Made by a program: the position numbers and the translations under genes. Shown in pieces: positions 1 through 64,000 of a stretch of DNA of 64,000 nt. The stretch is taken from assembly GCF_030269925.1 (NCBI RefSeq), contig NC_085117.1, positions 5,174,231 to 5,238,230 on the forward strand. Direction: 5' to 3'. The DNA comes from Bombyx mori. Taxonomy: Eukaryota > Arthropoda > Insecta > Lepidoptera > Bombycidae. The notes under the pieces are model-generated. The model made no database searches, was not told the origin of the DNA, and saw only the letters and a list, made by a program, of their open reading frames with translations. The stretch's first letter is position 1, and the number at the start of each line of letters is the position of its first letter.

Positions 1-18
1 AACTCTACATTAAATAAG

Positions 19-3000
19 CTGTGTCGCCGTCTGTGCTTGACGCTTACAAAGGTCAATGTCTTACAGCACACAGCTATGACAATGAGGTCCTGTTAAAGCT
101 GGAGAGCCCTCGCTACCAGCACGTCCAGGGTCCGGACGGTCTCCACCTCGAAGATCTGTGGCTAAAAGTTAAAGACCAAAAGGAGTCTGACCAATACGAG
201 CCAGAGAGAGACAACGCATATCACTTATTCACCAGGCGAGTTAATAAGACTTGTACTATGACGTCAGTAAAGACTTATAAGAGACAAATTGTTCTTCTTG
301 GCATCTCCCTATACGGGGTCGGAGCAGCGGTATCTGGACTCACACTCTTCCCTCGCATTTCCTCTCAGACACAGGCCATCCAAGCTTTCTCAAGAACGCC
401 CCTTCCCTGGAAGACACAACACACATTTCTCTTCATCATCACCAGCTTAAAACTGTTGGAGCCTCTCTAATCGCACGCCACTGAGAACAATCCTCGGCTT
501 CTCTCATCCATCTTTCGCAATTTCTAGAAGAATTCTCACTATTTCATTCGTAGAAGTCATGTTTGTGATCTGAAATGAACTTCAATCTATGTTCATTATG
601 AATGCGAGCCACGAAGAGACTCCTCAGTGGAGTGGGGTGGAGTGACAGGTCTGTGCCTATCCGGCCCCAGAGACATAAACGATGCATTTTAACGCATCAA
701 CGCGACGCGAACCGTCGATAGATCGACACTCTATTAATGCGCTTCAATTCGGAGCGTCGGAATACCGACTATTGCGTGGTTCGATTATAGGTATTGGGTA
801 TCAACCTACGTGTCTTGGGGCGCGTAGCTAAACGAAAGGCAGCACAATTCCCGAGAGATGGCAGCACGATTGCGGTATTGTCGGAACTTGGCTAACTTCG
901 TGCTACGACAAAGCCTAGCCGATGGAGGCGCGTAGACGCCATCACACTCACCAACCAGCCTTCTTGAAGAGCGGTGCCACCGTCCTATGAGCTGTCATTC
1001 GTTTTCGTTTGCTAACGTCAAGAGAAGATTTCTATATTGTTCTAAGTCAACAAACATGATTGGTTTACTCAATATTTCTCTTAGCTCGAACACCCTATTC
1101 GCCCCTACAATGTCTGACGACAGTGTTAATAATTGTGGCTTCTCCGACATATAATTATATCACTCCCCATTTTTCATATATAACAGTAGATTTATGATCT
1201 TTATAAACTAGACAACAATATCAGAAGCCATTCACAAAAATAAAAAGGAAAGTATTTCCAGTATTTAGTTTTCTAGATCGCGTTATACAATTAATTCCAA
1301 ATTCGTGTTAGTTCGAAAAATTCACGAGAAATCCGACGAGTTTTATTTGCACTTGTAGGAAGACAAGCCCATCTGATGGTAGTGTTTGCCTTCGCCTATG
1401 GACATCGACAATGCCAGCCGAGCCGCTGCCTACCTAAACAACCTCAATCAATTAGTATTGACGTCTCGTTCGCAGATCCAATCCTAAGACCAGCCAGCCT
1501 CTCGTGTTAGGAAGCGAAAATGTACTGAAGGCGTCTAATTACGACGAGAAAAAACGTACTATTATATTAGTACATGGATGGAGGAATGTCGCGACCTCAA
1601 ACTTCAATGCTTTGCTAGTTCCGGGTAATTTTGCACTGATTATGTTAACACTCTACCTCTAGTGATGGGACAGATTAAACTCTCCAAGCACAGTAACGGA
1701 AGTCTGGCGAGTGTTTAGAGACGGTGGATGGAAAAGAGGGGAGAAATGGGTCCCTAATAGATATCATAAGGGGTTGGTGAGATAACCATCAGCCAGGCCG
1801 ATGTTAAGTGCTAACTGAGCCAATAGGCATCACAAAACCCGTCTTGCGATTTATCCAATATCCCAATTTTAAATCGGGTTTATTAATTGGCCTTTAAGCC
1901 GAAACGCATGACTGCTTCACTGCCGAAATAGGCAGAGCGACCAGTAAAACTATTGTGTTTTGAGCGAAACAAAATTCAAACCAATCCGTCCTCTTGAAGT
2001 CGCTTAAAATTACGTTAATATATTTCGTTAAAATAAATATATAGACGCTAATGGAACTGCCACGAAAAAGTTAACCGGTGATATGAAAATGATCTGTGGG
2101 AATATATTGCATTTAAAACTTAAAAAAAAGAAAAGTCAATGTCCTTTAATAAATGTTTATTAAATTTTAATTTTTAGCAAACTGTTATGTGTAAATGTTT
2201 TCAAGGTTAATAAATAAATTATTATTATTATTGTTATAATTATTATTATTATTAACTTTAGTTGCAAAAGTGTGAAAACAGATTGCGCTATTTTTTATTA
2301 TTTTCAGCTTTCCTCCAGGCCGAGGATTTGAATGTCATCATCGCAGACTGGAGCATCGGGGCAGCCGGCAACTACGTAGTGGCCCTGCTGAATGTTTTTA
2401 AATCGGGTGATTGATTCTATTCAACTGATTTTGATTTTAACCATCCTATTCGCTGGGAGATTTGCCTAGATTCCAATTACGCGCGAACCGGTAGGTGAGC
2501 TCACGTGGCTCGACCTGAGAGAATTTGCTAACACTGACCCTAGCAAGAGCAGTGCCTCGCAGAATCTACCACCGGATCAGAGTCACTGAAAAGATCCGGT
2601 GAAATCTCATTGGGTCATTTGTTGACAACAGAGCATTTTATTTTGTCTATGTTCGTAAATGGAAGCAGTATTTCGATTCTTATTATTTTTGTATTGCTCA
2701 CGGTTCATCTGTTTAAGTCATTATCGAAGTTCATAGCAAATTCAATGCCGCCACTCACCTTGAGACATGAGTTCTAAGTCTTAGTTTTTTATAATTAAAC
2801 GATTGACCCACTCTTCAAACCAGAACGCTTTGCTTCACGGCAGAAACAGGCAGGGCGGTGGTACCTACTCGTACGGGCTCACAAGATCCTCTAACACTAG
2901 GAAAATACTATTTCCTACCTTTATTTAGCTTTTCTCACGTAGCTTCATCCGCGTGGACTATGCTTTATATAGTCTGGTTCGAATCCTGAGCTCGGCAGTG

Positions 3001-6000
3001 AAATGGCCGGTCTTAAGTCATCGTGGCTTGACTGATAAGACGCCCGGTGTAATCACATCGAGCAACATGACTATGGATTCTGCCCAATACCAATCTTGCA
3101 TCGCCTTTGTTCGTTACAGCCAAAGCTGTGGCTGGTTTCATCGAATGGCTGAACCGGACCAGCGGCTCCAAGGTCTCTCAGTACCACCTCGTGGGGCACA
3201 GTCTCGGCGGACACCAGGTCGGCATCATCGGGAGGCATCTGGGTGGAAAAGTTCCATACATCACTTGTGAGTAACTCTTCAGTCTGATCTAGCATAGTGA
3301 TTCCCAAAGTTATCTGAGAGAGCAAGGATTAGGTTTTAATGAGATTGTAGATGAACCTAGCAGACGTAGCGTTGGCAGACCTCACAAAACATGAAGCAGC
3401 GACTTGTTGAAGGTCGCGAGTATCTGCTAGATGCAGGCATTGCAGGACCGGTCTTTGGAGCGAGGCTGGGGAATCCTATGTCCAGTAGATGGCTGTGGCC
3501 TGATAGATAGTAGTATAAGAAGCATCGCATGGTTACTGACAGCCATATTACAGTGCTTATACCTAACCTGACGCACGTTTGGACAAACCTGGACCAAAAG
3601 GCAATTTTCACCTGTTTTTTTATTATTAACTGGGAACAAATCGTGCACGGTCATCTGACCTTAATTCAAGATTCCCTGTGTTATGGGTACTAGAAACTAA
3701 CATACATACTTTATACGTTTAAAGATATACTTATATACAAAATAAACATCTAAACAAAGAGCAAACAAACCTCTTTATTAACGAATGCTTGCCCAACGTT
3801 GGGAATCGAACCCGCGACCCTCAGCGCAACAGTAAGGGCCGCTAACTACAGCACCACCGAGTCAGTACTGTATTCGGAAATTCTACCTGGGTTCGTCTGA
3901 AATAAATTGATGTGTATTTCAGCTCTGGACCCAGCATCACCAGGCTGGAATTTAAACCCTAACAGGTTTCAGTCTACCGACGGAATCTACACGGAGGTCA
4001 TACACACTAACGCTGGGCTCAGAGGATTTCTACCCCCCCTGGGCGACATGGACTTCTATCCAAACGGTGGAGTCGAGATGCCTGGTTGCCAAGACTTAAG
4101 CTGCAGCCATCATAGGTACTGTCGTCTTTTTGGGTTAGAAAACAGATTGCATGCTCTACCTGATGGTGAGTGGCAATCATCACTCCGAAAACTTGTTTAG
4201 TTTGTGGTTTCCTACCACCATAGTTGCCGCAATAACTCAATTCGACTGTATGTTTTTATCTATATACTAGCTGACCGGCAAACATTGTTTTGCCATATAT
4301 AAGATTTCTAGGGAATTTCTAGTGTAGAAAAAAAAACTAACTTATTGTAAGTGTGTAAGGATGTGGTAAATGAGTGAAAGAGGTATGTAGTGCTGTGAAC
4401 GATGAGGGAATATATAATAAAAATAACAAAACCTCATTCAACCACATAATACCATATTAAAAAAAAAAAATGTCCAAATTGAAAAAAATATGTTAGGGGT
4501 GGACAACCCTAATCACTTAGGGGTATGAAAAATAGATAGTAGCTGATTCTCAGTCTTACTGAATATGCATAAAAAATTTCATGAGACTCGGTCAAGCGGT
4601 TTCGGAGGAGTATAGGAACGAACATTGTGACACGAGAATTTTATATATTAGATTAATACGTGAAGCAAAAACTTTGTATCCCTTTTTACGAAAATTGCGC
4701 GGACGGAGTAGTATGAAATTTTCCACACTTATAGAGAATATAGAGAAGAAGTGCAATACTGCACACAGCTAAAAAGGTTTCATTTTATTTCGAGGTCCAT
4801 TTTATTTGCTATTAGCATCAACAGTTCGATGTTTTTAATTGAACTTCAATTAAGTTTACTCCATTCAAATATGTAGCTGAAGAAGTTTATTATTATGATA
4901 TTTGTTCCAACTTTTAAACTCTAAATGGCTCTCCTGTGATGTCGCGAAAATGTTGCTTAAACCAAATACCCTTTCACCCCTCGATATATGTCTTCCACAA
5001 TCATCCACAACGACAAAAAAATAATTTGTTTCAGTTGTTTGTTTGTGCGACGCAAACATAATTCGGGCGCTTTTGTCGTTAAGTATACCTAATCGTTCTT
5101 CGATTAACCCTTGTGACGACGACTGTCCACGAAGTGACCTTAATTGTTACAGATGCAGCTTCTACTTCGCCGAGTCGCTGAAGACGGGTGGATTCACCGC
5201 CCGGAGATGCCGCAACTTCGTCGAAGCCGTCAACCAGCAGTGCAACTTGCCGGAGACCGCGCAGATGGGAGGCTTACGGCCGAAAACCGGGTAAGAGCTG
5301 CAGTGAAATGAGGGAGCAGACGAAATTACGGTCTCGCTTTTCGAAGAGCGCATTTGAAGTCTTCACAGCCTGGAATCCCGCAGGCAGCTACCAATTGTTC
5401 TAATGAAAGACGTTCGTGACAAAATGTTCACGAAAGAATAGGGAATAAGATCGTCTAATTAAAATCAAAGCCTGACAAAATAATTTATTTTTTTATTGCT
5501 TAGTTTGGTGGACGAGCTCACAGCCCACCTAGTGTTAAGTAGTTACTGGAGCCCGTATACCGCCATCTTGACAATTTCCGGAGTAATGCGTTTCGGTTTG
5601 AAGGGCGGGGCAGCGGTTGTATCTATACTGAGACCTTAAAACTCATATCTCAAGTTGGGTGGCGGCATTTACGTTGTAAATGTCTATGGACTCCGGTAAC
5701 AACTTGACACCGCGTGGGTCGGGAGGTCGCCCACCCATCTGAGCAATAAAAAAAGATGCGCGTGCAACTTGGTGCACGAAAAAGAATTGAAACTTCTTTA
5801 GCGGTGCATAGTATTGTGGTTTTTTTTAATTTTTCATACTAAATCAAATTTCTTTTGTAACAGTGAATGCTATGCATAAGAGAAACGACCTAGTTCGCTT
5901 TCTCCCTCTCTCCACAGTTGTGCGATTCGCGAGACGCTCTATTTTCTCACTCTCGCTCTTCCTAAGTTGTATTTTTTCTCTCTAGCCGTAACGAATCTGT

Positions 6001-6494
6001 CACGAGTTACATTTTAAGCTCAACGCACCTTAAGAAGTTTCATTTAAAAAAACTTCAGAGGTGTCAAGGGACACCCGGATGGAACGAAGTTCCTTTCGAT
6101 TAATTAGTGAAGGAATTGTAATTTTTTTTTTAAGTTATAATAATAAATTACAAAAAAAAAAAATTATAAAATAATTAAAAAAACAATACTATGAACTAAA
6201 TTACTATTGTTGAAACGCTATCTCGAGAAACTGTACTCATTACGCGGACCAATCGGATACGAGCAATGTCACGCGATAAACGCCTACACGTTGATTGGTC
6301 AGAATGACGGATCTAAAAAGTGTCGTGACAACTTTTCGTAAGAATTTTTTCCGTCTAGCCCCCTTTCACAACGCGCGATAAGGAACTTCGTTCCAAAAAA
6401 TGTATACAGATAAATGTGTATTTGTTTTTTTTCCAGCAAAACTGGCATCTTCCATTTGCGCACAAACGCCGGATCGCCATTCTCGTTAGGATAA
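19..6494 (+). CDS. Neutral (pancreatic-type) triacylglycerol lipase, 5' incomplete, multi-exon
   Basis: Secreted alpha/beta-hydrolase lipase (Pfam Lipase family); would hydrolyse glycerolipid esters, probably outside the cell. Exons read: about 19-266 (3' limit uncertain), 1511-1624, 2308-2406, 3120-3266, 3923-4115, 5153-5290, 6437-6494 (stop TAA 6492-6494). From 1511 on, phases 1,1,1,1,2,2 all agree. Landmarks in order: GPDG, HLEDLW and NAYHLFTRR in the first exon; LVHGW (oxyanion side) at about 1567-1581; NVIIADWS; nucleophile elbow GHSLGGH with Ser codon 3200-3202; LDPASPGW with catalytic Asp 3928-3930; CSHHR with His 4108-4110; YFAESL; C-terminal GIFHLRTNAG followed by SPFSLG. Start codon and signal peptide lie left of the window. 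The 266-to-1511 join does not keep frame with the obvious sites, so a small exon is missing or the gene is damaged. Family sure, exact member not identified. Confidence 0.85.
815..1160 (-). mobile_element. Dispersed repeat, inverted copy of 59520-59840
   Basis: About 340 bp matches 59520-59840 in reverse orientation (for example atggcagcacgattgcgg, and cgtttgctaacgtcaagag). Lies in the unresolved lipase intron. No coding capacity; a nonautonomous element of unknown class. Confidence 0.75.
1345..1435 (-). mobile_element. Decayed 3' end of the agggcaataaa LINE family
   Basis: Reverse complement resembles the 3' tail at 21925-22030 (taggcagcggct, ccatcagatggg). Confidence 0.6.
1890..1945 (-). 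mobile_element. Bm1 SINE fragment
   Basis: aagccgaaacgcatgactgc and aataggcag match the Bm1 body in antisense. Confidence 0.6.
2452..2600 (-). mobile_element. LINE 3' UTR fragment
   Basis: gtaggtgagctcacgtggct, agcaagagcagtgcctcgca and accggatcag match the jockey-type 3' UTR also at 42540-42640. Lies in the lipase intron after 2406. Confidence 0.65.
2738..2908 (-). mobile_element. Bm1 SINE fragment
   Basis: Antisense Bm1 body including ttgagacatgagttctaag and ggcagggcggtggtacctac. Confidence 0.8.
3420..3500 (+). mobile_element. RTE-type LINE 3' tail fragment
   Basis: cctatgtccagtagatgg followed by ctgatag is the common lepidopteran RTE 3' end (cctatgtccagcagtgg...gctgatg). Confidence 0.5.
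3610..3870 (-). mobile_element. tRNA-derived SINE-like repeat, antisense
   Basis: The reverse complement of 3790-3870 reads like a tRNA gene body with a B box (ggttcgattccc). The left part (gggaacaaatcgtgcacggt, gattccctgtgttatgggta) recurs at 37845-37910 and, reversed, at 10860-10935. Not an intact tRNA gene. Confidence 0.6.
4267..4653 (+). mobile_element. CTAG-flanked RTE-type nonautonomous repeat
   Basis: Begins actagctgaccggcaaacat and ends cggtcaagcggtttcggagg ... ttatatattagat, the hallmark of a very common lepidopteran repeat group. Relatives: 7308-7650, 15500-15715, 17288-17345, 18730-19140, 20943-21058, 61965-62085, 62325-62540. Confidence 0.7.
4650..4765 (+). mobile_element. Fragment of the actagtggtc element
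   Basis: ttaatacgtgaagcaaaaac and agaatatagagaagaagtgc match the start of the copies at 8535 and 23318. Confidence 0.75.
4790..4990 (+). mobile_element. MITE with tcgaggggtgaaagg ends (3' part)
   Basis: Ends gttgcttaaaccaaatac then cctttcacccctcgatata, the right inverted terminus of the family seen at 19145, 24475 and 47960. Confidence 0.7.
5368..5757 (+). mobile_element. Bm1 SINE with an inverted Bm1 piece inside
   Basis: tRNA-like head (atcccgcaggcagctaccaa) and middle at 5368-5480, an antisense Bm1 end at 5490-5575, then sense body to the gcaataaaaaaa tail at 5576-5757. Lies in the last lipase intron. Confidence 0.8.
5755..6075 (+). mobile_element. Nonautonomous repeat shared with 21240-21560
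   Basis: Shares gtgcaacttggtgcac, gaaacttctttag, agcgagagtgagaaaat (reversed) and cgtaacgaatctgtc with 21240-21560 in opposite orientation. No coding capacity. Confidence 0.65.
6083..6397. mobile_element. Element with ggaacgaagttcctt inverted ends
   Basis: ggaacgaagttcctt at the left end and aaggaacttcgttcc at the right are perfect 15-bp inverted repeats, 315 bp apart. A related copy is at 17742-18095. It abuts the last lipase exon. Confidence 0.65.
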
Positions 6495-6537
6495 ATAGTG
6501 CAACTTTGAAACAGCGACGTACATATATGCATTTATG

Positions 6538-6543
6538 AATAAA
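6538..6543 (+). promoter_or_regulatory. AATAAA polyadenylation signal of the lipase gene
   Basis: AATAAA lies 44 nt after the lipase stop codon, followed by a T/G-rich stretch (tttgttcgtctattttttg). Position and context fit a normal 3' end. Confidence 0.65.
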
Positions 6544-6609
6544 TGAGCAGTTTGTTCGTCTATTTTTTGTTTCTTATTAATTCTTCTCTAGAAAACCCTC
6601 TTACAACGC

Positions 6610-6805
6610 GGTAGAAACGAAACGCATCGCTGCTTCACGATAGAAATAGGCAGGGCGGTGGTACCTACCCGTGCGGACTCACAAGAGGTCCTACTACCAG
6701 TAATTACGCAATTTATAATTTTGCGGGTTTGATTTTTATTACACGATGTTATTCCTTCACCGTGGAAGTTAATCGTGAACAGTTGTTCAGTACGTATTTC
6801 ATTAG
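6610..6805 (-). mobile_element. Bm1 SINE, 5' two-thirds
   Basis: Antisense from the gaaacgcatc segment through ggcggtggtacctacccgtg to acgatgttattccttcaccg and the attagttc region. Confidence 0.85.
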
Positions 6806-7080
6806 ATTTTTTTTTTTTTTGTCAGGAGGAAATCGCCGGACATCCGCCCTTCACTGGGGATGGAGGGCGGGGCTTGTCGGAGTCGAACCGACTAAAACCT
6901 CCTGTCTCTCAACAACCAACGTCCAAACATCGCATGAGACAAAACTCATGAAAAGGCAAAGGGGGGAAAGTGAAGCGTTTAGTGCGGAGCATATCTCTCC
7001 CATCACCCTCCCCCTCGGGACGCCGGACTGGTGGTCGTCGGCGCCACGACCACCAGCCCTCAGAAAAATTGGTCTAGAAG
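6806..7080. mobile_element. Unclassified repeat tail
   Basis: A T-tract, then gtcggagtcgaaccgactaa, ctcaacaaccaacgtccaaa and a C-rich block to 7060. It looks like a 3' end with A-tail on the - strand; class unknown. Confidence 0.4.
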
Positions 7081-7307
7081 GTACCTCGATTGTAAATACA
7101 AACGACAGTGAGAAATATAAAAATAATTAATAATGTTACGCCGGTAAGAGTAACGCCATCTGTCGTCAAATAGCAGAAAGGAGTATCAAAAAAACTAGTA
7201 AAATCGAGAACGCTCAATAAGTGCAACCCCATCTATTATCAAATAGCGGAAACACATATCGAAACCACTGGTCTTACCGGGAATGTTCTCGATAATTCTA
7301 GAGCTGT

Positions 7308-7650
7308 ATCGACTACTAGCTTTTGCCCGCGACTTCGTCCGCGTGGAATAGTTACTTTGGTATAACGCTAAATTTTACCCGCGACTTCATTTACAGTACT
7401 CAGGATTGGAACTTCATTACTGAACCGGTAGATGGCGTTAAAGAAGCTAGATTTTGAGATTTTTTGACAAACAATTTTTTAACTTTTCGTAAAAAAAATA
7501 TTATTTTTTTTTTAAATAGAAAGTATCCTATGTTACTTCTAATACCTCCAAGAATATGTGTACAAAGTTTCATGATGATCGGTTGACTAGTTTTCGCGCG
7601 AAAGCGTAACAAACAAACTTACATTCACATATTTTATATATTAGTAGGGA
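7308..7650 (+). mobile_element. CTAG-flanked RTE-type repeat
   Basis: ctagcttttgcccgcgactt ... gttgactagttttcgcgcga ... ttatatattagtaggga. Confidence 0.7.
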
Positions 7651-7907
7651 TAACAGCGTTTGCAGGGATGACACGAAGGCAGTTAGTAATCGGAACTACT
7701 CAAAGCAAAACAGCGAACGGATCACCTGAATCGAAGCGGTAGTATAAAGTGTTCTTTAATTAGTATTTAATAGAGTTTAAATTTGTACTTCGGTGAAAGT
7801 TTAATTTATCCAGAGCCCTAGCGCGTAACAATAATAATTGAATAAGGAAAAATAACAAAATCTAATTTTACACAATTTCACTTACGTAACATAATTACTT
7901 AAAGTAT

Positions 7908-8086
7908 TTTTTTTTTTTAATAGCTTAGATGGGTGGACGATCTCACAGCCAACCTGGTGTTAAGTGGTTACCCGAGCCCAAAGACACCTACAACGTAAAT
8001 GCGCCACCATTAAGTTCTAAAGTCTCATTATAGTTACAACGGCTGCCCCACCCTTCAAACCGAAACGCATTACTACTTCACGGCGC
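7908..8086 (-). mobile_element. Bm1 SINE, 3' part
   Basis: Antisense from the tail (agcttagatgggtgg) to gaaacgcattac. Confidence 0.85.
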
Positions 8087-8534
8087 CGCGGCGGGCCTTC
8101 CTTCGGGAGGGGGATCCTTCAACGGTAAAATCGACGAGCCGCAAAAAAAATTAATTAAATATAAAACTTGATTTACTACTTACTTTTAATATATCGGTTT
8201 TGATTGTGTGTTTAACACAATACAAACATATACGTAACGAAATTAACGATAATACTTAATATACTAGCAAAGTTTGGATGGGAAAAAACAATTGCCAAAA
8301 ATGTTTAAGCAATCCAAACAATATCTATTGAGGAATTTCGACGCGTTTTGCGTTCATCGAAGATTAACAATTGAAATACTTGAATTAATGTATCCTGAAC
8401 TGTGTTTATACAAATGTAATTTAAAATTGTTTAATTTGCTCAAAGAACTACCTACATGGCTTTTTTTTGATTTATTAATACTGTGACAATGTTTTCGGAG
8501 GTTTTCGTTCGGACGCAGAAGGTATTAAGTGAGA

Positions 8535-8945
8535 TTAATACGTGAAGCAAAAACTTTGTATCCCTTTTTACGAAAGTTGCGCGGACAGAGGAGTATGAAA
8601 TTTTCCACACTTATAGAGAATATAGAGAAGAAGTGCACAATTCTAATATTTTTTTAAAATAATGCATAAAAGATACATTAAATCAATAAAGAAAACATTA
8701 CACACACTACATACCACGTATTTGACGCACACGCGCACGCATACTATTTATTGTCAAACTTTTGTTCTTGACGTCTGTTGTCAAATTGAGAATAGATTAA
8801 ATATTGTTTGTCTTTATTAATATTTCTTTATAGTGTAGCCTTGGCGAAATTTGTGAATATAGAAGTATAAAATACAATCATAATAGTGTACAAACTTACA
8901 ATTCCAATTAATTATGGTCGAATTTCGACTATTGCGGGACCTCTA
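8535..8945 (+). mobile_element. actagtggtc-end nonautonomous element
   Basis: Runs from ttaatacgtgaagcaaaaac through cacacactacataccacg, aaattgagaatagatt and ggcgaaatttgtgaatatag to cgactattgcgggacc. About 410 bp, noncoding. Copies at 12808, 23318, 40077, 46620 and 63325. Confidence 0.8.
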
Positions 8946-9054
8946 GTTAAGTAAGATTCGTGACACACAATATTGCACTTACGTCCGTTTCGATAGAGCA
9001 TAATATCTATTTAAGCTTTTGTTCGGTCTTATTGGAGATTCTTATTCAGTTATT

Positions 9055-9165
9055 GTCGTCATGGCGTAATGGATAAGACGGCCGTTGCGTTCGTATCGAC
9101 CGACCCAAGTGTACCGAGGTTCGACTCCAGCAGGCGGGTACCAATTGTTCTAATGAAATACGTAC
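9055..9165 (+). mobile_element. Bm1 tRNA-like head
   Basis: A box (tggcgtaatgg) and B box (ggttcgactcc), followed by the Bm1-specific gcgggtaccaattgttctaa. Divergent; not a functional tRNA. Confidence 0.7.
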
Positions 9166-9471
9166 TTTTTTTGACGTGACAACGTCTTATAATTCCATGG
9201 AGCCGGCTGCACGCACGAAAAAACATGGCTCATGCGGCGTTACCTCGTTCTGAGGCGATGTGAGCGATGCATCCGCGTGGACAGCTGCTATACAATAATA
9301 CATTTACATATTTTCATCAAGTATGAAGTTCAGTGAAAAGTGAATGTGGTGTCAATTGTTTATAGCAACGATAATTGCGATAATTGAAAAATGAAACCAT
9401 TCCATCTGTATTTTCCTATGACGTTGTCACGTTCAACTATCGTTAGTAAACAGACTTTACAGACAACCGAT

Positions 9472-9570
9472 TTTTTTTTATTGCTTATGTGGTTGGACGA
9501 GCTCACAGCCCACCTGGTGTTAAGTGATTACTGGAGCCCATAGACATTTACAACGTAAATGCGCCACCCA
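9472..9570 (-). mobile_element. Bm1 SINE 3' end
   Basis: Antisense tail and last 90 bp (gagctcacagcccacctggt). Confidence 0.8.
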
Positions 9571-9745
9571 AACAGCCCACTGAGTTTCTCGCCGGATCTT
9601 CTCAGTGGGTCACGTTTCCGATCCGGTGGTAGATACCGCGAAGCACGGCTCTTGCTAGGGTTCGTGTTAGCAACAACGTCAGGTTTAAGCCCCGCGAGCT
9701 CACTTACTAGTTCTGTGAATCTAGAATAACCTCGAGGCTACTAGG
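9571..9745 (+). mobile_element. LINE 3' UTR fragment with hairpin
   Basis: Hairpin 9576-9609, then gatccggtggtagata and ctcttgctagggttcg; related to 35214-35400. Confidence 0.75.
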
Positions 9746-9860
9746 ATTGTTAGAGAAAAAAATTGCCTATACTATATATACGTTTCTAAATTACACATTA
9801 TACCTGTTGCTCTTAGATCTTTCTCCTCCCTGCGTCATATTCCTCGACACCGAGAGTCCT

Positions 9861-10033
9861 GTGTGCTTAGTGCGAGTTTCTTAACATTCTCGATAGCGTA
9901 AAAGTTAACCCAATTTTGTATGCAGTTGGAACAGCGCCCCTAGCGGCAAACGCACGCGAACGATCCCATTCCATACAAATATGAACTAACTTTTACGCTA
10001 TCGAAAACGTTAAAAAACTCGCACTAAGCACAC
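9861..10033. mobile_element. Palindromic MITE with gtgtgcttagtgcgag ends
   Basis: A 173-bp near-palindrome with arms of about 60 bp: gtgtgcttagtgcgagttt at the left, aaactcgcactaagcacac at the right. Related copies: 31995-32112, 41600-41741 and 52395-52503. Confidence 0.8.
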
Positions 10034-10554
10034 TGACCTCCCATATCACTTTGACTCGCACGATCTTTCCCTATCTCTTTCTGTCTCTGTCGATGAGGGT
10101 GCCGCTGTTAGATCAATAAATATTTAGTTTAAGAACGAAATTAAATCGCACAAATAGCTTTTTATTTGTTTCTTCTATACAGTTGGCTGTTTTTAGACAT
10201 GCAGCCGTGGTTTTGAGATAAAACAATTTCATAGACGGTGTTTGTAAAATATCTATTGGCATGTTCATCTCAATCTATCTAGATTGAGTAGATCTTGAGA
10301 CAGTCTTCTTCTGAGTCTTCTTGTAGTCAATGGTGAATCTTATTCCCACATTGAGAAAACATTGTGTGATGAGCAGAATTGTTTGCTCTTTGTTTGAGTG
10401 TTCATTATCTATATTATATATACGACGGAGGGGCTGATTCCATGGTATTTTTAAAATGATGACGTCGCTGATGCCATTCTCTTCATAATTATTATTGTTA
10501 TTGCCTTCCATATTGATAGTAATTTAAACTTACTTTTCTAAGCAAACTTACTTA

Positions 10555-10790
10555 AGCTTACTTTTCCTTTTATTGAATTTCAAGTGTACAACAACAATGA
10601 CAACAGCGGGCTCCGCACCGTTCGGCTGCTCGAGTCGGAATGTGTTGTGCGACAAAAGTAACTCGTATTTATATAAGATCAACGGGGGTGGTTTGTTCAT
10701 TAATTTTCCTGAATACCGTCTTAAGCAATTATTGACTTGCGTTGGACTTATAACAGTTAACCAACAATTTTAACATTGAGGAAACTCTAA
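10555..10790 (+). mobile_element. Repeat related to 38440-38530 and 42425-42490/42843-42960
   Basis: Shared tracts: atttcaagtgtacaac, cggctgctcgagtcggaat, ttgtgcgaca. The 66-residue open frame here is incidental. Confidence 0.55.
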
Positions 10791-11029
10791 TCTTAGTTAA
10801 CTAAATAACAAGGTTGCGCCGGTATATAGATTTAAAAGTCCTTAAGTATGTATGTGTCAGGCTCTGGTGCCCATAACACAGGGAACCCTAATTTGTGACC
10901 GGATAACTTAGCGGGATTTGTTCCCAGTTGTTTCCATTTATTTATGTAGTATTGGAAGTAACTTATAAGGACTCATCTGGTTCCAAGATTTAAGATATAC
11001 GAGCATTCTTAGCGCGGAACCACATTCCG

Positions 11030-11275
11030 AATTTACTGGTGGTAGGACCTCTTGTGAGTCCGCACGGGTAGGTACCACCACACTGTCTATATCCGTCGTG
11101 AAGCAGTAATGCGCTTCGGTTTGAAGGATGAGGCAGCCGTTGTAACTATACTGAGACCTTAGAACTAGTATCTCAAGGTGGGTGGCAGCATTTACGTTGT
11201 AGATGTCTATGGGCTACGGTAACCACATAACACCAGGTGGGCTGTGGAGCTCGTCCACCCATCTATGCAATAAAA
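11030..11275 (+). mobile_element. Bm1 SINE, 5'-truncated
   Basis: tggtggtaggacctcttgtg to the gcaataaaaat tail; ends about 190 bp upstream of the TATA box of the sericin-like gene. Confidence 0.88.
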
Positions 11276-11460
11276 ATACAAATCCTCAGGTTTTGCAACA
11301 ACAATAGAAGCGGCGTTTAAAAGTTAATTGTCCCTTCGATTTGCTATTTAAGTGCGTGTATTTTCGCTTTAAGAATCACATAGATATGTTATGTTATTTC
11401 ATATTACGGTTCGTATTATGGAGCACTTGCGCAAACACCGCTGACATATAACGTTATACA

Positions 11461-11468
11461 TATATAAA
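11461..11468 (+). promoter_or_regulatory. TATA box of the sericin-like gene
   Basis: TATATAAA lies 72 nt before the ATG at 11533. A start site near 11491 (tattcaattc) would sit about 30 nt downstream, normal TATA spacing, giving a 5' UTR of about 40 nt. I could not assign silk-gland factor sites. Confidence 0.6.
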
Positions 11469-11532
11469 CTGGTATAGTTCGGTCGGGGCTTATTCAATTC
11501 AATTTTTGTGTACGAGGTTGGTGCTAGAGGAA

Positions 11533-12231
11533 ATGGATTGGACAAAGTATTTGGTGCTATTTATTTTGGTAAGTTTCGTTTGGTTATAACCTGAATAGTT
11601 TTTTTTATTGCTCACGAGCTTACGGCAAACCTGGTGTTAAGCGGTTACCGGAGCCCATAGACATCTACAACGTAAATGCCGCCACTTACCTTGAGATATA
11701 AATTCTAAGGTCTCAGGATAGCTACAACGGCTGCCCCACCCTTCAAACCGAAACGTATTACTGCTTCAGAGCAGAAATAGGCGGGGTGATGGTACCTACC
11801 CGTACGGACTCACAAGAGGTCCTGCCACCAGTAATACTGCTTGACTCTATTGAGGACAGCATTTTAGATTCCCACTTAATTTTGCACCGGTGCCCAACGC
11901 GGCGCACTGAAGTAATCATCTCTCAATCTACGTGACGACCGCTCTCTCTGTGTGTTTGTACCGTATGTTCTAAGGTCAGCGCCGTAATCAAAAGCGTGTG
12001 ATAACCATTGCCATCGCCCATGGACATTACCAATGGCAGTCAATGAATTCATTTGACTTAGAAATCCCTTAAAAAATTTAAGTATCATCATAATGCTTGG
12101 AAAACAATTTCGTTACACAGATGGTCGTGGTATCATCTACTTCGACCTCAAAGAAGAACCACCATGAACATTCGCATTCTTCCCACAAAGTCGAGAAGAA
12201 TTCGAAGATCGAGAAAGCTCTTTTAACAAAG
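11533..12231 (+). other. Ser4: Signal-peptide exons 1-2 of the sericin-like gene
   Basis: Exon 1 (11533-11568) encodes 12 residues ending phase 0. Exon 2 (12121-12231) adds 37, beginning MVVVSSTSTS. The hydrophobic run L7-V16 across the junction is the signal core, with cleavage likely near the Ser/Thr run. What follows is His-, Ser- and Lys-rich (HHEHSHSSHK), anticipating the His-rich repeats of exon 16. These exons stand outside the duplicated modules. Confidence 0.75.
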
Positions 12232-15200
12232 GTAATTAATTCGGACTAAGCTTAGATCGCCAAGTTGGTTAAGTGTTTTTTTTATTTGTCTCATACTGCG
12301 TACAAGGATCAACGAGTGCACGAGGCTTGAGGTTTTTTTTTACGGGTGGGCGCGAGGAATTCCTCAAGGATACCCAAGGGCCCGGGCCAATGGGCATGCC
12401 CGACTCCACTGAGAAAGTGTCTCAGTGACCTACGGACTAAAGCCTCCCTCCTGGTTATCTGTCCCTTTTTATTGTGGGACAACCTTTATCCATGTGTTAG
12501 TCATTAGCCATTTTCAATTTGCACAGTTCTTTTTTTTAATATATTGGTTTGAATTTAATTGAATTTAAATTGGTTTGAATTGAGGCTTGAGGTTGGAGTC
12601 TCAATCGCGTAAGGTCTGACTCAAACTTCAGACAAAACACGTGTTTTTTTCGCGGCTGTGGTACCTACTCGCGCGGGTTTAGAGTAACTGGCGTTTTCAT
12701 ACGTCTGAAGTTTGACAGCCGCTGAATTGTTTGTTATAATCAGTATACTCGTTCTGATTTCAGAGTCATGGACCGTTCTCATCGTACGGTGAGTGTACAT
12801 AGAGTTGTTTCAGTAATTCGACTATAATTTATTGAAATTATAAGTTTGAACATTATTATGGTCCTATTGTCAAAGACTATTTATTATATTTCTATAATCA
12901 CAGATTTCGCCAAAACTACACTGTAGACAAATAATATTAAAGATAAACAATATTTAGTCTATTCTCAATTTGACCACAGACTTTAAGTAATAACAAAAGT
13001 TTGACAATAAACAAAGAGTATATCTATGTGTGTGTGTGTCAAATACATGGTAGTGTGTGTAATGTTTCTTTACTGATTTAATGTATTATTAATGCATAAT
13101 TTAAAAAAAAATTAGCATTCTGCACTCCTTCTCTCTATTCTCTATGAGTGTGGGAAATTTCATAATCCTCCGTCCGGGCAATTTTCGTAAAAAGGGGTAC
13201 AAAGTTTTTGCTTCACGTATAAATATACAGATATATTTGGTTCCTTTTTGTTAACCCTTCTAGTTTTGAGCTAATTTTCACATATTTTACAGAAATCGCT
13301 AAAGCATTCTCGAAAAAGTAGCTCATAAAAAACTTTAACTTAAAAAGAAACAAATCTATGCTCTAAATTCACACAATGAAACTATGATAAATGCAAAAAC
13401 AACAAAAAAAAACATTAATAAATAACTAAAACCCCTTATATTCTCTAGTTAAATTTATATTTTAAACAATATCATTATATTTGAATTATTTATCTACATT
13501 GAACGACGATAATGAACTTGTTTAAGAAAAAACTTTAAAACTAAAAAGATCTTTCTTTCCATATAATATGTATATATAATATATATTTTATTGATCTTTA
13601 AGTTAGTATAATTTTTCTTTATTTTTTTTTCCTTTGATGGTTGTACGAGCTCACAGCCCACCTGGTGTTAAGTGGTTACTGGAGCCCATAGACATTTACA
13701 ACGTAAATACCGCCACCCACCTTGAGATATGAGTTCTAAGGTCTCAGTATTGTTACAACAGCTGCCCCACCCTTCAAACCGAAGCGCATTATTACTGATT
13801 CACGGCAGAAATAGGCAGGGTGGTGATACCTACCAGTGCGGACTAAGTAAGTTCAGTTAAAGTTAGTGAGAGTCAGTTAAGAAATTCTTTCGAAGACATC
13901 CGTGTTCATTGCGTGACAAGCTTTCAATATCGAACCTCTGCTATTTTTATTTAACACACAAAATCATCTCGATTGGCGAGTACTTAATAACATTTTTTTA
14001 TTTTCTTTCCCAGGTTTATTCGCTTCAGCTTTCTCGGGTAATTATTTAATTTATATTCCGGGGGCGTAATGTTCTTATGATACCTAAAGGAGCATCTAAA
14101 AATATGAGATTGCGATAATAAATCTCTCATCAAGATCATCATTCTTCTGCCCTTCTCCCAGTCACCTGGGGTCGGCGCAACATGTTTTCTCCTTCCACAC
14201 TCTTCTATCATATACCATTACTTCGCTTATTCTCCCCTATTACCCATATAGTCTTTCACGCAATCCATCCATTTCTTAGGTCTACCTCTTCCTCTATATC
14301 CTTCCACATTCATAGTTAACACTCTCTTACCAACCTCATTCTCATTTTATCTCATCACATGTCCATACCATTCCAAACGCGTACTTCCCAGCTTCTCTGT
14401 CACAGGTGCCACTTTCAGACTTCCTCTAACATATTAATTCAGTATTCTATCCATTCTCGTTACTCCACACATCCATCGCATCATTAGCATCTCTTCTGCA
14501 TGCAATCGCCTTTCACCCGCCACTTTAGTCGTCCAGAAAGCGGATTCATACAAGACGGCAGGCCTTATTAAGGTCTTATAATAATATATCTTCCCTTTTA
14601 GGGTAAGAGAAATGTGTGAGTCACATGTGGTGCAATAATAAATCTCTATTAACATGATCTTTACAACATAACTCGGAAGACTAATATCCGCCTGATTATT
14701 TGTCAGTGTGGCTCATGGACCAATGCAAGAAAATAAGTCACAGCCTGCGTTATCGTGAAGGTCTGATGCAAACCATTAATTCCACGCGTCAGTCGATGTT
14801 AAATCGATTTCCATTGCGCACCAAGTTCTCTGTGTATACATGGTTGATCGCGGCGTTTGTCTAGTTTCCCTGCTGCTGTCCAATGACTCCGAAAATCACT
14901 TAACAGCGGAAGTTTGACGATGTCCTTCGATAATAATTTGGTTTAAGCGACATTTATTTATGTAATTAAAGGTGCATTTTATTTGGTAAGTTTACCTCAT
15001 TCCAATAGCTGAAGAAGTTTTTATTGTTATGACATATTTTCCAAATGTTTAAACTTGAAATGGCTCTCCTGTAATGTTGCTTAAATCAAATAAATAGTCT
15101 TTCACCTCTCGATATTTACCCAGTCCCTGTTTTTTTAACACAAAATAATACCTTACAATAAACCTAAGAAAACTATTGTAAACATACTCCATAATATTAT

Positions 15201-18200
15201 TTGTTAATCTTAATTCTATATACTTACACAAAACTCAATCATGCAATACACATAAATCATACAATGTATCAAAACAAATAATAAACGATTCATAATTAAA
15301 CAATGAAATGAAAAAACAACGAAACTAACAACCTGCAAACATTTAACCAATGCCACATCCATGCGAACTAGCTCCTTGTGGCGCCAATATCTACCCGCCA
15401 CCGAGCGGCCGGCGGCTGGTCGAGTGGTAATTAATCTACCCTGTTTATACATTTAAAAAAAATAATAATCTTTATAGTTTTTGTTAAATGTATTGTTTAC
15501 TAGCGACCCGCCCTCGCTTCGCTTCGGAAACATTAAAACACACATGAAACCAAAAAAATATTTTTTTTTTTTTTTTAAAAGTAGCCTATGTTCATCAGGG
15601 ACAATGTCGGCTTCTAATGGAAAAAGAATTTTTCAAATCGTCCAGTAGTTTCGGAGCCTATTCAAAACAAACAAACAAACAAATCTTTCCTCTTTATAAT
15701 ATTAGTATAGATAGTATAGATAGCATAGCATCGCATGTTGTTACTGTAAATTATTGTCATATACTGCACGATCTGAATTAATTGTAACTATTTTAATGTT
15801 CTCATTTAAGTGAATTTATGTAATTCTTTTGAGAATAAAGAATATCTTTAACCCGAAATAATTCTGAACTAACAACGAAGTCGTGTCGAAAAGAAAATTT
15901 CAAATAATTTAATCCAAAGCGAATTTACTCTAACAATTAACCTGTTTAATTTTTTCTTTCGTTATTTCAGATCACAAAACCTCACACAGGATATTAAAGG
16001 AAATATCGGAATTGAGTGAGTCAATCGTTCGATTCGTTAACTTCTCCTCAGTTTTTTCCCCCTACCTATGCTGATAGCCTTGAGAGGCTATTTCAGATTC
16101 TCCTTAACGTGTAGGTGAGCTCACGGGGCTCAAACCGGAGTATTGCTAACATTGACCCCAGCAAGAGCAGTACTTCGCAGAATCTACTACCGGATCGGAA
16201 ACGTGACCCACTGAAGATCCGGCGGGAAATTCAGTGGGCTGTAAAAGTCTGAGAGTCGTGACCCTTGCTGGGCAATCTGTTGTCCTCTGCGTGGTGGAAT
16301 AGCGACACTGATGCTGGAGTCCAATGTCGTCTAAATTCGATCAGACCAGCGCATGGAACTCTTCCCATCTTTGCCATTAATGAGTACCTTTTCGAGAGTG
16401 TCACCCTTATTCCTCACAAAGACCTTCAAAACAACGTTTCGTTAATGTTATTTGTGAACATAACAAATTATCTAATATTTTTATTTGTTCTACAGAAGCA
16501 GCAACTAACTTAAACGAAGCATTCCACGGAATTTACTTGAGTAAGTTTGTTAATAAATAGCTTTTATTTATTTATTTATGTACACACAGAAAAGAAGACA
16601 TAGTACAGAGTAATAGGAAAACTATGTACAAAACAAGAGCTTTTAATTTCGATGACGTGATTTAAAAACAGTAGTCACAGCCTAAAAGATAAGCGGTCCG
16701 GTGCATCCGTATCTAGCCATGCAACGGTGTTCGAATCCCGCAGGCGGGTACCAATTATTGTAATGAAATACGTACATGACATATGTTCACGATTGACTTC
16801 CACGGTGAAGGAATAACATCGTGTAATTTAAAATGAAATTCGCAAAATTATTATTTGCATAATTACTGACAGGACCTCTTGTGAGTCCGCGCGGGTAGGT
16901 CCCACCACCCTGCCTATTTCTGCCGTGAAGCAGTAGTAATGCGCTTCGGTTTGAAGGGTAGCCGTTTTACTGTAAAACTGAGACTTTATAACTCTTATCC
17001 CAAGGTGAGTGGTGGCTTTTAAGTTGTCGATGTCTATGCCCGCAGTAAACACTTAACACCAGGTAGTTGTGAGGTCTTCCACCCATCTAAGCAATATATT
17101 AAAATAAAACAATTTTACTCTTCATTGATCTTTAGATATATTGTCCTTTTCTTTTAATCTTCATCTGTTTTAATCAACTTCCTCTTTTCAGTTGCTAAAG
17201 TCGTCTCCGACACCATTGAGGAGTGGATTCCAGAACGTAAGTGTGTTTATTAACAATTGTACCGGCGAATAGAATAAATCTTATAGAAAAACTAGCCATA
17301 CTCGCCCGCTTCGCTGGGCATTTAAAATTAACACTAGACGATGACCGATAAATTGTGTTTTTTAGAAATTATATTTAAATACGAATTACATATTGATAAA
17401 TTTTCAAGATAAATTCCAAGATCGTTTAGACATTTTTAAGTGACTTCGGGTGGTTTAACAACGCCATCTGCTAGCTTTAGTGTTATTGTGTCTTTAAAGC
17501 AATTAGTTGCTCTCAATTATGAAAAATAGTATTATTATTCGCCAATAGATGTCGGGAAGAGTCATGAAGTTGATTATCGATAAAGTTGATTATAAAAACA
17601 TGAATATAAATAAATTAAAATTGCATATTACGAAAACTTTAAAAATCTAATCTTAAGAACTTCGAGAAATTAGTCAATAAAAACAAACTAGGTGGCGCTA
17701 GTGCCCTTTTCATAAGACTTCAATGTATGCAATAAATTTTTGAACGAAGTTCTTTATGGAACGATGCGGAGGGGTACCCTAACAGGGAAAAAACGTCCAT
17801 AACGTAAGATTTTTATTAGTAATGCACACAGGTATTACTTATAAACTGTACGACTTAACTTTGTAATAACGTAAAAAAATAACATATTTTTTTATCATTC
17901 ATTGACCACGATCTCAGAGCGTTCGTTTGCGCAATACACTAATTTTTAATGCAAACAACCGTGAATGAAGTGTACCACAATAAGTTCGCACTTTACCGAA
18001 TGACCGTGGGTTGTTGCAAAACCTCCAGTTTTATTTTCTTTATACCTCGAATAGAACATAAAATTAATATTTTTATAATAAGGAACTTCGTTCAACGGTG
18101 TCCCACGACACCACACATCTTTTTTTTTTTCTAAGCACCGATATTAACAGTGTTAGTTTTAATATCGAATAATCTTTGTGTACATGTCAAAGTTTAATTT

Positions 18201-21200
18201 ATTTCTTTCCAGTTGGCACAGCTGTCGCGAGACGTAAGTCGTTTATCAATGTTTTGTTTGAATATATTATACAAATTCAATTTACCAGAAATACGTAAAT
18301 TTGGTTTGGCAAACACATTTTTCGGAACACATGTTTATTGTTGACACTGCCTAAAATGAATCCGCTAGGTATTTCATTTATGTAAAATTGGCTCGCTTTA
18401 CTCAGCATGACTTTTACTATCTTTTACGATTATACTAACTTTAAAAAACGCGGAGACACATTCGATGTTGTTAAGTAATTCACCACGTACCATCCGGCTA
18501 TGGAATGAGCTCCCCTCCACGGTGTTTCCCGAGCGCTATGACATGTCCTTCTTCAAACGAGTCTTGTGGAGAGTATTAAACGGTAGGCAGCGGCTTGGCT
18601 CCGCCCCTGGCATTGCTGAAGTCCATGGGCGGCGCTAACAACTCACCATCAGGTGGGCCGTATGCTTGTCTGCCTACAAGGGCAATAAAAAAAACGTTAA
18701 TATCCGTTCTAGCTAAACTAATTATAGTATCACTAGCTTTTGCCCGCGACTTCGTCCGCGTGGAATAGTTCACAAATAATGCTTTATTTTAGAAGAAATT
18801 TGGTTAGCATAAAAACTATAGTGAGCCAACCTTAACATATAGACTATATGCTTTTTTTTAGATCTTTTAAAGGGGAACAATTCTGTCATACATTATTTTA
18901 GCGAAACTGTAACAGTTTCTGCAGCGCATGCAACGGAAGCTCTCAAAAGGGAAAAAACCCCGATTTTGAAACATTCTTTATTGGTGCTCCGCTTGTATTA
19001 GTCTTAGCGTGATGCTATACATCCTATAGCCTTCCTTAATAAATGGGCTATGTAACACTGAAATAATGTTTCAAATCGTACCAGTTGTTCCTGAGATTAG
19101 CGCGTTCAAACAAACAAACTCTTCAGCTTTATAATATTTATCGAGGGGTGAAAGGGTATTTGGTTTAAGCGACATATCGCTTAATAAGCGACATTTATCT
19201 TTTTAATTAAAGGTCCGTTTTATTCGGTATCAGTATCAACAGTTCGACGCTTTTAATTGATCTTCAAATAAGTTCACACGATTCAAATACCTGAAGAAGG
19301 TTTTTTTTTGTTATGATATTGATTTTCCAAAAGCTTAAACTTTAAATAGCTCCCCGTAAATGCTCACGATCTACTTCCACGGTGAAGGAATAACATCGTC
19401 TAATAAAAATCAGACCCGCAAAATTATAATTTGCGTAGGTAATTACTGGTAGACCTCTTGTGAGTCCGCACAGGTAGGTATTCCCTGCCTATTTCTGCCG
19501 TGAAGCAGTAATGCGTTTCGGTTTGAAGGGTGGGGCAGCCATTGTAACTATACCGAGACCTTAGAAATATCTCAAGGTGGGTGACGCATTTACGTTATAG
19601 ATGTCTATGCGATCCTGTGAGCTCGTCCACCCATCTAAGCAATAAAAAAAAATAAAAAAACTGTCAAGTTGCAAAAATTTCGCTTAAACCTAATAGCATT
19701 TTAACCCTCGCTATAATCATTTCATTATTTAATCCATATCATTTTTGGAATTCAATTACCAATTACCTATTTATGAGAAGCTTGTAGAAGAAATTCTCTG
19801 TACTTTGTCAATATAACAACATGGATAGTTCAAAATCAAAGGCAATGTCAACAATGTACATACATTAAGATTATATAGTTAGTTAAAACACCGCTAGATG
19901 GTGCTACTGTTATCTAGTGTGATCTAGATCAGCCGCGTGCTTTTTTCATAGTTTTCACGCTAAATTTTTCCAGTTTTCCTCGCTCTCGGTCGAGGCCACG
20001 CCTGCCTCCCCGGCGGAGCCCTAAAACAACTGGCCAAAGGTAATTTATTCGAGCGCTGTTTACACAGATGTTCTTTATTAACGTGTTGCCGTGATTATAA
20101 ATTAAATTTAACTTTAACCAAATAGCTATAAAGCTGATTTTATAAAGATTCTTATACAAATATCGCATCGCATTCACACACTAACACTATATTCGAATTT
20201 CCTTGACAAAGGATCTTGTATTGTGTGATTCCAAATGGATTTTTTAAAGACAATTCGTTAATAGTTATGTATGTTTTCGTTGCGTAATACAGTACACATG
20301 AGGTTTCGACCTCACGTCTCAAGGGTTGTGTGCTGCGCGTTGTGATGAGCTCGCTAGCCACTTGATACTAGATGGTTCACAAGACGAGCCTTACCTTGAC
20401 CGCTCACCAAAGAAAAATCATGGAGGCCTTGAAAAACATCGCCTAATAATCCATTTCCTACATGACTAAGGAAAGATCACTCGACAATTTTGGTCAATGT
20501 TTATTTGAAAAATTAACCCTTTGCGCTCTTAAGACTATACGTCCAATGCGTGTGGAAATCGGACCTCAAAGCGTTAATGATGTGTTAGCACCAACAGAGA
20601 AAAGCTTTTCAGGTAAACAACCTAGGAGCTTCGCACTTAAAAAAACGAAGAAAAAAACACTTTTATTATTATTTCTTATTATTTCACTTTCTTCACTTAT
20701 TGTTATTTCATTTTATTTATTTCACTAATTCCCCGTCAAAATCGCAAACAATAATGTATGAACATTATCCACAGATTTGGATCTTGACATTTGCAAGAAG
20801 GACTACGGCGTGGAATGGGGCTGGGAGTATTATGAGGGAGAATACGACGATGTCTCAACTTACTTGACTGGCTGCGGTCTGGACTCGGATTACTTCAGCA
20901 AAATAACGAGTCTAATTGAAAACAGCGGGAACTTCACAGGTAAACTAGCCGACCCGACAGACGTTGTCCTTTGACACAAAAATTCACTCAAATCGGTCCA
21001 GCCGTTTAGGAGGAGTTCAGTGACAAACACACGCACAGAAGAAATATATACATAAAGGTAAATAACTTAATTCGTAGAACTACACGGCAGTACGCGGAAA
21101 CCAAATAAGGGCAATTGTACATTATTTTTTTTGTATTAATTGAAGATGAAGTTTATGATGTAATCTCGCGATTCAGAAGATGATAAATGTAATATTAAAC

Positions 21201-24200
21201 CTCAATAGTAGTTTTGGTTCTGATGGCGAAGACAAACGATTCGTGTTTATTGAAGTGAAACTTCTTTAGGCGCGTTGAAAGTAAAATTGAACTAGCGACA
21301 GATTCGTTACGGCTAGAGAGAAAAGACACAATTAGGACGAGCGAGAGTGAGAAAATTGACAGAGCGTCTCGCGAACCACTCGACCGTGGAGAGAGGGAGG
21401 GGACAAAGCGAGCTAGATCGTTTCCCTTATACACAGCAATCCATAACAAGAAAATTTTGATTTAACAATGAAAAATGAAGAAAACCACAATACTGCACAC
21501 CGCAAAAGAAGTTTCACTTCTTACACCACGTGCACCAAGTTGCACACCCATCTCTTTTTGTTTGTTTTCGACGGACATCCTGAACAGTGTTATTATATGT
21601 TATATTATGTATATAGTGTAGTTTGGAACCTCTGGGTCTGCGGAGGGACTTCGGTTCCCTCTGTATTTTGTACCGTATGTTCCATGGGGAGTGCTCTGAG
21701 GAATTGTTCGAGATGATACCGGCATCTCGTTTTTACCATCGCACCTCCCGCCACCGGAGTAGAATTCATCCATACTACCTGGAGCCACTGCGGTCATCCA
21801 CAGTGCGTTTCCAGAGGTCTTTTTTGCCACGTATCATCCGGCTATGGAATGAGCTCCCCTCCACGGTGTTTCCCGAGCGCTATGACATGTCCTTCTTCAA
21901 ACGAGGCTTGTGGAGAGTATTAAGCGGTAGGCAGCGGCTTGGCTCTGCCCCTGGCATTGCTGAAGTCCATGGGCGACGGTAACCACTCACCATCAGGTGG
22001 GCCGTGTGCTCGTCTGCCTATAAGGGCAATAAAAAAAAAAAAAATTTGGTGGGCTTTTAACACCATTTTTATATCAGTTCGCGATATCTCCCATATATCT
22101 TTTAACCCACTAACGTCCACTTCTGGCCTCCCCGAAGCCTGACCACGAGTCTCGGTCCCCCGCTGTTTGCATCCAGCTAATTCCTACAACCTTCAACAGA
22201 CCGTTCGTTCACCGTGTGTGAGGCCTAATTTACTTCGATTTATTTTCCTCCATAGGTCGGTATATGTCGGTATTTTTAACGCGAGTGTCTTCTTGCAGAA
22301 GGAAGACCCCGCATAATCATCAAAGCGGTCAAAGAACTATTGGAGATTTTCAAACGTAAGTAAAGTAAGAAATTAACTTCGGAAGGGATAATTCTAATAT
22401 ATCAGTGAATGGGCAGACGAGGACAAGCCTATCGTATTAAGAAACCATCAGGTCTCACGCCGTAAACCTCGCCTTGAGATATGAGGCCTTTGAACCGGAA
22501 CGCGCGAGTACTCTCCAGAAATACGACGATGGTCCTCACAAGAACGGATTCACGATACGTAATCGCACTATGCTGCAACTCAGAGTGCTGCTGCCCATTG
22601 TCTCCAGGTAGTCCTTTAGTCATCTTACAACTGCTACGGGAAGAGATGGCCAGATTCTCCTGGGTCACACATCCATGAAGCTATAACTATATTGATACAA
22701 CACTTGACTTCCAAAGGACCGGTTTGCTTTTTGCCAGCAGTGTTGCAGCATTCTCCCCCATTTATAGGTGTAAAATCTAGGGGACAAATAGGAGAATACA
22801 CATTACTTAGTAAGAGAAAAATAGGACTAGGGTTGAGGATAAAGATAATACTACTAAGGTACAAAGTTAAGGTAGAGACCAAAGTCGTGCATGTGGTGAT
22901 TTGGTGACAACAGTATAGCTTTGAGGAGTTATTTGACATAGACTGGTCATCTCCGTTTTACTTTTCCATCCTGCCTGCATTCCATACATTTAGCAACATT
23001 CACAGACCATTGCTAGCACTGACTATTGTCATATATTTCTTCACAGGCGACCCAAGCAGCTGGAGTCTAAATGAATTCGGAATTGGTTTGGCTCAATGTG
23101 AGTATTGTGTTAATTTATATAAACTAGTGGTCCCCCAGTAGTCGAAATTTACTTTTTTTTAACTTATTTTACTTTTTTACGCTTTGCTCATTAAATCGTC
23201 TTCGCCATCTTCCTTGTCTGTCATTCTCTTTTCCCTTTCCTACCGTTTTCTCTCACTCACATCTTAACTTTCCCTTCCACATTGTTTCATACGTTCCGTT
23301 CTCACCGATCTTACATCTATATCTTAATACGTGAAGCAAAAACTTTGTACCCCTTTTTACAAAAATTGCCCGGACGGGGGGCTATGAAACCACAAATTTT
23401 CCACTTCAAGACAATATAGAGAAGGAGTGCACAATGTTAATATTTTTTATTGTGCATCAGAAATTCAATAAATCAATAAAATAAAAACATTACACACACT
23501 ACCATGTATTTGACACACACACGCATGCATACTATTTGTTTATTGTCAATTATTGTCATTGTTTAAGGTCTGTGGTCAAATTGAGAATAGATTAATATTG
23601 TTTGTCTCTATTAATATTTTTCTAAAGTGTAGTTTTGGCGAAATCTGTGATTATAGAAGTCTATTAGTCTTTAACAATAGAACCATGATAATGTTCAAAC
23701 TTATAATTTCAATAAATTATAGTAGAATTTCGACTACTGCGGGACCACTAGTAGGTACACGTAAAAACAAATCAACGAAATGGGAAACTCTGGTTTTTCT
23801 CGCAGTCGTTCAACAACGACTTTTCTGGCCCATGGACAACTCCTTGAGACATGAGGTCCAAGTCTAGATTGTACCATGGCTGTACTAGCCTCAAACGAGT
23901 CCAAACCTACCTTACCTAAATATTCAAGTCGATGCATGTATGATTACACTAAATTAAGAACTAGAATACAGTAGAAGCTCCTTATGCGCGCTTCCTCCAT
24001 TGCATTTTCACTATTTACATTGATAAAAAGTAGTCCAATATCCTTTGAAAGCGCGTCGTCAAATGGACTAATAAAAAAGTAAATTAAACCTTATTACAAC
24101 TACGCCTAAAGTATGTTTTGATTTTGTCACGTACGGAACGTATCCCCTATAATCCCGTATATAGGGGGTTGAAAGGCTATATATGAGTCGTCTATTATCA

Positions 24201-27200
24201 AAGGTGGCAATCTGTGCATTTGGATAATTTTTTTTTATTGATATGTCAATTCAGATTGATTTGAATATAATCGTCTCCTTCAAAGAATACGGTTCAAAAC
24301 CTGCATTAAATAAAGGTTAATAGTTAACCTGTTATTTATCTAAGATGTCGTTCCGAAGAGTTTTGTGACTGCCAATGGAATACAAAGTCAATAATTCGTT
24401 TTTCTGATTTACCAATCATTGTCCAAAAGTCAGATTGCCGGCTTTGATAATAGACGACTCATATATGCTTTAAGCGACATTTCACTTAAAACGCGACATT
24501 TATCTTTGTAACTTAACTTACTTAACTTTCTAATTAAGATTACTTAACTTACTAATTAAAATTACTTAACTTGCTAATTAGGATTACTACATTCAAATAT
24601 GTAGCCGAAGAAGTGTTTTTGTTATGATATGTTTTTTACAAATGCTTAAACTTTAAATGAAATTATCTTCTTAAGGTTTAATTAATTCTCCTGTAATGTT
24701 GCAAAAATGTCGCTCAAACCAACCACCCTTTCACCCCTCGATATGTAAATTACCATTCCGCATTCACGTATCTCTGTATTCACGGCATATTCACAGAGCA
24801 TATACCCCGCGAATAAAAAGCTCTTACTGTGTAACGGTCTTTAATAACATGATCTTTTTTGTTTTAAATTGACAGTGATAAAGACAGCCGCGGTCCTGGC
24901 AGAGAGCTATCGCGTCGGCTGTGAGTATTCAATTGGCAATGTCAACGATTGGGTATTGGGTTACCCACTTACTTAAATGAGGGGCAGGCTTACAGATCTA
25001 GTTGTCAATGGGGTCCTATTGTTTACAAGGGGGGGAGCGTGGGTACGTCAATGATTGGATTACCCCCTTACTTACATGAGCGGGGGGCAGGCTCGCAGAA
25101 CTAGTTGTCAGTGGGGTCCTAATGATTACGAGTGGGGGGAGCTTGGGTATGTCAATGATTGGGTTACCACCTTACTTACATAAGCGGGGGGCAGGCTTGC
25201 AGAAATAGTTGTCAGTGGGGTCCTAATGCTTACGAGTGGAGGGAGCGTGGGTATGTCAATGATTGGGTTACCCCCTTACTTACATAAGCGGGGGGGCAGA
25301 CTCGCAGAACTAGTTGTCAGTGGGGTCCTAATGCTTACGAGTGGGGGGAGCGTGGGTGTGTCAATGATTGGATTACCCCCTTACTTACATAAGCGGGGGA
25401 CAGGCTCGCAGAACTAGTTGTCAGTGGGGTCCTAATGCTTACGAGTGGGGGGAGCGTGGGTATGTCAATGATTGGGTTACCCCCCCTTACTTACGTGAGC
25501 GGGGGGCAGGCTCGCAGAACTAGTTGTCAGTGGGGTCCTAATGGTTACGAGAGGGGGGAGCGTGAGTGGGCCGCCCGTAGTGGCTGGAAAGCCTGCAGAG
25601 GATCGTGGTCCGTTGGATGCAGCGTGGGACCAACAATGGCGAGACTTAAGGGAGATATGTATCCGGAAGTGGACATGAACTTTCAGGAGGGGGACGTATT
25701 CAAACGTTCTATAAAGAGCTATCTGGATTCAGAGGAGATAAAAGTGTCTAAGGCGTGCGAGCTGGGCGTCACTATAGGGGAAAGGGGGAACAAAATGGCA
25801 CTAAATATATAAAAATGTCGCTTAACCCAAATAACCTTTCACCCGTCGGTATATTATACACATTATAATATGTACTAATAATGTTCGTTTGTTTTCAGTG
25901 GGAACACAAATCGTTGATGGTGAGTTTTCTCTCTTTGGTTTATTTATTTCTTTAATTAACTGTATAGATAAAAAGATACATGATAAATGTCACCTCAATT
26001 ATAAGTAGAAACGTCTGTGCAATAGTTAGTCACTGAGTTTCTCGCCGGATCTTCTCAGTCATCGTGGCCTAAAGGATAAGACGTCCGGTGCATTCGTATC
26101 TAGCTATGTACCGGTGTTCGAATCCCGCAGGCGGGTACCAATTTTTCTAATGAAATACGTACTTAACAAATGTTCACGATTAACTTCCACGGTGAAGGAA
26201 TAACATCCTGTAATAAAAATCAAACCCGCAAAATTATATTTTGCGTAACTACTGGTGGTAGATCCTCTTGTGAAGAATACTGAGAATGAAGACTTCTAAG
26301 AGACCTAAATGACTAGAATATACATTACCAAACAAAAGAAGGTAAAGAGTTAGGCAATCCAGGCGCTTTAGTAGCAGAAATTGACGTAATTACTTCAATG
26401 CGCCGCGTAGGGCACCGTTGACCTATTATAACAGTCAAAGGGTTAAAATTTAGAAAAGATATCATAACAAAAAAACTTCTTCATCTTTTCGAATGAAGTA
26501 AACTCAATTGAAGTTCAATTAAAAACATCGAACTGTTGATGATAATACCAAACGATACGCACCCTTAATTACAAAGATAAACATGGCGTGTTAAGCGAAA
26601 TTTCGCTTAAACCAAATAGCCTTTTTACCCTCGATTATGACATGCATATTATTATTATTTATGTGACATCGTATTGACATTCACATATCAATAACAGCTT
26701 AATACAAACGGTGCGTTTCTCTGACAGGTTTCCGGCAGTTCTTCTACGACGTCAGTCAGGAGTACGGAATCGGTAAGAATTATTATAACCATTCCATTCG
26801 TTTCATCGAAGATCGACCTTAATCACTGACAGCAGAAGACTTAAATTCATATAAATACACTAACGCGTTCGCTTTTGCTTAAATACGATCTGATTGTTAG
26901 TTACGATTATTTTGCTGTCCGCAGAAAATAATCAAAATAATATTACCAAATAACAACCTGTTGTAACCTAATATTACCAAACCTGTATGTGACCTGTGAA
27001 ACCTGTGACTGACATGAAAAGCATTTAACTGTTTCATCTTTAATCTATATGTATACGTATGTGGCTTATCCATTAGGCCATGACGCGACGATAATTAATT
27101 AATCGACAAAGCTCACAATATCGTTTTGTATTACAGAAATCACAACACAACTTGAGGACATCAAAGAAGCGATTAAGAGCACGAAATGCTTCAATTTCGG

Positions 27201-30200
27201 TGTTCTGAAGTCGTGCGACAGCGGTTACACCGAAATCGATGACCTCAACGACAATGACAAGCCAGCTCCTCGGCAGAGTGGTGCCGAAACTGTTATAGTC
27301 TACACGGACGCCGACAATGACGATGACGACTTCAGCGATCTAGATGAAGAAATAATAAGACTGTTCTCCTCCGACGAGGAAATCGATGACGACAAATCCG
27401 TCATTCCACTTGACTACGCAAGAGCGAACGATGAATCGTGGTACGTCAACGATGCGGGCTACGAAGATACAGTTTTAGATGATAATGGTGATGCTGCAAA
27501 CGAAAATACCGACAGATCTGGAGGCTTCATTGTTAATGATTCACAAGCAACTGACACCATCACTGGTGGTGGTAAACGAAAAGGCAGCGCTGACAACGAT
27601 GATGATCAACGTGTAGTCGAAACCTTTATTGATGAAGTGGCTAACTCTGATGATCCCTCATTTAACAATAAATACACTTGGAACTATATTAAAGCGCAAA
27701 AAGACAAATACTCTGATGGTGATAATAGTGACGGTAAATTTAAGGAGCTGTCCGACTCGGACTACAAAGAGGATCATCGATCCCAAAAAACGTTCACCAA
27801 AACGGTCGTTTCTGAGGATAGCAAAAGCGATGCCGCTCTTAAATCTCCAACAGTTATTTTTGAAAATTCCAAACAGAAATCGAAGCACAGCCATTATAGT
27901 AATAAAGAAAAACATTATCTTGTTTCTGATGCAACAGGACAACAAGACGGTGTTGCTCACGAGACGGCTCCGTCCGGAAGCACATCTAAATTGAAAGAGG
28001 ACGACACAACAACCGAAGCTAGTTCCGACGAAAAGACCGGAACCACAAATGAAAGAGATAGTAAATCTACAAGCACTAAAGACGTTTATTCCGGATCCGG
28101 TCTAGAAACTTTCCTCTCGTGGTTCTTACCGAAAACGAAGAAAGACAATGAAATATTTAAGACGACGCATACGGCTGTAACAAAAACAGATAATGTTGAT
28201 GCGGCAAAAACAAAAACTGTCTCCGTTAGCGAACAAAACGAGCAATTCCAACACAAGAACCATCGGAGTGGAACCTCATCAGAAAAAGACATTGATGACG
28301 GTAAAGATTCTGTAATCCAGCAAGACGAAACAATTATCGTTGATAGCCAACAGAAAAAAGATAATACTGCGACAACAGGTATGAAGAGTGACGAATATGA
28401 TGATGATCCTAATGAACAATCAAAAAATGTTGTCGTAACAAAAGAGAATAAACCAACTTCTACCGAAGTAACAAAACATAAACACAGCCATCATAAACAT
28501 AAACATGACACTGTGATTGAAAGTAAACCAGTCCAAGAAGTCGAAAAGCACAGTGAAACTAAAGAAACACGAAAAGAACATTCTGAAGAAAGCACAGTAA
28601 CAAAGGAGACTAAACCAACACCTACCGAAATAACAAAACATAAACACAGCCATCATAAACATAAACATGATATTGTGATTGAAAGTAAACCCATCCAAGA
28701 AATCGAAAAACACAGTGAAACTACAGAAACAACAAAAGAACAATCTGAAGAAAGCACTGTAACAAAGGAGACTAAACCAACACCTACCGAAATAACAAAA
28801 CATAAACACAGCCATCATAAACATGACACTGTGATTGAAAGTAAACCAGTCCAAGAAGTCGAAAAGCACAGTGAAACTAAAGAAACACGAAAAGAACATT
28901 CTGAAGAAAGCACAGTAACAAAGGAGACTAAACCAACACCTACCGAAATAACAAAACATAAACACAGCCATCATAAACATAAACATGATATTGTGATTGA
29001 AAGTAAACCCATCCAAGAAATCGAAAAACACAGTGAAACTACAGAAACAACAAAAGAACAATCTGAAGAAAGCACTGTAACAAAGGAGACTAAACCAACA
29101 CCTACCGAAATAACAAAACATAAACACAGCCATCATAAACAAAAACATGATATTGTGATTGAAAGTAAACCCATCCAAGAAATCGAAAAACATAGTGAAA
29201 CTACAGAAACAACAAAAAAACAATCTGAAGAAAGGACTGTAACAAAGGAGACTAAACCAACACCTACCGAAGTAACAAAACATAAACACAGTCATCATAA
29301 ACATAAGCATGATATTGTGATTGAAAGTAAACCCATCCAAGAAATCGAAAAACACAGTGAAACTACAGAAACAGCAAAAGAACAATCTGAAGAAAGCACT
29401 GTAACAAAGGAGACTAAACCAACACCTACCGAAGTAACAAAACATAAACACAGTCATCATAAACATAAACATGATACTGCGATTGAAAGCAAACCCGACC
29501 AAGAAATTGACAAGCACAGCGAAACTACAGAAGCAACAAAAGAACATTTTGAAGGAAACATTATAACGAAGGAGACTAAACCAACACCTACCGAAGTAAC
29601 AAAACATACACACAGCCATCATAAACATAAACAGGATACTGTGATTGAAAGTAAACCCATCCAAGAAATCGAAAAACACAGTGAAACTACAGAAACAACA
29701 AAAGAACATTCTGAAGGAAGCACTGTAACAAAGGAGACTAAACTAACACCTACCGAAGTAACAAAACATAAACACAGCCATTATAAACATAAACATGACA
29801 CTGTGATTGAAAGCAAACCAGTCCAAGAAGTCGAACAGCACAGTGAAACTACAGAAATAACAAAAGAACATTCTGAAGGAAGCACTGTAACAAAGGAGAC
29901 TAAACCAACACCTACCGAAGTAAAAAAAAATAAACACAGCCATCATAAACATGACACTGTGATTGAAAGTAAACCAGTCCAAGAAGTCGAAAAGCACAGT
30001 GAAACTACAGAAACACGAAAAGAACATTCTGAAGGAAGCACTGTAACAAAGGAGACTAAACCAACACCTACCGAAATAACAAAACATAAACACAGCCATC
30101 ATAAAAATAAACATGATATTGTGATTGAAAGTAAACCCATTCAAGAAATCGAAAAACACAGTGAAACTACAGAAACAACAAAAGAACATTCTGAAGGAAG

Positions 30201-33200
30201 CACTGTAACAAAGGAGACTAAACCAACACCTACCGAAGTAACAAAACATAAACACAGTCATCATAAACATAAACATGATACTGCGATTGAAAGCAAACCC
30301 GACCAAGAAATTGACAAGCACAGCGAAACTACAGAAACAACTAAATATCATAACGAAGATACCGTTGTAACAAAAGATAAGACAGGGAATAAACAAACGT
30401 CCACTGAAGTAATAAAACATAAACACGAAAACGACGAAAAGTCCGTTACAGAAAAGCTTATATCGTACGTAACTCATAGATCGGTCGACAACAGCAATAA
30501 AGGAAATCGGAAAGTCATCATCAGCGAGAACCCAATCATTATAAACGCGCCATCTCGAAGGAACAAATACACGAATTACGAAAAAGTTGATTTCACTAAG
30601 GTATGTCGGTATGCTTTTGTTTTTGAGGCCTTTCATCGTCATCATCATCTCAACCACTCATCAACTGTCCACTATTGAACGTAGGCCTCTTCAATCGGTC
30701 TCCAGCGCGGCCGGTCCGTTGCTATTCTACATCCAAAGTGACCTAGCGATTCTCATTACGTCGCTGGTTCTTATGGTAGGTAACCGTCCCGCACTGCGCG
30801 TGACTGGTCTCCACTGAATAATCTTTCTGCGCCACCAACCGTCCGACCGTACCAGGCTTTTCTTCTTCTTCATCGTTCCCTTACTGCTGAGGATCGCGAC
30901 CACATGTGACTTTCTTTCACAGTGTTCGATCATGGATGCCATGTACCGCTTGGTATAGACTACCACCAACGCTTCCTTAATCAGGCCTTTATCTGCATCG
31001 AAACTGGGATTTTCAGGATAATTAACCCTCAAAGACTATTTCGAAATGTTCTTACAACGAAAGTTTATGGTCTCCGGATCCTAGTATTGAGGGGGGTTAT
31101 CAAACTTGAGTGTTTATCAACAAAAATGGAGCTTCAAAAAGTCAAACTAAGCCAGACTTACCGAAATGTATTATACTTATAAACGCACTTTTGTAGACAG
31201 AGCGAGAAGCGATTACCAAATATCTTCTTCTAAATACACATAATACACTAAAGCTTTTGTGGAGTTGTCAGCAAATGCTCGTGAGGTACAATCCACTTTG
31301 CTACTCCCCACAGCGAAGAGTCTTCTGTGTATTTTATACCGTACTTAAGAATTGTTCTAGATTATCCCTTCACCTTATTTTTACCAGAGCAGAGTTTTTC
31401 TATACTACCTGGATCCGCTGTGTTCATCCACAGTTACGTCTCCAGAGATTTTTATTTGGCACGTGCCACTCTGCTCTGGCATTAGCTCCCCTCCACGGTA
31501 TTTTCCATTTTCGTATGACATCTCGTAATAATTACGCCAGCTAATTTTCTACGGTCTTTTCAGATAAAGCAATTCAGTCCACTCGCGCCATTTGGTAAGT
31601 TTTTAATTGTTTTCCTTTTGTGCATAGGAGATAAAACTTAACATCACTATCAATTTGATTTGGCTTATGGCATATTATTTCTGGAAGTGCGAAGAGGATA
31701 TATTTTCATGTTCTTTGCAGACATTACTTATGGTACTTACTTATAGTACCACCGCCCTGTCTATTTCTGCCGTGAAGCAGTAATGCGTTTCGGTTTGAAG
31801 GGTGGGGTAGCCGTTGTAACTATACTGAAATCTTGGAACTCATATCCCAAGGTGGGGGGCGGCATTTACGTTATAGATGTCTATGGGCTCCGGTAAGCAC
31901 TTAGCAGGTGGGCTGTGAGCCTTTTGAAAAGACGAATCCAAAGATACTGAGAAAAAGAAAGAGCTAAAGGACTAAAACATAAATTAACAAACAAAAGAAT
32001 ATGGAATTGGAACGTTTGTTTACGTTTGCCGCTAGGGGCGCTGTTACAACTGCCTACAAATATTGAGTTAATTTTTACGCTCTCGAGAACGTTAAAAAAC
32101 TCGCACTAAGCACGCTGGTCTCTTATACAGTTTCAAGTATGTTCATTTTAATCAATCGTATAATTGTCCGCAGGCGTATTCGCGCGAGGAATCACAAGTA
32201 AGTTTAGTTATTTAATTGCATATCTTATTCTATAGTCGTATTTTTTATTAGACGAAGTCAATTGACGTTTACTGTGTTGTCAGTTTTTGATGAAATAAAA
32301 ATAGTGTTGTGACAAAGTGAATGATTGAAAAAACTCCTGAATTAATGAAATTGCCTAGATTGTCTAGTGAATAGTTAGTGTGCCAAACTACCGATATCGG
32401 GTACAGGGTAGTCGTGCTTTCGACGACCAACCAACCGATGGACTAAAATAGATTTTTTAATTTTAATAAACTCATAGAATACATGAGGCCTATAAAATCA
32501 AAAGCAGCTAAACGCTTTAAAATGTAGTAAAATGGATTAACTATGGCGCCATCTTGTTTAGTTAGTTGGACACGCTTTAGTATTTTCATGTTATAACAAA
32601 TGCAGCTCAATCTCTAACAAATTCAGTTCAAACATTTTATTTTTACTCTGTACACAAATATAAACGAAGTTTTATCTTTAAAAATTCAGATTATTAGTAA
32701 TATTCTCATTCTTTATAAGTCTGCTTTAAAATAAAGAATATCGTAACTACCCGAACAAAGTTTTTTCAGTTTCTCAAACCGGGAGTGTTGCTAACACTGG
32801 CCTTAACAAGAGCAGTACTTCGATGGATCAGGAAGATCCGTAATAACGTGTTTAGGGCCGATTTTTGTAGTTTACCTGAATATTTGACAAACTTGGATTT
32901 AGCTGCCTTTGATTTTATAGGCCTCACATGTTCATAGGTCGTTCGAAGTATTAAAAATTCATTTTATTATATTTTTTAGTTAAATCACTTCAATTCTATC
33001 GGTGCTATGTATGCTTTTCTTTCCCTACCTATTCGTTGGTACCTTATGAGGCTATTCCGGCTACGCCCAGACGGGTAGGTGAGCTCACGGGCTCAACCTG
33101 AGAGAATTTGCGAACACTGATCCTAGCAAGAGCAGTGCTTCGTTGAATCTACTACCCTTAGACTATCAGCAAATAGGTAGGGAAATAAAAGTGCAAGAAA

Positions 33201-36200
33201 TAGATAGATTCTTAGTACGCAAAGCCACCAATAAATGCAGACCCATATTTAAATATTTAAAAGTGTTACGTGTTGTATTGCATGTTTGTATATAAGCTCT
33301 ATTATAGTTATTAGTTATCGTTAATAGTTTTATTTATTACTTAGTTATTACTTATGCTTTATCCATACTGTTGATTTATTATGATTTAACGGTATATATA
33401 TATATCTCTATTTATTGTTATGTATGTATTTTCTTTAATAATATATTATTAATATTGCAAAACAACATACCTGCAGTAGCTTTATCTTTTCAAGAATTTC
33501 TGTAAACAAAACGGCTGTCTGGAAGAGATCGCTTTTAGAGCGATAAGACAGCCTATTGCACAAATGTATCTACTTGTTGAATGTTTTCTTTTAATGTTGT
33601 GTTTTAGTGTGCAATAAAATATATTCTAACTATCTCTCTCTCCGTCTCTCTCCGTCTCTCTCTCTCTCTCCCTCTCTCTAACCCCACAAATATATCTATT
33701 TTCAGGTAAATGCGAGGAGTCTGCAGCTCTCTTCAGTAGCTTGTCCAGAAAACGTAAGCAAACACAACAATTCTATGTCTTTATTACACGCATTCAATTT
33801 GACCAGTATGCACTGTGTTCGGCTGTGTCCTAAAATGGTAAACCATTTCAACCCGTTGCTGGCGACTAAGAGATTCAGTGGAGAGTGGACAACAGCACTC
33901 TGAGTGTTTAGCCAGTATTCTATGTCCATATCGACCAGCAAGAGTAACGGTAATTTATTGAGGGAACGTCCTAAAAATACGTGAATAGACTGCGCGAAAG
34001 AGGAATTGCGAGAGAAGAATGTGTTTGCTGAGCTGATGTATGATAAGCCTGAATGGATAAAGAAGAAATGCAGCGCCGATCACACATAGTGGTTACAAGG
34101 ACAAGAAGAAACTACATTTTAATTACACATTACTCTTAAAAGAAAGTACTTTTTTTTTATGACTTTGATATGTGGACGAGCTCACGGCTCACCTGATGTT
34201 AAGTGGTTACCGGAACCCATAGACATTTATAATGTAAATGCCGCCACCTTAAGACATGAGTTGTAAGGTCTCAGTTTTAACAGTACAACGGCTGCCCCAC
34301 ACTTCAAACCGAAACGCATTACTGTTTTACGGCAGAAATAGGCCAGATGGTGGTACCTACCCGTGCGGACTCACAAGACGTCCTACCACCAGTAAATACG
34401 CAAATTATAATTTTGCGGGTTATATTTTGTTCATTTCCGTTGGGATGGGGTTGTGACGTCAAAGAACCACCAGTGACGTCATCGATGATGCCAATGGACT
34501 TCGACGTCAAACCAATACAATGCTTCATCAGTTACGTCTGTGCCATCAGATGTGACGGAATCATTCCACACAACCTTCTCCGACTCTGAAACATACGTTC
34601 GTTTAACCCGACAATTTTCCCGCAGGATCTCCGCGCAGCTTCCGGGAGGCTGTAGACACGGTTGTCGCAAGTGAGTTACGTTCATATTTATTATTATTTT
34701 ATTTATTAGGCACAATACACATCGCAAGCTAAAACAAGATACATAAAACAAACAAGATACATAAAAAACACAAGTAAAAAGCAACAAAAACTAGCTTGCA
34801 ACATAAGGCATGTGCGCACGACTAAGCAAGACAAAGTACTGAGCTTGTACACAATGGATCTGTACGACAAAACAACACGATAACGAAAATTAATTGAACA
34901 TATAATGTAACGAAATAATTTATTACATACCTAACATTCTTTTGGTGGATACGACACTATTTTGCCCGGTTGAGCTATTTGTAAACCGAACTATTTGTTC
35001 ACAGCCGTCAGAGCCATCAGCCTTATAGTCGACGGCTGGATTCCGACACGTAAGTTTGACAGTTTCATAATTATCGACTATAAGTATTATGTCGGTCAGA
35101 GAGCAGCGGATCTGATGTGAAATCGGGCTGGAGCGTCGGCAAGACGTAAGCCGGTCACCGTCCTCGCCGAACCCGTCGCTTGCGACGAATGGCTCGACGA
35201 GTAAATTAACCCACACACACAGCCCACTGAGTCTCTCGCCGGATCTTCTCAGTGGGTCGCGTTTACGATCCGGTGGCAGATTCTGCGAAGCACTGCCCTT
35301 CTTAGGGTCAGTGTTAGCAACACTCCGGCTTGAGCTCCGTGAACTCACCTACATGTCAAGGAGAAGCTGAAATAGCCTCTCAAGGCTATCAGCATAGATG
35401 GGAAAAAAAAGAAAAAAAAAGACGTAATGATAACAGATGGAGTAGAACAATGATGGTTTGATGGCTAAGATTAGGTCGTAGAGGTGCCAATGAAAGAAGA
35501 CCCAAGCCACAAATACGGACGTGGATGAGAAACACGATTGATATTACGGCATAAAAAGAGCAGATCTATGCCCAGCAGTGGGTATAAAAGGGCTGAACAG
35601 AGATAAATAAATAGGTAAGCTAATTGCGGGTCGTTGCGGCTTAAACGATAAGAAGGCCAGTGCACTTGTGACGAGTGATGCGACAATAACCCGGGTTCAA
35701 ATCCCGCTGGCGTTTTAAAGTTTCAATTAAATAACGCGTTGTATAAGCACGAAACTAAATCGATGTTTTGTAATAAGCGGAATAGCTTAAGTTTCACGAT
35801 GAAAAAAGCTCTTAACGAAAATCGCGCTAAAACAAACTTTAAAACAGACACTAAAGTCACTCATTCTGTTCACAGTTGGTACCCGCTTCGCTGACAGTGA
35901 GTATGGAAATACATAAATTGTAACAAAATCAAAGGAAACCAACCACCAGCCGACTTCGACAAAATAAAATGAGTACATCGTCGATGCAGTCTCGAAGTTA
36001 ATTAAACGTGCATTAGTTATTAGGGATTACTCAAAAGGTTCCGCTCGAACAACAGTTCAGAGCAACAGTTAAATAAATTAAAATAATAAAATACATCGAA
36101 ATCAGTTCTTCTATAAAGAAAATAGCGCACCAAAAAAAACACAAAATCATATTTGTAACCTTCCTTTTTGAAGTCGGCTAAACATATTACCGCTTATTTT

Positions 36201-39200
36201 CGAAACACTGCAGAAGATTGACGGCACTGGTATAACAAGAAAAGAGGCTTCTGCTTCTAATGAAACCCTTGACTGGGTGCTCTCGTGGAGGCAGGACATC
36301 TAAGACTTCGCAGAAGTCTAAGGGCAGCTCTCGTCCTAAATCCATTATTTGACAGCTTAGCTCGTTTATTGCTCGTCCACTCGAACTCGCGGCTGGAGCT
36401 GGTTCCCAGAGGCCACAGACATCGACAAGCCACATTTAAACAGTACCACAGCTAGCCCGCCTTTCAAACCTAAACGCATTATTGCTTCACGGCAGAAAAA
36501 GGCAGGGCGGTGGTGCCTATCCGTGCCGATCCCCAAGGCAGGTTTCCTAAATAACGTAACTCCAAGACAGCCTTTCCCAAAGTGGACGATTACGCCTCCT
36601 TGTGGGCGCTGCAGGTCTAAAGGGGGCGGTAAGAGACCCAGAAAAACAAATGGGGATGTTGTGTAGAGGCTTGAGAAGCGATTTGTAATTTCATATAGGA
36701 GGACTCTTAGACACCGACTGAGCTCTCACCATAGTGGTTTTAAAGTAGGGGAAAAAATGGGGGCGCTAAAAAATAATTTATTCTCAAAGTGGCACTAGAC
36801 AAAACAAGTTTGAGAGCCCCTGTAGTGCCAGACGTAAGCTCAACTTGATAGTTCTCACTCGCGTCAAGGACCGATGTAGACACAATAATGTTATAACTTC
36901 GCTCTAATATCCTCCGTATTTCCATTTAGGCTTTGCATTTTGTGATTTTTAACTCGATCCAGTTGTTTTTACGGCACTTCTTTGTTTCAGTGGTCATGGT
37001 GATCCTCAAAACGCAAACTTGCGTTCCGCTGAAGCAAGAATTTCCAGGTATATGTCATGTGCACAGATTGAAGGGTGAAAGGCTATATTTTGGTTTATGC
37101 GACATTTCAGCAACTTCACAGAAGACCCGCTTAAAATGTAATCTAGAATAAATACCATACCAAAAAATTTCTTCAGCTATTTAAATGAAGTAAACTTAAT
37201 TGAAGTTCAATTCAAAACACGTGTGGCACTCGGGAACTGCCACGGTAAAGCTATTGCACAGCATTTCTTATCAACTATGCAATTATAATAAAACAATAAT
37301 AATTTAATATTAAAACAATAATAATAAAATAAGACCACGCTATATTTATAAACGTTGACAAAAGTAAAACATTAACGGTCCCCTTCACACTCATAAGCTA
37401 GACCGCGCAAGAGAGAAATGGGCAGACTTTTCAATATGCACATGCAGTGCGACGTCACGCCGCGCGCTTATTCACAAACACTACCGTGTGAATGTGTTGA
37501 ACGCGAGCTACATGGTAGCCGGAGTGGGGGATGTTACGTTTTATTTTCGTTACGGAATTTCTTGATTCGGGCGTCGCGCTCAAAGAACGCGATAAAAGCT
37601 ATGCAATAGCTTAAAATATCGGATTGTTGATATTAAGATGAAATAAACGGACATTTAATTACAACGATAAATCTCGCGTATTAAGCAAAATTTCGCTTAA
37701 ACCAATTAGCCAATTAACCACCATTTTAGATATCGTGTTGTAAGATATCCGAACAGGTTAATCCAAAATGGCGTACTCAGAGCAATGTCGGAAAATACCA
37801 AAAAACAGCATAAAGAAATTAATAACTACATAAATAACTGAGAACAAATCACGCACGGTCATTCGGCACCAATTTAGGATTCCCTTTGTTAAAGGTACAA
37901 AGGACTGACATACACACTTAAATATATACATTTAAAGATAATACACAAACAAATGCAATTGGATAATTAAGTGATATGATAAATCCTAGTTCTATAGCAA
38001 AGTCGTGTGATGACTGAATGATACTACCCACCGGCCGGCCCACTTCCACTTTTTCGAGCAAGTTTCCTCATTACTGTACAGTCGAGCAAATAGTCTATTG
38101 TTTCAAATCCTACAGCTATCACTTTGCACACAACAACACGTGTGCGATATTATTTGTGGGTAATACAACAAAACCTGACTAACGGTCATTCACTAATATA
38201 CATATCAATTATGGCCTATTAAATAGTTTTGATGCTAAAATAAATAGCTGGAACCTCGGCTCTTTTTCTTCTTTTTCGGTCGTACCGTAGGAGCGACTAC
38301 GGTACTAGTACGGTACGACTTATCCCACTTCTGGTGACGAATAGGCTAGTTCCACGGTGTTTATAAAATAACGCTATTTTCTTCATCATTATCATTGCCT
38401 TCCATAGTGACAATAATTAAAACTTACTTTTCCAATGAATTCCATTTATTACATTTCAAGTGTACAACGATAACAACAGAGAGCTCCGCTTCAGTCGGCT
38501 GCTCGAGTCACAATATTTGTGCGACTTGTAGTTTTGATGTTAAAACAAATACCCAAAACTTTGACTCTCGTTGTCTCACTTCAGAGTTAGCGTACGTTTG
38601 TGACGCCAGCTTCGGATCTGCTTGGGGTTGGACCTCGTTCCCGACTTGCGAGAGCCGCAGCCAGCTGGTGCGAGACCTGGGCCTGGTGGGCATCAAACAC
38701 ACAATTGAGACCATGCTCAGTCAGCACGGAAAAGGGAAGGCGCCACACCAGTTAATCGGTACGGTATATTTGTCTCATCACAGTACTGTTAAAACTGAGA
38801 CTTAGAAATCATGTCTCGAGGTAAGTGGCGGAATTTACGTCGTAGGAGTTCATGGGCCCGCCCAGCCAACTAAGCAATAAAAAAATTACTAACGTGGAAA
38901 CCGCCGTCCAATTTTAAAGGCTTCAATATAACTGTGGGTGTACCATAACCTTGCCTATTGTGTTGCAAAGGCAGCCGTGGTACAGTAAAAGCTGAGACTT
39001 AGAACCCGTATCTCAAGGTTTGGTGGTAGCATCTACGTGGTTGATCAGACATCAAGCTGTAGCCGCTACAAAACCCTGGACAGCAGTCAGTTGTAGCAGT
39101 GTCCGCAAGTGTGTTCCTAATTTCTATCCAAGTGCTCTTGATAAGATCGCAGGCCGGTGAATTCGTCCCACCATTGCACTTTTCCTGATGTACGGTAACC

Positions 39201-42200
39201 GAATATTTGAAGGCTGTACCAAGTGGATGTGTGACCTGGAACCTAGCGGCGTCGCGTCTCATTCCGGGCGTGTCATAAAGCAATTAAGACATTCACTGCA
39301 GCAGCGTACTTTGGTCACCAATCGACATTGCTGTAAGCAAGCATCGGTCTGCCTATTTCTGTGACAGAACTACACACGTTACAGCTACAACTATGATCTC
39401 ATGGTTCAAGGGGGAAGTGGCGCCCATGATGCCACTACCATCGTACAAAAGGGGGCTAATGTCCTTATTCGTCCACTAATATAATCAATTAATGATAGTA
39501 AAAGTCCTGTCAAGTCCTTAAAGTATAAGGATATGAAACTCAACTGACATTTAACTTCACAATGTCAAGCTGCCAAAGACATAGTTTTATTATCAATTGT
39601 CCCACAATTTTCGAGGAAAGGAAACCTCTATCTAAGCCCCTACGGTCTTCTGATTCCTTGTGGGAGCCTTTTCTCTGTTGAGCTCAGTTTCATCGTGTGA
39701 TCACCACTGTGGATTCTAGCTGCATAGCAGTCACAGCGGGATGGAGTGGCAGCCGATATCCGGCCTGGCTACACAAAATATCATAGATAATTATCTCGAA
39801 ATTGATCGGTCATTTGTGATCTTGCTGGAGGCCACGCAGATGCGATCTGATCACGATATTCTGTTACAGGCTCTCCAGCTGTAATAGCGCAGTCGATTCA
39901 CCAAATATCCATTTTTTATGAACGTAAGTGTAAACTTAATAGCACTATTATTATTAAATTCATTTATTTTAAATAAAATATTAATCCATATTAATTTTCG
40001 TAACAGTGATTTCTTAAAAATATGTTAGTAAGGACATAATAATTATGTTAGTAAATATATTATATTTATTTATACTAGTGGTGCCCCGGTAGTGTAAATT
40101 CGACTATAATTAATTGAAATTATAAGTTTGTACACTATTAAGATTCAAAGACTATTCAAAGACTATTTTATTATACTTCTATAACCACAGATTTCGCCAA
40201 GACTACACTATAGACAAATAATATTAAGAGAAACAATATTAATCTATTCTCAATTTGACCACAGACTTGTATAAATGTGTGTGGTGTCAAATACATGGTG
40301 TGTAATGTTTTTTTTTTAGTGAGTTAATGTATTTTTTATGCATAATTTAAAAAAATACATTCTGCCCTCCTTCTCTATATTCTCTAGAAGTGTGGGAAAT
40401 TTCATACTCCTCCGTCCGCGCAATTATCGTAAAAAGGGGTACAAAGTTTTTGCTTCACGTATTAATATATAGATATGCATATTACTAGGGATTATAGATT
40501 ATTATTATTGATAGTACCTACGATATTTATATTACTTAGGGACTATAGCGCTATTTATTACTTATATTAGAATTGGCCATTATTAAACCATTATCAATTA
40601 AGTTGCTATTATTTATTTATTTCACAGAAGATCCAGAGGAATGGAACTTGGAGCACTTAGCAGCTACATTCGCAAGAAGTAAGTGACTCAACGGAACTTT
40701 AATAAGACAGACATGCTAAACAGTTCAAAAATTGTTTGTCTGTAAAATCGATTTACGGACGATAGGTTAACGTGATAAAGCGTCACATTTGAAGAAACAT
40801 TAATAAAAAATTGCATACTTTTATGAATTGAATTTTTATCACTGAATTGTGATCATTCTGTGTAATACAAAAAAGGGGTTAATTTGATAATTACAATTTT
40901 TTTTGATAAATTAAGGCTTGGGCCAATCGTGCCTCTCTATCGCTTGTTCCGCGCTCTCGCTTGCACACTTGCTCGGGCGGAACGTGACACTTTTTCATGC
41001 GTGCAACTGGTTGTAATCGATTTATTAATTAACAATAACATTTCACATAGAATACAAAAATTAAATAAAAACAATAACAATAATTTCGGAATAAAGTATA
41101 AATAATAATAAAACAAAAAATAAAATAAATGTCAAAAGTACCTTAACCTAAAGGCTGGTCTGGATTCAGAGTGATCAACATGCACACGTGAAGATGTGAA
41201 GACGTCATTACGTTTTTAAAAATATTGCAAAAATCCTTTATTTGCAATATTTATTAACAACTTTATTTGGTTTTTGAAGTAAGAAACGCAACAGACGCGA
41301 TAGTACGTCCAGCCGAAAGCAGATTCTCTATTTTTTTTCTTATCTAAGCTGGAGGTAGCCTAACGTGAGGGGTCTAAAGTGAGAACGATGCTAATAGCCC
41401 TAGCAAGAGTAGTGCTTCGCTAAATCTACCACCGGATCGGAAACGCGAGCCACTGAGAAGATTCGGCGAGAAACTCAATGGGTGTCTATGGGTTAATTTA
41501 TTCGTCGAGCCCTTCGTCGTAAGCGACGGGTTCGACGAGAACGATGATGGCCCTTCGGGTACCTAAAAGCACCGTTAGTGGATCAGTATGCAAAGAGCGT
41601 GGTTATTAACGTTCTCGATAGAGTAAAAGTTAACTCAAATTTGAATGGAGTTGGAACGTTTGCCGCGGGGTGCGCTGTTCCGGTTGCCTACAAATTTGAG
41701 TTAACTTATACGCTATCGAGAACGTTAAAAAACGCACTAAGCAGACGGAAGGATCCGAAATAACGTGTAGGTTCTCTGAAGTAAAACACGTGCGAGTGTA
41801 TTGAGTGGTGCTAGGGGCTTGCGAGTCCAACGGGTAGCTACCACCGCCCTGCCCATTTCCGCCCCAGAGCAGGACAAGTCCAATCATTAACGATTCGCGC
41901 GACGGTTTTAAGCTGCGCGTTCCTAAAACGACACAGTAGGCTAAAACACCATCGAGCGATTATTACGCATACACGTTCGTTTTTTATGAATTTTATTGCA
42001 TATATAGGTGGACGAAGTCACGGCCCACCCGGTGTTAAGTGGTTACCGGAGCCCATAGATATCTACAACGTAAATGCCGCCACCTACCTTGAGATATGAG
42101 TTATAAGGTCTCAGTATAGTTACAACAGCTGCCCCGCCCTTCAAACCGAAACGCATTCCTGCTTCACGGCAGAAATAGGCGGGGTGGTGGTACCTACCCG

Positions 42201-45200
42201 CGCGGACTCACAAGACGTCCTTCCACCAGTAATATCAATTTATATTTAATATTTCTAATATTATATAATTATCTAATATTATTAATATATAATATTTATT
42301 TCCTTTCAGCGACAACCATATTGGGCGCGCTCGGGAATAGCTACAAGTCAGGACGTAAGTCGCTATGTACCTATTCTATTAAAAAACATTTTCGATTATT
42401 TTGAAACAAATATGTATGACTCATAGGGCTGGCTGGTTCCGTCAGAGAGCTCCGCCTCGTTCGGCTGCTTGAGCCGGAATCTTTTGTGCGTTTTTTTTTG
42501 TTTCCTATCTATTCTAGTAACCTCGAGGGCTTATTCTAGATTCGCCGAGCTTATATGTGAACTCACGGGGCTCAAGCCAGGAGCGTTGCTAACACTGGCC
42601 CTAGTAAGAGCAGTGCCTCGCAGTATCTACCATCGGATCAGACACGCGACCCACTGAGAAGATCCGGCGAGAAACTCAGTGGGCTGTGTCTGTGGGTTAA
42701 TTCACATGTCGAGCCCTTCGACGAGGACGGTGACCGGTGCTTGTGGTACCTAAAAGCACTGTTAATGGATCGGGAGAATCCGTAATGACGTGTTTAGGGC
42801 GACGTCGATTGTTTATCATTCGGTCCACCGGATCGGGTATGATTTGTGCGACAATAGTCACTCTTATCTATAGTAGAACAGTGGGGGTAGCATAGTCATT
42901 AATTCTCTTGAATACCATCTCAAACAGTTGTTGACATGAGTAACATTAAGGAAACAGTTAACTGCAACTATTTTCAGTTAACTAAATAGTAACGCCGACA
43001 TGTATAAAAAAATTAAAGTGTAGGTAATTATTTTTTAATTGTAATTAATGTAATTTGAATTTTCAATTACAGTTGGACAGTTCATGGCTGAGGGTAAGTC
43101 TGGAATTAAAGCAATTATTTTTTCTCTTTCTCTTTTATTTCAGTTTAGTTAATAATCAGTCGCGATTTTTCATTATTCAGTGTGTCGTGTCATGTTTTTC
43201 TTGGATATACATATGTGGTTGAAGCACACGGCCTCAATGATGTGTTAATTGGTTTACCGGACCTATCACATCAATTCAGCGACTCGCAATCTATGTCTTC
43301 AGCAATTGAAGACATTAGTGGATGAAGGGGTTAAGTATCATTTTAAAGATTTTTGAGTTTTCACATCGAACGTAGGCGCTATGCGCCTATAAACCATATA
43401 AGACTTTAAAACTCTGGATTTAAAGGCTGTTTAGAAATGGCATGTGATGAAGGAGTTATAGTATTGACGAAGAAAAAGTACAAGTAACAAAAGTTTATAG
43501 TTCCAAAATCTTCTGTTATTATTACATTAATAAAAGAATATCCTAACACCTTTATTGGCCTTACACGTCTTCACAATCTTCCTTTTTTTCTGTCGTTCTC
43601 TTTTCCCTTTCTTACCGTTTTCTCTCACTCACATCTTAACGCTCCGTTACATTACGGTGATATTCCTTTACTGTCGAAGTCAATCGTGAAGATGAATTAA
43701 ATGCGTATTTTATTAGAAAAATTGGTCGTCAGCCTGCGGGATTCGAACCTAGGTACATTCGAATCGCTAGTTACGAACTCAACAGCCGTCTTATCTATTA
43801 GGCCGCGACGACAAGCTTCTCACTAGTGGAATTTTCAGATTGTATTGCACATTTAACCAGGATACCCGACTTTAGTGACGAAATTCCTCACTCGTAGGGC
43901 CCCAAGCAAATTTCTTATCAACTTTAGTAAGGTCTTTATGTGGATTTGTACCAATCAAACAACCGTCGGAGTCTAGATATAAGGTGTGCTTCATGTACCT
44001 ACCGTTATCCCATACCTATTCCTAGGACCCGAATTAACATTTCCAAATATTCGTTTTTATGTTTAATATTTTTTTGTCAAAGGATTCCTGAATTACTTCA
44101 AATACGTCGGAAACTACTATCAAATTGGTGAGTCATAACAATAACTTTTATATATTAACAGAATAATCAAGTCGAACTTAAGTATTGATCTAATCAATTG
44201 CTTCTCAGATTTAAGCATCTATGTATCCAAGATATACAAAGATCTGACCTTCTGCAAAGCGAACGCGCTTGAGGGCGTCATTCTGGACGGGACCACGGAC
44301 TACATCGAGGAGCATCCTAACATAAAATACGTAATCATCCGACACGTGCACGACCAAGTCCGTCGTGCGAACCGGAATAGAAGGAACGGCAGTAAAGTAT
44401 ACGAAAAATCCGGGAGCAAAACTGGTATAAGAAAAGTAATTATCGTCAGGAAGGGCGACCCTTCTGGCAATAACGCGGCAGGCTATGCCTATGCTGAGGC
44501 GGGCCCGCGTAACGCAGTGTATAACACGAACACAGATAATTCCGGTAGCGTTGCTTATGCTGCGGCACAATCGCAAGTGAACAGCCAACAGCAAGGTCTT
44601 AATAATGGAGGTGGAACTGTTTACTTAGAGGAAGCAAAATCGCAGGGCGGACAAGGAAATTCCGGTAGCGTTGCTTATGCTACGGCACAATCGCAGGCGA
44701 GCAGCCAACAGCAAGGGCTCGGTAATGGAGATGGAATTGTTTACTTAGAAAAAGCAAAATCACAGGGCGGACAAGGAAATTCCGGTAGCGTTGCTTATGC
44801 TACGGCACAATCGCAGGCGAGCAGCCAACAGCAAGGGCTCGGTAATGGAGATGGAATTGTTTACTTAGAAAAAACAAAATCACAGGGCGGACAAGGAAAT
44901 TCCGGTAGCGTTGCTTATGCTACGGCACAATCGCAGGCGAGCAGCCAACAGCAAGGGCTCGGTAATGGAGATGGAATTGTTTACTTAGAAAAAGCAAAAT
45001 CACAGGGCGGACAAGGAAATTCCGGTAGCGTTGCTTATGCTACGGCACAATCGCAGGCGAGCAGCCAACAGCAAGGGCTCGGTAATGGAGATGGAATTGT
45101 TTACTTAGAAAAAGCAAAATCACAGGGCGGACAAGGAAATTCCGGTAGCGTTGCTTATGCTACGGCACAATCGCAAGCGAGCCGCCAACAACAAGGCCTT

Positions 45201-48200
45201 AATAATGAAGGTGGAAAGGTTTACTTAAAGGAAGCAAAATCGCAGGGCGGACACGGTAATTCCGGTAGCGTTGCTTACGTTGGGACACAATCGCAAGCGA
45301 ACGGCCAACAGCAAGGGCTTTATAATGGACGTGGAACTGTTTACTTAGAGGAAGCAAAATCGCAGGGCGAGCAAGGAATTGCCGGTAGCCTAGCTTATGC
45401 TGCGGCTCAATCGCAAGCGAACGGCCAACAGCAAAGCCTTAATAATGGAGGTGGAACTGTTAACTTAGAAAAGAGACATTTTCAAGGCGGTTATGGAAAC
45501 GCGAATAGATTTACTTACGCCCCGGCAGGACCGCAGCTTATTGGCCAACAGCGAAACCATATCAATGAGCTCGGAAGCGCTTACTTAGAAGCGGGAAGAT
45601 CACAGGTTCAAAACGCAAACGCTGGGAGCGTAGCTTACGGTGCTTTAGGATCACAAGCAAACACCCAAAATCAATATAACGGAGACAATAGACTCAATAA
45701 TCGACATGTCAATAACATTGGCGAAGACAAATTAAGGGCAATAGGTGAACAATACCATAGGGGATATTCGAGCGATCGTAATGCAGTGAATACGCAAATC
45801 GAAGGTTCACTTCTAAATCACAGTGGCCACGTTCCATCGCCAAACGATTTCAGGATACAGAATCCCGGGCAACTCGCAAACAACGTCGGAACCAACCAAA
45901 ATAATATTTACGGCAATAAACAGTTTGGATATGGACCTCAGCAGGGGAGCGGTTATCAGCAAAAGAACTACAGAAATATAAATGAAAACGGGCAGGATAA
46001 AGTGAGTTGAAATGCTTCTGTTTTTTTTCGCTTTAGAAAAATTTGTGTGTCAAATTCCGACGTGCGATTGGAGTTTCGCTGAACGTTTTTATGTGATACA
46101 ACATTTAAAGAGTAAATAATGGCATCAATAATGCCATAAATAATGGCTATAAGCACCACCCTGCTTATATTCAAAAGTTTTCTATTTTATTCTTTTATTA
46201 ATCTTGTAGTCAGGCGCGTGTATGGCCACATGATGGTTTTTTTATTGCTTAGATGGGTGGACGAGTTCATAGCCCATCCGGTGTTAAGTGCGGTGGTACC
46301 TAAACGGAGAGTACTCAGCGGTAGGCAGTGGCTTGACTCTACCCCTGCCATTGCTAACCTCCATGATCCGGTAACCACTAATTGGTGGTTGGACCTCTTG
46401 TGAGTTCGCACGGGTAGGTCCACCCTGCCTATTTCTGCCGTGATGCCGTAATGCGTTTCGGTTTGAAGGGTGGGGCAGCCGTTGTAACTATACTTGAGAC
46501 CTTAGAACTTATATCTCAAAGTATGTAGCGGCATTCACGTTGTAGATGTCTATGGGCTCCGGTAACCATTTCACACCAAGTGGGCCGTGAGCTCATCCAC
46601 CTATCTAAGCAATAAAAAAACTAGTGGTCGCCCAATAGTCGAAATTCGACTATAATTAACAAAATTATAAATTTGAACATTATTACTGGTTCTATTGTCA
46701 AAGACTACATTATTATACTTCTATAATGACAGGTTTCGCCAAGACTACACTATAGGCAAACAATATTAATCTATTCTCAATTAGACCACACTTGACCACA
46801 GGCTTTAGGCAATAACAAAAGTTTGACAATAACAAAGAATATATAAATCTGTGTTGTGTCAAATACATGGTGGTGTGTAATGTTTTATTTTTTTAATTGT
46901 TTTAATGTATTTTTACGCATAATTAAAATAAAATTTTGCATTCTGCATGCACTCCTCTATATTCTCTATAAGTATGAGAAACTTCATATTCCTCCGTCCG
47001 CACAATTTTCGTAAAAAGGGGTACAAAGTTTTTGCTTCACATATTAATTTTACGTAAATAATGTAACAACACTACTGACTAACAAATGTGAAGAAAATTA
47101 GAGACTCGTTAATGATTTAAGCTCACTATTGTAAATATCGAGGGGGAAAGGTTATTTGGCTTAAGCGAAATTTTTGCAACTTCACATGAGAGCCATTTAA
47201 AGCTTACCTAAACATTTGGATAAACAATATCATAACCCAAAAAGCTTCTTCAGCTATTTGAATGAAGTCAACTCAATTGAATTCCAATTAAAAATATCGA
47301 ACGGTTGATTCTGATACCAAATAAAACGCACCTTTATTTACAAAGATAATAATGTTGCTTAAACAAAATGGCTTTTCACTCTTCGATAGTTTATTAATCT
47401 AAAACTTATATTCCATTATTCAACGAGTTCTCACACTGAATTAGTCCATGTCATTGATAAGTGTCATCGCGAAAGAATTTGTAGAATTTACGTTATAAAA
47501 AAAAAAAACTGCATACAATAAATATGTAAATAATAATGAAATTCTCTATTTACAGATTCACGGAGGTGAGAGTAAGTATTTATTTCTTGTTTTAAAAAGA
47601 AAGGTTTTTTTGTGTTAAAAGGATATTTATTCATTATAAGTGTTATGAATTCGACTAGGGTTGATAATCATAATTAAAATCACAACTTGTATCTTTAATT
47701 ATGCGACAGAAGTTTTCATTACGAAAACTTAAGTTTATTTTATCACATCGATGCCTCCAATGAACACTACTCTAACTCAAAATTTTGAAATTTTCGTTTT
47801 CACGCAAATCGCTTCACTATTTTAAAAGTATTACAAATCATTATTGATGGGGTTCGAAGCAAGAGTAAATCAGCTAGCTATACAAAAAAAAAACCTTAAA
47901 TATACCTATATCTGCAATCATGTTTATGTGGTTCTTCTATAATGGAAACATTTAGATATTCGAGGAGTGAAAGGCGACACTTTGCTTAACACGCGATATT
48001 TATCTTTGTAATTAAAAGTGCGTTTTATTCGGTATTAGCATAAAAAGAATCGATGTTTTTAATTGTGCTTCAATTAAGTTTACCCTACTCAAATAGCAAA
48101 ATTTTTTTTGTTATGATATTTTTTCCAGAATTTTTAATTTTAAATGGCTGTTCTATATAGTTGCAAAAAATATCGCTTAATGTGAAAATTAGTCGTTCAC

Positions 48201-51200
48201 CTCTCAATATGTTTCTCGCAGTTTGAAGCTACCGCGTCTAGAATGTTCCTCCGAAATTCACGACGTCACGGCCATTTTGATAAATTTTGCTGTGCTTCTC
48301 GCGTAGAGTAGGAACTAAGTATACGAAGCAATATTAATGGCATACGTAATTCTAATATTTGACATCTTTCTCCTTGTATTCTCTTTTAATATAAAAACGA
48401 GATGAAGTTGATTAATTAATTTAAGAATTTAATCAATTTGATATGAGACTAAATGAAACGAGTTAAGATGAACGAAATACAATCTCAGAAAAAGGAGGAT
48501 ATAGTAAAATCAGTAGGTCCATACTTAAATCAATTAAATTAAAGAAAAAGCCTTTTATTTCTAGCATTTTTAAACAGTAAAATTACAAAAATTTTATACG
48601 GATTGTTAACGATTTATATTTAATAATACTAATAATAATATTTAATATAGTAATGTATATAAGTCAGATCATTTGAATTTATAAATTATATAGTTATAAG
48701 ATTTAAAAAAGTTTCCAATTAATTTACTGTACAGCATGCAAAATCGGTACTTACTTAGACTTTTCAGTGGACATTTTTTTTTTATAAACCCCGTCAATAA
48801 ACACTTAAACCTAAAAAAACACTAAATGAATTTATTAAAATACAATATTCACTCAACACCGCGCGTCGCGTTCCCGCCAAAAACTCCTGTCAAAAGGTCA
48901 CTGACATTTGAAATGCATTCTCAAATAATTTCTTTTCTGATCTCAGATACAGAAGCAGGAGGCCATAGCCCGGGCTTAGTTGGCGGTACGTATACATTTA
49001 ATAAGTTCCCGGGTGGTGACCTTGCACCGTGAGACGTAGCATGGGTGAACCTCCACAGCGAAGAACGACCATTCTCAATGCGGGTAGCATCGGACCCGTC
49101 ATTACGACTAATGAGACGCCTATGTCCAGCAGTGGATGTTTCTGGGCTGATGACGACCCCAGAAGCCTAACTACATTCCCGATCCTGCGGACCGAATGTC
49201 AACAGTCGACGTCGCCCAAAACACGTCATTTCGGATCCTCCCGATCCACTAACGGTGCTTTAGGTACCTCAAGCATCGGTCATCGTTCTCGTCGAACCCG
49301 TCGCTTGCGACGAAGGGCTCGACGAATAAATTAACCCTCAAACACAGCCCACTGAGTTTCTCGCCAGATCTTCTCAGTGGGTCGCGCTTCCGATCCGGCA
49401 GTAGATTCATTCGCGAAGCAGTTGCTCTTGAGTTGTTAGGTCTCCTTCGGAGGCGCTCGGGCAGCTGTTAGCTAATCCCACCTCTGCTGACTGAGCCCTT
49501 GCTCGCCCACCTGTCCTGGTGAAACTAAAAAGGCGTTCGAACCACCAGTAACTTGTAACTTGTTGTACACCAGTAACTAACACCAGTAATTTGCTGCCAA
49601 TTTACGGGTAGTAGTTTATTGGTGTGATGACTCAAACTTCGACCTATCAAGATCGGCGCTGGTGTTCACATTGGTTGAGAGAGAGACAGAAAGAGTCAAA
49701 GGTCCGGCTTAATGGCCACAGATTCTAAGCACCTCAGCGGGTTCTCTCGAGTTTCGATTCTTAATTGACTTGATAGGGATTCTCACTAGCAATCTGAACG
49801 TTAATTGCTTTTTTCGTGCGTGCCTTTCCATCTCCCAGGAGAAAATGGTAAATTTTTACAAAATAAACACCCTATTAGATTATAAATCTGTTGTGTTTCT
49901 CGACGATAATGCCATTTGCTTTCTCGTTTGTATGTACAGACGTAGTTTACTTGACTCACTGTGACGAATGTTAAACGAATTTTAATTAATGCAAAGCGTT
50001 TTTGTTTCCAGGTCTCTTCAAATACTTGCTGGGCGGTAAGTGAAAAAGATAATTTGTTACTATATTTCTAATGACGGTATATCGTTAGGTGTAAGTTGTG
50101 GTCTGTAGGATTAAAGCTCCGATATACTCGCGTGGACTGATGCGGGATACGTACACGCACACATATTTTATTTTTGTTGCTTAGATGGGTGGACGAGCTC
50201 ACAGCCCACCTGGTATTAAGTGGTTACCGAAGCCCATAGACATCTACAACGTAAATACGCCATCCACCTTGAGTTCTAAGGTCTCAAGTATAGTTAGAAC
50301 GGCTGCCCCACCCTTCAAACCGAAACGCATTACTGCTTCACGGCAGAAATAGGCGGGGTGGTGGTACCTACTCGCCCGGACTTACAAGAGGTCCTACCAC
50401 CAGTAATAATCCACCAGTAATCTATAAAGATAAATGTTTGTTGGCACTCCAAGGGACGCTTCCCAGTACCATTAACGCACGACAGATGGCGCGCAAGTAC
50501 TCTCAACAAATCGATGATTTTATACAAATGTCGACAGTCACAACGTAGCGGGTTCTAGATATCAGTCTTGATAAATAGTATGTCATAATGTAAACGACTA
50601 GCGTAAGCTTAGATGATCGGCGCAGTCACTGATGCCCATGGACTCCGGACATTTTTTAAGACAAATGTACGAGCTCACGATCCACCTGGTGTTAGATAGT
50701 TACTAGGACTTTTTGGTGGAAACGCGAGGAGTGAAGTTGTGTGATTTAGTTTATTTTGTCTATTTAGTGTTTCTTCAGGTTTAAATGTGTAATAACGGTG
50801 GTTTATTGACTGTTTAGTATCTGTGAAAATGCACAAATGTGGGAAAATGAAACAGAGCCGCTGAACGTAACTTCTCACGATCCTCCAAAACAGTCCACTG
50901 AAAAAGTCTCAGTAAATGACCACCATTTCACTGAGATTATATTTCATCTCATATCATCTGATCTCATTACATTACATTTCATTTCATATCATATCATATC
51001 ATTTTTCATATAAGAAAATTAAATTGCCCCCTACAAAATTATAATTTGCGTGATTTCTGGTGGTAGGACTTCTTGTGAGTCTGCGCGGGTAGGTACCACC
51101 GCCCTACGTATTTCTGCCATGAAGCAGTATGCGTGTCGGTTTGAAGGGCGGGGCAACCGTTGTAACTATACCGAGACCTTAGAACTCATATCTCAAGGTG

Positions 51201-51441
51201 GGTGACGAATTTACGTTGTAGATATCTATGGGCTCCAGTAACCACTTAACATCAGGTGGGCTGTGAGCTCGTCCACCCATCAAAGCAATAAAAAAACTAC
51301 ATCTCTAAAATTTCGTTATAATGACAATAAACTATGGAACGCTTTGCGTCAAAACAGTTACAGTTAAGCATATGATTCGTAAAACCTATATATTATACTA
51401 ATCTATATATTTTGAAATTGCCAACAGGAAAAACGCAGTGA
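11533..51441 (+). CDS. Ser4: Sericin-like secreted silk protein, 34 exons, probably sericin 4
   Basis: Assembled by hand; every intron is GT...AG. Exons: 11533-11568, 12121-12231, 12764-12788, 14014-14037, 15971-16015, 16496-16540, 17192-17236, 18213-18233, 19974-20039, 20775-20939, 22299-22355, 23047-23097, 24876-24920, 25899-25919, 26728-26772, 27137-30600, 31564-31594, 32174-32197, 33706-33753, 34626-34670, 35005-35049, 35876-35896, 36991-37047, 38585-38758, 39870-39923, 40628-40678, 42310-42354, 43073-43093, 44083-44127, 44209-46001, 47556-47571, 48947-48985, 50012-50035, 51428-51441. Total 6813 nt, 2270 residues, no internal stop. Residues 1-12 (MDWTKYLVLFIL) plus the start of exon 2 (MVVVSSTSTS) form a signal peptide. 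Residues about 268-1422 and 1643-2240 are two giant exons with tandem repeats. Expected role: silk-gland glue protein coating fibroin. The name rests on my recollection that sericin 4 has 34 exons and about 2,300 residues; no known enzymatic domain is present. Very short exons mean automated models may miss many of them. Confidence 0.8.
11600..11848 (-). mobile_element. Bm1 SINE, 5'-truncated, intron 1
   Basis: tttttattgctcacgagctt to gtcctgccaccagtaat. Confidence 0.88.
12808..13230 (-). mobile_element. actagtggtc-end element, intron 3
   Basis: ttcgactataatttattgaa through caaatacatggtagtgtgtg to tttttgcttcacgtat. Confidence 0.8.
13621..13846 (-). mobile_element. Bm1 SINE, 5'-truncated, intron 3
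   Basis: Antisense; gagctcacagcccacctggt through ggcagggtggtgatacctac. Confidence 0.88.
14090..14660 (-). pseudogene. Decayed RTE-type LINE reverse transcriptase C-terminus
   Basis: Antisense frames give KTLIRPAVLYESAFW, KVAGERRLHAEEMLMMRWM and CGVTRMDRI, characteristic of the last part of RTE-group polyproteins. Stops and shifts interrupt it. The tail at 14140-14215 (cagtcacctggggtcggcgc, reading +) belongs to the same element. Lies in intron 4. Confidence 0.7.
14930..15118 (+). mobile_element. MITE with tcgaggggtgaaagg ends, intron 4
   Basis: ggtttaagcgacattt ... gtctttcacctctcgatatt. Confidence 0.65.
15500..15715 (+). mobile_element. CTAG-flanked RTE-type repeat, intron 4
   Basis: ctagcgacccgccctcgctt ... 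tccagtagtttcggagcc ... ataatattagtatagat. Confidence 0.7.
16045..16245 (-). mobile_element. LINE 3' UTR fragment, intron 5
   Basis: gcctatttcagattctcct, gtaggtgagctcacggggct and a degraded hairpin near 16205-16240. Confidence 0.7.
16690..17098 (+). mobile_element. Nearly full-length Bm1 SINE, intron 6
   Basis: tRNA-like head with B box (gtgttcgaatcccgc), middle (ttccacggtgaaggaataac), body and tail (cccatctaagcaatatatt). Ends about 90 bp before exon 7. Confidence 0.9.
17742..18095. mobile_element. Element with gaacgaagttctt inverted ends, intron 7
   Basis: tgaacgaagttcttt at the left, aaggaacttcgttca at the right; relative of 6083-6397 with mostly different interior. Confidence 0.55.
18481..18690 (+). 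mobile_element. 3' end of the agggcaataaa LINE family, intron 8
   Basis: catccggctatggaatgagc, gtaggcagcggcttggctcc and an agggcaataaaaaaa tail, nearly identical to 21837-22040. Confidence 0.85.
18730..19140 (+). mobile_element. CTAG-flanked RTE-type repeat, intron 8
   Basis: ctagcttttgcccgcgactt at the start, gttcctgagattagcgcg and ataatatt at the end. Confidence 0.65.
19145..19360 (+). mobile_element. MITE with tcgaggggtgaaagg ends, right end cut by Bm1
   Basis: Left terminus tcgaggggtgaaagggtatt is intact. The right end stops at aaatagctccccgtaaatg, where Bm1 sequence begins. Confidence 0.75.
19361..19652 (+). mobile_element. Bm1 SINE, headless, intron 8
   Basis: cttccacggtgaaggaataa to cccatctaagcaataaaaaa. 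Confidence 0.88.
20943..21058 (+). mobile_element. RTE-type repeat end, intron 10
   Basis: ctagccgacccgacagacgt ... tcggtccagccgtttaggag, directly after the exon 10 donor. Confidence 0.6.
21240..21560 (-). mobile_element. Nonautonomous repeat shared with 5755-6075
   Basis: Inverted relative; ends in gaagtttcacttctt and gtgcaccaagttgcac. Confidence 0.65.
21600..22040 (+). mobile_element. 5'-truncated LINE, 3' end with coding remnant, intron 10
   Basis: An open frame ends at 21982 (119 codons) and encodes the C-terminal tail of a LINE polyprotein (FHGECSEELFEMIP, RLWNELPSTVFPERYDMSFF). A 3' UTR of about 40 bp and an agggcaataaaa tail follow. Clade (CR1 or jockey group) not settled. Other copies: 1345, 18481, 31255, 46304, 52060. 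Confidence 0.8.
23318..23753 (+). mobile_element. actagtggtc-end element, intron 12
   Basis: ttaatacgtgaagcaaaaac to ttcgactactgcgggaccac then tagt; about 435 bp. Confidence 0.82.
24473..24745 (+). mobile_element. MITE with tcgaggggtgaaagg ends, intron 12
   Basis: tttaagcgacatttcactta ... ccctttcacccctcgatatg. A local expansion (aattaagattacttaactta, repeated) lies inside. Confidence 0.7.
24950..25570 (+). repeat. Minisatellite, about six copies of a 105-bp unit, in intron 13
   Basis: The unit contains gtcagtggggtcctaatg, ttacgagtggggggagcgtg and gttacccccttacttacat. Equivalent points fall at about 25013, 25119, 25226, 25331, 25435 and 25541. The strand is strongly G-rich with runs of 6-7 G. 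Open frames here (25226-25812) are by-products of the repeat. Confidence 0.9.
25571..25812 (+). other. Unassigned stretch after the minisatellite, open frame of unknown status
   Basis: The frame continues past the repeat and ends at 25812, encoding a mixed hydrophilic sequence (VDMNFQEGDVFKRS...). It lies in intron 13 and has no recognisable domain; it could be a fragment of a mobile-element protein. Confidence 0.2.
25800..25855 (+). mobile_element. MITE right-end fragment, intron 13
   Basis: aatgtcgcttaacccaaata then cctttcacccgtcggta. Confidence 0.6.
26058..26275 (+). mobile_element. Bm1 SINE 5' half, intron 14
   Basis: Best-preserved head in the window: A-box region ggcctaaaggataagacg and B box gtgttcgaatcccgc. 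Truncated after tactggtggtagatcctctt. Preceded by part of the LINE hairpin (26031-26057). Confidence 0.85.
26415..26640 (-). mobile_element. MITE with tcgaggggtgaaagg ends, intron 14
   Basis: gaagttcaattaaaaacatc and ttcgcttaaaccaaatagcc; termini eroded. Confidence 0.65.
28435..30400 (+). repeat. Ser4: Twelve 162-bp coding repeats (54 residues) in exon 16
   Basis: Each unit runs TKETKPTPTE, then TKHKHSHHKHKHD, then VIESKPIQEIEKHSE, then a Thr/Glu/Ser stretch. I count twelve VIESKP/AIESKP starts. Some units lack one His-Lys pair (52 residues). Units 1+2 and 3+4 are near-copies as pairs, and unit pairs 6-7 and 11-12 also resemble each other, so expansion went partly by two-unit blocks. Before the repeats, residues from about 268 include an acidic stretch (DNDDDDFSDLDEE). 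The His clusters could bind metal ions; that is inference. Confidence 0.85.
30610..31250. other. Intron 16, mixed degraded sequence
   Basis: tcatcatcatctcaaccact and gaacgtaggcctcttcaatc (30640-30700) look like an RTE-type LINE tail. The remainder shows no clear feature. Confidence 0.4.
31255..31530 (+). mobile_element. Decayed copy of the agggcaataaa LINE, intron 16
   Basis: tactacctggatccgctgtg and agctcccctccacggtattt correspond to the 21770-21900 stretch. Confidence 0.65.
31745..31922 (+). mobile_element. Bm1 SINE fragment, intron 17
   Basis: accaccgccctgtctatttc to gcaggtgggctgtgagc. Confidence 0.85.
31995..32112. mobile_element. Half of the palindromic MITE, intron 17
   Basis: ttgccgctaggggcgctgtt ... 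aaactcgcactaagcacg; right arm of the 9861-10033 family. Confidence 0.7.
32760..33165 (-). mobile_element. Two LINE 3' UTR fragments, intron 18
   Basis: 32760-32880 (ttgctaacactggcc, aagagcagtacttcg) and 33010-33165 (gtaggtgagctcacgggctc). About 130 unrelated bases separate them. Confidence 0.6.
33628..33680 (+). repeat. CT-rich simple repeat before exon 19
   Basis: tctctctctccgtctctctc and similar, 25 bp before the exon 19 acceptor; effectively an extended polypyrimidine tract. Confidence 0.9.
34149..34435 (-). mobile_element. Bm1 SINE, headless, intron 19
   Basis: Antisense from gtggacgagctcacggctca to acgcaaattataattttgcg. Confidence 0.87.
35214..35400 (+). mobile_element. LINE 3' UTR fragment with hairpin, intron 21
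   Basis: Hairpin 35223-35256, then gatccggtggcagattctgc and aaatagcctctcaaggctat; upstream 35140-35210 contains gaacccgtcgcttgcgacga. Confidence 0.78.
35480..35600 (+). mobile_element. RTE-type LINE 3' tail, intron 21
   Basis: ctatgcccagcagtgggta then aaaagggctga. Confidence 0.5.
35625..35715 (+). mobile_element. tRNA-like SINE head, intron 21
   Basis: cttaaacgataagaaggc and a B box ggttcaaatcccgc; no body follows. Confidence 0.5.
36410..36545 (-). mobile_element. Bm1 SINE fragment, intron 22
   Basis: aaacgcattattgcttcacg, ggcagggcggtggtgccta. Confidence 0.75.
37065..37730 (-). mobile_element. tcgaggggtgaaagg MITE split by a second element
   Basis: Left part 37065-37218 (gggtgaaaggctat ... 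gaagttcaattc) and right part 37613-37730 (aaaatatcggattgttg ... ttcgcttaaaccaattagc) are adjoining halves of one copy. About 394 bp between them is foreign. Confidence 0.7.
37219..37612. mobile_element. Nested insertion with partial inverted ends, intron 23
   Basis: Left end has cgtgtggcactcgggaactg then aaagctattgcacagc; right end has gctatgcaatagctta, giving a subterminal inverted match (aagctattgcAcagc against aagctattgcAtagc). GC-rich middle. Class unknown. Confidence 0.55.
37840..37945 (+). mobile_element. Repeat shared with 3610-3730, intron 23
   Basis: gaacaaatcacgcacggtca and ggattccctttgtta. Confidence 0.5.
38440..38535 (+). mobile_element. Repeat shared with 10555-10660, intron 23
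   Basis: atttcaagtgtacaacgata and gtcggctgctcgagtc; ends 50 bp before exon 24. Confidence 0.55.
38785..39040 (+). mobile_element. Two Bm1 SINE fragments, intron 24
   Basis: 38785-38886 (aactgagacttagaaatcat to aagcaataaaaaaa) and 38947-39040 (ccttgcctattgtgt to ctcaaggtttggtgg), both sense and diverged. Confidence 0.65.
39041..39869. other. Rest of intron 24
   Basis: No repeat or coding signal that I can support; two short open frames here lack any domain. Confidence 0.4.
40077..40478 (-). mobile_element. actagtggtc-end element, intron 25
   Basis: actagtggtgccccggtagt to tttttgcttcacgtattaat. Confidence 0.82.
41385..41580 (-). mobile_element. LINE 3' UTR fragment, intron 26
   Basis: agcaagagtagtgcttcgct, a degraded hairpin near 41452-41485 and gcgacgggttcgacgagaa. 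Confidence 0.7.
41600..41741. mobile_element. Palindromic MITE, intron 26
   Basis: Arms gttctcgatagagtaaaagt and acttatacgctatcgagaac. Confidence 0.75.
41995..42232 (-). mobile_element. Bm1 SINE, 5'-truncated, intron 26
   Basis: ggtggacgaagtcacggccc to gtccttccaccagtaat; ends 77 bp before exon 27. Confidence 0.88.
42491..42842 (-). mobile_element. 5'-truncated LINE 3' end with 8-bp target-site duplication, intron 27
   Basis: A T-tract (A-tail on the - strand) starts the insertion; hairpin at 42650-42683. tttgtgcg occurs at both edges (42483-42490 and 42843-42850). The sequence outside (42425-42490 and 42843-42960) rejoins into one copy of the 10555 repeat family, confirming the edges. Confidence 0.8.
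43650..43815 (-). mobile_element. Bm1 SINE 5' head, intron 28
   Basis: Antisense tRNA-like head (gggattcgaacctaggtac ... tattaggccgcgacgac) with the adjoining middle segment. Confidence 0.7.
44538..45700 (+). repeat. Ser4: About ten 120-bp coding repeats (40 residues) in exon 30
   Basis: The unit begins NSGSVAYATAQSQASSQQQG and continues LGNGDGIVYLEKAKSQGGQG. Starts fall every 120 bases from 44538. The four units at about 44658-45137 are almost base-for-base identical, whereas the outer ones (from about 45378) are diverged. The Ser/Gln/Gly/Ala composition with short hydrophobic SVAYA and IVYLE patches resembles sericin or adhesive silk proteins. Repeat character and composition differ completely from exon 16 although the two exons hold the same place in their modules. 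Confidence 0.85.
46237..46618. mobile_element. Composite: inverted Bm1 piece, LINE piece, sense Bm1, intron 30
   Basis: 46237-46300 antisense Bm1 end; 46304-46380 agggcaataaa-LINE fragment (gtaggcagtggcttgactct); 46385-46618 sense Bm1 to its A-tail. Confidence 0.75.
46620..47052 (-). mobile_element. actagtggtc-end element, intron 30
   Basis: actagtggtcgcccaatagt to tttttgcttcacatatt, directly abutting the Bm1 A-tail. Confidence 0.82.
47140..47390 (-). mobile_element. tcgaggggtgaaagg MITE, complete, intron 30
   Basis: atcgagggggaaaggttatt at one end, ggcttttcactcttcgatag at the other; about 250 bp. Confidence 0.75.
47960..48215 (+). mobile_element. tcgaggggtgaaagg MITE, complete, intron 31
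   Basis: attcgaggagtgaaaggcga to gttcacctctcaatatg; opposite orientation to 47140-47390. Confidence 0.75.
48216..48946. other. Rest of intron 31
   Basis: AT-rich. 48770-48905 (acacttaaacctaaaaaaac, cgcgttcccgcc) is a diverged relative of the repeat at 50703-50940. Confidence 0.45.
49060..49560 (+). mobile_element. RTE tail followed by jockey-type LINE 3' UTR, intron 32
   Basis: 49100-49145 has cctatgtccagcagtggatg (RTE end). 49190-49530 is the best match to the 3' UTR of the full-length LINE: hairpin 49348-49381, ctccttcggaggcgctcggg, ctgtcctggtgaaact. Confidence 0.78.
50172..50408 (-). mobile_element. Bm1 SINE, 5'-truncated, intron 33
   Basis: attttttgttgcttagatgg to ggtcctaccaccagtaat. 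Confidence 0.9.
50660..50940 (+). mobile_element. Bm1 scrap and a roughly 240-bp repeat shared with 62092-62318, intron 33
   Basis: 50660-50705 is an antisense Bm1 scrap. 50703-50940 (ttcttcaggtttaaatgtgt, gaaacagagccgctgaacgt, ccactgaaaaagtctcagta) recurs inverted at 62092-62318. Confidence 0.7.
51027..51295 (+). mobile_element. Bm1 SINE, headless, intron 33
   Basis: aaaattataatttgcgtgat to aagcaataaaaaa; about 130 bp before the final coding exon. Confidence 0.9.
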
Positions 51442-51793
51442 AGAAGCGTGAACCATGAAACCGAACAACTAAACATCAAACAAATCAATTGTTCTAACAT
51501 AATTTTCTAAACCTGCAATTAACACATAATTACAACCTATTCATTTGCTTTACCACAAAAAAAAAGAAATCATTCTTGGATTCGCGAAAACATATAAATA
51601 TATAAGATTAAAGTCCACAGAATTCATTATTAAACTTTTTTTTTAACTAATCACAATTACTTTACTTTCTCATTCGAATCGTTGGGATTATGGAAAACAT
51701 TTATCAGGGCTTTATGGGCGAAACGGCAAATATTTATACTAACAGCTGATAAAACGCCGCCATTTTCTAACAACTTTTAACTGACCAGCGATT

Positions 51794-51799
51794 AATAAA
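51794..51799 (+). promoter_or_regulatory. Possible polyadenylation signal of the sericin-like gene
   Basis: The first AATAAA after the stop codon, 353 nt downstream. ATTAAA variants at 51608 and 51629 are closer alternatives. The true 3' end cannot be chosen by eye. Confidence 0.3.
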
Positions 51800-52581
51800 T
51801 TTGTAATGTTTTAAAATAATTTAGTAATAAAACAAATAAACAGTTACGTGTGCGGTTAATTTAAATAGTGGAAATAAAAATGAATGAAACAGATAAAATG
51901 CTTTTTTAATTGTCCGAACCATCGATATATTATCGATGGTCCGAACGTCCAAAAACTTGGTGGGGTTGTTTGTGGAGTGTGTTAGTTCGTTCATCGAACC
52001 CTTCTTTTCACTCGATTTTGACAGAGTTTTCGTGGTCATCACTTCAGGTATTGGTGGCTCTGAATGGAGTGCTCTGAGAAACTGTTTGAGATGATACCAT
52101 CATCTCGTTTACACCATCGCACCGCCCGCCACCGGAGTAGAGTTCATACACTACCTGGAGCCACTGCGTTCATCCACAGTGCGTTTCCAGAGATCTTTTT
52201 TGCAACATACTATCGGACTTTGGAATGAACCCCCCTCCACGGGGTTTCCAACCCCCCTCCACGGGGTTTCCCGAGCGCTATGACATTTCCTTCTCCAAAC
52301 GAGGCTTGTGGAGAGTGCTTAACAGTAGGCAACGGCTTCGCTGTACCCCCTGGCATTGATGACGGCCATAGGCGAGGGTAATCACTATTATGTTGTTGGA
52401 ACGTTTGCCTTCGTTTGCCGCTAGGGGCGCTGTTCCAACTGCATACAAATTTCAGTTAACTTTTACACTATCGAGAACGTTAAAAAACTCGCACTAAGCA
52501 CACACCACACGAATGTATGCCCTATGTGGATACGAATCTACCCATGATCCTCGGCACAAAAGTGACGGCCGCTAACTTTTG
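51800..52581 (+). other. Intergenic sequence between the sericin-like gene and the LINE
   Basis: 52060-52390 is an agggcaataaa-LINE 3' fragment with an internal 22-bp tandem duplication at about 52228-52271. 52395-52503 is half of the palindromic MITE. 52510-52581 is an antisense tRNA-like sequence into which the full-length LINE was inserted. 51800-52060 shows nothing I can name. Confidence 0.6.
52567..52581. repeat. Probable target-site duplication, left copy
   Basis: ggccgctaacttttg, matching 57723-57737 (ggccgctaactcttg) with one difference. Confidence 0.6.
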
Positions 52582-52756
52582 AAAGTTTACTGGTGGCCCG
52601 AAGGCCTTTCCAGTTTCACCAGGACAGGTGGGCGAGCAAAGGCTCAGCCAAGAGGGGTGGGATTTGCTAACAACTGCCCGAGCGCCTCCGAAGGAGACCT
52701 AACAACTCAAGAGCAATTGTTTCGCGAATGAATCTACTACCGGATCGGAATCGCGA

Positions 52757-52790
52757 CCCGCTGAGAAGATCCGGCGAGAAACTCAGCGGG
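52757..52790 (-). other. Hairpin in the LINE 3' UTR
   Basis: A 9-bp perfect stem (CCCGCTGAG with CTCAGCGGG) around a 16-nt loop, starting 12 nt after the ORF2 stop. The same fold is found in truncated copies at 9576-9609, 35223-35256, 42650-42683 and 49348-49381, where the stem reads CCCACTGAG/CTCAGTGGG. Likely recognised by the element's own reverse transcriptase. Confidence 0.65.
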
Positions 52791-52802
52791 CTGATGCATG
52801 GG

Positions 52803-55685
52803 TTAGGTTGCACGTCGACCTCTTTGTCGAGTTCGACGAGTACGGTTACCGGGGTCCCTAAGCCTGCCCCTAGTATTAGAGCTGAAGGCATCTAATGCAA
52901 AGGTTATTGGATCTGATGGATCCGTAAGGACGTGTCTAGGGCGTCGACGGTGACTGGCTCCTGCATGATCAGGATTCGGGGAGTAGTCAGCGGCGGCAAC
53001 GATAAGGCGATTATCATGACGCATAGCCTTATCGAAGTATCGTTCCGACGCTGACTTCATGTATTTCCGAATTGATTCGAGGCCCAGGTCGTCGTGTAGG
53101 TCAACGTTCCTCACGAACCACGGAGCCCCGACAGCTAACCTGCAAAAGCGGGATTGTAGGGATTGGAGGGTGTCTATGTGTGTGCGGGCCACGTGAGCGA
53201 ACACCACACTCGCGTAAGTCATGACGGGCCTTATGCAAGTTTTGTAAAGTGTCACCTTGTTCCGAAGGGACATTTTACTCCGCTTACAGATCATGGGGTA
53301 GAGTCTACCGAGAATAAACGCGGCACGGTCACGGACTGATTTTATATGCGGGCGGAATGTCATCGATGCATCCAGGGTAACGCCCAGGTACTTGACCTTC
53401 CTGGCCCAGGGTATGGGTTGTCTAAAGAGAGTAATCGGGGGTGTGAGATTCCTCCTCCTAATCCGGGAGGAAATCCGTGTGGAGCTTCCCCTCTGAAATA
53501 GCACCGCAGTACTTTTCGCTGGGTTGATGTCTATGCGCCATTTTCGGAACCACTGTCCTAGGGCTAGGGCTGCGCTCTGAAGCTTCTTCGCGATTAGGGA
53601 CTTATTTCTACTAGAATAGTAAACAGTCGTGTCGTCGGCGAATAAAGCTAAATGGGTCGGCGGCGACCGGGGAATATCGTTGACGAATAAGCTAAATAGG
53701 AGGGGTGAGAGGACAGAGCCTTGCGGGACTCCAGCTGTGAGAGGTCGTGGGGAAGAGCGGGTTCCCTCGACTCGATATCGAAAAGAGCGGTTCGACAAGA
53801 AGTCCCGTATGATGAGCACGAGACTATCCGGCACGCCCATGTTGAATAGTTTGAAAATCAAACCATTGTGCCAGACTTTGTCGAACGCTTTTGCGACGTC
53901 GAAGAAGAGAGCTCCCGTGTATAACGGTTTTGGTCGATTAAGCCCCACAAGAATGTGCTCCGTGAGGCGGTGCACCTGTTGAACGCATGAGTGATTTGTA
54001 CGGAATCCGAATTGTTCATCGATAAGAATGCCCTTGGATGAGACGAAGTCTCTGAGGCGTTTGTAGAGCAGACGCTCATACAGTTTGCCTAGAGACATGA
54101 GGAGGCTAATCGGGCGGTAGCTCGTCGGATGATTTTTTGGTTTACCGGGTTTATGTATGCCGATAACGTCCGCTTCTTTCCACACCGCGGGAAAGATACA
54201 GTTCGCCATAGCGGCATTGAAAATAGATGCCAACATCACGATGAGTTGGACGGGTAGAAGTTTAATAACGCGGTTGGATATACCGTCGGAACCGGGAGCC
54301 TTGCGAGGACGTAGGTCTTTGATCAAGTCTTTAACTTCCATCGGGGTGACGGGTGGTAACGCATCAGAGGGTGGCAAGGAGGCTCTACGTTCTACCTCAC
54401 TGTCTACTAATTCTACATGAACAGGGTCCACGGATTGAGTGCTGGGCGTGCACTGGGTTTGCAATGTATCGGCCAGCAGCTCTGCTTTTTCGTCATCATC
54501 GAACGCCGCGAGTCGGCCTGAGGGGCCTACGAGGGGGGGCATAGTTACTACCGTATCCGATTTGAGAGTACGAGCTAAGCGGTAGTAAGACCTTTGGGAG
54601 GGCGCGAGTCCTTCTAAGAAATCAGACCATCTGGCATCTCGGACTTCGGCGATGCGAGACTTTACGTCGCGTTGTAGGGCACGCATTCGAATACGATTTT
54701 CCGCGGTAGGATACCTGTCGTAGGCGCGTATCGAGGCGTTCTTAGCTCTAAGGAGTTCCCTAATATCGTCGGACAATTTGAAGCGGTGAAGGAAGTCCTC
54801 CGCTACAACTTGTTTCGATGACCTATCTAATGTCGAGGTGATGTGTGACGTTAAGATGTCTATGGCTTCAGCGGTATCCTGAGGAGACGGGATAGAGTCC
54901 GGGTTAAACGGGAGCGATGGTGGATCAGATTCAGCCAGGCTGATGCCCAGCGTGTGCCAATCCATCACAGTCCTCGTGACGGGAACGGAATCGGGAGCGC
55001 GACCGAGCTTCATAACGACGGGACGGTGGTCTGAATCTAACTCTGAAACTACTTCGATCGAGTATAAGCGCAGAGTTACGTTTTTTAATAACGCTATGTC
55101 GAGTATATCCGGGCGATGCGCGATATTTAGCGGGTAGTGAGTCGGGGTTAGCGGAGCGACGATATCGAAGGCGAGATCATCGACTAACGCGTCAAGCCGC
55201 CTGCCATTCGGGGTTGTGGTGTGTGAGTTCCACCTGATGTGTTTACAATTTAGGTCGCCCGCCAGAATGACAGAGCTCCCCATACCGAGCAGCGCCTCGA
55301 TATCACTGCTTAGAACGATCTTATCCGGTGGAAGATAAACGGACGCGATAACGATCGGCGCGTGTCCCGTCAGTGAGATTCGGCACACTGATGCTTCGAT
55401 ATTAGCGAGCGCGGGAGGATCGAGCGGGACGCAATGCAGGGCTCTTCTATAGTAAATGACGGTACCACCACCACGGGCAGAGAGCCTGTCCTTCCTGACC
55501 ATGTTATAGTTCGCGATTTTAGGGTCACGGCGCGCGGGCTTAAGTAGGGTCTCCTGCACTAAAAAGATATCAATTTGGTGGTCACGCAAAAAGTCAGAAA
55601 CCTGATCACGTTGATTTGCGAGACCGTAAGCGTTAAAAAATCCTATCGTTACGGATAGGGGCTTTATTCTACTTATATACGCCAT
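52803..55685 (-). CDS. LINE ORF2, endonuclease and reverse transcriptase
   Basis: 960 residues, in the normal range for jockey elements. Endonuclease (about 10-230): VQET with the catalytic Glu, GDLN, and SDHRPVV at about residue 218. Reverse transcriptase (about 460-750): KAPGSDGISN, SYRPISLL, motif A FFDVAKAFD (about 595), motif B GVPQGSVLSPLLF, motif C FADD (about 682; Phe for the commoner Tyr, as in many LINEs), and KYLGVTLD. No RNase H or C-terminal CCHC was seen. All catalytic signatures are present, with no stop or frameshift, so the copy may still encode a working enzyme. Confidence 0.92.
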   Translation of the reverse strand: MAYISRIKPLSVTIGFFNAYGLANQRDQVSDFLRDHQIDIFLVQETLLKPARRDPKIANYNMVRKDRLSARGGGTVIYYRRALHCVPLDPPALANIEASVCRISLTGHAPIVIASVYLPPDKIVLSSDIEALLGMGSSVILAGDLNCKHIRWNSHTTTPNGRRLDALVDDLAFDIVAPLTPTHYPLNIAHRPDILDIALLKNVTLRLYSIEVVSELDSDHRPVVMKLGRAPDSVPVTRTVMDWHTLGISLAESDPPSLPFNPDSIPSPQDTAEAIDILTSHITSTLDRSSKQVVAEDFLHRFKLSDDIRELLRAKNASIRAYDRYPTAENRIRMRALQRDVKSRIAEVRDARWSDFLEGLAPSQRSYYRLARTLKSDTVVTMPPLVGPSGRLAAFDDDEKAELLADTLQTQCTPSTQSVDPVHVELVDSEVERRASLPPSDALPPVTPMEVKDLIKDLRPRKAPGSDGISNRVIKLLPVQLIVMLASIFNAAMANCIFPAVWKEADVIGIHKPGKPKNHPTSYRPISLLMSLGKLYERLLYKRLRDFVSSKGILIDEQFGFRTNHSCVQQVHRLTEHILVGLNRPKPLYTGALFFDVAKAFDKVWHNGLIFKLFNMGVPDSLVLIIRDFLSNRSFRYRVEGTRSSPRPLTAGVPQGSVLSPLLFSLFVNDIPRSPPTHLALFADDTTVYYSSRNKSLIAKKLQSAALALGQWFRKWRIDINPAKSTAVLFQRGSSTRISSRIRRRNLTPPITLFRQPIPWARKVKYLGVTLDASMTFRPHIKSVRDRAAFILGRLYPMICKRSKMSLRNKVTLYKTCIRPVMTYASVVFAHVARTHIDTLQSLQSRFCRLAVGAPWFVRNVDLHDDLGLESIRKYMKSASERYFDKAMRHDNRLIVAAADYSPNPDHAGASHRRRPRHVLTDPSDPITFALDAFSSNTRGRLRDPGNRTRRTRQRGRRAT

Positions 55686-55688
55686 TGA

Positions 55689-57362
55689 TTACCGGCGGAG
55701 TGAGGGGAGGACGTACGTATTTAATGACGCGTATACGTCGGCGTATTCCTGCACAACGGCGATAAAGTGTTGTGCAGTGGAGGCAGCGCGAATGGCGTCG
55801 CCCAAAGCGTTAACGCGCTCAAAGTTGATCGACTGAAAGAAGTCGATCGCTAAAGCGAGATTGTCGGACGCGGTCGGAGGGCAAGTCGCGGGAGAGGGAC
55901 GAGTCGCGGGGGCGGGACGAATCGCGGAGGAGGGAGTTGTAGCCGTGTCCGTGTACGGCAGCGGTTTTGCCCAGGCCGAGACACTGGGCACCGCCGCCGG
56001 AACGAACGCTGGCTTAGCCTGCGACGCAGAGGGTGCCGAGGCTTTGATGTCTGGGCCGGAAGCTCGGAGGCGGTTTTGGCGGGCGACGCGGCGATTTATT
56101 TTAGGGGCTCGGGGGCAACCACGGTAATTCGCGGGGTGACCCTGTGTTCGACACAGGACGCAGCTAGGCGGTTCCGTCGCGGTTTTTTGGTCGCGAGCGC
56201 AGAGGGCCGTGGCGTGATCGCCCAAACACTTAACACATCGGGGGCGCGCGTGACAGTTACGGGAAGAGTGCCCGTACAATTGACAGTTATGGCACTGGCT
56301 AGGAGTGCCTTTTTTATGGGGGGCTTCGACAGCGATACCAGAGAGCCTACAGACGGTCTGTGTGTTAAAGATTTTCTTACCCTCGGGGGTAGGCTGGAGA
56401 GCGACTAGAACCATATTATATGGCTCCCTACCGCGACCGGTGTGCATACGGTGCACAGAATTCACTGGTAGGCCTTGTTCTAACAGGTCGGCTTTTACGA
56501 GCTCTACATCTAACTCTTTAGGGATTCCGCGTATTACAACGCGGAGTTCGCGCTCCTCCTGGAGCGTATACGTATGGAAACTTATACGCTCCTTACGGAG
56601 GTAAGAAGAGAGGGCCCTATGGTCGTCGGGTGTTTGAACCTTAATTTGAATGCCGTTCGCGAGGTTACGGGCATTCGTGAAATTTATATTTTTGGCCTTA
56701 AGGGCCAGGCAGACTCGATCCCAAGCTGCCTTCTCCTGAAGGATAACCGGGGGAGGGGTCTGGGTTTTATTTTGTGCCACCGGACGCGGCGACGGAGTGG
56801 CACGGGCTGGGGGCGCAGCGGGAGTCTGAGGGCGGGGGCGCGACGCGTTCACGGCTTTGCTAATTTTAGCGGCCGCGGGAGCTCGAGACTCCGCGGCACG
56901 CTTCTTACCCTTCTGTACCAGGGTGAATCCATCCGTCGATGAGGCGGGGGCGAGGTCGACCTCCATGTCCGAGTCAGAGTCGGAGCACGAGGAGGCGGGT
57001 GCAGGCGACCTACGAGCAAGTGTAGGTGTTTTAGAGGGCGCGACGGAGGCCGCGGATGATCGCTCAGCTGAAACGATGGTCACGGCGGACGACGCAGCAG
57101 CTTTTCTCGCCAGTATAGGCGACACGGGAGCGGCAGGCACGACAGAGGCTGCGGTGCTCAATGCAGAAGCTCTGCACGCAGGTACAGGCGACGCAGGAGC
57201 AGCGAGCGCGGCGGAGTCCTCGAGAGGGCTCGCAGTGTGATTGGCCTTGAAGGCCAAAAACTCCGAGGCGAGCTGTGGGTGGCGAAGTCGGAGGAATTCC
57301 GCGAATACAGCGTCCATGGTCGCTGAGTACCCAGGTGGGGCGGCCCCGGGTCTTGAAAACAC
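55689..57362 (-). CDS. LINE ORF1, nucleocapsid-like RNA-binding protein
   Basis: 557 residues. The N-terminal third is Ala/Pro/Ser-rich with an acidic patch (SDSDSDMEVD). The middle (about 215-345) carries the partly basic region expected of jockey/R1-type ORF1 proteins. Zinc knuckles at about 354-416: C-x2-C-x4-H-x4-C, C-x2-C-x3-H-x4-C and C-x2-C-x4-H-x6-C, the family arrangement. It would package element RNA. Its stop TAA is separated from the ORF2 ATG by three bases (TAA-tca-ATG), suggesting ORF2 is translated by stop-and-reinitiation. The start was taken as the first ATG of the frame, 360 nt inside the element. Confidence 0.88.
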   Translation of the reverse strand: MFSRPGAAPPGYSATMDAVFAEFLRLRHPQLASEFLAFKANHTASPLEDSAALAAPASPVPACRASALSTAASVVPAAPVSPILARKAAASSAVTIVSAERSSAASVAPSKTPTLARRSPAPASSCSDSDSDMEVDLAPASSTDGFTLVQKGKKRAAESRAPAAAKISKAVNASRPRPQTPAAPPARATPSPRPVAQNKTQTPPPVILQEKAAWDRVCLALKAKNINFTNARNLANGIQIKVQTPDDHRALSSYLRKERISFHTYTLQEERELRVVIRGIPKELDVELVKADLLEQGLPVNSVHRMHTGRGREPYNMVLVALQPTPEGKKIFNTQTVCRLSGIAVEAPHKKGTPSQCHNCQLYGHSSRNCHARPRCVKCLGDHATALCARDQKTATEPPSCVLCRTQGHPANYRGCPRAPKINRRVARQNRLRASGPDIKASAPSASQAKPAFVPAAVPSVSAWAKPLPYTDTATTPSSAIRPAPATRPSPATCPPTASDNLALAIDFFQSINFERVNALGDAIRAASTAQHFIAVVQEYADVYASLNTYVLPSLRR

Positions 57363-57484
57363 TCGCCTTGCGGCGAGGCCCCAACTTCTCGGACCTGAGC
57401 GGTTCTATTGAACACAGGTGGCAATGCGGCGCGATTACTACAGGACAAAGAAAAAGCACAACAAAACAGAAATTACGAAAAGAA

Positions 57485-57672
57485 ACAAAACAAATAAATA
57501 CTTGCAGGAAACCACTTTGTCGGCAGATGTACCACGAACACAGAAACAACAAAAGGAAACAAAACAAATAAAAACTTCCAGAAAGAGCACTTAGTCGGCA
57601 GATGTACCACAAACACAGGCCGCGCGAACAATGGCCGGGCTAACAAAAGCCGGGCGAACAAAGACCGGGCGA
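57485..57672 (-). repeat. Tandem repeats in the LINE 5' UTR
   Basis: Two copies of a 75-bp unit (cggcagatgt at 57521 and again at 57596), then about three short units of roughly 15 bp built on aacaaaGccgggc at 57625-57672. Repeated 5' UTR units in LINEs often carry promoter activity; here that is inference. Confidence 0.6.
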
Positions 57673-57722
57673 TCGAGTGGACGATGAGCACGTCCGCACG
57701 TGACGGGTGCCTCTATCGGAAT

Positions 57723-57737
57723 GGCCGCTAACTCTTG
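57723..57737. repeat. Probable target-site duplication, right copy
   Basis: Matches 52567-52581 at 14 of 15 positions. The outer flanks together restore an antisense tRNA-like sequence similar to 3800-3870. Confidence 0.6.
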
Positions 57738-58144
57738 CACCGGCAGTCAGTCCAAGAAGAAGTCGAGAAAGATCGATTGCATATTTAATATTGTAATATT
57801 TATATTTATATGTATAATTAATATTTAGGATGTGTCCACAGTAGGCAAACTGTTAGCAGCCGACTGAGTGAGCCACAAATTTGTGGCGAACTAATATTTG
57901 TGTTAGCTGCAAGCTCAGACCAATTTTCGTGCGTTAAGCCGCTTATTTAGGCCGACTGAATTTTCACTTTACTATTTTAGTACGAGTGGTGGTGTCGAGC
58001 TCGTCCACCCATCTAAGCAATAAAAAAAAAACTCATTCGGCTGCTAACAGTTTGCCTACTGGGGACGCAGCCTTATACATACTACTAGTAGATCCGACAG
58101 ACGTTGCCCTGCTTACACAAAATAAATGAACAGAATCAATGAAT

Positions 58145-59012
58145 GTATATGTTACCGGAAATGTATGTAATCCGTCATTGTATACAATTCCTAGGAAATG
58201 TATGTAATTCCTAAAATCGCACGGAAATGTGTGAAATAAATTATATTATACTTACACATTACACATTTCCTAGGAAATCTATACATTTCCTAAATAGCAA
58301 TCGGAAATGTAAAACATTTAAGATATTGGTGGGTACGCGGGGACAGCGGGACGAGTCTTGCACTACGGTCAGTTGCCAACTTGCAATCCACTGGAACCGG
58401 CCAGGGATTTAAGAAGTGCCTTTGCAAGAAAAACTGTGCTACATCAAGATGTCTGTGTTTTAAAAATAAAGTATTATGTACTTCCAAATGCCATTCGAGC
58501 TTACCCTGCAAAAATAAATAGCTATATGGACTGACAAAGTATTATAATATAAAGATTTACTTTTATACTTTGACATTTATAATTACTTAATTATCAGACT
58601 GATTACTTGCCAAATGAAAATTTGATTTTATAAGAATAAATATAAGTTGATTTTGTGATACGTTAAAAGTTAATAGATAGTTGATTTTAGAAGTTTTAAT
58701 TAGTAAGATAATATGAATATATTATTATTATTTTACGGTATGACTGTTACCCGATTATCTCAATAGTGTTATAATAAAAAAATATTATTAACAACGTGTT
58801 TTATTACAGAAAGCATTTACTTTATACATTTCCTAATACGATATTGGAATTATATACAATTCCGAGGAAATTTATACATTTCCTAGGATATCTATACATT
58901 AAATAGTTTTTCAAACAATATTTTATACATTTCCTAAATAGTATCGGAATTGTACACATTTCCTAGGATTTGTATACAATTCCTTGATTTCATACATTTC
59001 CGGTAACATATA
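58145..59012 (+). mobile_element. 868-bp DNA-transposon derivative with perfect 23-bp inverted ends
   Basis: 58145-58167 and 58990-59012 are exact reverse complements (core gttaccggaaatgtat). Inside, near both ends, are repeated tacatttcctag motifs. A Cys-rich coding remnant lies at about 58330-58520. The element interrupts an RTE-type repeat (58088-58135, continuing at 59014). Confidence 0.8.
58330..58521 (+). pseudogene. Cys-rich C-terminal remnant of a transposon protein
   Basis: One frame reads GTGQGFKKCLCKKNC, then SRCLCFKNKVLC, then SKCHSSLPCKNK and a stop at 58519-58521: about nine cysteines in C-x-C and C-x4-5-C spacing. This resembles the cysteine-rich tails found on some transposase or integrase-like proteins. 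No catalytic part remains. Confidence 0.5.
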
Positions 59013-59050
59013 CACAAAAACTCATTCAAGTCTATCCAACCGTTTAGTTC

Positions 59051-59348
59051 AGTGATGCCAACTCCGGGGTTTTCCCCCCAAATTTAGGGGGAAAAAATCT
59101 ATACAGGGATTTTTTTAGGGGGTGAAATTTTTTGGGGATATTTTTAGGGATAAAATTTTATTTGTATTTTTTAAAAATTTCTACGTACATCAACAGAAAT
59201 AAAAAAAAAATCTAAATATTTTTATTTATTTCTTTACTTATATTGTAATGAATAAATACTTGGTCCGTCGTTGGGGAGTTTTGTTTTGAATTTAGTGGTT
59301 TTTGAAATTGCTTTAGGGGGAAAGTTTTCAAACAGTTGGCGACACTGG
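59051..59348. mobile_element. MITE with imperfect agtgatgccaac ends
   Basis: Left agtgatgccaactccggggt, right agttggcgacact; the terminal 12 bases pair with two mismatches. Interior is G-rich then T-rich (ttagggggaaaaaatc). Second insertion within the split RTE-type repeat. Confidence 0.55.
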
Positions 59349-59519
59349 TTTACTTGTATTATAAATAAATAACCTAGATACCTACTGCAGGGCCCTCTAC
59401 CAGGCTGATTGGTGAATCTAAACCATCCAGGGCGCCACCCAAACGCATATAAACAAATCATCCAAATCGGCCCAGCTGTTTAGGAGTTCAGTGACATACA
59501 CACGTACAGTTGAATTATA

Positions 59520-59840
59520 TATATGTCGAAGAAGCCACAGTACATAACACCATCGTCAGACAGTGATCGAGCTAAGAGAAATATTGAGTAAACCAACCAC
59601 GTTTGTTGTCTTAGAACAATTTAGAAAACTTCTCTTGACGTTAGCAAACGAAAACGAATGACAGTTGTTAGAACGGAGACACCGCTCTTCAAGAAGGCTG
59701 GTTGGTGAGTGTGATGGCGTCTACGCGCCTCCATCGGCTAGGCTCTGTCGCAGCACGAAGTAAACAGAGTTCCGACGATACCGCAATCGTGCTGCCATCT
59801 CTCGGGAATCGTGCTGCGTTTCGTTTAGCTAGGTACTAAA
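59520..59840 (+). mobile_element. Dispersed repeat, partner of 815-1160
   Basis: Shares the segments cttgacgttagcaaacg, gaaggctggttggtgagtg and cgcgcctccatcggctagg with 815-1160 on the other strand. The copies differ by scattered substitutions and small indels. Confidence 0.75.
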
Positions 59841-60107
59841 GTAATGACCGTCTCCGACATTTATAGAGATTATACGGCCCGGTCAACTGCCCGTATGACC
59901 CGCTCGCTACCCTATGGCAAACGCATACATCTTTATGTATCACATATTTGTGTATCAAATAAAACACATTTAAGGCAAGAATCTTTATTCAACACACAAC
60001 AAATCAACCTCCCAATAGCATTCACGACAATAAACATTAAAAAACTGAACAAAGAACGAAGAAACGATAATTTATTTTACCAAAATTACCAAACAAACGA
60101 TTTGAAG

Positions 60108-60345
60108 TCGTCACGGCCTAATGGATAAGACGCCCGGTGTTCGAATCCCGCAGGCAGCTACAAATCGTTCTAATGAAATACGTACTTCACAAATTTTAAT
60201 GTGCTCGATTTACTTTTTTTTTTTATTGCTTAGATGGGTGGATAAAGGAATAACATCGTGCATTAAAATAAAAACGGACAAAAAAAATTTCATATGCGTT
60301 ATTACTGGTGGTATATTAAGTAAGCAGTAATGCGGTTTAGGTTTA
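60108..60345 (+). mobile_element. Bm1 SINE with inverted tail piece inside
   Basis: Head with acggcctaatggataagacg and gtgttcgaatcccgc, an antisense Bm1 tail at about 60208-60244 (ttattgcttagatgggtgg), then the sense middle (aaaggaataacatcgtgcat). Confidence 0.8.
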
Positions 60346-61874
60346 ATCAATCTGGTTTTCACAACTATTATACACATATTTATATGGCTTTTATTATTAT
60401 TCAAATATACCTATTACGTGCTGTACAAGAATCATGATTAAATATACAATTTGATTGTAATAACAATTAATATACAATATTTTTTTACTAAATCCATTCA
60501 ATTTTACTTGTAAAGATTATACACAGCATGAATTTTGCACAATACGTCACCGGTATAGCTACAGATATACTTGCTATTACGCGTCGGTGACGCAAACCAA
60601 TAAGATTTCCCCGAACAAAAAATACTCAACGCGGCAAAAGAAACTATCACTAGAAGCTATCACTTCTAAAAACAATTCTGCTCGCAACTTCACCACAAGT
60701 GACGTCGGCTCATACGAAGCCATATATTAATTGCGATTCTATCACAATGAATTTCATTATGATCCTGTAATAAGTATTATTGGATTATATTTATTTAACG
60801 GTTCATATTTGCGCTATGATCCAATATAGATCGATTATGTAATGCGTCTCTTTATCTTTAAACAATCCGATGGACAGTCGACCTTTAAGACGATAAATAT
60901 CACGATTACGGTGTGCCACTTTTATGAAGAAAAAAATATTTTAACACAACCCTTATTAATATTGTTACCTTTTAATGTCTGCAACAAAATTAAATTATCT
61001 ATTAGTGACGTACATATGGCTTCTGAATTATTTGACAAACTGGTCCATGTCTGCGATATGCTACAAAAAAATTGCAACGTTCTCATAAAATGATAACGAA
61101 AATAAATATAATATATATATTTTTTTTATTCAAACTATATTACGTGACAAATACTACCAAAAAGGTTACACACGTGTAGATCCTACGGACCCGTAACGAT
61201 ATAATCTGTGGCACAATAAAAAACCGCGAAAACGATGACAGTGTCAAAACAGCTACATTGTACTTCGCGGAACTCAAAGTCCCGAAAAATTATCGAGTGG
61301 TGGATGCATTAGGACCGCGGACCACAGCACTCCTACTTTATTCATATAGAACGCAGTCAACTAAAAACCAAACGACTGAGTCGTGGATTTTTTCAAATAA
61401 TAACTGTACTCCTGCACCAACCGATTTCTCTTTGGAAAAACATTGCAATAATTAATTATAAAACACTACTTAATCGTAAAACTAATATACTACGGTATTT
61501 TCGCCGTCTTATAAATTAAAATCGATTAATTATTTGGTAAAAAAAAAACAAACATTTATCACATTAATTTAAAGACTAAACCTACATACCTATCTTTTGC
61601 ACGCCATTTTATGCTACGAAGAATTCTATCTAATACATTTTTGTACATATATTCTAATAATAAAAAAACAACATTAAATGCATGCTCATAAGTTTTTTTT
61701 TTTTGCCTATTATAATTCAAAACTATGCGAGGAACATTAAATTAATTTTAAATTAAATGGCGCATTAAATTCACAATAAAAGAGTAATTTTTTTTATTCC
61801 TACAACCGTCTTAAAATTGTTAAGACTAGTCCACACAGCACCTTGAATAACGATTTTTAAAATTAAAATACATA

Positions 61875-62085
61875 ACGAAGGGTGAAAGGCTATTTGGTTT
61901 AAGCGACATTTCGCTTAATACGCGACATTTATCTTTGTAATTAAAGGTCCGTTTTATTTGTACTAGCGACCCGCCCTCGCTTCGCTTCGGAAGCATTAAA
62001 TTTCATTATTGATAGCTGAGTCGCGCGATGTTACCCGCGGCTATTGTCGTTCCACGGGTAACACCGCGGGGCGAAACTTGTCCAA
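61875..62085 (+). mobile_element. MITE left end joined to an RTE-type repeat
   Basis: gggtgaaaggctatttggtt to ggtccgttttattt, then tactagcgacccgccctcgc and gttacccgcggctattgtcg. Confidence 0.65.
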
Positions 62086-62091
62086 AAAAAA

Positions 62092-62540
62092 TGGTGGTCA
62101 TTTACTGAGACTTTTTCAGTGGAGTTTTTGGAGGATCCCGAGAAGTTACGTTCAGCGGCTCTGTTTCATATTCCCACAATAGTGGACCTTCACAGATACT
62201 AAAAAGTTAATAAATCACCGTTATTACACATTTAAACCTGAAGAAACACTAATTAGACAAAATAAACCAAATCATATCAGTCCTCGCGTTCCCGCGAAAA
62301 AGTCCTTATATTGACTACTAGCGACCCGCCCTCGCTTCGCTTCGGAAACGGTAATTTATTATTAATTTCTCCTCTATTTAATGGATGTTATTACACATAT
62401 AAACCTTCCTCTTCAATCACTCTATCTATTTAAAAAAACCGCATCAAAATCCGTTGCGTAGTTTTAAAGATTTAAGCATACATAGGGACAGACACATATA
62501 GGGACAGAGAAAGCGACTTTGTTTTATACTATGTAGTGAT
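62092..62540 (-). mobile_element. 240-bp repeat (inverted copy of 50703-50940) and a CTAG RTE-type repeat
   Basis: 62092-62318: tggtcatttactgagacttt to tcctcgcgttcccgcg, antisense. 62325-62540: ctagcgacccgccctcgctt to actatgtagtgata, on the + strand. Confidence 0.7.
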
Positions 62541-63324
62541 ATTGGCTCCGGACCACAGACAAATATAATAATAATAATAATAAACGCAAATTCCAAGCTT
62601 AAAACTAGTTTAAATCGTGTTTACGGTTCATGAAAACCGTAAAAATTGCCAATTAAAAAGTATAAATTAAAAATACAATACATTAATGTTCGCCACCAGC
62701 GCCGCTCGAACGGACATAGAAACGAATAGAGATGGCAAGATATTTTATTTATTTGAACGATAACAATTTCACAGCAATCTCGCTGCAATATGTACTAATG
62801 ATATCGAAGCTGCTACCAGCACCCATGGTTGGATCCCCAAATCAACAAACCATCAAACTTCCACTGAAAAGAAAAATCCAAAACCTATTCGTCTATCTCT
62901 TTTGCGCACTACGAACGCGCAACGCGAACAAAAGAGACGGGCTGCTTATTAATTCAAACAAATGAATTCCCACTTCGACGCCCGACTGTTGCTTAAACAG
63001 TTACCGGCGACAATCGCACAGATTTATTTATTTGACGAAACGACTTCTAATCTAGCTCTAGTCTCTAGTCGACGTTAGCACAGTCGGTCCGCGGACCGCA
63101 GCAGACCTCAAGTCGCCCTCCGCGATCAAAAGAAGCAACTCTTTGCCGCGTTAACATCGTAATTATTATTGTCTTTTTTGAGACTATCGACGTATGGAGC
63201 GCATCCCCCGCCCAATATTCCTAACAGTATCAGGAAACCAAAGGACGAATTAGATTTAAACTTATCAGCGCAATCCTTCGCGTCATCCGTTTTGAGCGTG
63301 TAAATCTGGAAATAAACCTATATA

Positions 63325-63762
63325 TTAATAAGTTCCCACACTTATAGAGAATGTAGAGAAGGAATGCAGAATGTTAAAATATTTTTTTTTTAAATTATGC
63401 ATTAATAATACATTAAATCAATAATAAAAAATACATTACACACACTACCATGTATTTAACACAAGAACTAAATAGCACACTCTTTTGTTTATTGTTTTAA
63501 GTCTGTAGTCAAATTGAGAATAGATTAATATTGTTTGTCTTTAATATTATTTCTCTATAGTGTGGCTTTAGCGAAATCTATGATTAAACAAGTTTAATTG
63601 TCTTTGACAATAGAACCATAATAATTGCAACTATACTGAGACCTTAGAACTCATATCTCAAGGTGGGTGGCGGCATTTACGTTGTACATGTCTGTGGGCT
63701 CCGGTAACCACTTAACATCAGGTGGGCCGTGAGATCGTCCACACGAATAAGCAAAAAAAAAA
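63325..63762 (+). mobile_element. actagtggtc element interrupted by a Bm1 SINE
   Basis: 63325-63626 is the element body (cccacacttatagagaatgt to aatagaaccataataattg). Bm1 3' half occupies 63627-63762. The element's terminal segment (atcgactactgcgcgaccat) resumes at 63763, so Bm1 inserted into it. Confidence 0.78.
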
Positions 63763-63845
63763 TCGACTACTGCGCGACCATTGGTGTTGATAACAGAGCC
63801 CTTCTTGAGACATGAGGTCCGGTCCGCGCTGCGAGGAGACCGCAC

Positions 63846-64000
63846 CTGTCGCGCGGCGGCGGCAACGTATGCCAGCACGGCGGCGTGGTACAGCGGGCCC
63901 AGCCCCGCGGCGGCCCCGGCGGCGGCGAAGCTGACCCCGCTCGCAGCCAGCACCGCACCCAGCGCCGCCCGCGTGTGCCGCCCGAACGTCAGCGCAGTCG
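63846..64000 (-). CDS. Exon of a polytopic membrane protein, possibly COQ2-like prenyltransferase (partial)
   Basis: Read on the - strand, this GC-rich stretch is open and ends at a CAG|GTGCGG donor at 63845/63846. It encodes LTFGRHTRAALG, then Ala/Gly-rich hydrophobic segments, then LGPLYHAAVLAYVAAAARQ. Hydrophobic helices after a short charged G-x-x-T loop recall the C-terminal part of UbiA-type 4-hydroxybenzoate polyprenyltransferase (COQ2, ubiquinone synthesis in mitochondria). The base composition stands out from the AT-rich surroundings and looks like a real exon, but one exon is thin evidence. The rest lies beyond the window; no further exon was recognised to the left. Confidence 0.4.

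Follow-up and report, generated by a model that had tools for sequence, protein, structure and literature searches.

Two homologous 14-exon blocks in the sericin 4 gene of Bombyx mori and their origin by probable block duplication

The sericin 4 gene and its surroundings

The stretch of DNA analysed (the window) is 64,000 nucleotides long and corresponds to positions 5174231-5238230 of Bombyx mori contig C11, which was taken as chromosome 11. The gene on the plus strand is sericin 4 (Ser4). The spliced model has 34 exons and a single open frame of 6807 nt with no internal stop, encoding 2268 amino acids. All 2268 of its residues match those of A0A8R2M0R2 (P0001), a public B. mori protein whose record is titled uncharacterized. 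The name was assigned because of the 34-exon count and the location on contig 11, and not from a sequence named sericin 4. Both agree with published descriptions, which give sericin 4 as a 34-exon gene (PMC8228281) on linkage group 11 (PMC8329953); PMC records are cited here and below from excerpts of the papers. In one gene set the locus is divided among three genes (KWMTBOMO06324, 06325 and 06326), and the same paper states that its RNA-seq yielded "an exact model" of the gene with 34 exons (PMC8228281). Ser4 is already known and the question of novelty concerns its internal symmetry alone. The original Ser4 paper, and the source of the published 34-exon structure, is reportedly Dong et al. 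2019. No description of the internal symmetry was found among the matches listed in the open-access literature, a coverage that does not extend to that article.

Exons were located by scanning for open frames between splice acceptors and donors, the first pass being set to phase-1 exons of 15-260 nt. This pass returned 28 candidates, 23 of which were kept in the final model. The remaining gaps were filled afterwards, guided by exon lengths in the initial annotation of this DNA, which makes the model partly dependent on that finding; exact identity with A0A8R2M0R2 is the check that is independent of those lengths. The lengths proposed for E3-E15 and E17-E29 were all recovered from splice sites and frame. 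When the second giant exon (E30) was searched against its own genome (461.7 Mb, 30 contigs) one matching place was found at E 0.001. The exons and the arrays within them are listed below.

11533-11568, +, E1, start codon and first part of a signal-peptide-like start (by eye), identical to the public protein
12121-12231, +, E2, remainder of the signal-peptide-like start, then a His/Ser/Lys-rich stretch; phase 0 end
12764-12788, +, E3, start of module 1, 25 nt, phase 0 to 1
14014-14037, +, E4, 24 nt, GLFASAFS
15971-16015, +, E5, 45 nt, first helix of unit A1
16496-16540, +, E6, 45 nt, long helix of unit A1, part one
17192-17236, +, E7, 45 nt, long helix of unit A1, part two, WIP
18213-18233, +, E8, 21 nt, LGTAVAR, predicted helix begins
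19974-20039, +, E9, 66 nt
20775-20939, +, E10, 165 nt, carries WGW
22299-22355, +, E11, 57 nt, first helix of unit B1
23047-23097, +, E12, 51 nt, RDPSSWSLNEFGIGLAQ
24876-24920, +, E13, 45 nt
25899-25919, +, E14, 21 nt, LGTQIVD
26728-26772, +, E15, 45 nt, GFRQFFYDVSQEYGI
27137-30600, +, E16, giant exon 1, 3464 nt, Thr/Lys/Glu/Ser/His-rich; phase 0 end
28435-30345, +, tandem array inside E16, 162-bp unit (54 aa), 11.9 copies
31564-31594, +, E17, start of module 2, 31 nt, phase 0 to 1
32174-32197, +, E18, 24 nt, GVFARGIT
33706-33753, +, E19, 48 nt, unit A2
34626-34670, +, E20, 45 nt
35005-35049, +, E21, 45 nt, WIP
35876-35896, +, E22, 21 nt, LGTRFAD
36991-37047, +, E23, 57 nt
38585-38758, +, E24, 174 nt, carries WGW
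39870-39923, +, E25, 54 nt, unit B2
40628-40678, +, E26, 51 nt, QDPEEWNLEHLAATFAR
42310-42354, +, E27, 45 nt
43073-43093, +, E28, 21 nt, LGQFMAE
44083-44127, +, E29, 45 nt, GFLNYFKYVGNYYQI
44209-46001, +, E30, giant exon 2, 1793 nt, Gly/Gln/Asn/Ala/Ser-rich; phase 0 end
44538-45472, +, tandem array inside E30, 120-bp unit (40 aa), 7.8 copies
47556-47565, +, E31, 10 nt, with two donors 6 nt apart (47556-47571 is the 16-nt form)
48947-48985, +, E32, 39 nt
50012-50035, +, E33, 24 nt, GLFKYLLG, E4-like
51428-51441, +, E34, last residues and stop codon, identical to the public protein

The 10-nt form of E31 fits the B. mori record and the 16-nt form fits B. mandarina isoform X3. The acceptor of E34 is weak.

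Other elements were also present in the window. A two-ORF non-LTR retrotransposon (52806-57404, minus strand) is antisense to Ser4 and located 1.4 kb downstream of its stop. The longer ORF (961 codons) carries endonuclease and reverse transcriptase domains and the shorter (571 codons) a PRE_C2HC domain. An Rfam mir-2822 match (53227-53293, +) lies inside this element on the opposite strand, and three Rfam mir-2807 matches were found at 52379-52458 (+), 9906-9989 (-) and 41630-41703 (+). The location and copy number of these matches suggest that the registered miRNAs may derive from transposons. The R2 retrotransposon is expected at its rDNA target. An Rfam R2 RNA element was present in Ser4 intron 2 (12347-12513, minus strand), away from rDNA. 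A tandem array of a G-rich 104-bp unit (24955-25564, 5.9 copies) begins 35 bp past E13. The peptide GCPTLQTET occurs in three open stretches (11717-11911, +; 34281-34586, +; 46190-46501, -), which are likely to be fragments of one transposon family.

Paired blocks and a likely inner repeat

Exons E3-E16 and E17-E30 pair one for one. The lengths of the short exon pairs are 25/31, 24/24, 45/48, 45/45, 45/45, 21/21, 66/57, 165/174, 57/54, 51/51, 45/45, 21/21 and 45/45 nt. Eight of the 13 pairs are equal and the summed difference is 30 nt. When exon lengths were permuted 0/200,000 permutations were as close and 4/200,000 had at least 8 equal pairs. The initial annotation had claimed that the halves match in phase and residues. 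The phases agree, and the translations of modules 1 and 2 gave a local alignment score of 204, far above the shuffled mean of 32 (sd 4.9) and reached by 0/2000 shuffles. Protein identity between the modules is approximately 24%. In an exon-by-exon comparison 10 of the 14 exons had the expected partner as best match and the other 4 had it as second best. The motifs WIP-LGT, WGW, DPxxW, GLG and GF are common to both modules in the same order, and two cysteines are conserved. Module 1 spans 17.8 kb, within the block size of 15-18 kb suggested earlier, and module 2 is slightly shorter at 14.4 kb. Length, phase, order and residues all agree with the earlier proposal that the protein grew by duplication of a whole block, with introns kept while the protein diverged. 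The two consecutive 14-exon blocks are homologous on this evidence and whole-block duplication is the best-supported reading.

The predicted product of each block is an all-helical domain of approximately 220-230 residues that leads into a long hydrophilic tail of repeats. AlphaFold2 models built from four rows had a mean pLDDT of 70.2 and pTM of 0.74 for module 1 and a mean pLDDT of 75.9 and pTM of 0.81 for module 2; the two models are not independent because they were built on the same four sequences. Helices make up nearly all of both models. A search for solved structures related to the modules matched no fold.

The giant exons that close the blocks had also been given as a match. This applied to their place and phase and not to their repeats. 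The E16 repeat is a Thr/Lys/Glu/His-rich unit of 54 aa and the E30 repeat is a Gly/Gln/Asn/Ala/Ser-rich unit of 40 aa. Likeness between the two repeat units was rejected (1294/2000 shuffles as high). Likeness between the E16 tail and the region after the E30 head was rejected notwithstanding a shared RKVII (504/2000), as was likeness between E2 and E16 (955/2000). For the heads of the giant exons, the first ~38 residues, 63/2000 shuffles were as high, and 1658/2000 in a local test. Any homology of the giant exons is weak and may be confined at most to these residues. As the likeness is weak and at most confined to the heads, the two repeat tails probably expanded independently. Copy number of the E16 repeat differs between B. 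mori and B. mandarina, with marker-motif counts of 10 and 8, and the E30 repeat has a count of 9 in both. Serine makes up 9.5% of Ser4 residues, third after Lys and Thr, and tandem repeats are found in the large exons.

E31 and E33 had been described as repeating the start of the module. E33 resembles E4 (28/2000 shuffles as high) and, less closely, E18 (134/2000), and E31 is only 10 nt long. E31-E33 may plausibly be the decayed start of a third block, a likeness that is weaker than that between the two full blocks.

A further level of duplication, absent from the initial annotation, was seen inside the blocks. Each block seems likely to hold an older two-fold duplication in which E5-E10 (unit A) resemble E11-E16 (unit B). 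At 21 nt each, E8, E14, E22 and E28 encode LGTAVAR, LGTQIVD, LGTRFAD and LGQFMAE, respectively; the best partner exon of E8 was E28 and that of E14 was E22. When each module was compared with itself at shifts of 1-8 exons, the highest score was at an offset of 6, with Stouffer values of 3.16 (module 1) and 2.0 (module 2), compared to between -2.13 and 1.25 for the seven other offsets per module. These two results are not independent because the modules are related. When the columns of both B units were shuffled jointly within exons the observed A/B score was reached by 0/4000 shuffles, and by 12/4000 when the hydrophobic pattern was kept. In pairwise exon-locked tests the shuffles as high, each out of 2000, were 0 for A1/B1, 11 for A2/B2, 146 for A1/B2 and 0 for A2/B1.

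The predicted structures allowed A and B to be compared inside one model, independently of any A-to-B alignment. The long helix is 22 residues in A1, B1, A2 and B2 and an intron falls after residue 10 in all four. The first residue of the 21-nt exon starts the next predicted helix in each unit, and the distance from the exon start to the first helix is 2, 1, 3 and 0 residues in A1, B1, A2 and B2, respectively.

The likeness of E5-E10 to E11-E16 could instead reflect a common helical-hairpin pattern, the block not being itself duplicated. With exon borders unlocked, A/B scores were mostly within chance, as this explanation would have it: global shuffles as high were 201 (A1/B1), 881 (A1/B2), 569 (B1/A2) and 710 (A2/B2), and local shuffles as high were 61, 237, 147 and 1925, respectively, each out of 2000. 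The true exon order ranked 4th of 120 in the raw score test of A against B. An hhalign comparison, for which the units were cut at E5 and E11 and the inner borders were withheld, returned a probability of 1% (E 0.051), with 1/120 column shuffles as high. The same comparison nevertheless recovered a near-exact exon register, the starts of E7/E13, E8/E14 and E9/E15 being exact and that of E6/E12 off by two residues. The common-pattern explanation also sits poorly with the top score of offset 6 in both modules, the 0/4000 joint shuffles and the introns at matching places in predicted helices, and is considered rather unlikely. An older doubling of the unit is preferred.

Intron phases and the origin of the blocks

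Of the 33 introns of Ser4, 29 are in phase 1. Phase 0 occurs after E1, E2, E16 and E30 only. Both blocks start and end at phase 0 and all introns inside them are phase 1. A block flanked by phase-0 introns can be copied in frame. Exon order, length, phase and homologous residues all match, and Ser4 passes as an intragenic duplication of a phase-symmetric exon block. Exon-block duplication is a process of known kind.

The ancestral Ser4 would have been a one-block gene. We infer that the block was copied in tandem when the phase-0 introns at its edges (after E2 and E16) underwent unequal exchange, a step that leaves the reading frame intact. The block may itself have come from an earlier doubling of a smaller unit, today E5-E10 and E11-E16, a step which is supported but less certain. 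The order of growth would then be from a unit to a unit pair to a pair of pairs. As a whole this explanation, comprising the 34-exon gene, the tandem block copy, the earlier unit doubling, the independent tails and the proposed function, is held to be highly probable.

Module number was compared in B. mori and B. mandarina. The B. mandarina protein (P0002) also carries both modules, which places the duplication before the split of the two species. The species differ at 1/218 and 4/220 residues in the two modules, compared to approximately 24% identity between the modules, which makes the copy much older than the split. A blastn comparison of the modules (E 0.001) showed no surviving trace of the block copy in the DNA. 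The 37 rows returned all start in introns, and the 3 of 37 that join partner introns are all inverted, so they look like scattered repeats and not remnants of the copy. Protein searches with module 1 alone gave matches to 0/1912 candidates at E 10 and with module 2 and its tail to 0/1664 candidates at E 10. A query made of the opening 400 residues of a 1677-residue Ser4 stretch matched two of 7837 candidates at E 1, both of them from Bombyx. As this kind of search depends on common 5-residue words and restricts length, distant orthologues may be present in other moths.

An alternative origin is that the halves were once separate tandem paralogous genes and were later fused into one transcription unit. 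The division of the locus into three genes in the published gene set (PMC8228281) is in keeping with such a history, as are the two unrelated repeat tails. Against it, the 34-exon model, with 2268/2268 residues equal to the public protein, gives module 2 no separate signal-peptide exon, and E16 joins E17 in phase 0 as E2 joins E3. The RNA-seq "exact model" is also of one 34-exon gene (PMC8228281). Fusion of separate genes is regarded as improbable, and duplication of the block within one gene is retained.

The modules could also be distantly related to fibroin light chain (FibL), making Ser4 a glue on a FibL-like domain. The query was a sequence taken to be B. mori FibL, and Pfam assigns it to L-fibroin. 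In hhalign the module profile scored 28.1 against FibL over 45 columns (E12-E15) with 31% identity. This score was reached by 0/150 and 0/500 shuffles and by 0/141 E. coli protein pieces, but the best E. coli control piece reached 25.6 and the probability given by hhalign itself was 12.7%. With module 2 alone there was no signal (77/150 shuffles as high), and with module 1 alone the count was 3/150. Pfam L-fibroin (PF05849) matched neither modules nor units, the profile giving no match to either at E <= 10 in a search where the HMMER filters discard weak hits. A comparison of FibL with the unit profile was rejected as without signal, with 9/60 shuffles as high for whole FibL and 3/60 and 14/60 for its two halves. 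A relationship of this kind is accordingly doubtful, and there is a slimmer chance that Ser4 is a four-fold nested repeat of a small helical unit which also underlies FibL. If true, a silk glue and the silk-core light chain would come from one helical module, with the Ser4 tails added via exon-block duplication. The FibL link is treated as a lead only.

Convergence, in which small phase-1 exons for amphipathic helices come to look alike, would suit the low identity of about 24% and the helix-rich, biased composition, but is extremely improbable given the module shuffles (0/2000), the exon-length permutations (0/200,000), the ordered motifs WIP-LGT, WGW, DPxxW, GLG and GF in both modules, and an A/B likeness which, even though far weaker, beats 3988/4000 shuffles that keep the hydrophobic pattern. 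The reading carried forward is that a whole block of exons was duplicated within Ser4.

Function and comparison with known silk systems

Some silk proteins pair folded domains with repeats. By analogy with these, the Ser4 domains may serve assembly and the tails adhesion. The protein would be laid out as a signal peptide, a helical domain, a sticky tail, a second helical domain and a second sticky tail. In the lumen of the silk gland the folded domains would most likely hold the secreted glue in solution and link its molecules together, and adhesion in the coat of the non-cocoon silk of early larvae would fall to the repeat tails. Ser4 has been described as expressed in sericin-producing silk-gland cells and absent from cocoon silk (PMC9184679, PMC9745057), with expression in the middle silk gland and secretion in non-cocoon silk (PMC9184679, PMC12108825, PMC9745057, PMC8329953). 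It has been reported in posterior silk-gland cells too (PMC9184679).

Sericins and silk mucins evolve too fast for orthologues to be found easily. In an excerpt of the KAIKObase paper sericin orthologues were not identifiable in the other species compared (PMC7918157). The non-repeat modules of Ser4, with their intron phases, 21-nt exon and WIP-LGT, WGW and DPxxW motifs, may be a signature for relatives whose repeats cannot be aligned. Ser4 merits further attention as the possible source of a signature by which a hard-to-trace silk-glue family could be searched. Short helix-coding exons of uniform phase let this silk gene double, apparently twice, and the modules mark a foldable domain of a non-cocoon silk adhesive for structure work.

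The gene described here has the same 34 exons and linkage group 11 location as published Bombyx mori sericin 4 (PMC8228281, PMC8329953). The two-block and nested symmetry is not mentioned in the excerpts of those descriptions (PMC8228281, PMC8329953). Mucin1 of Yponomeuta cagnagella (YC-Muc1, 32 exons) is, like Ser4, a many-exon silk-coat gene (PMC9684489). It is said to tend "to duplicate entire exons" (PMC9684489), a description that concerns whole exons and not a 14-exon block as in Ser4. The mucin-1 family has a three-cysteine motif near the C-terminus (PMC9684489, PMC9745057) which Ser4 is without, no cysteine being found in its last exons E31-E34. Fibroin light chain (PF05849) is like the Ser4 module in length (FibL has a 262-residue precursor) and in the 45-column local likeness, but differs in that Ser4 has no Pfam match and the local likeness was not reproduced with module 2 or the units. 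The lepidopteran sericins 1-3 are, like Ser4, silk-gland coat proteins with a long repeat-coding exon, Ser1 having nine exons in B. mori (PMC8228281). Compared to sericins 1-3, Ser4 has two predicted helical domains encoded by 26 short exons.
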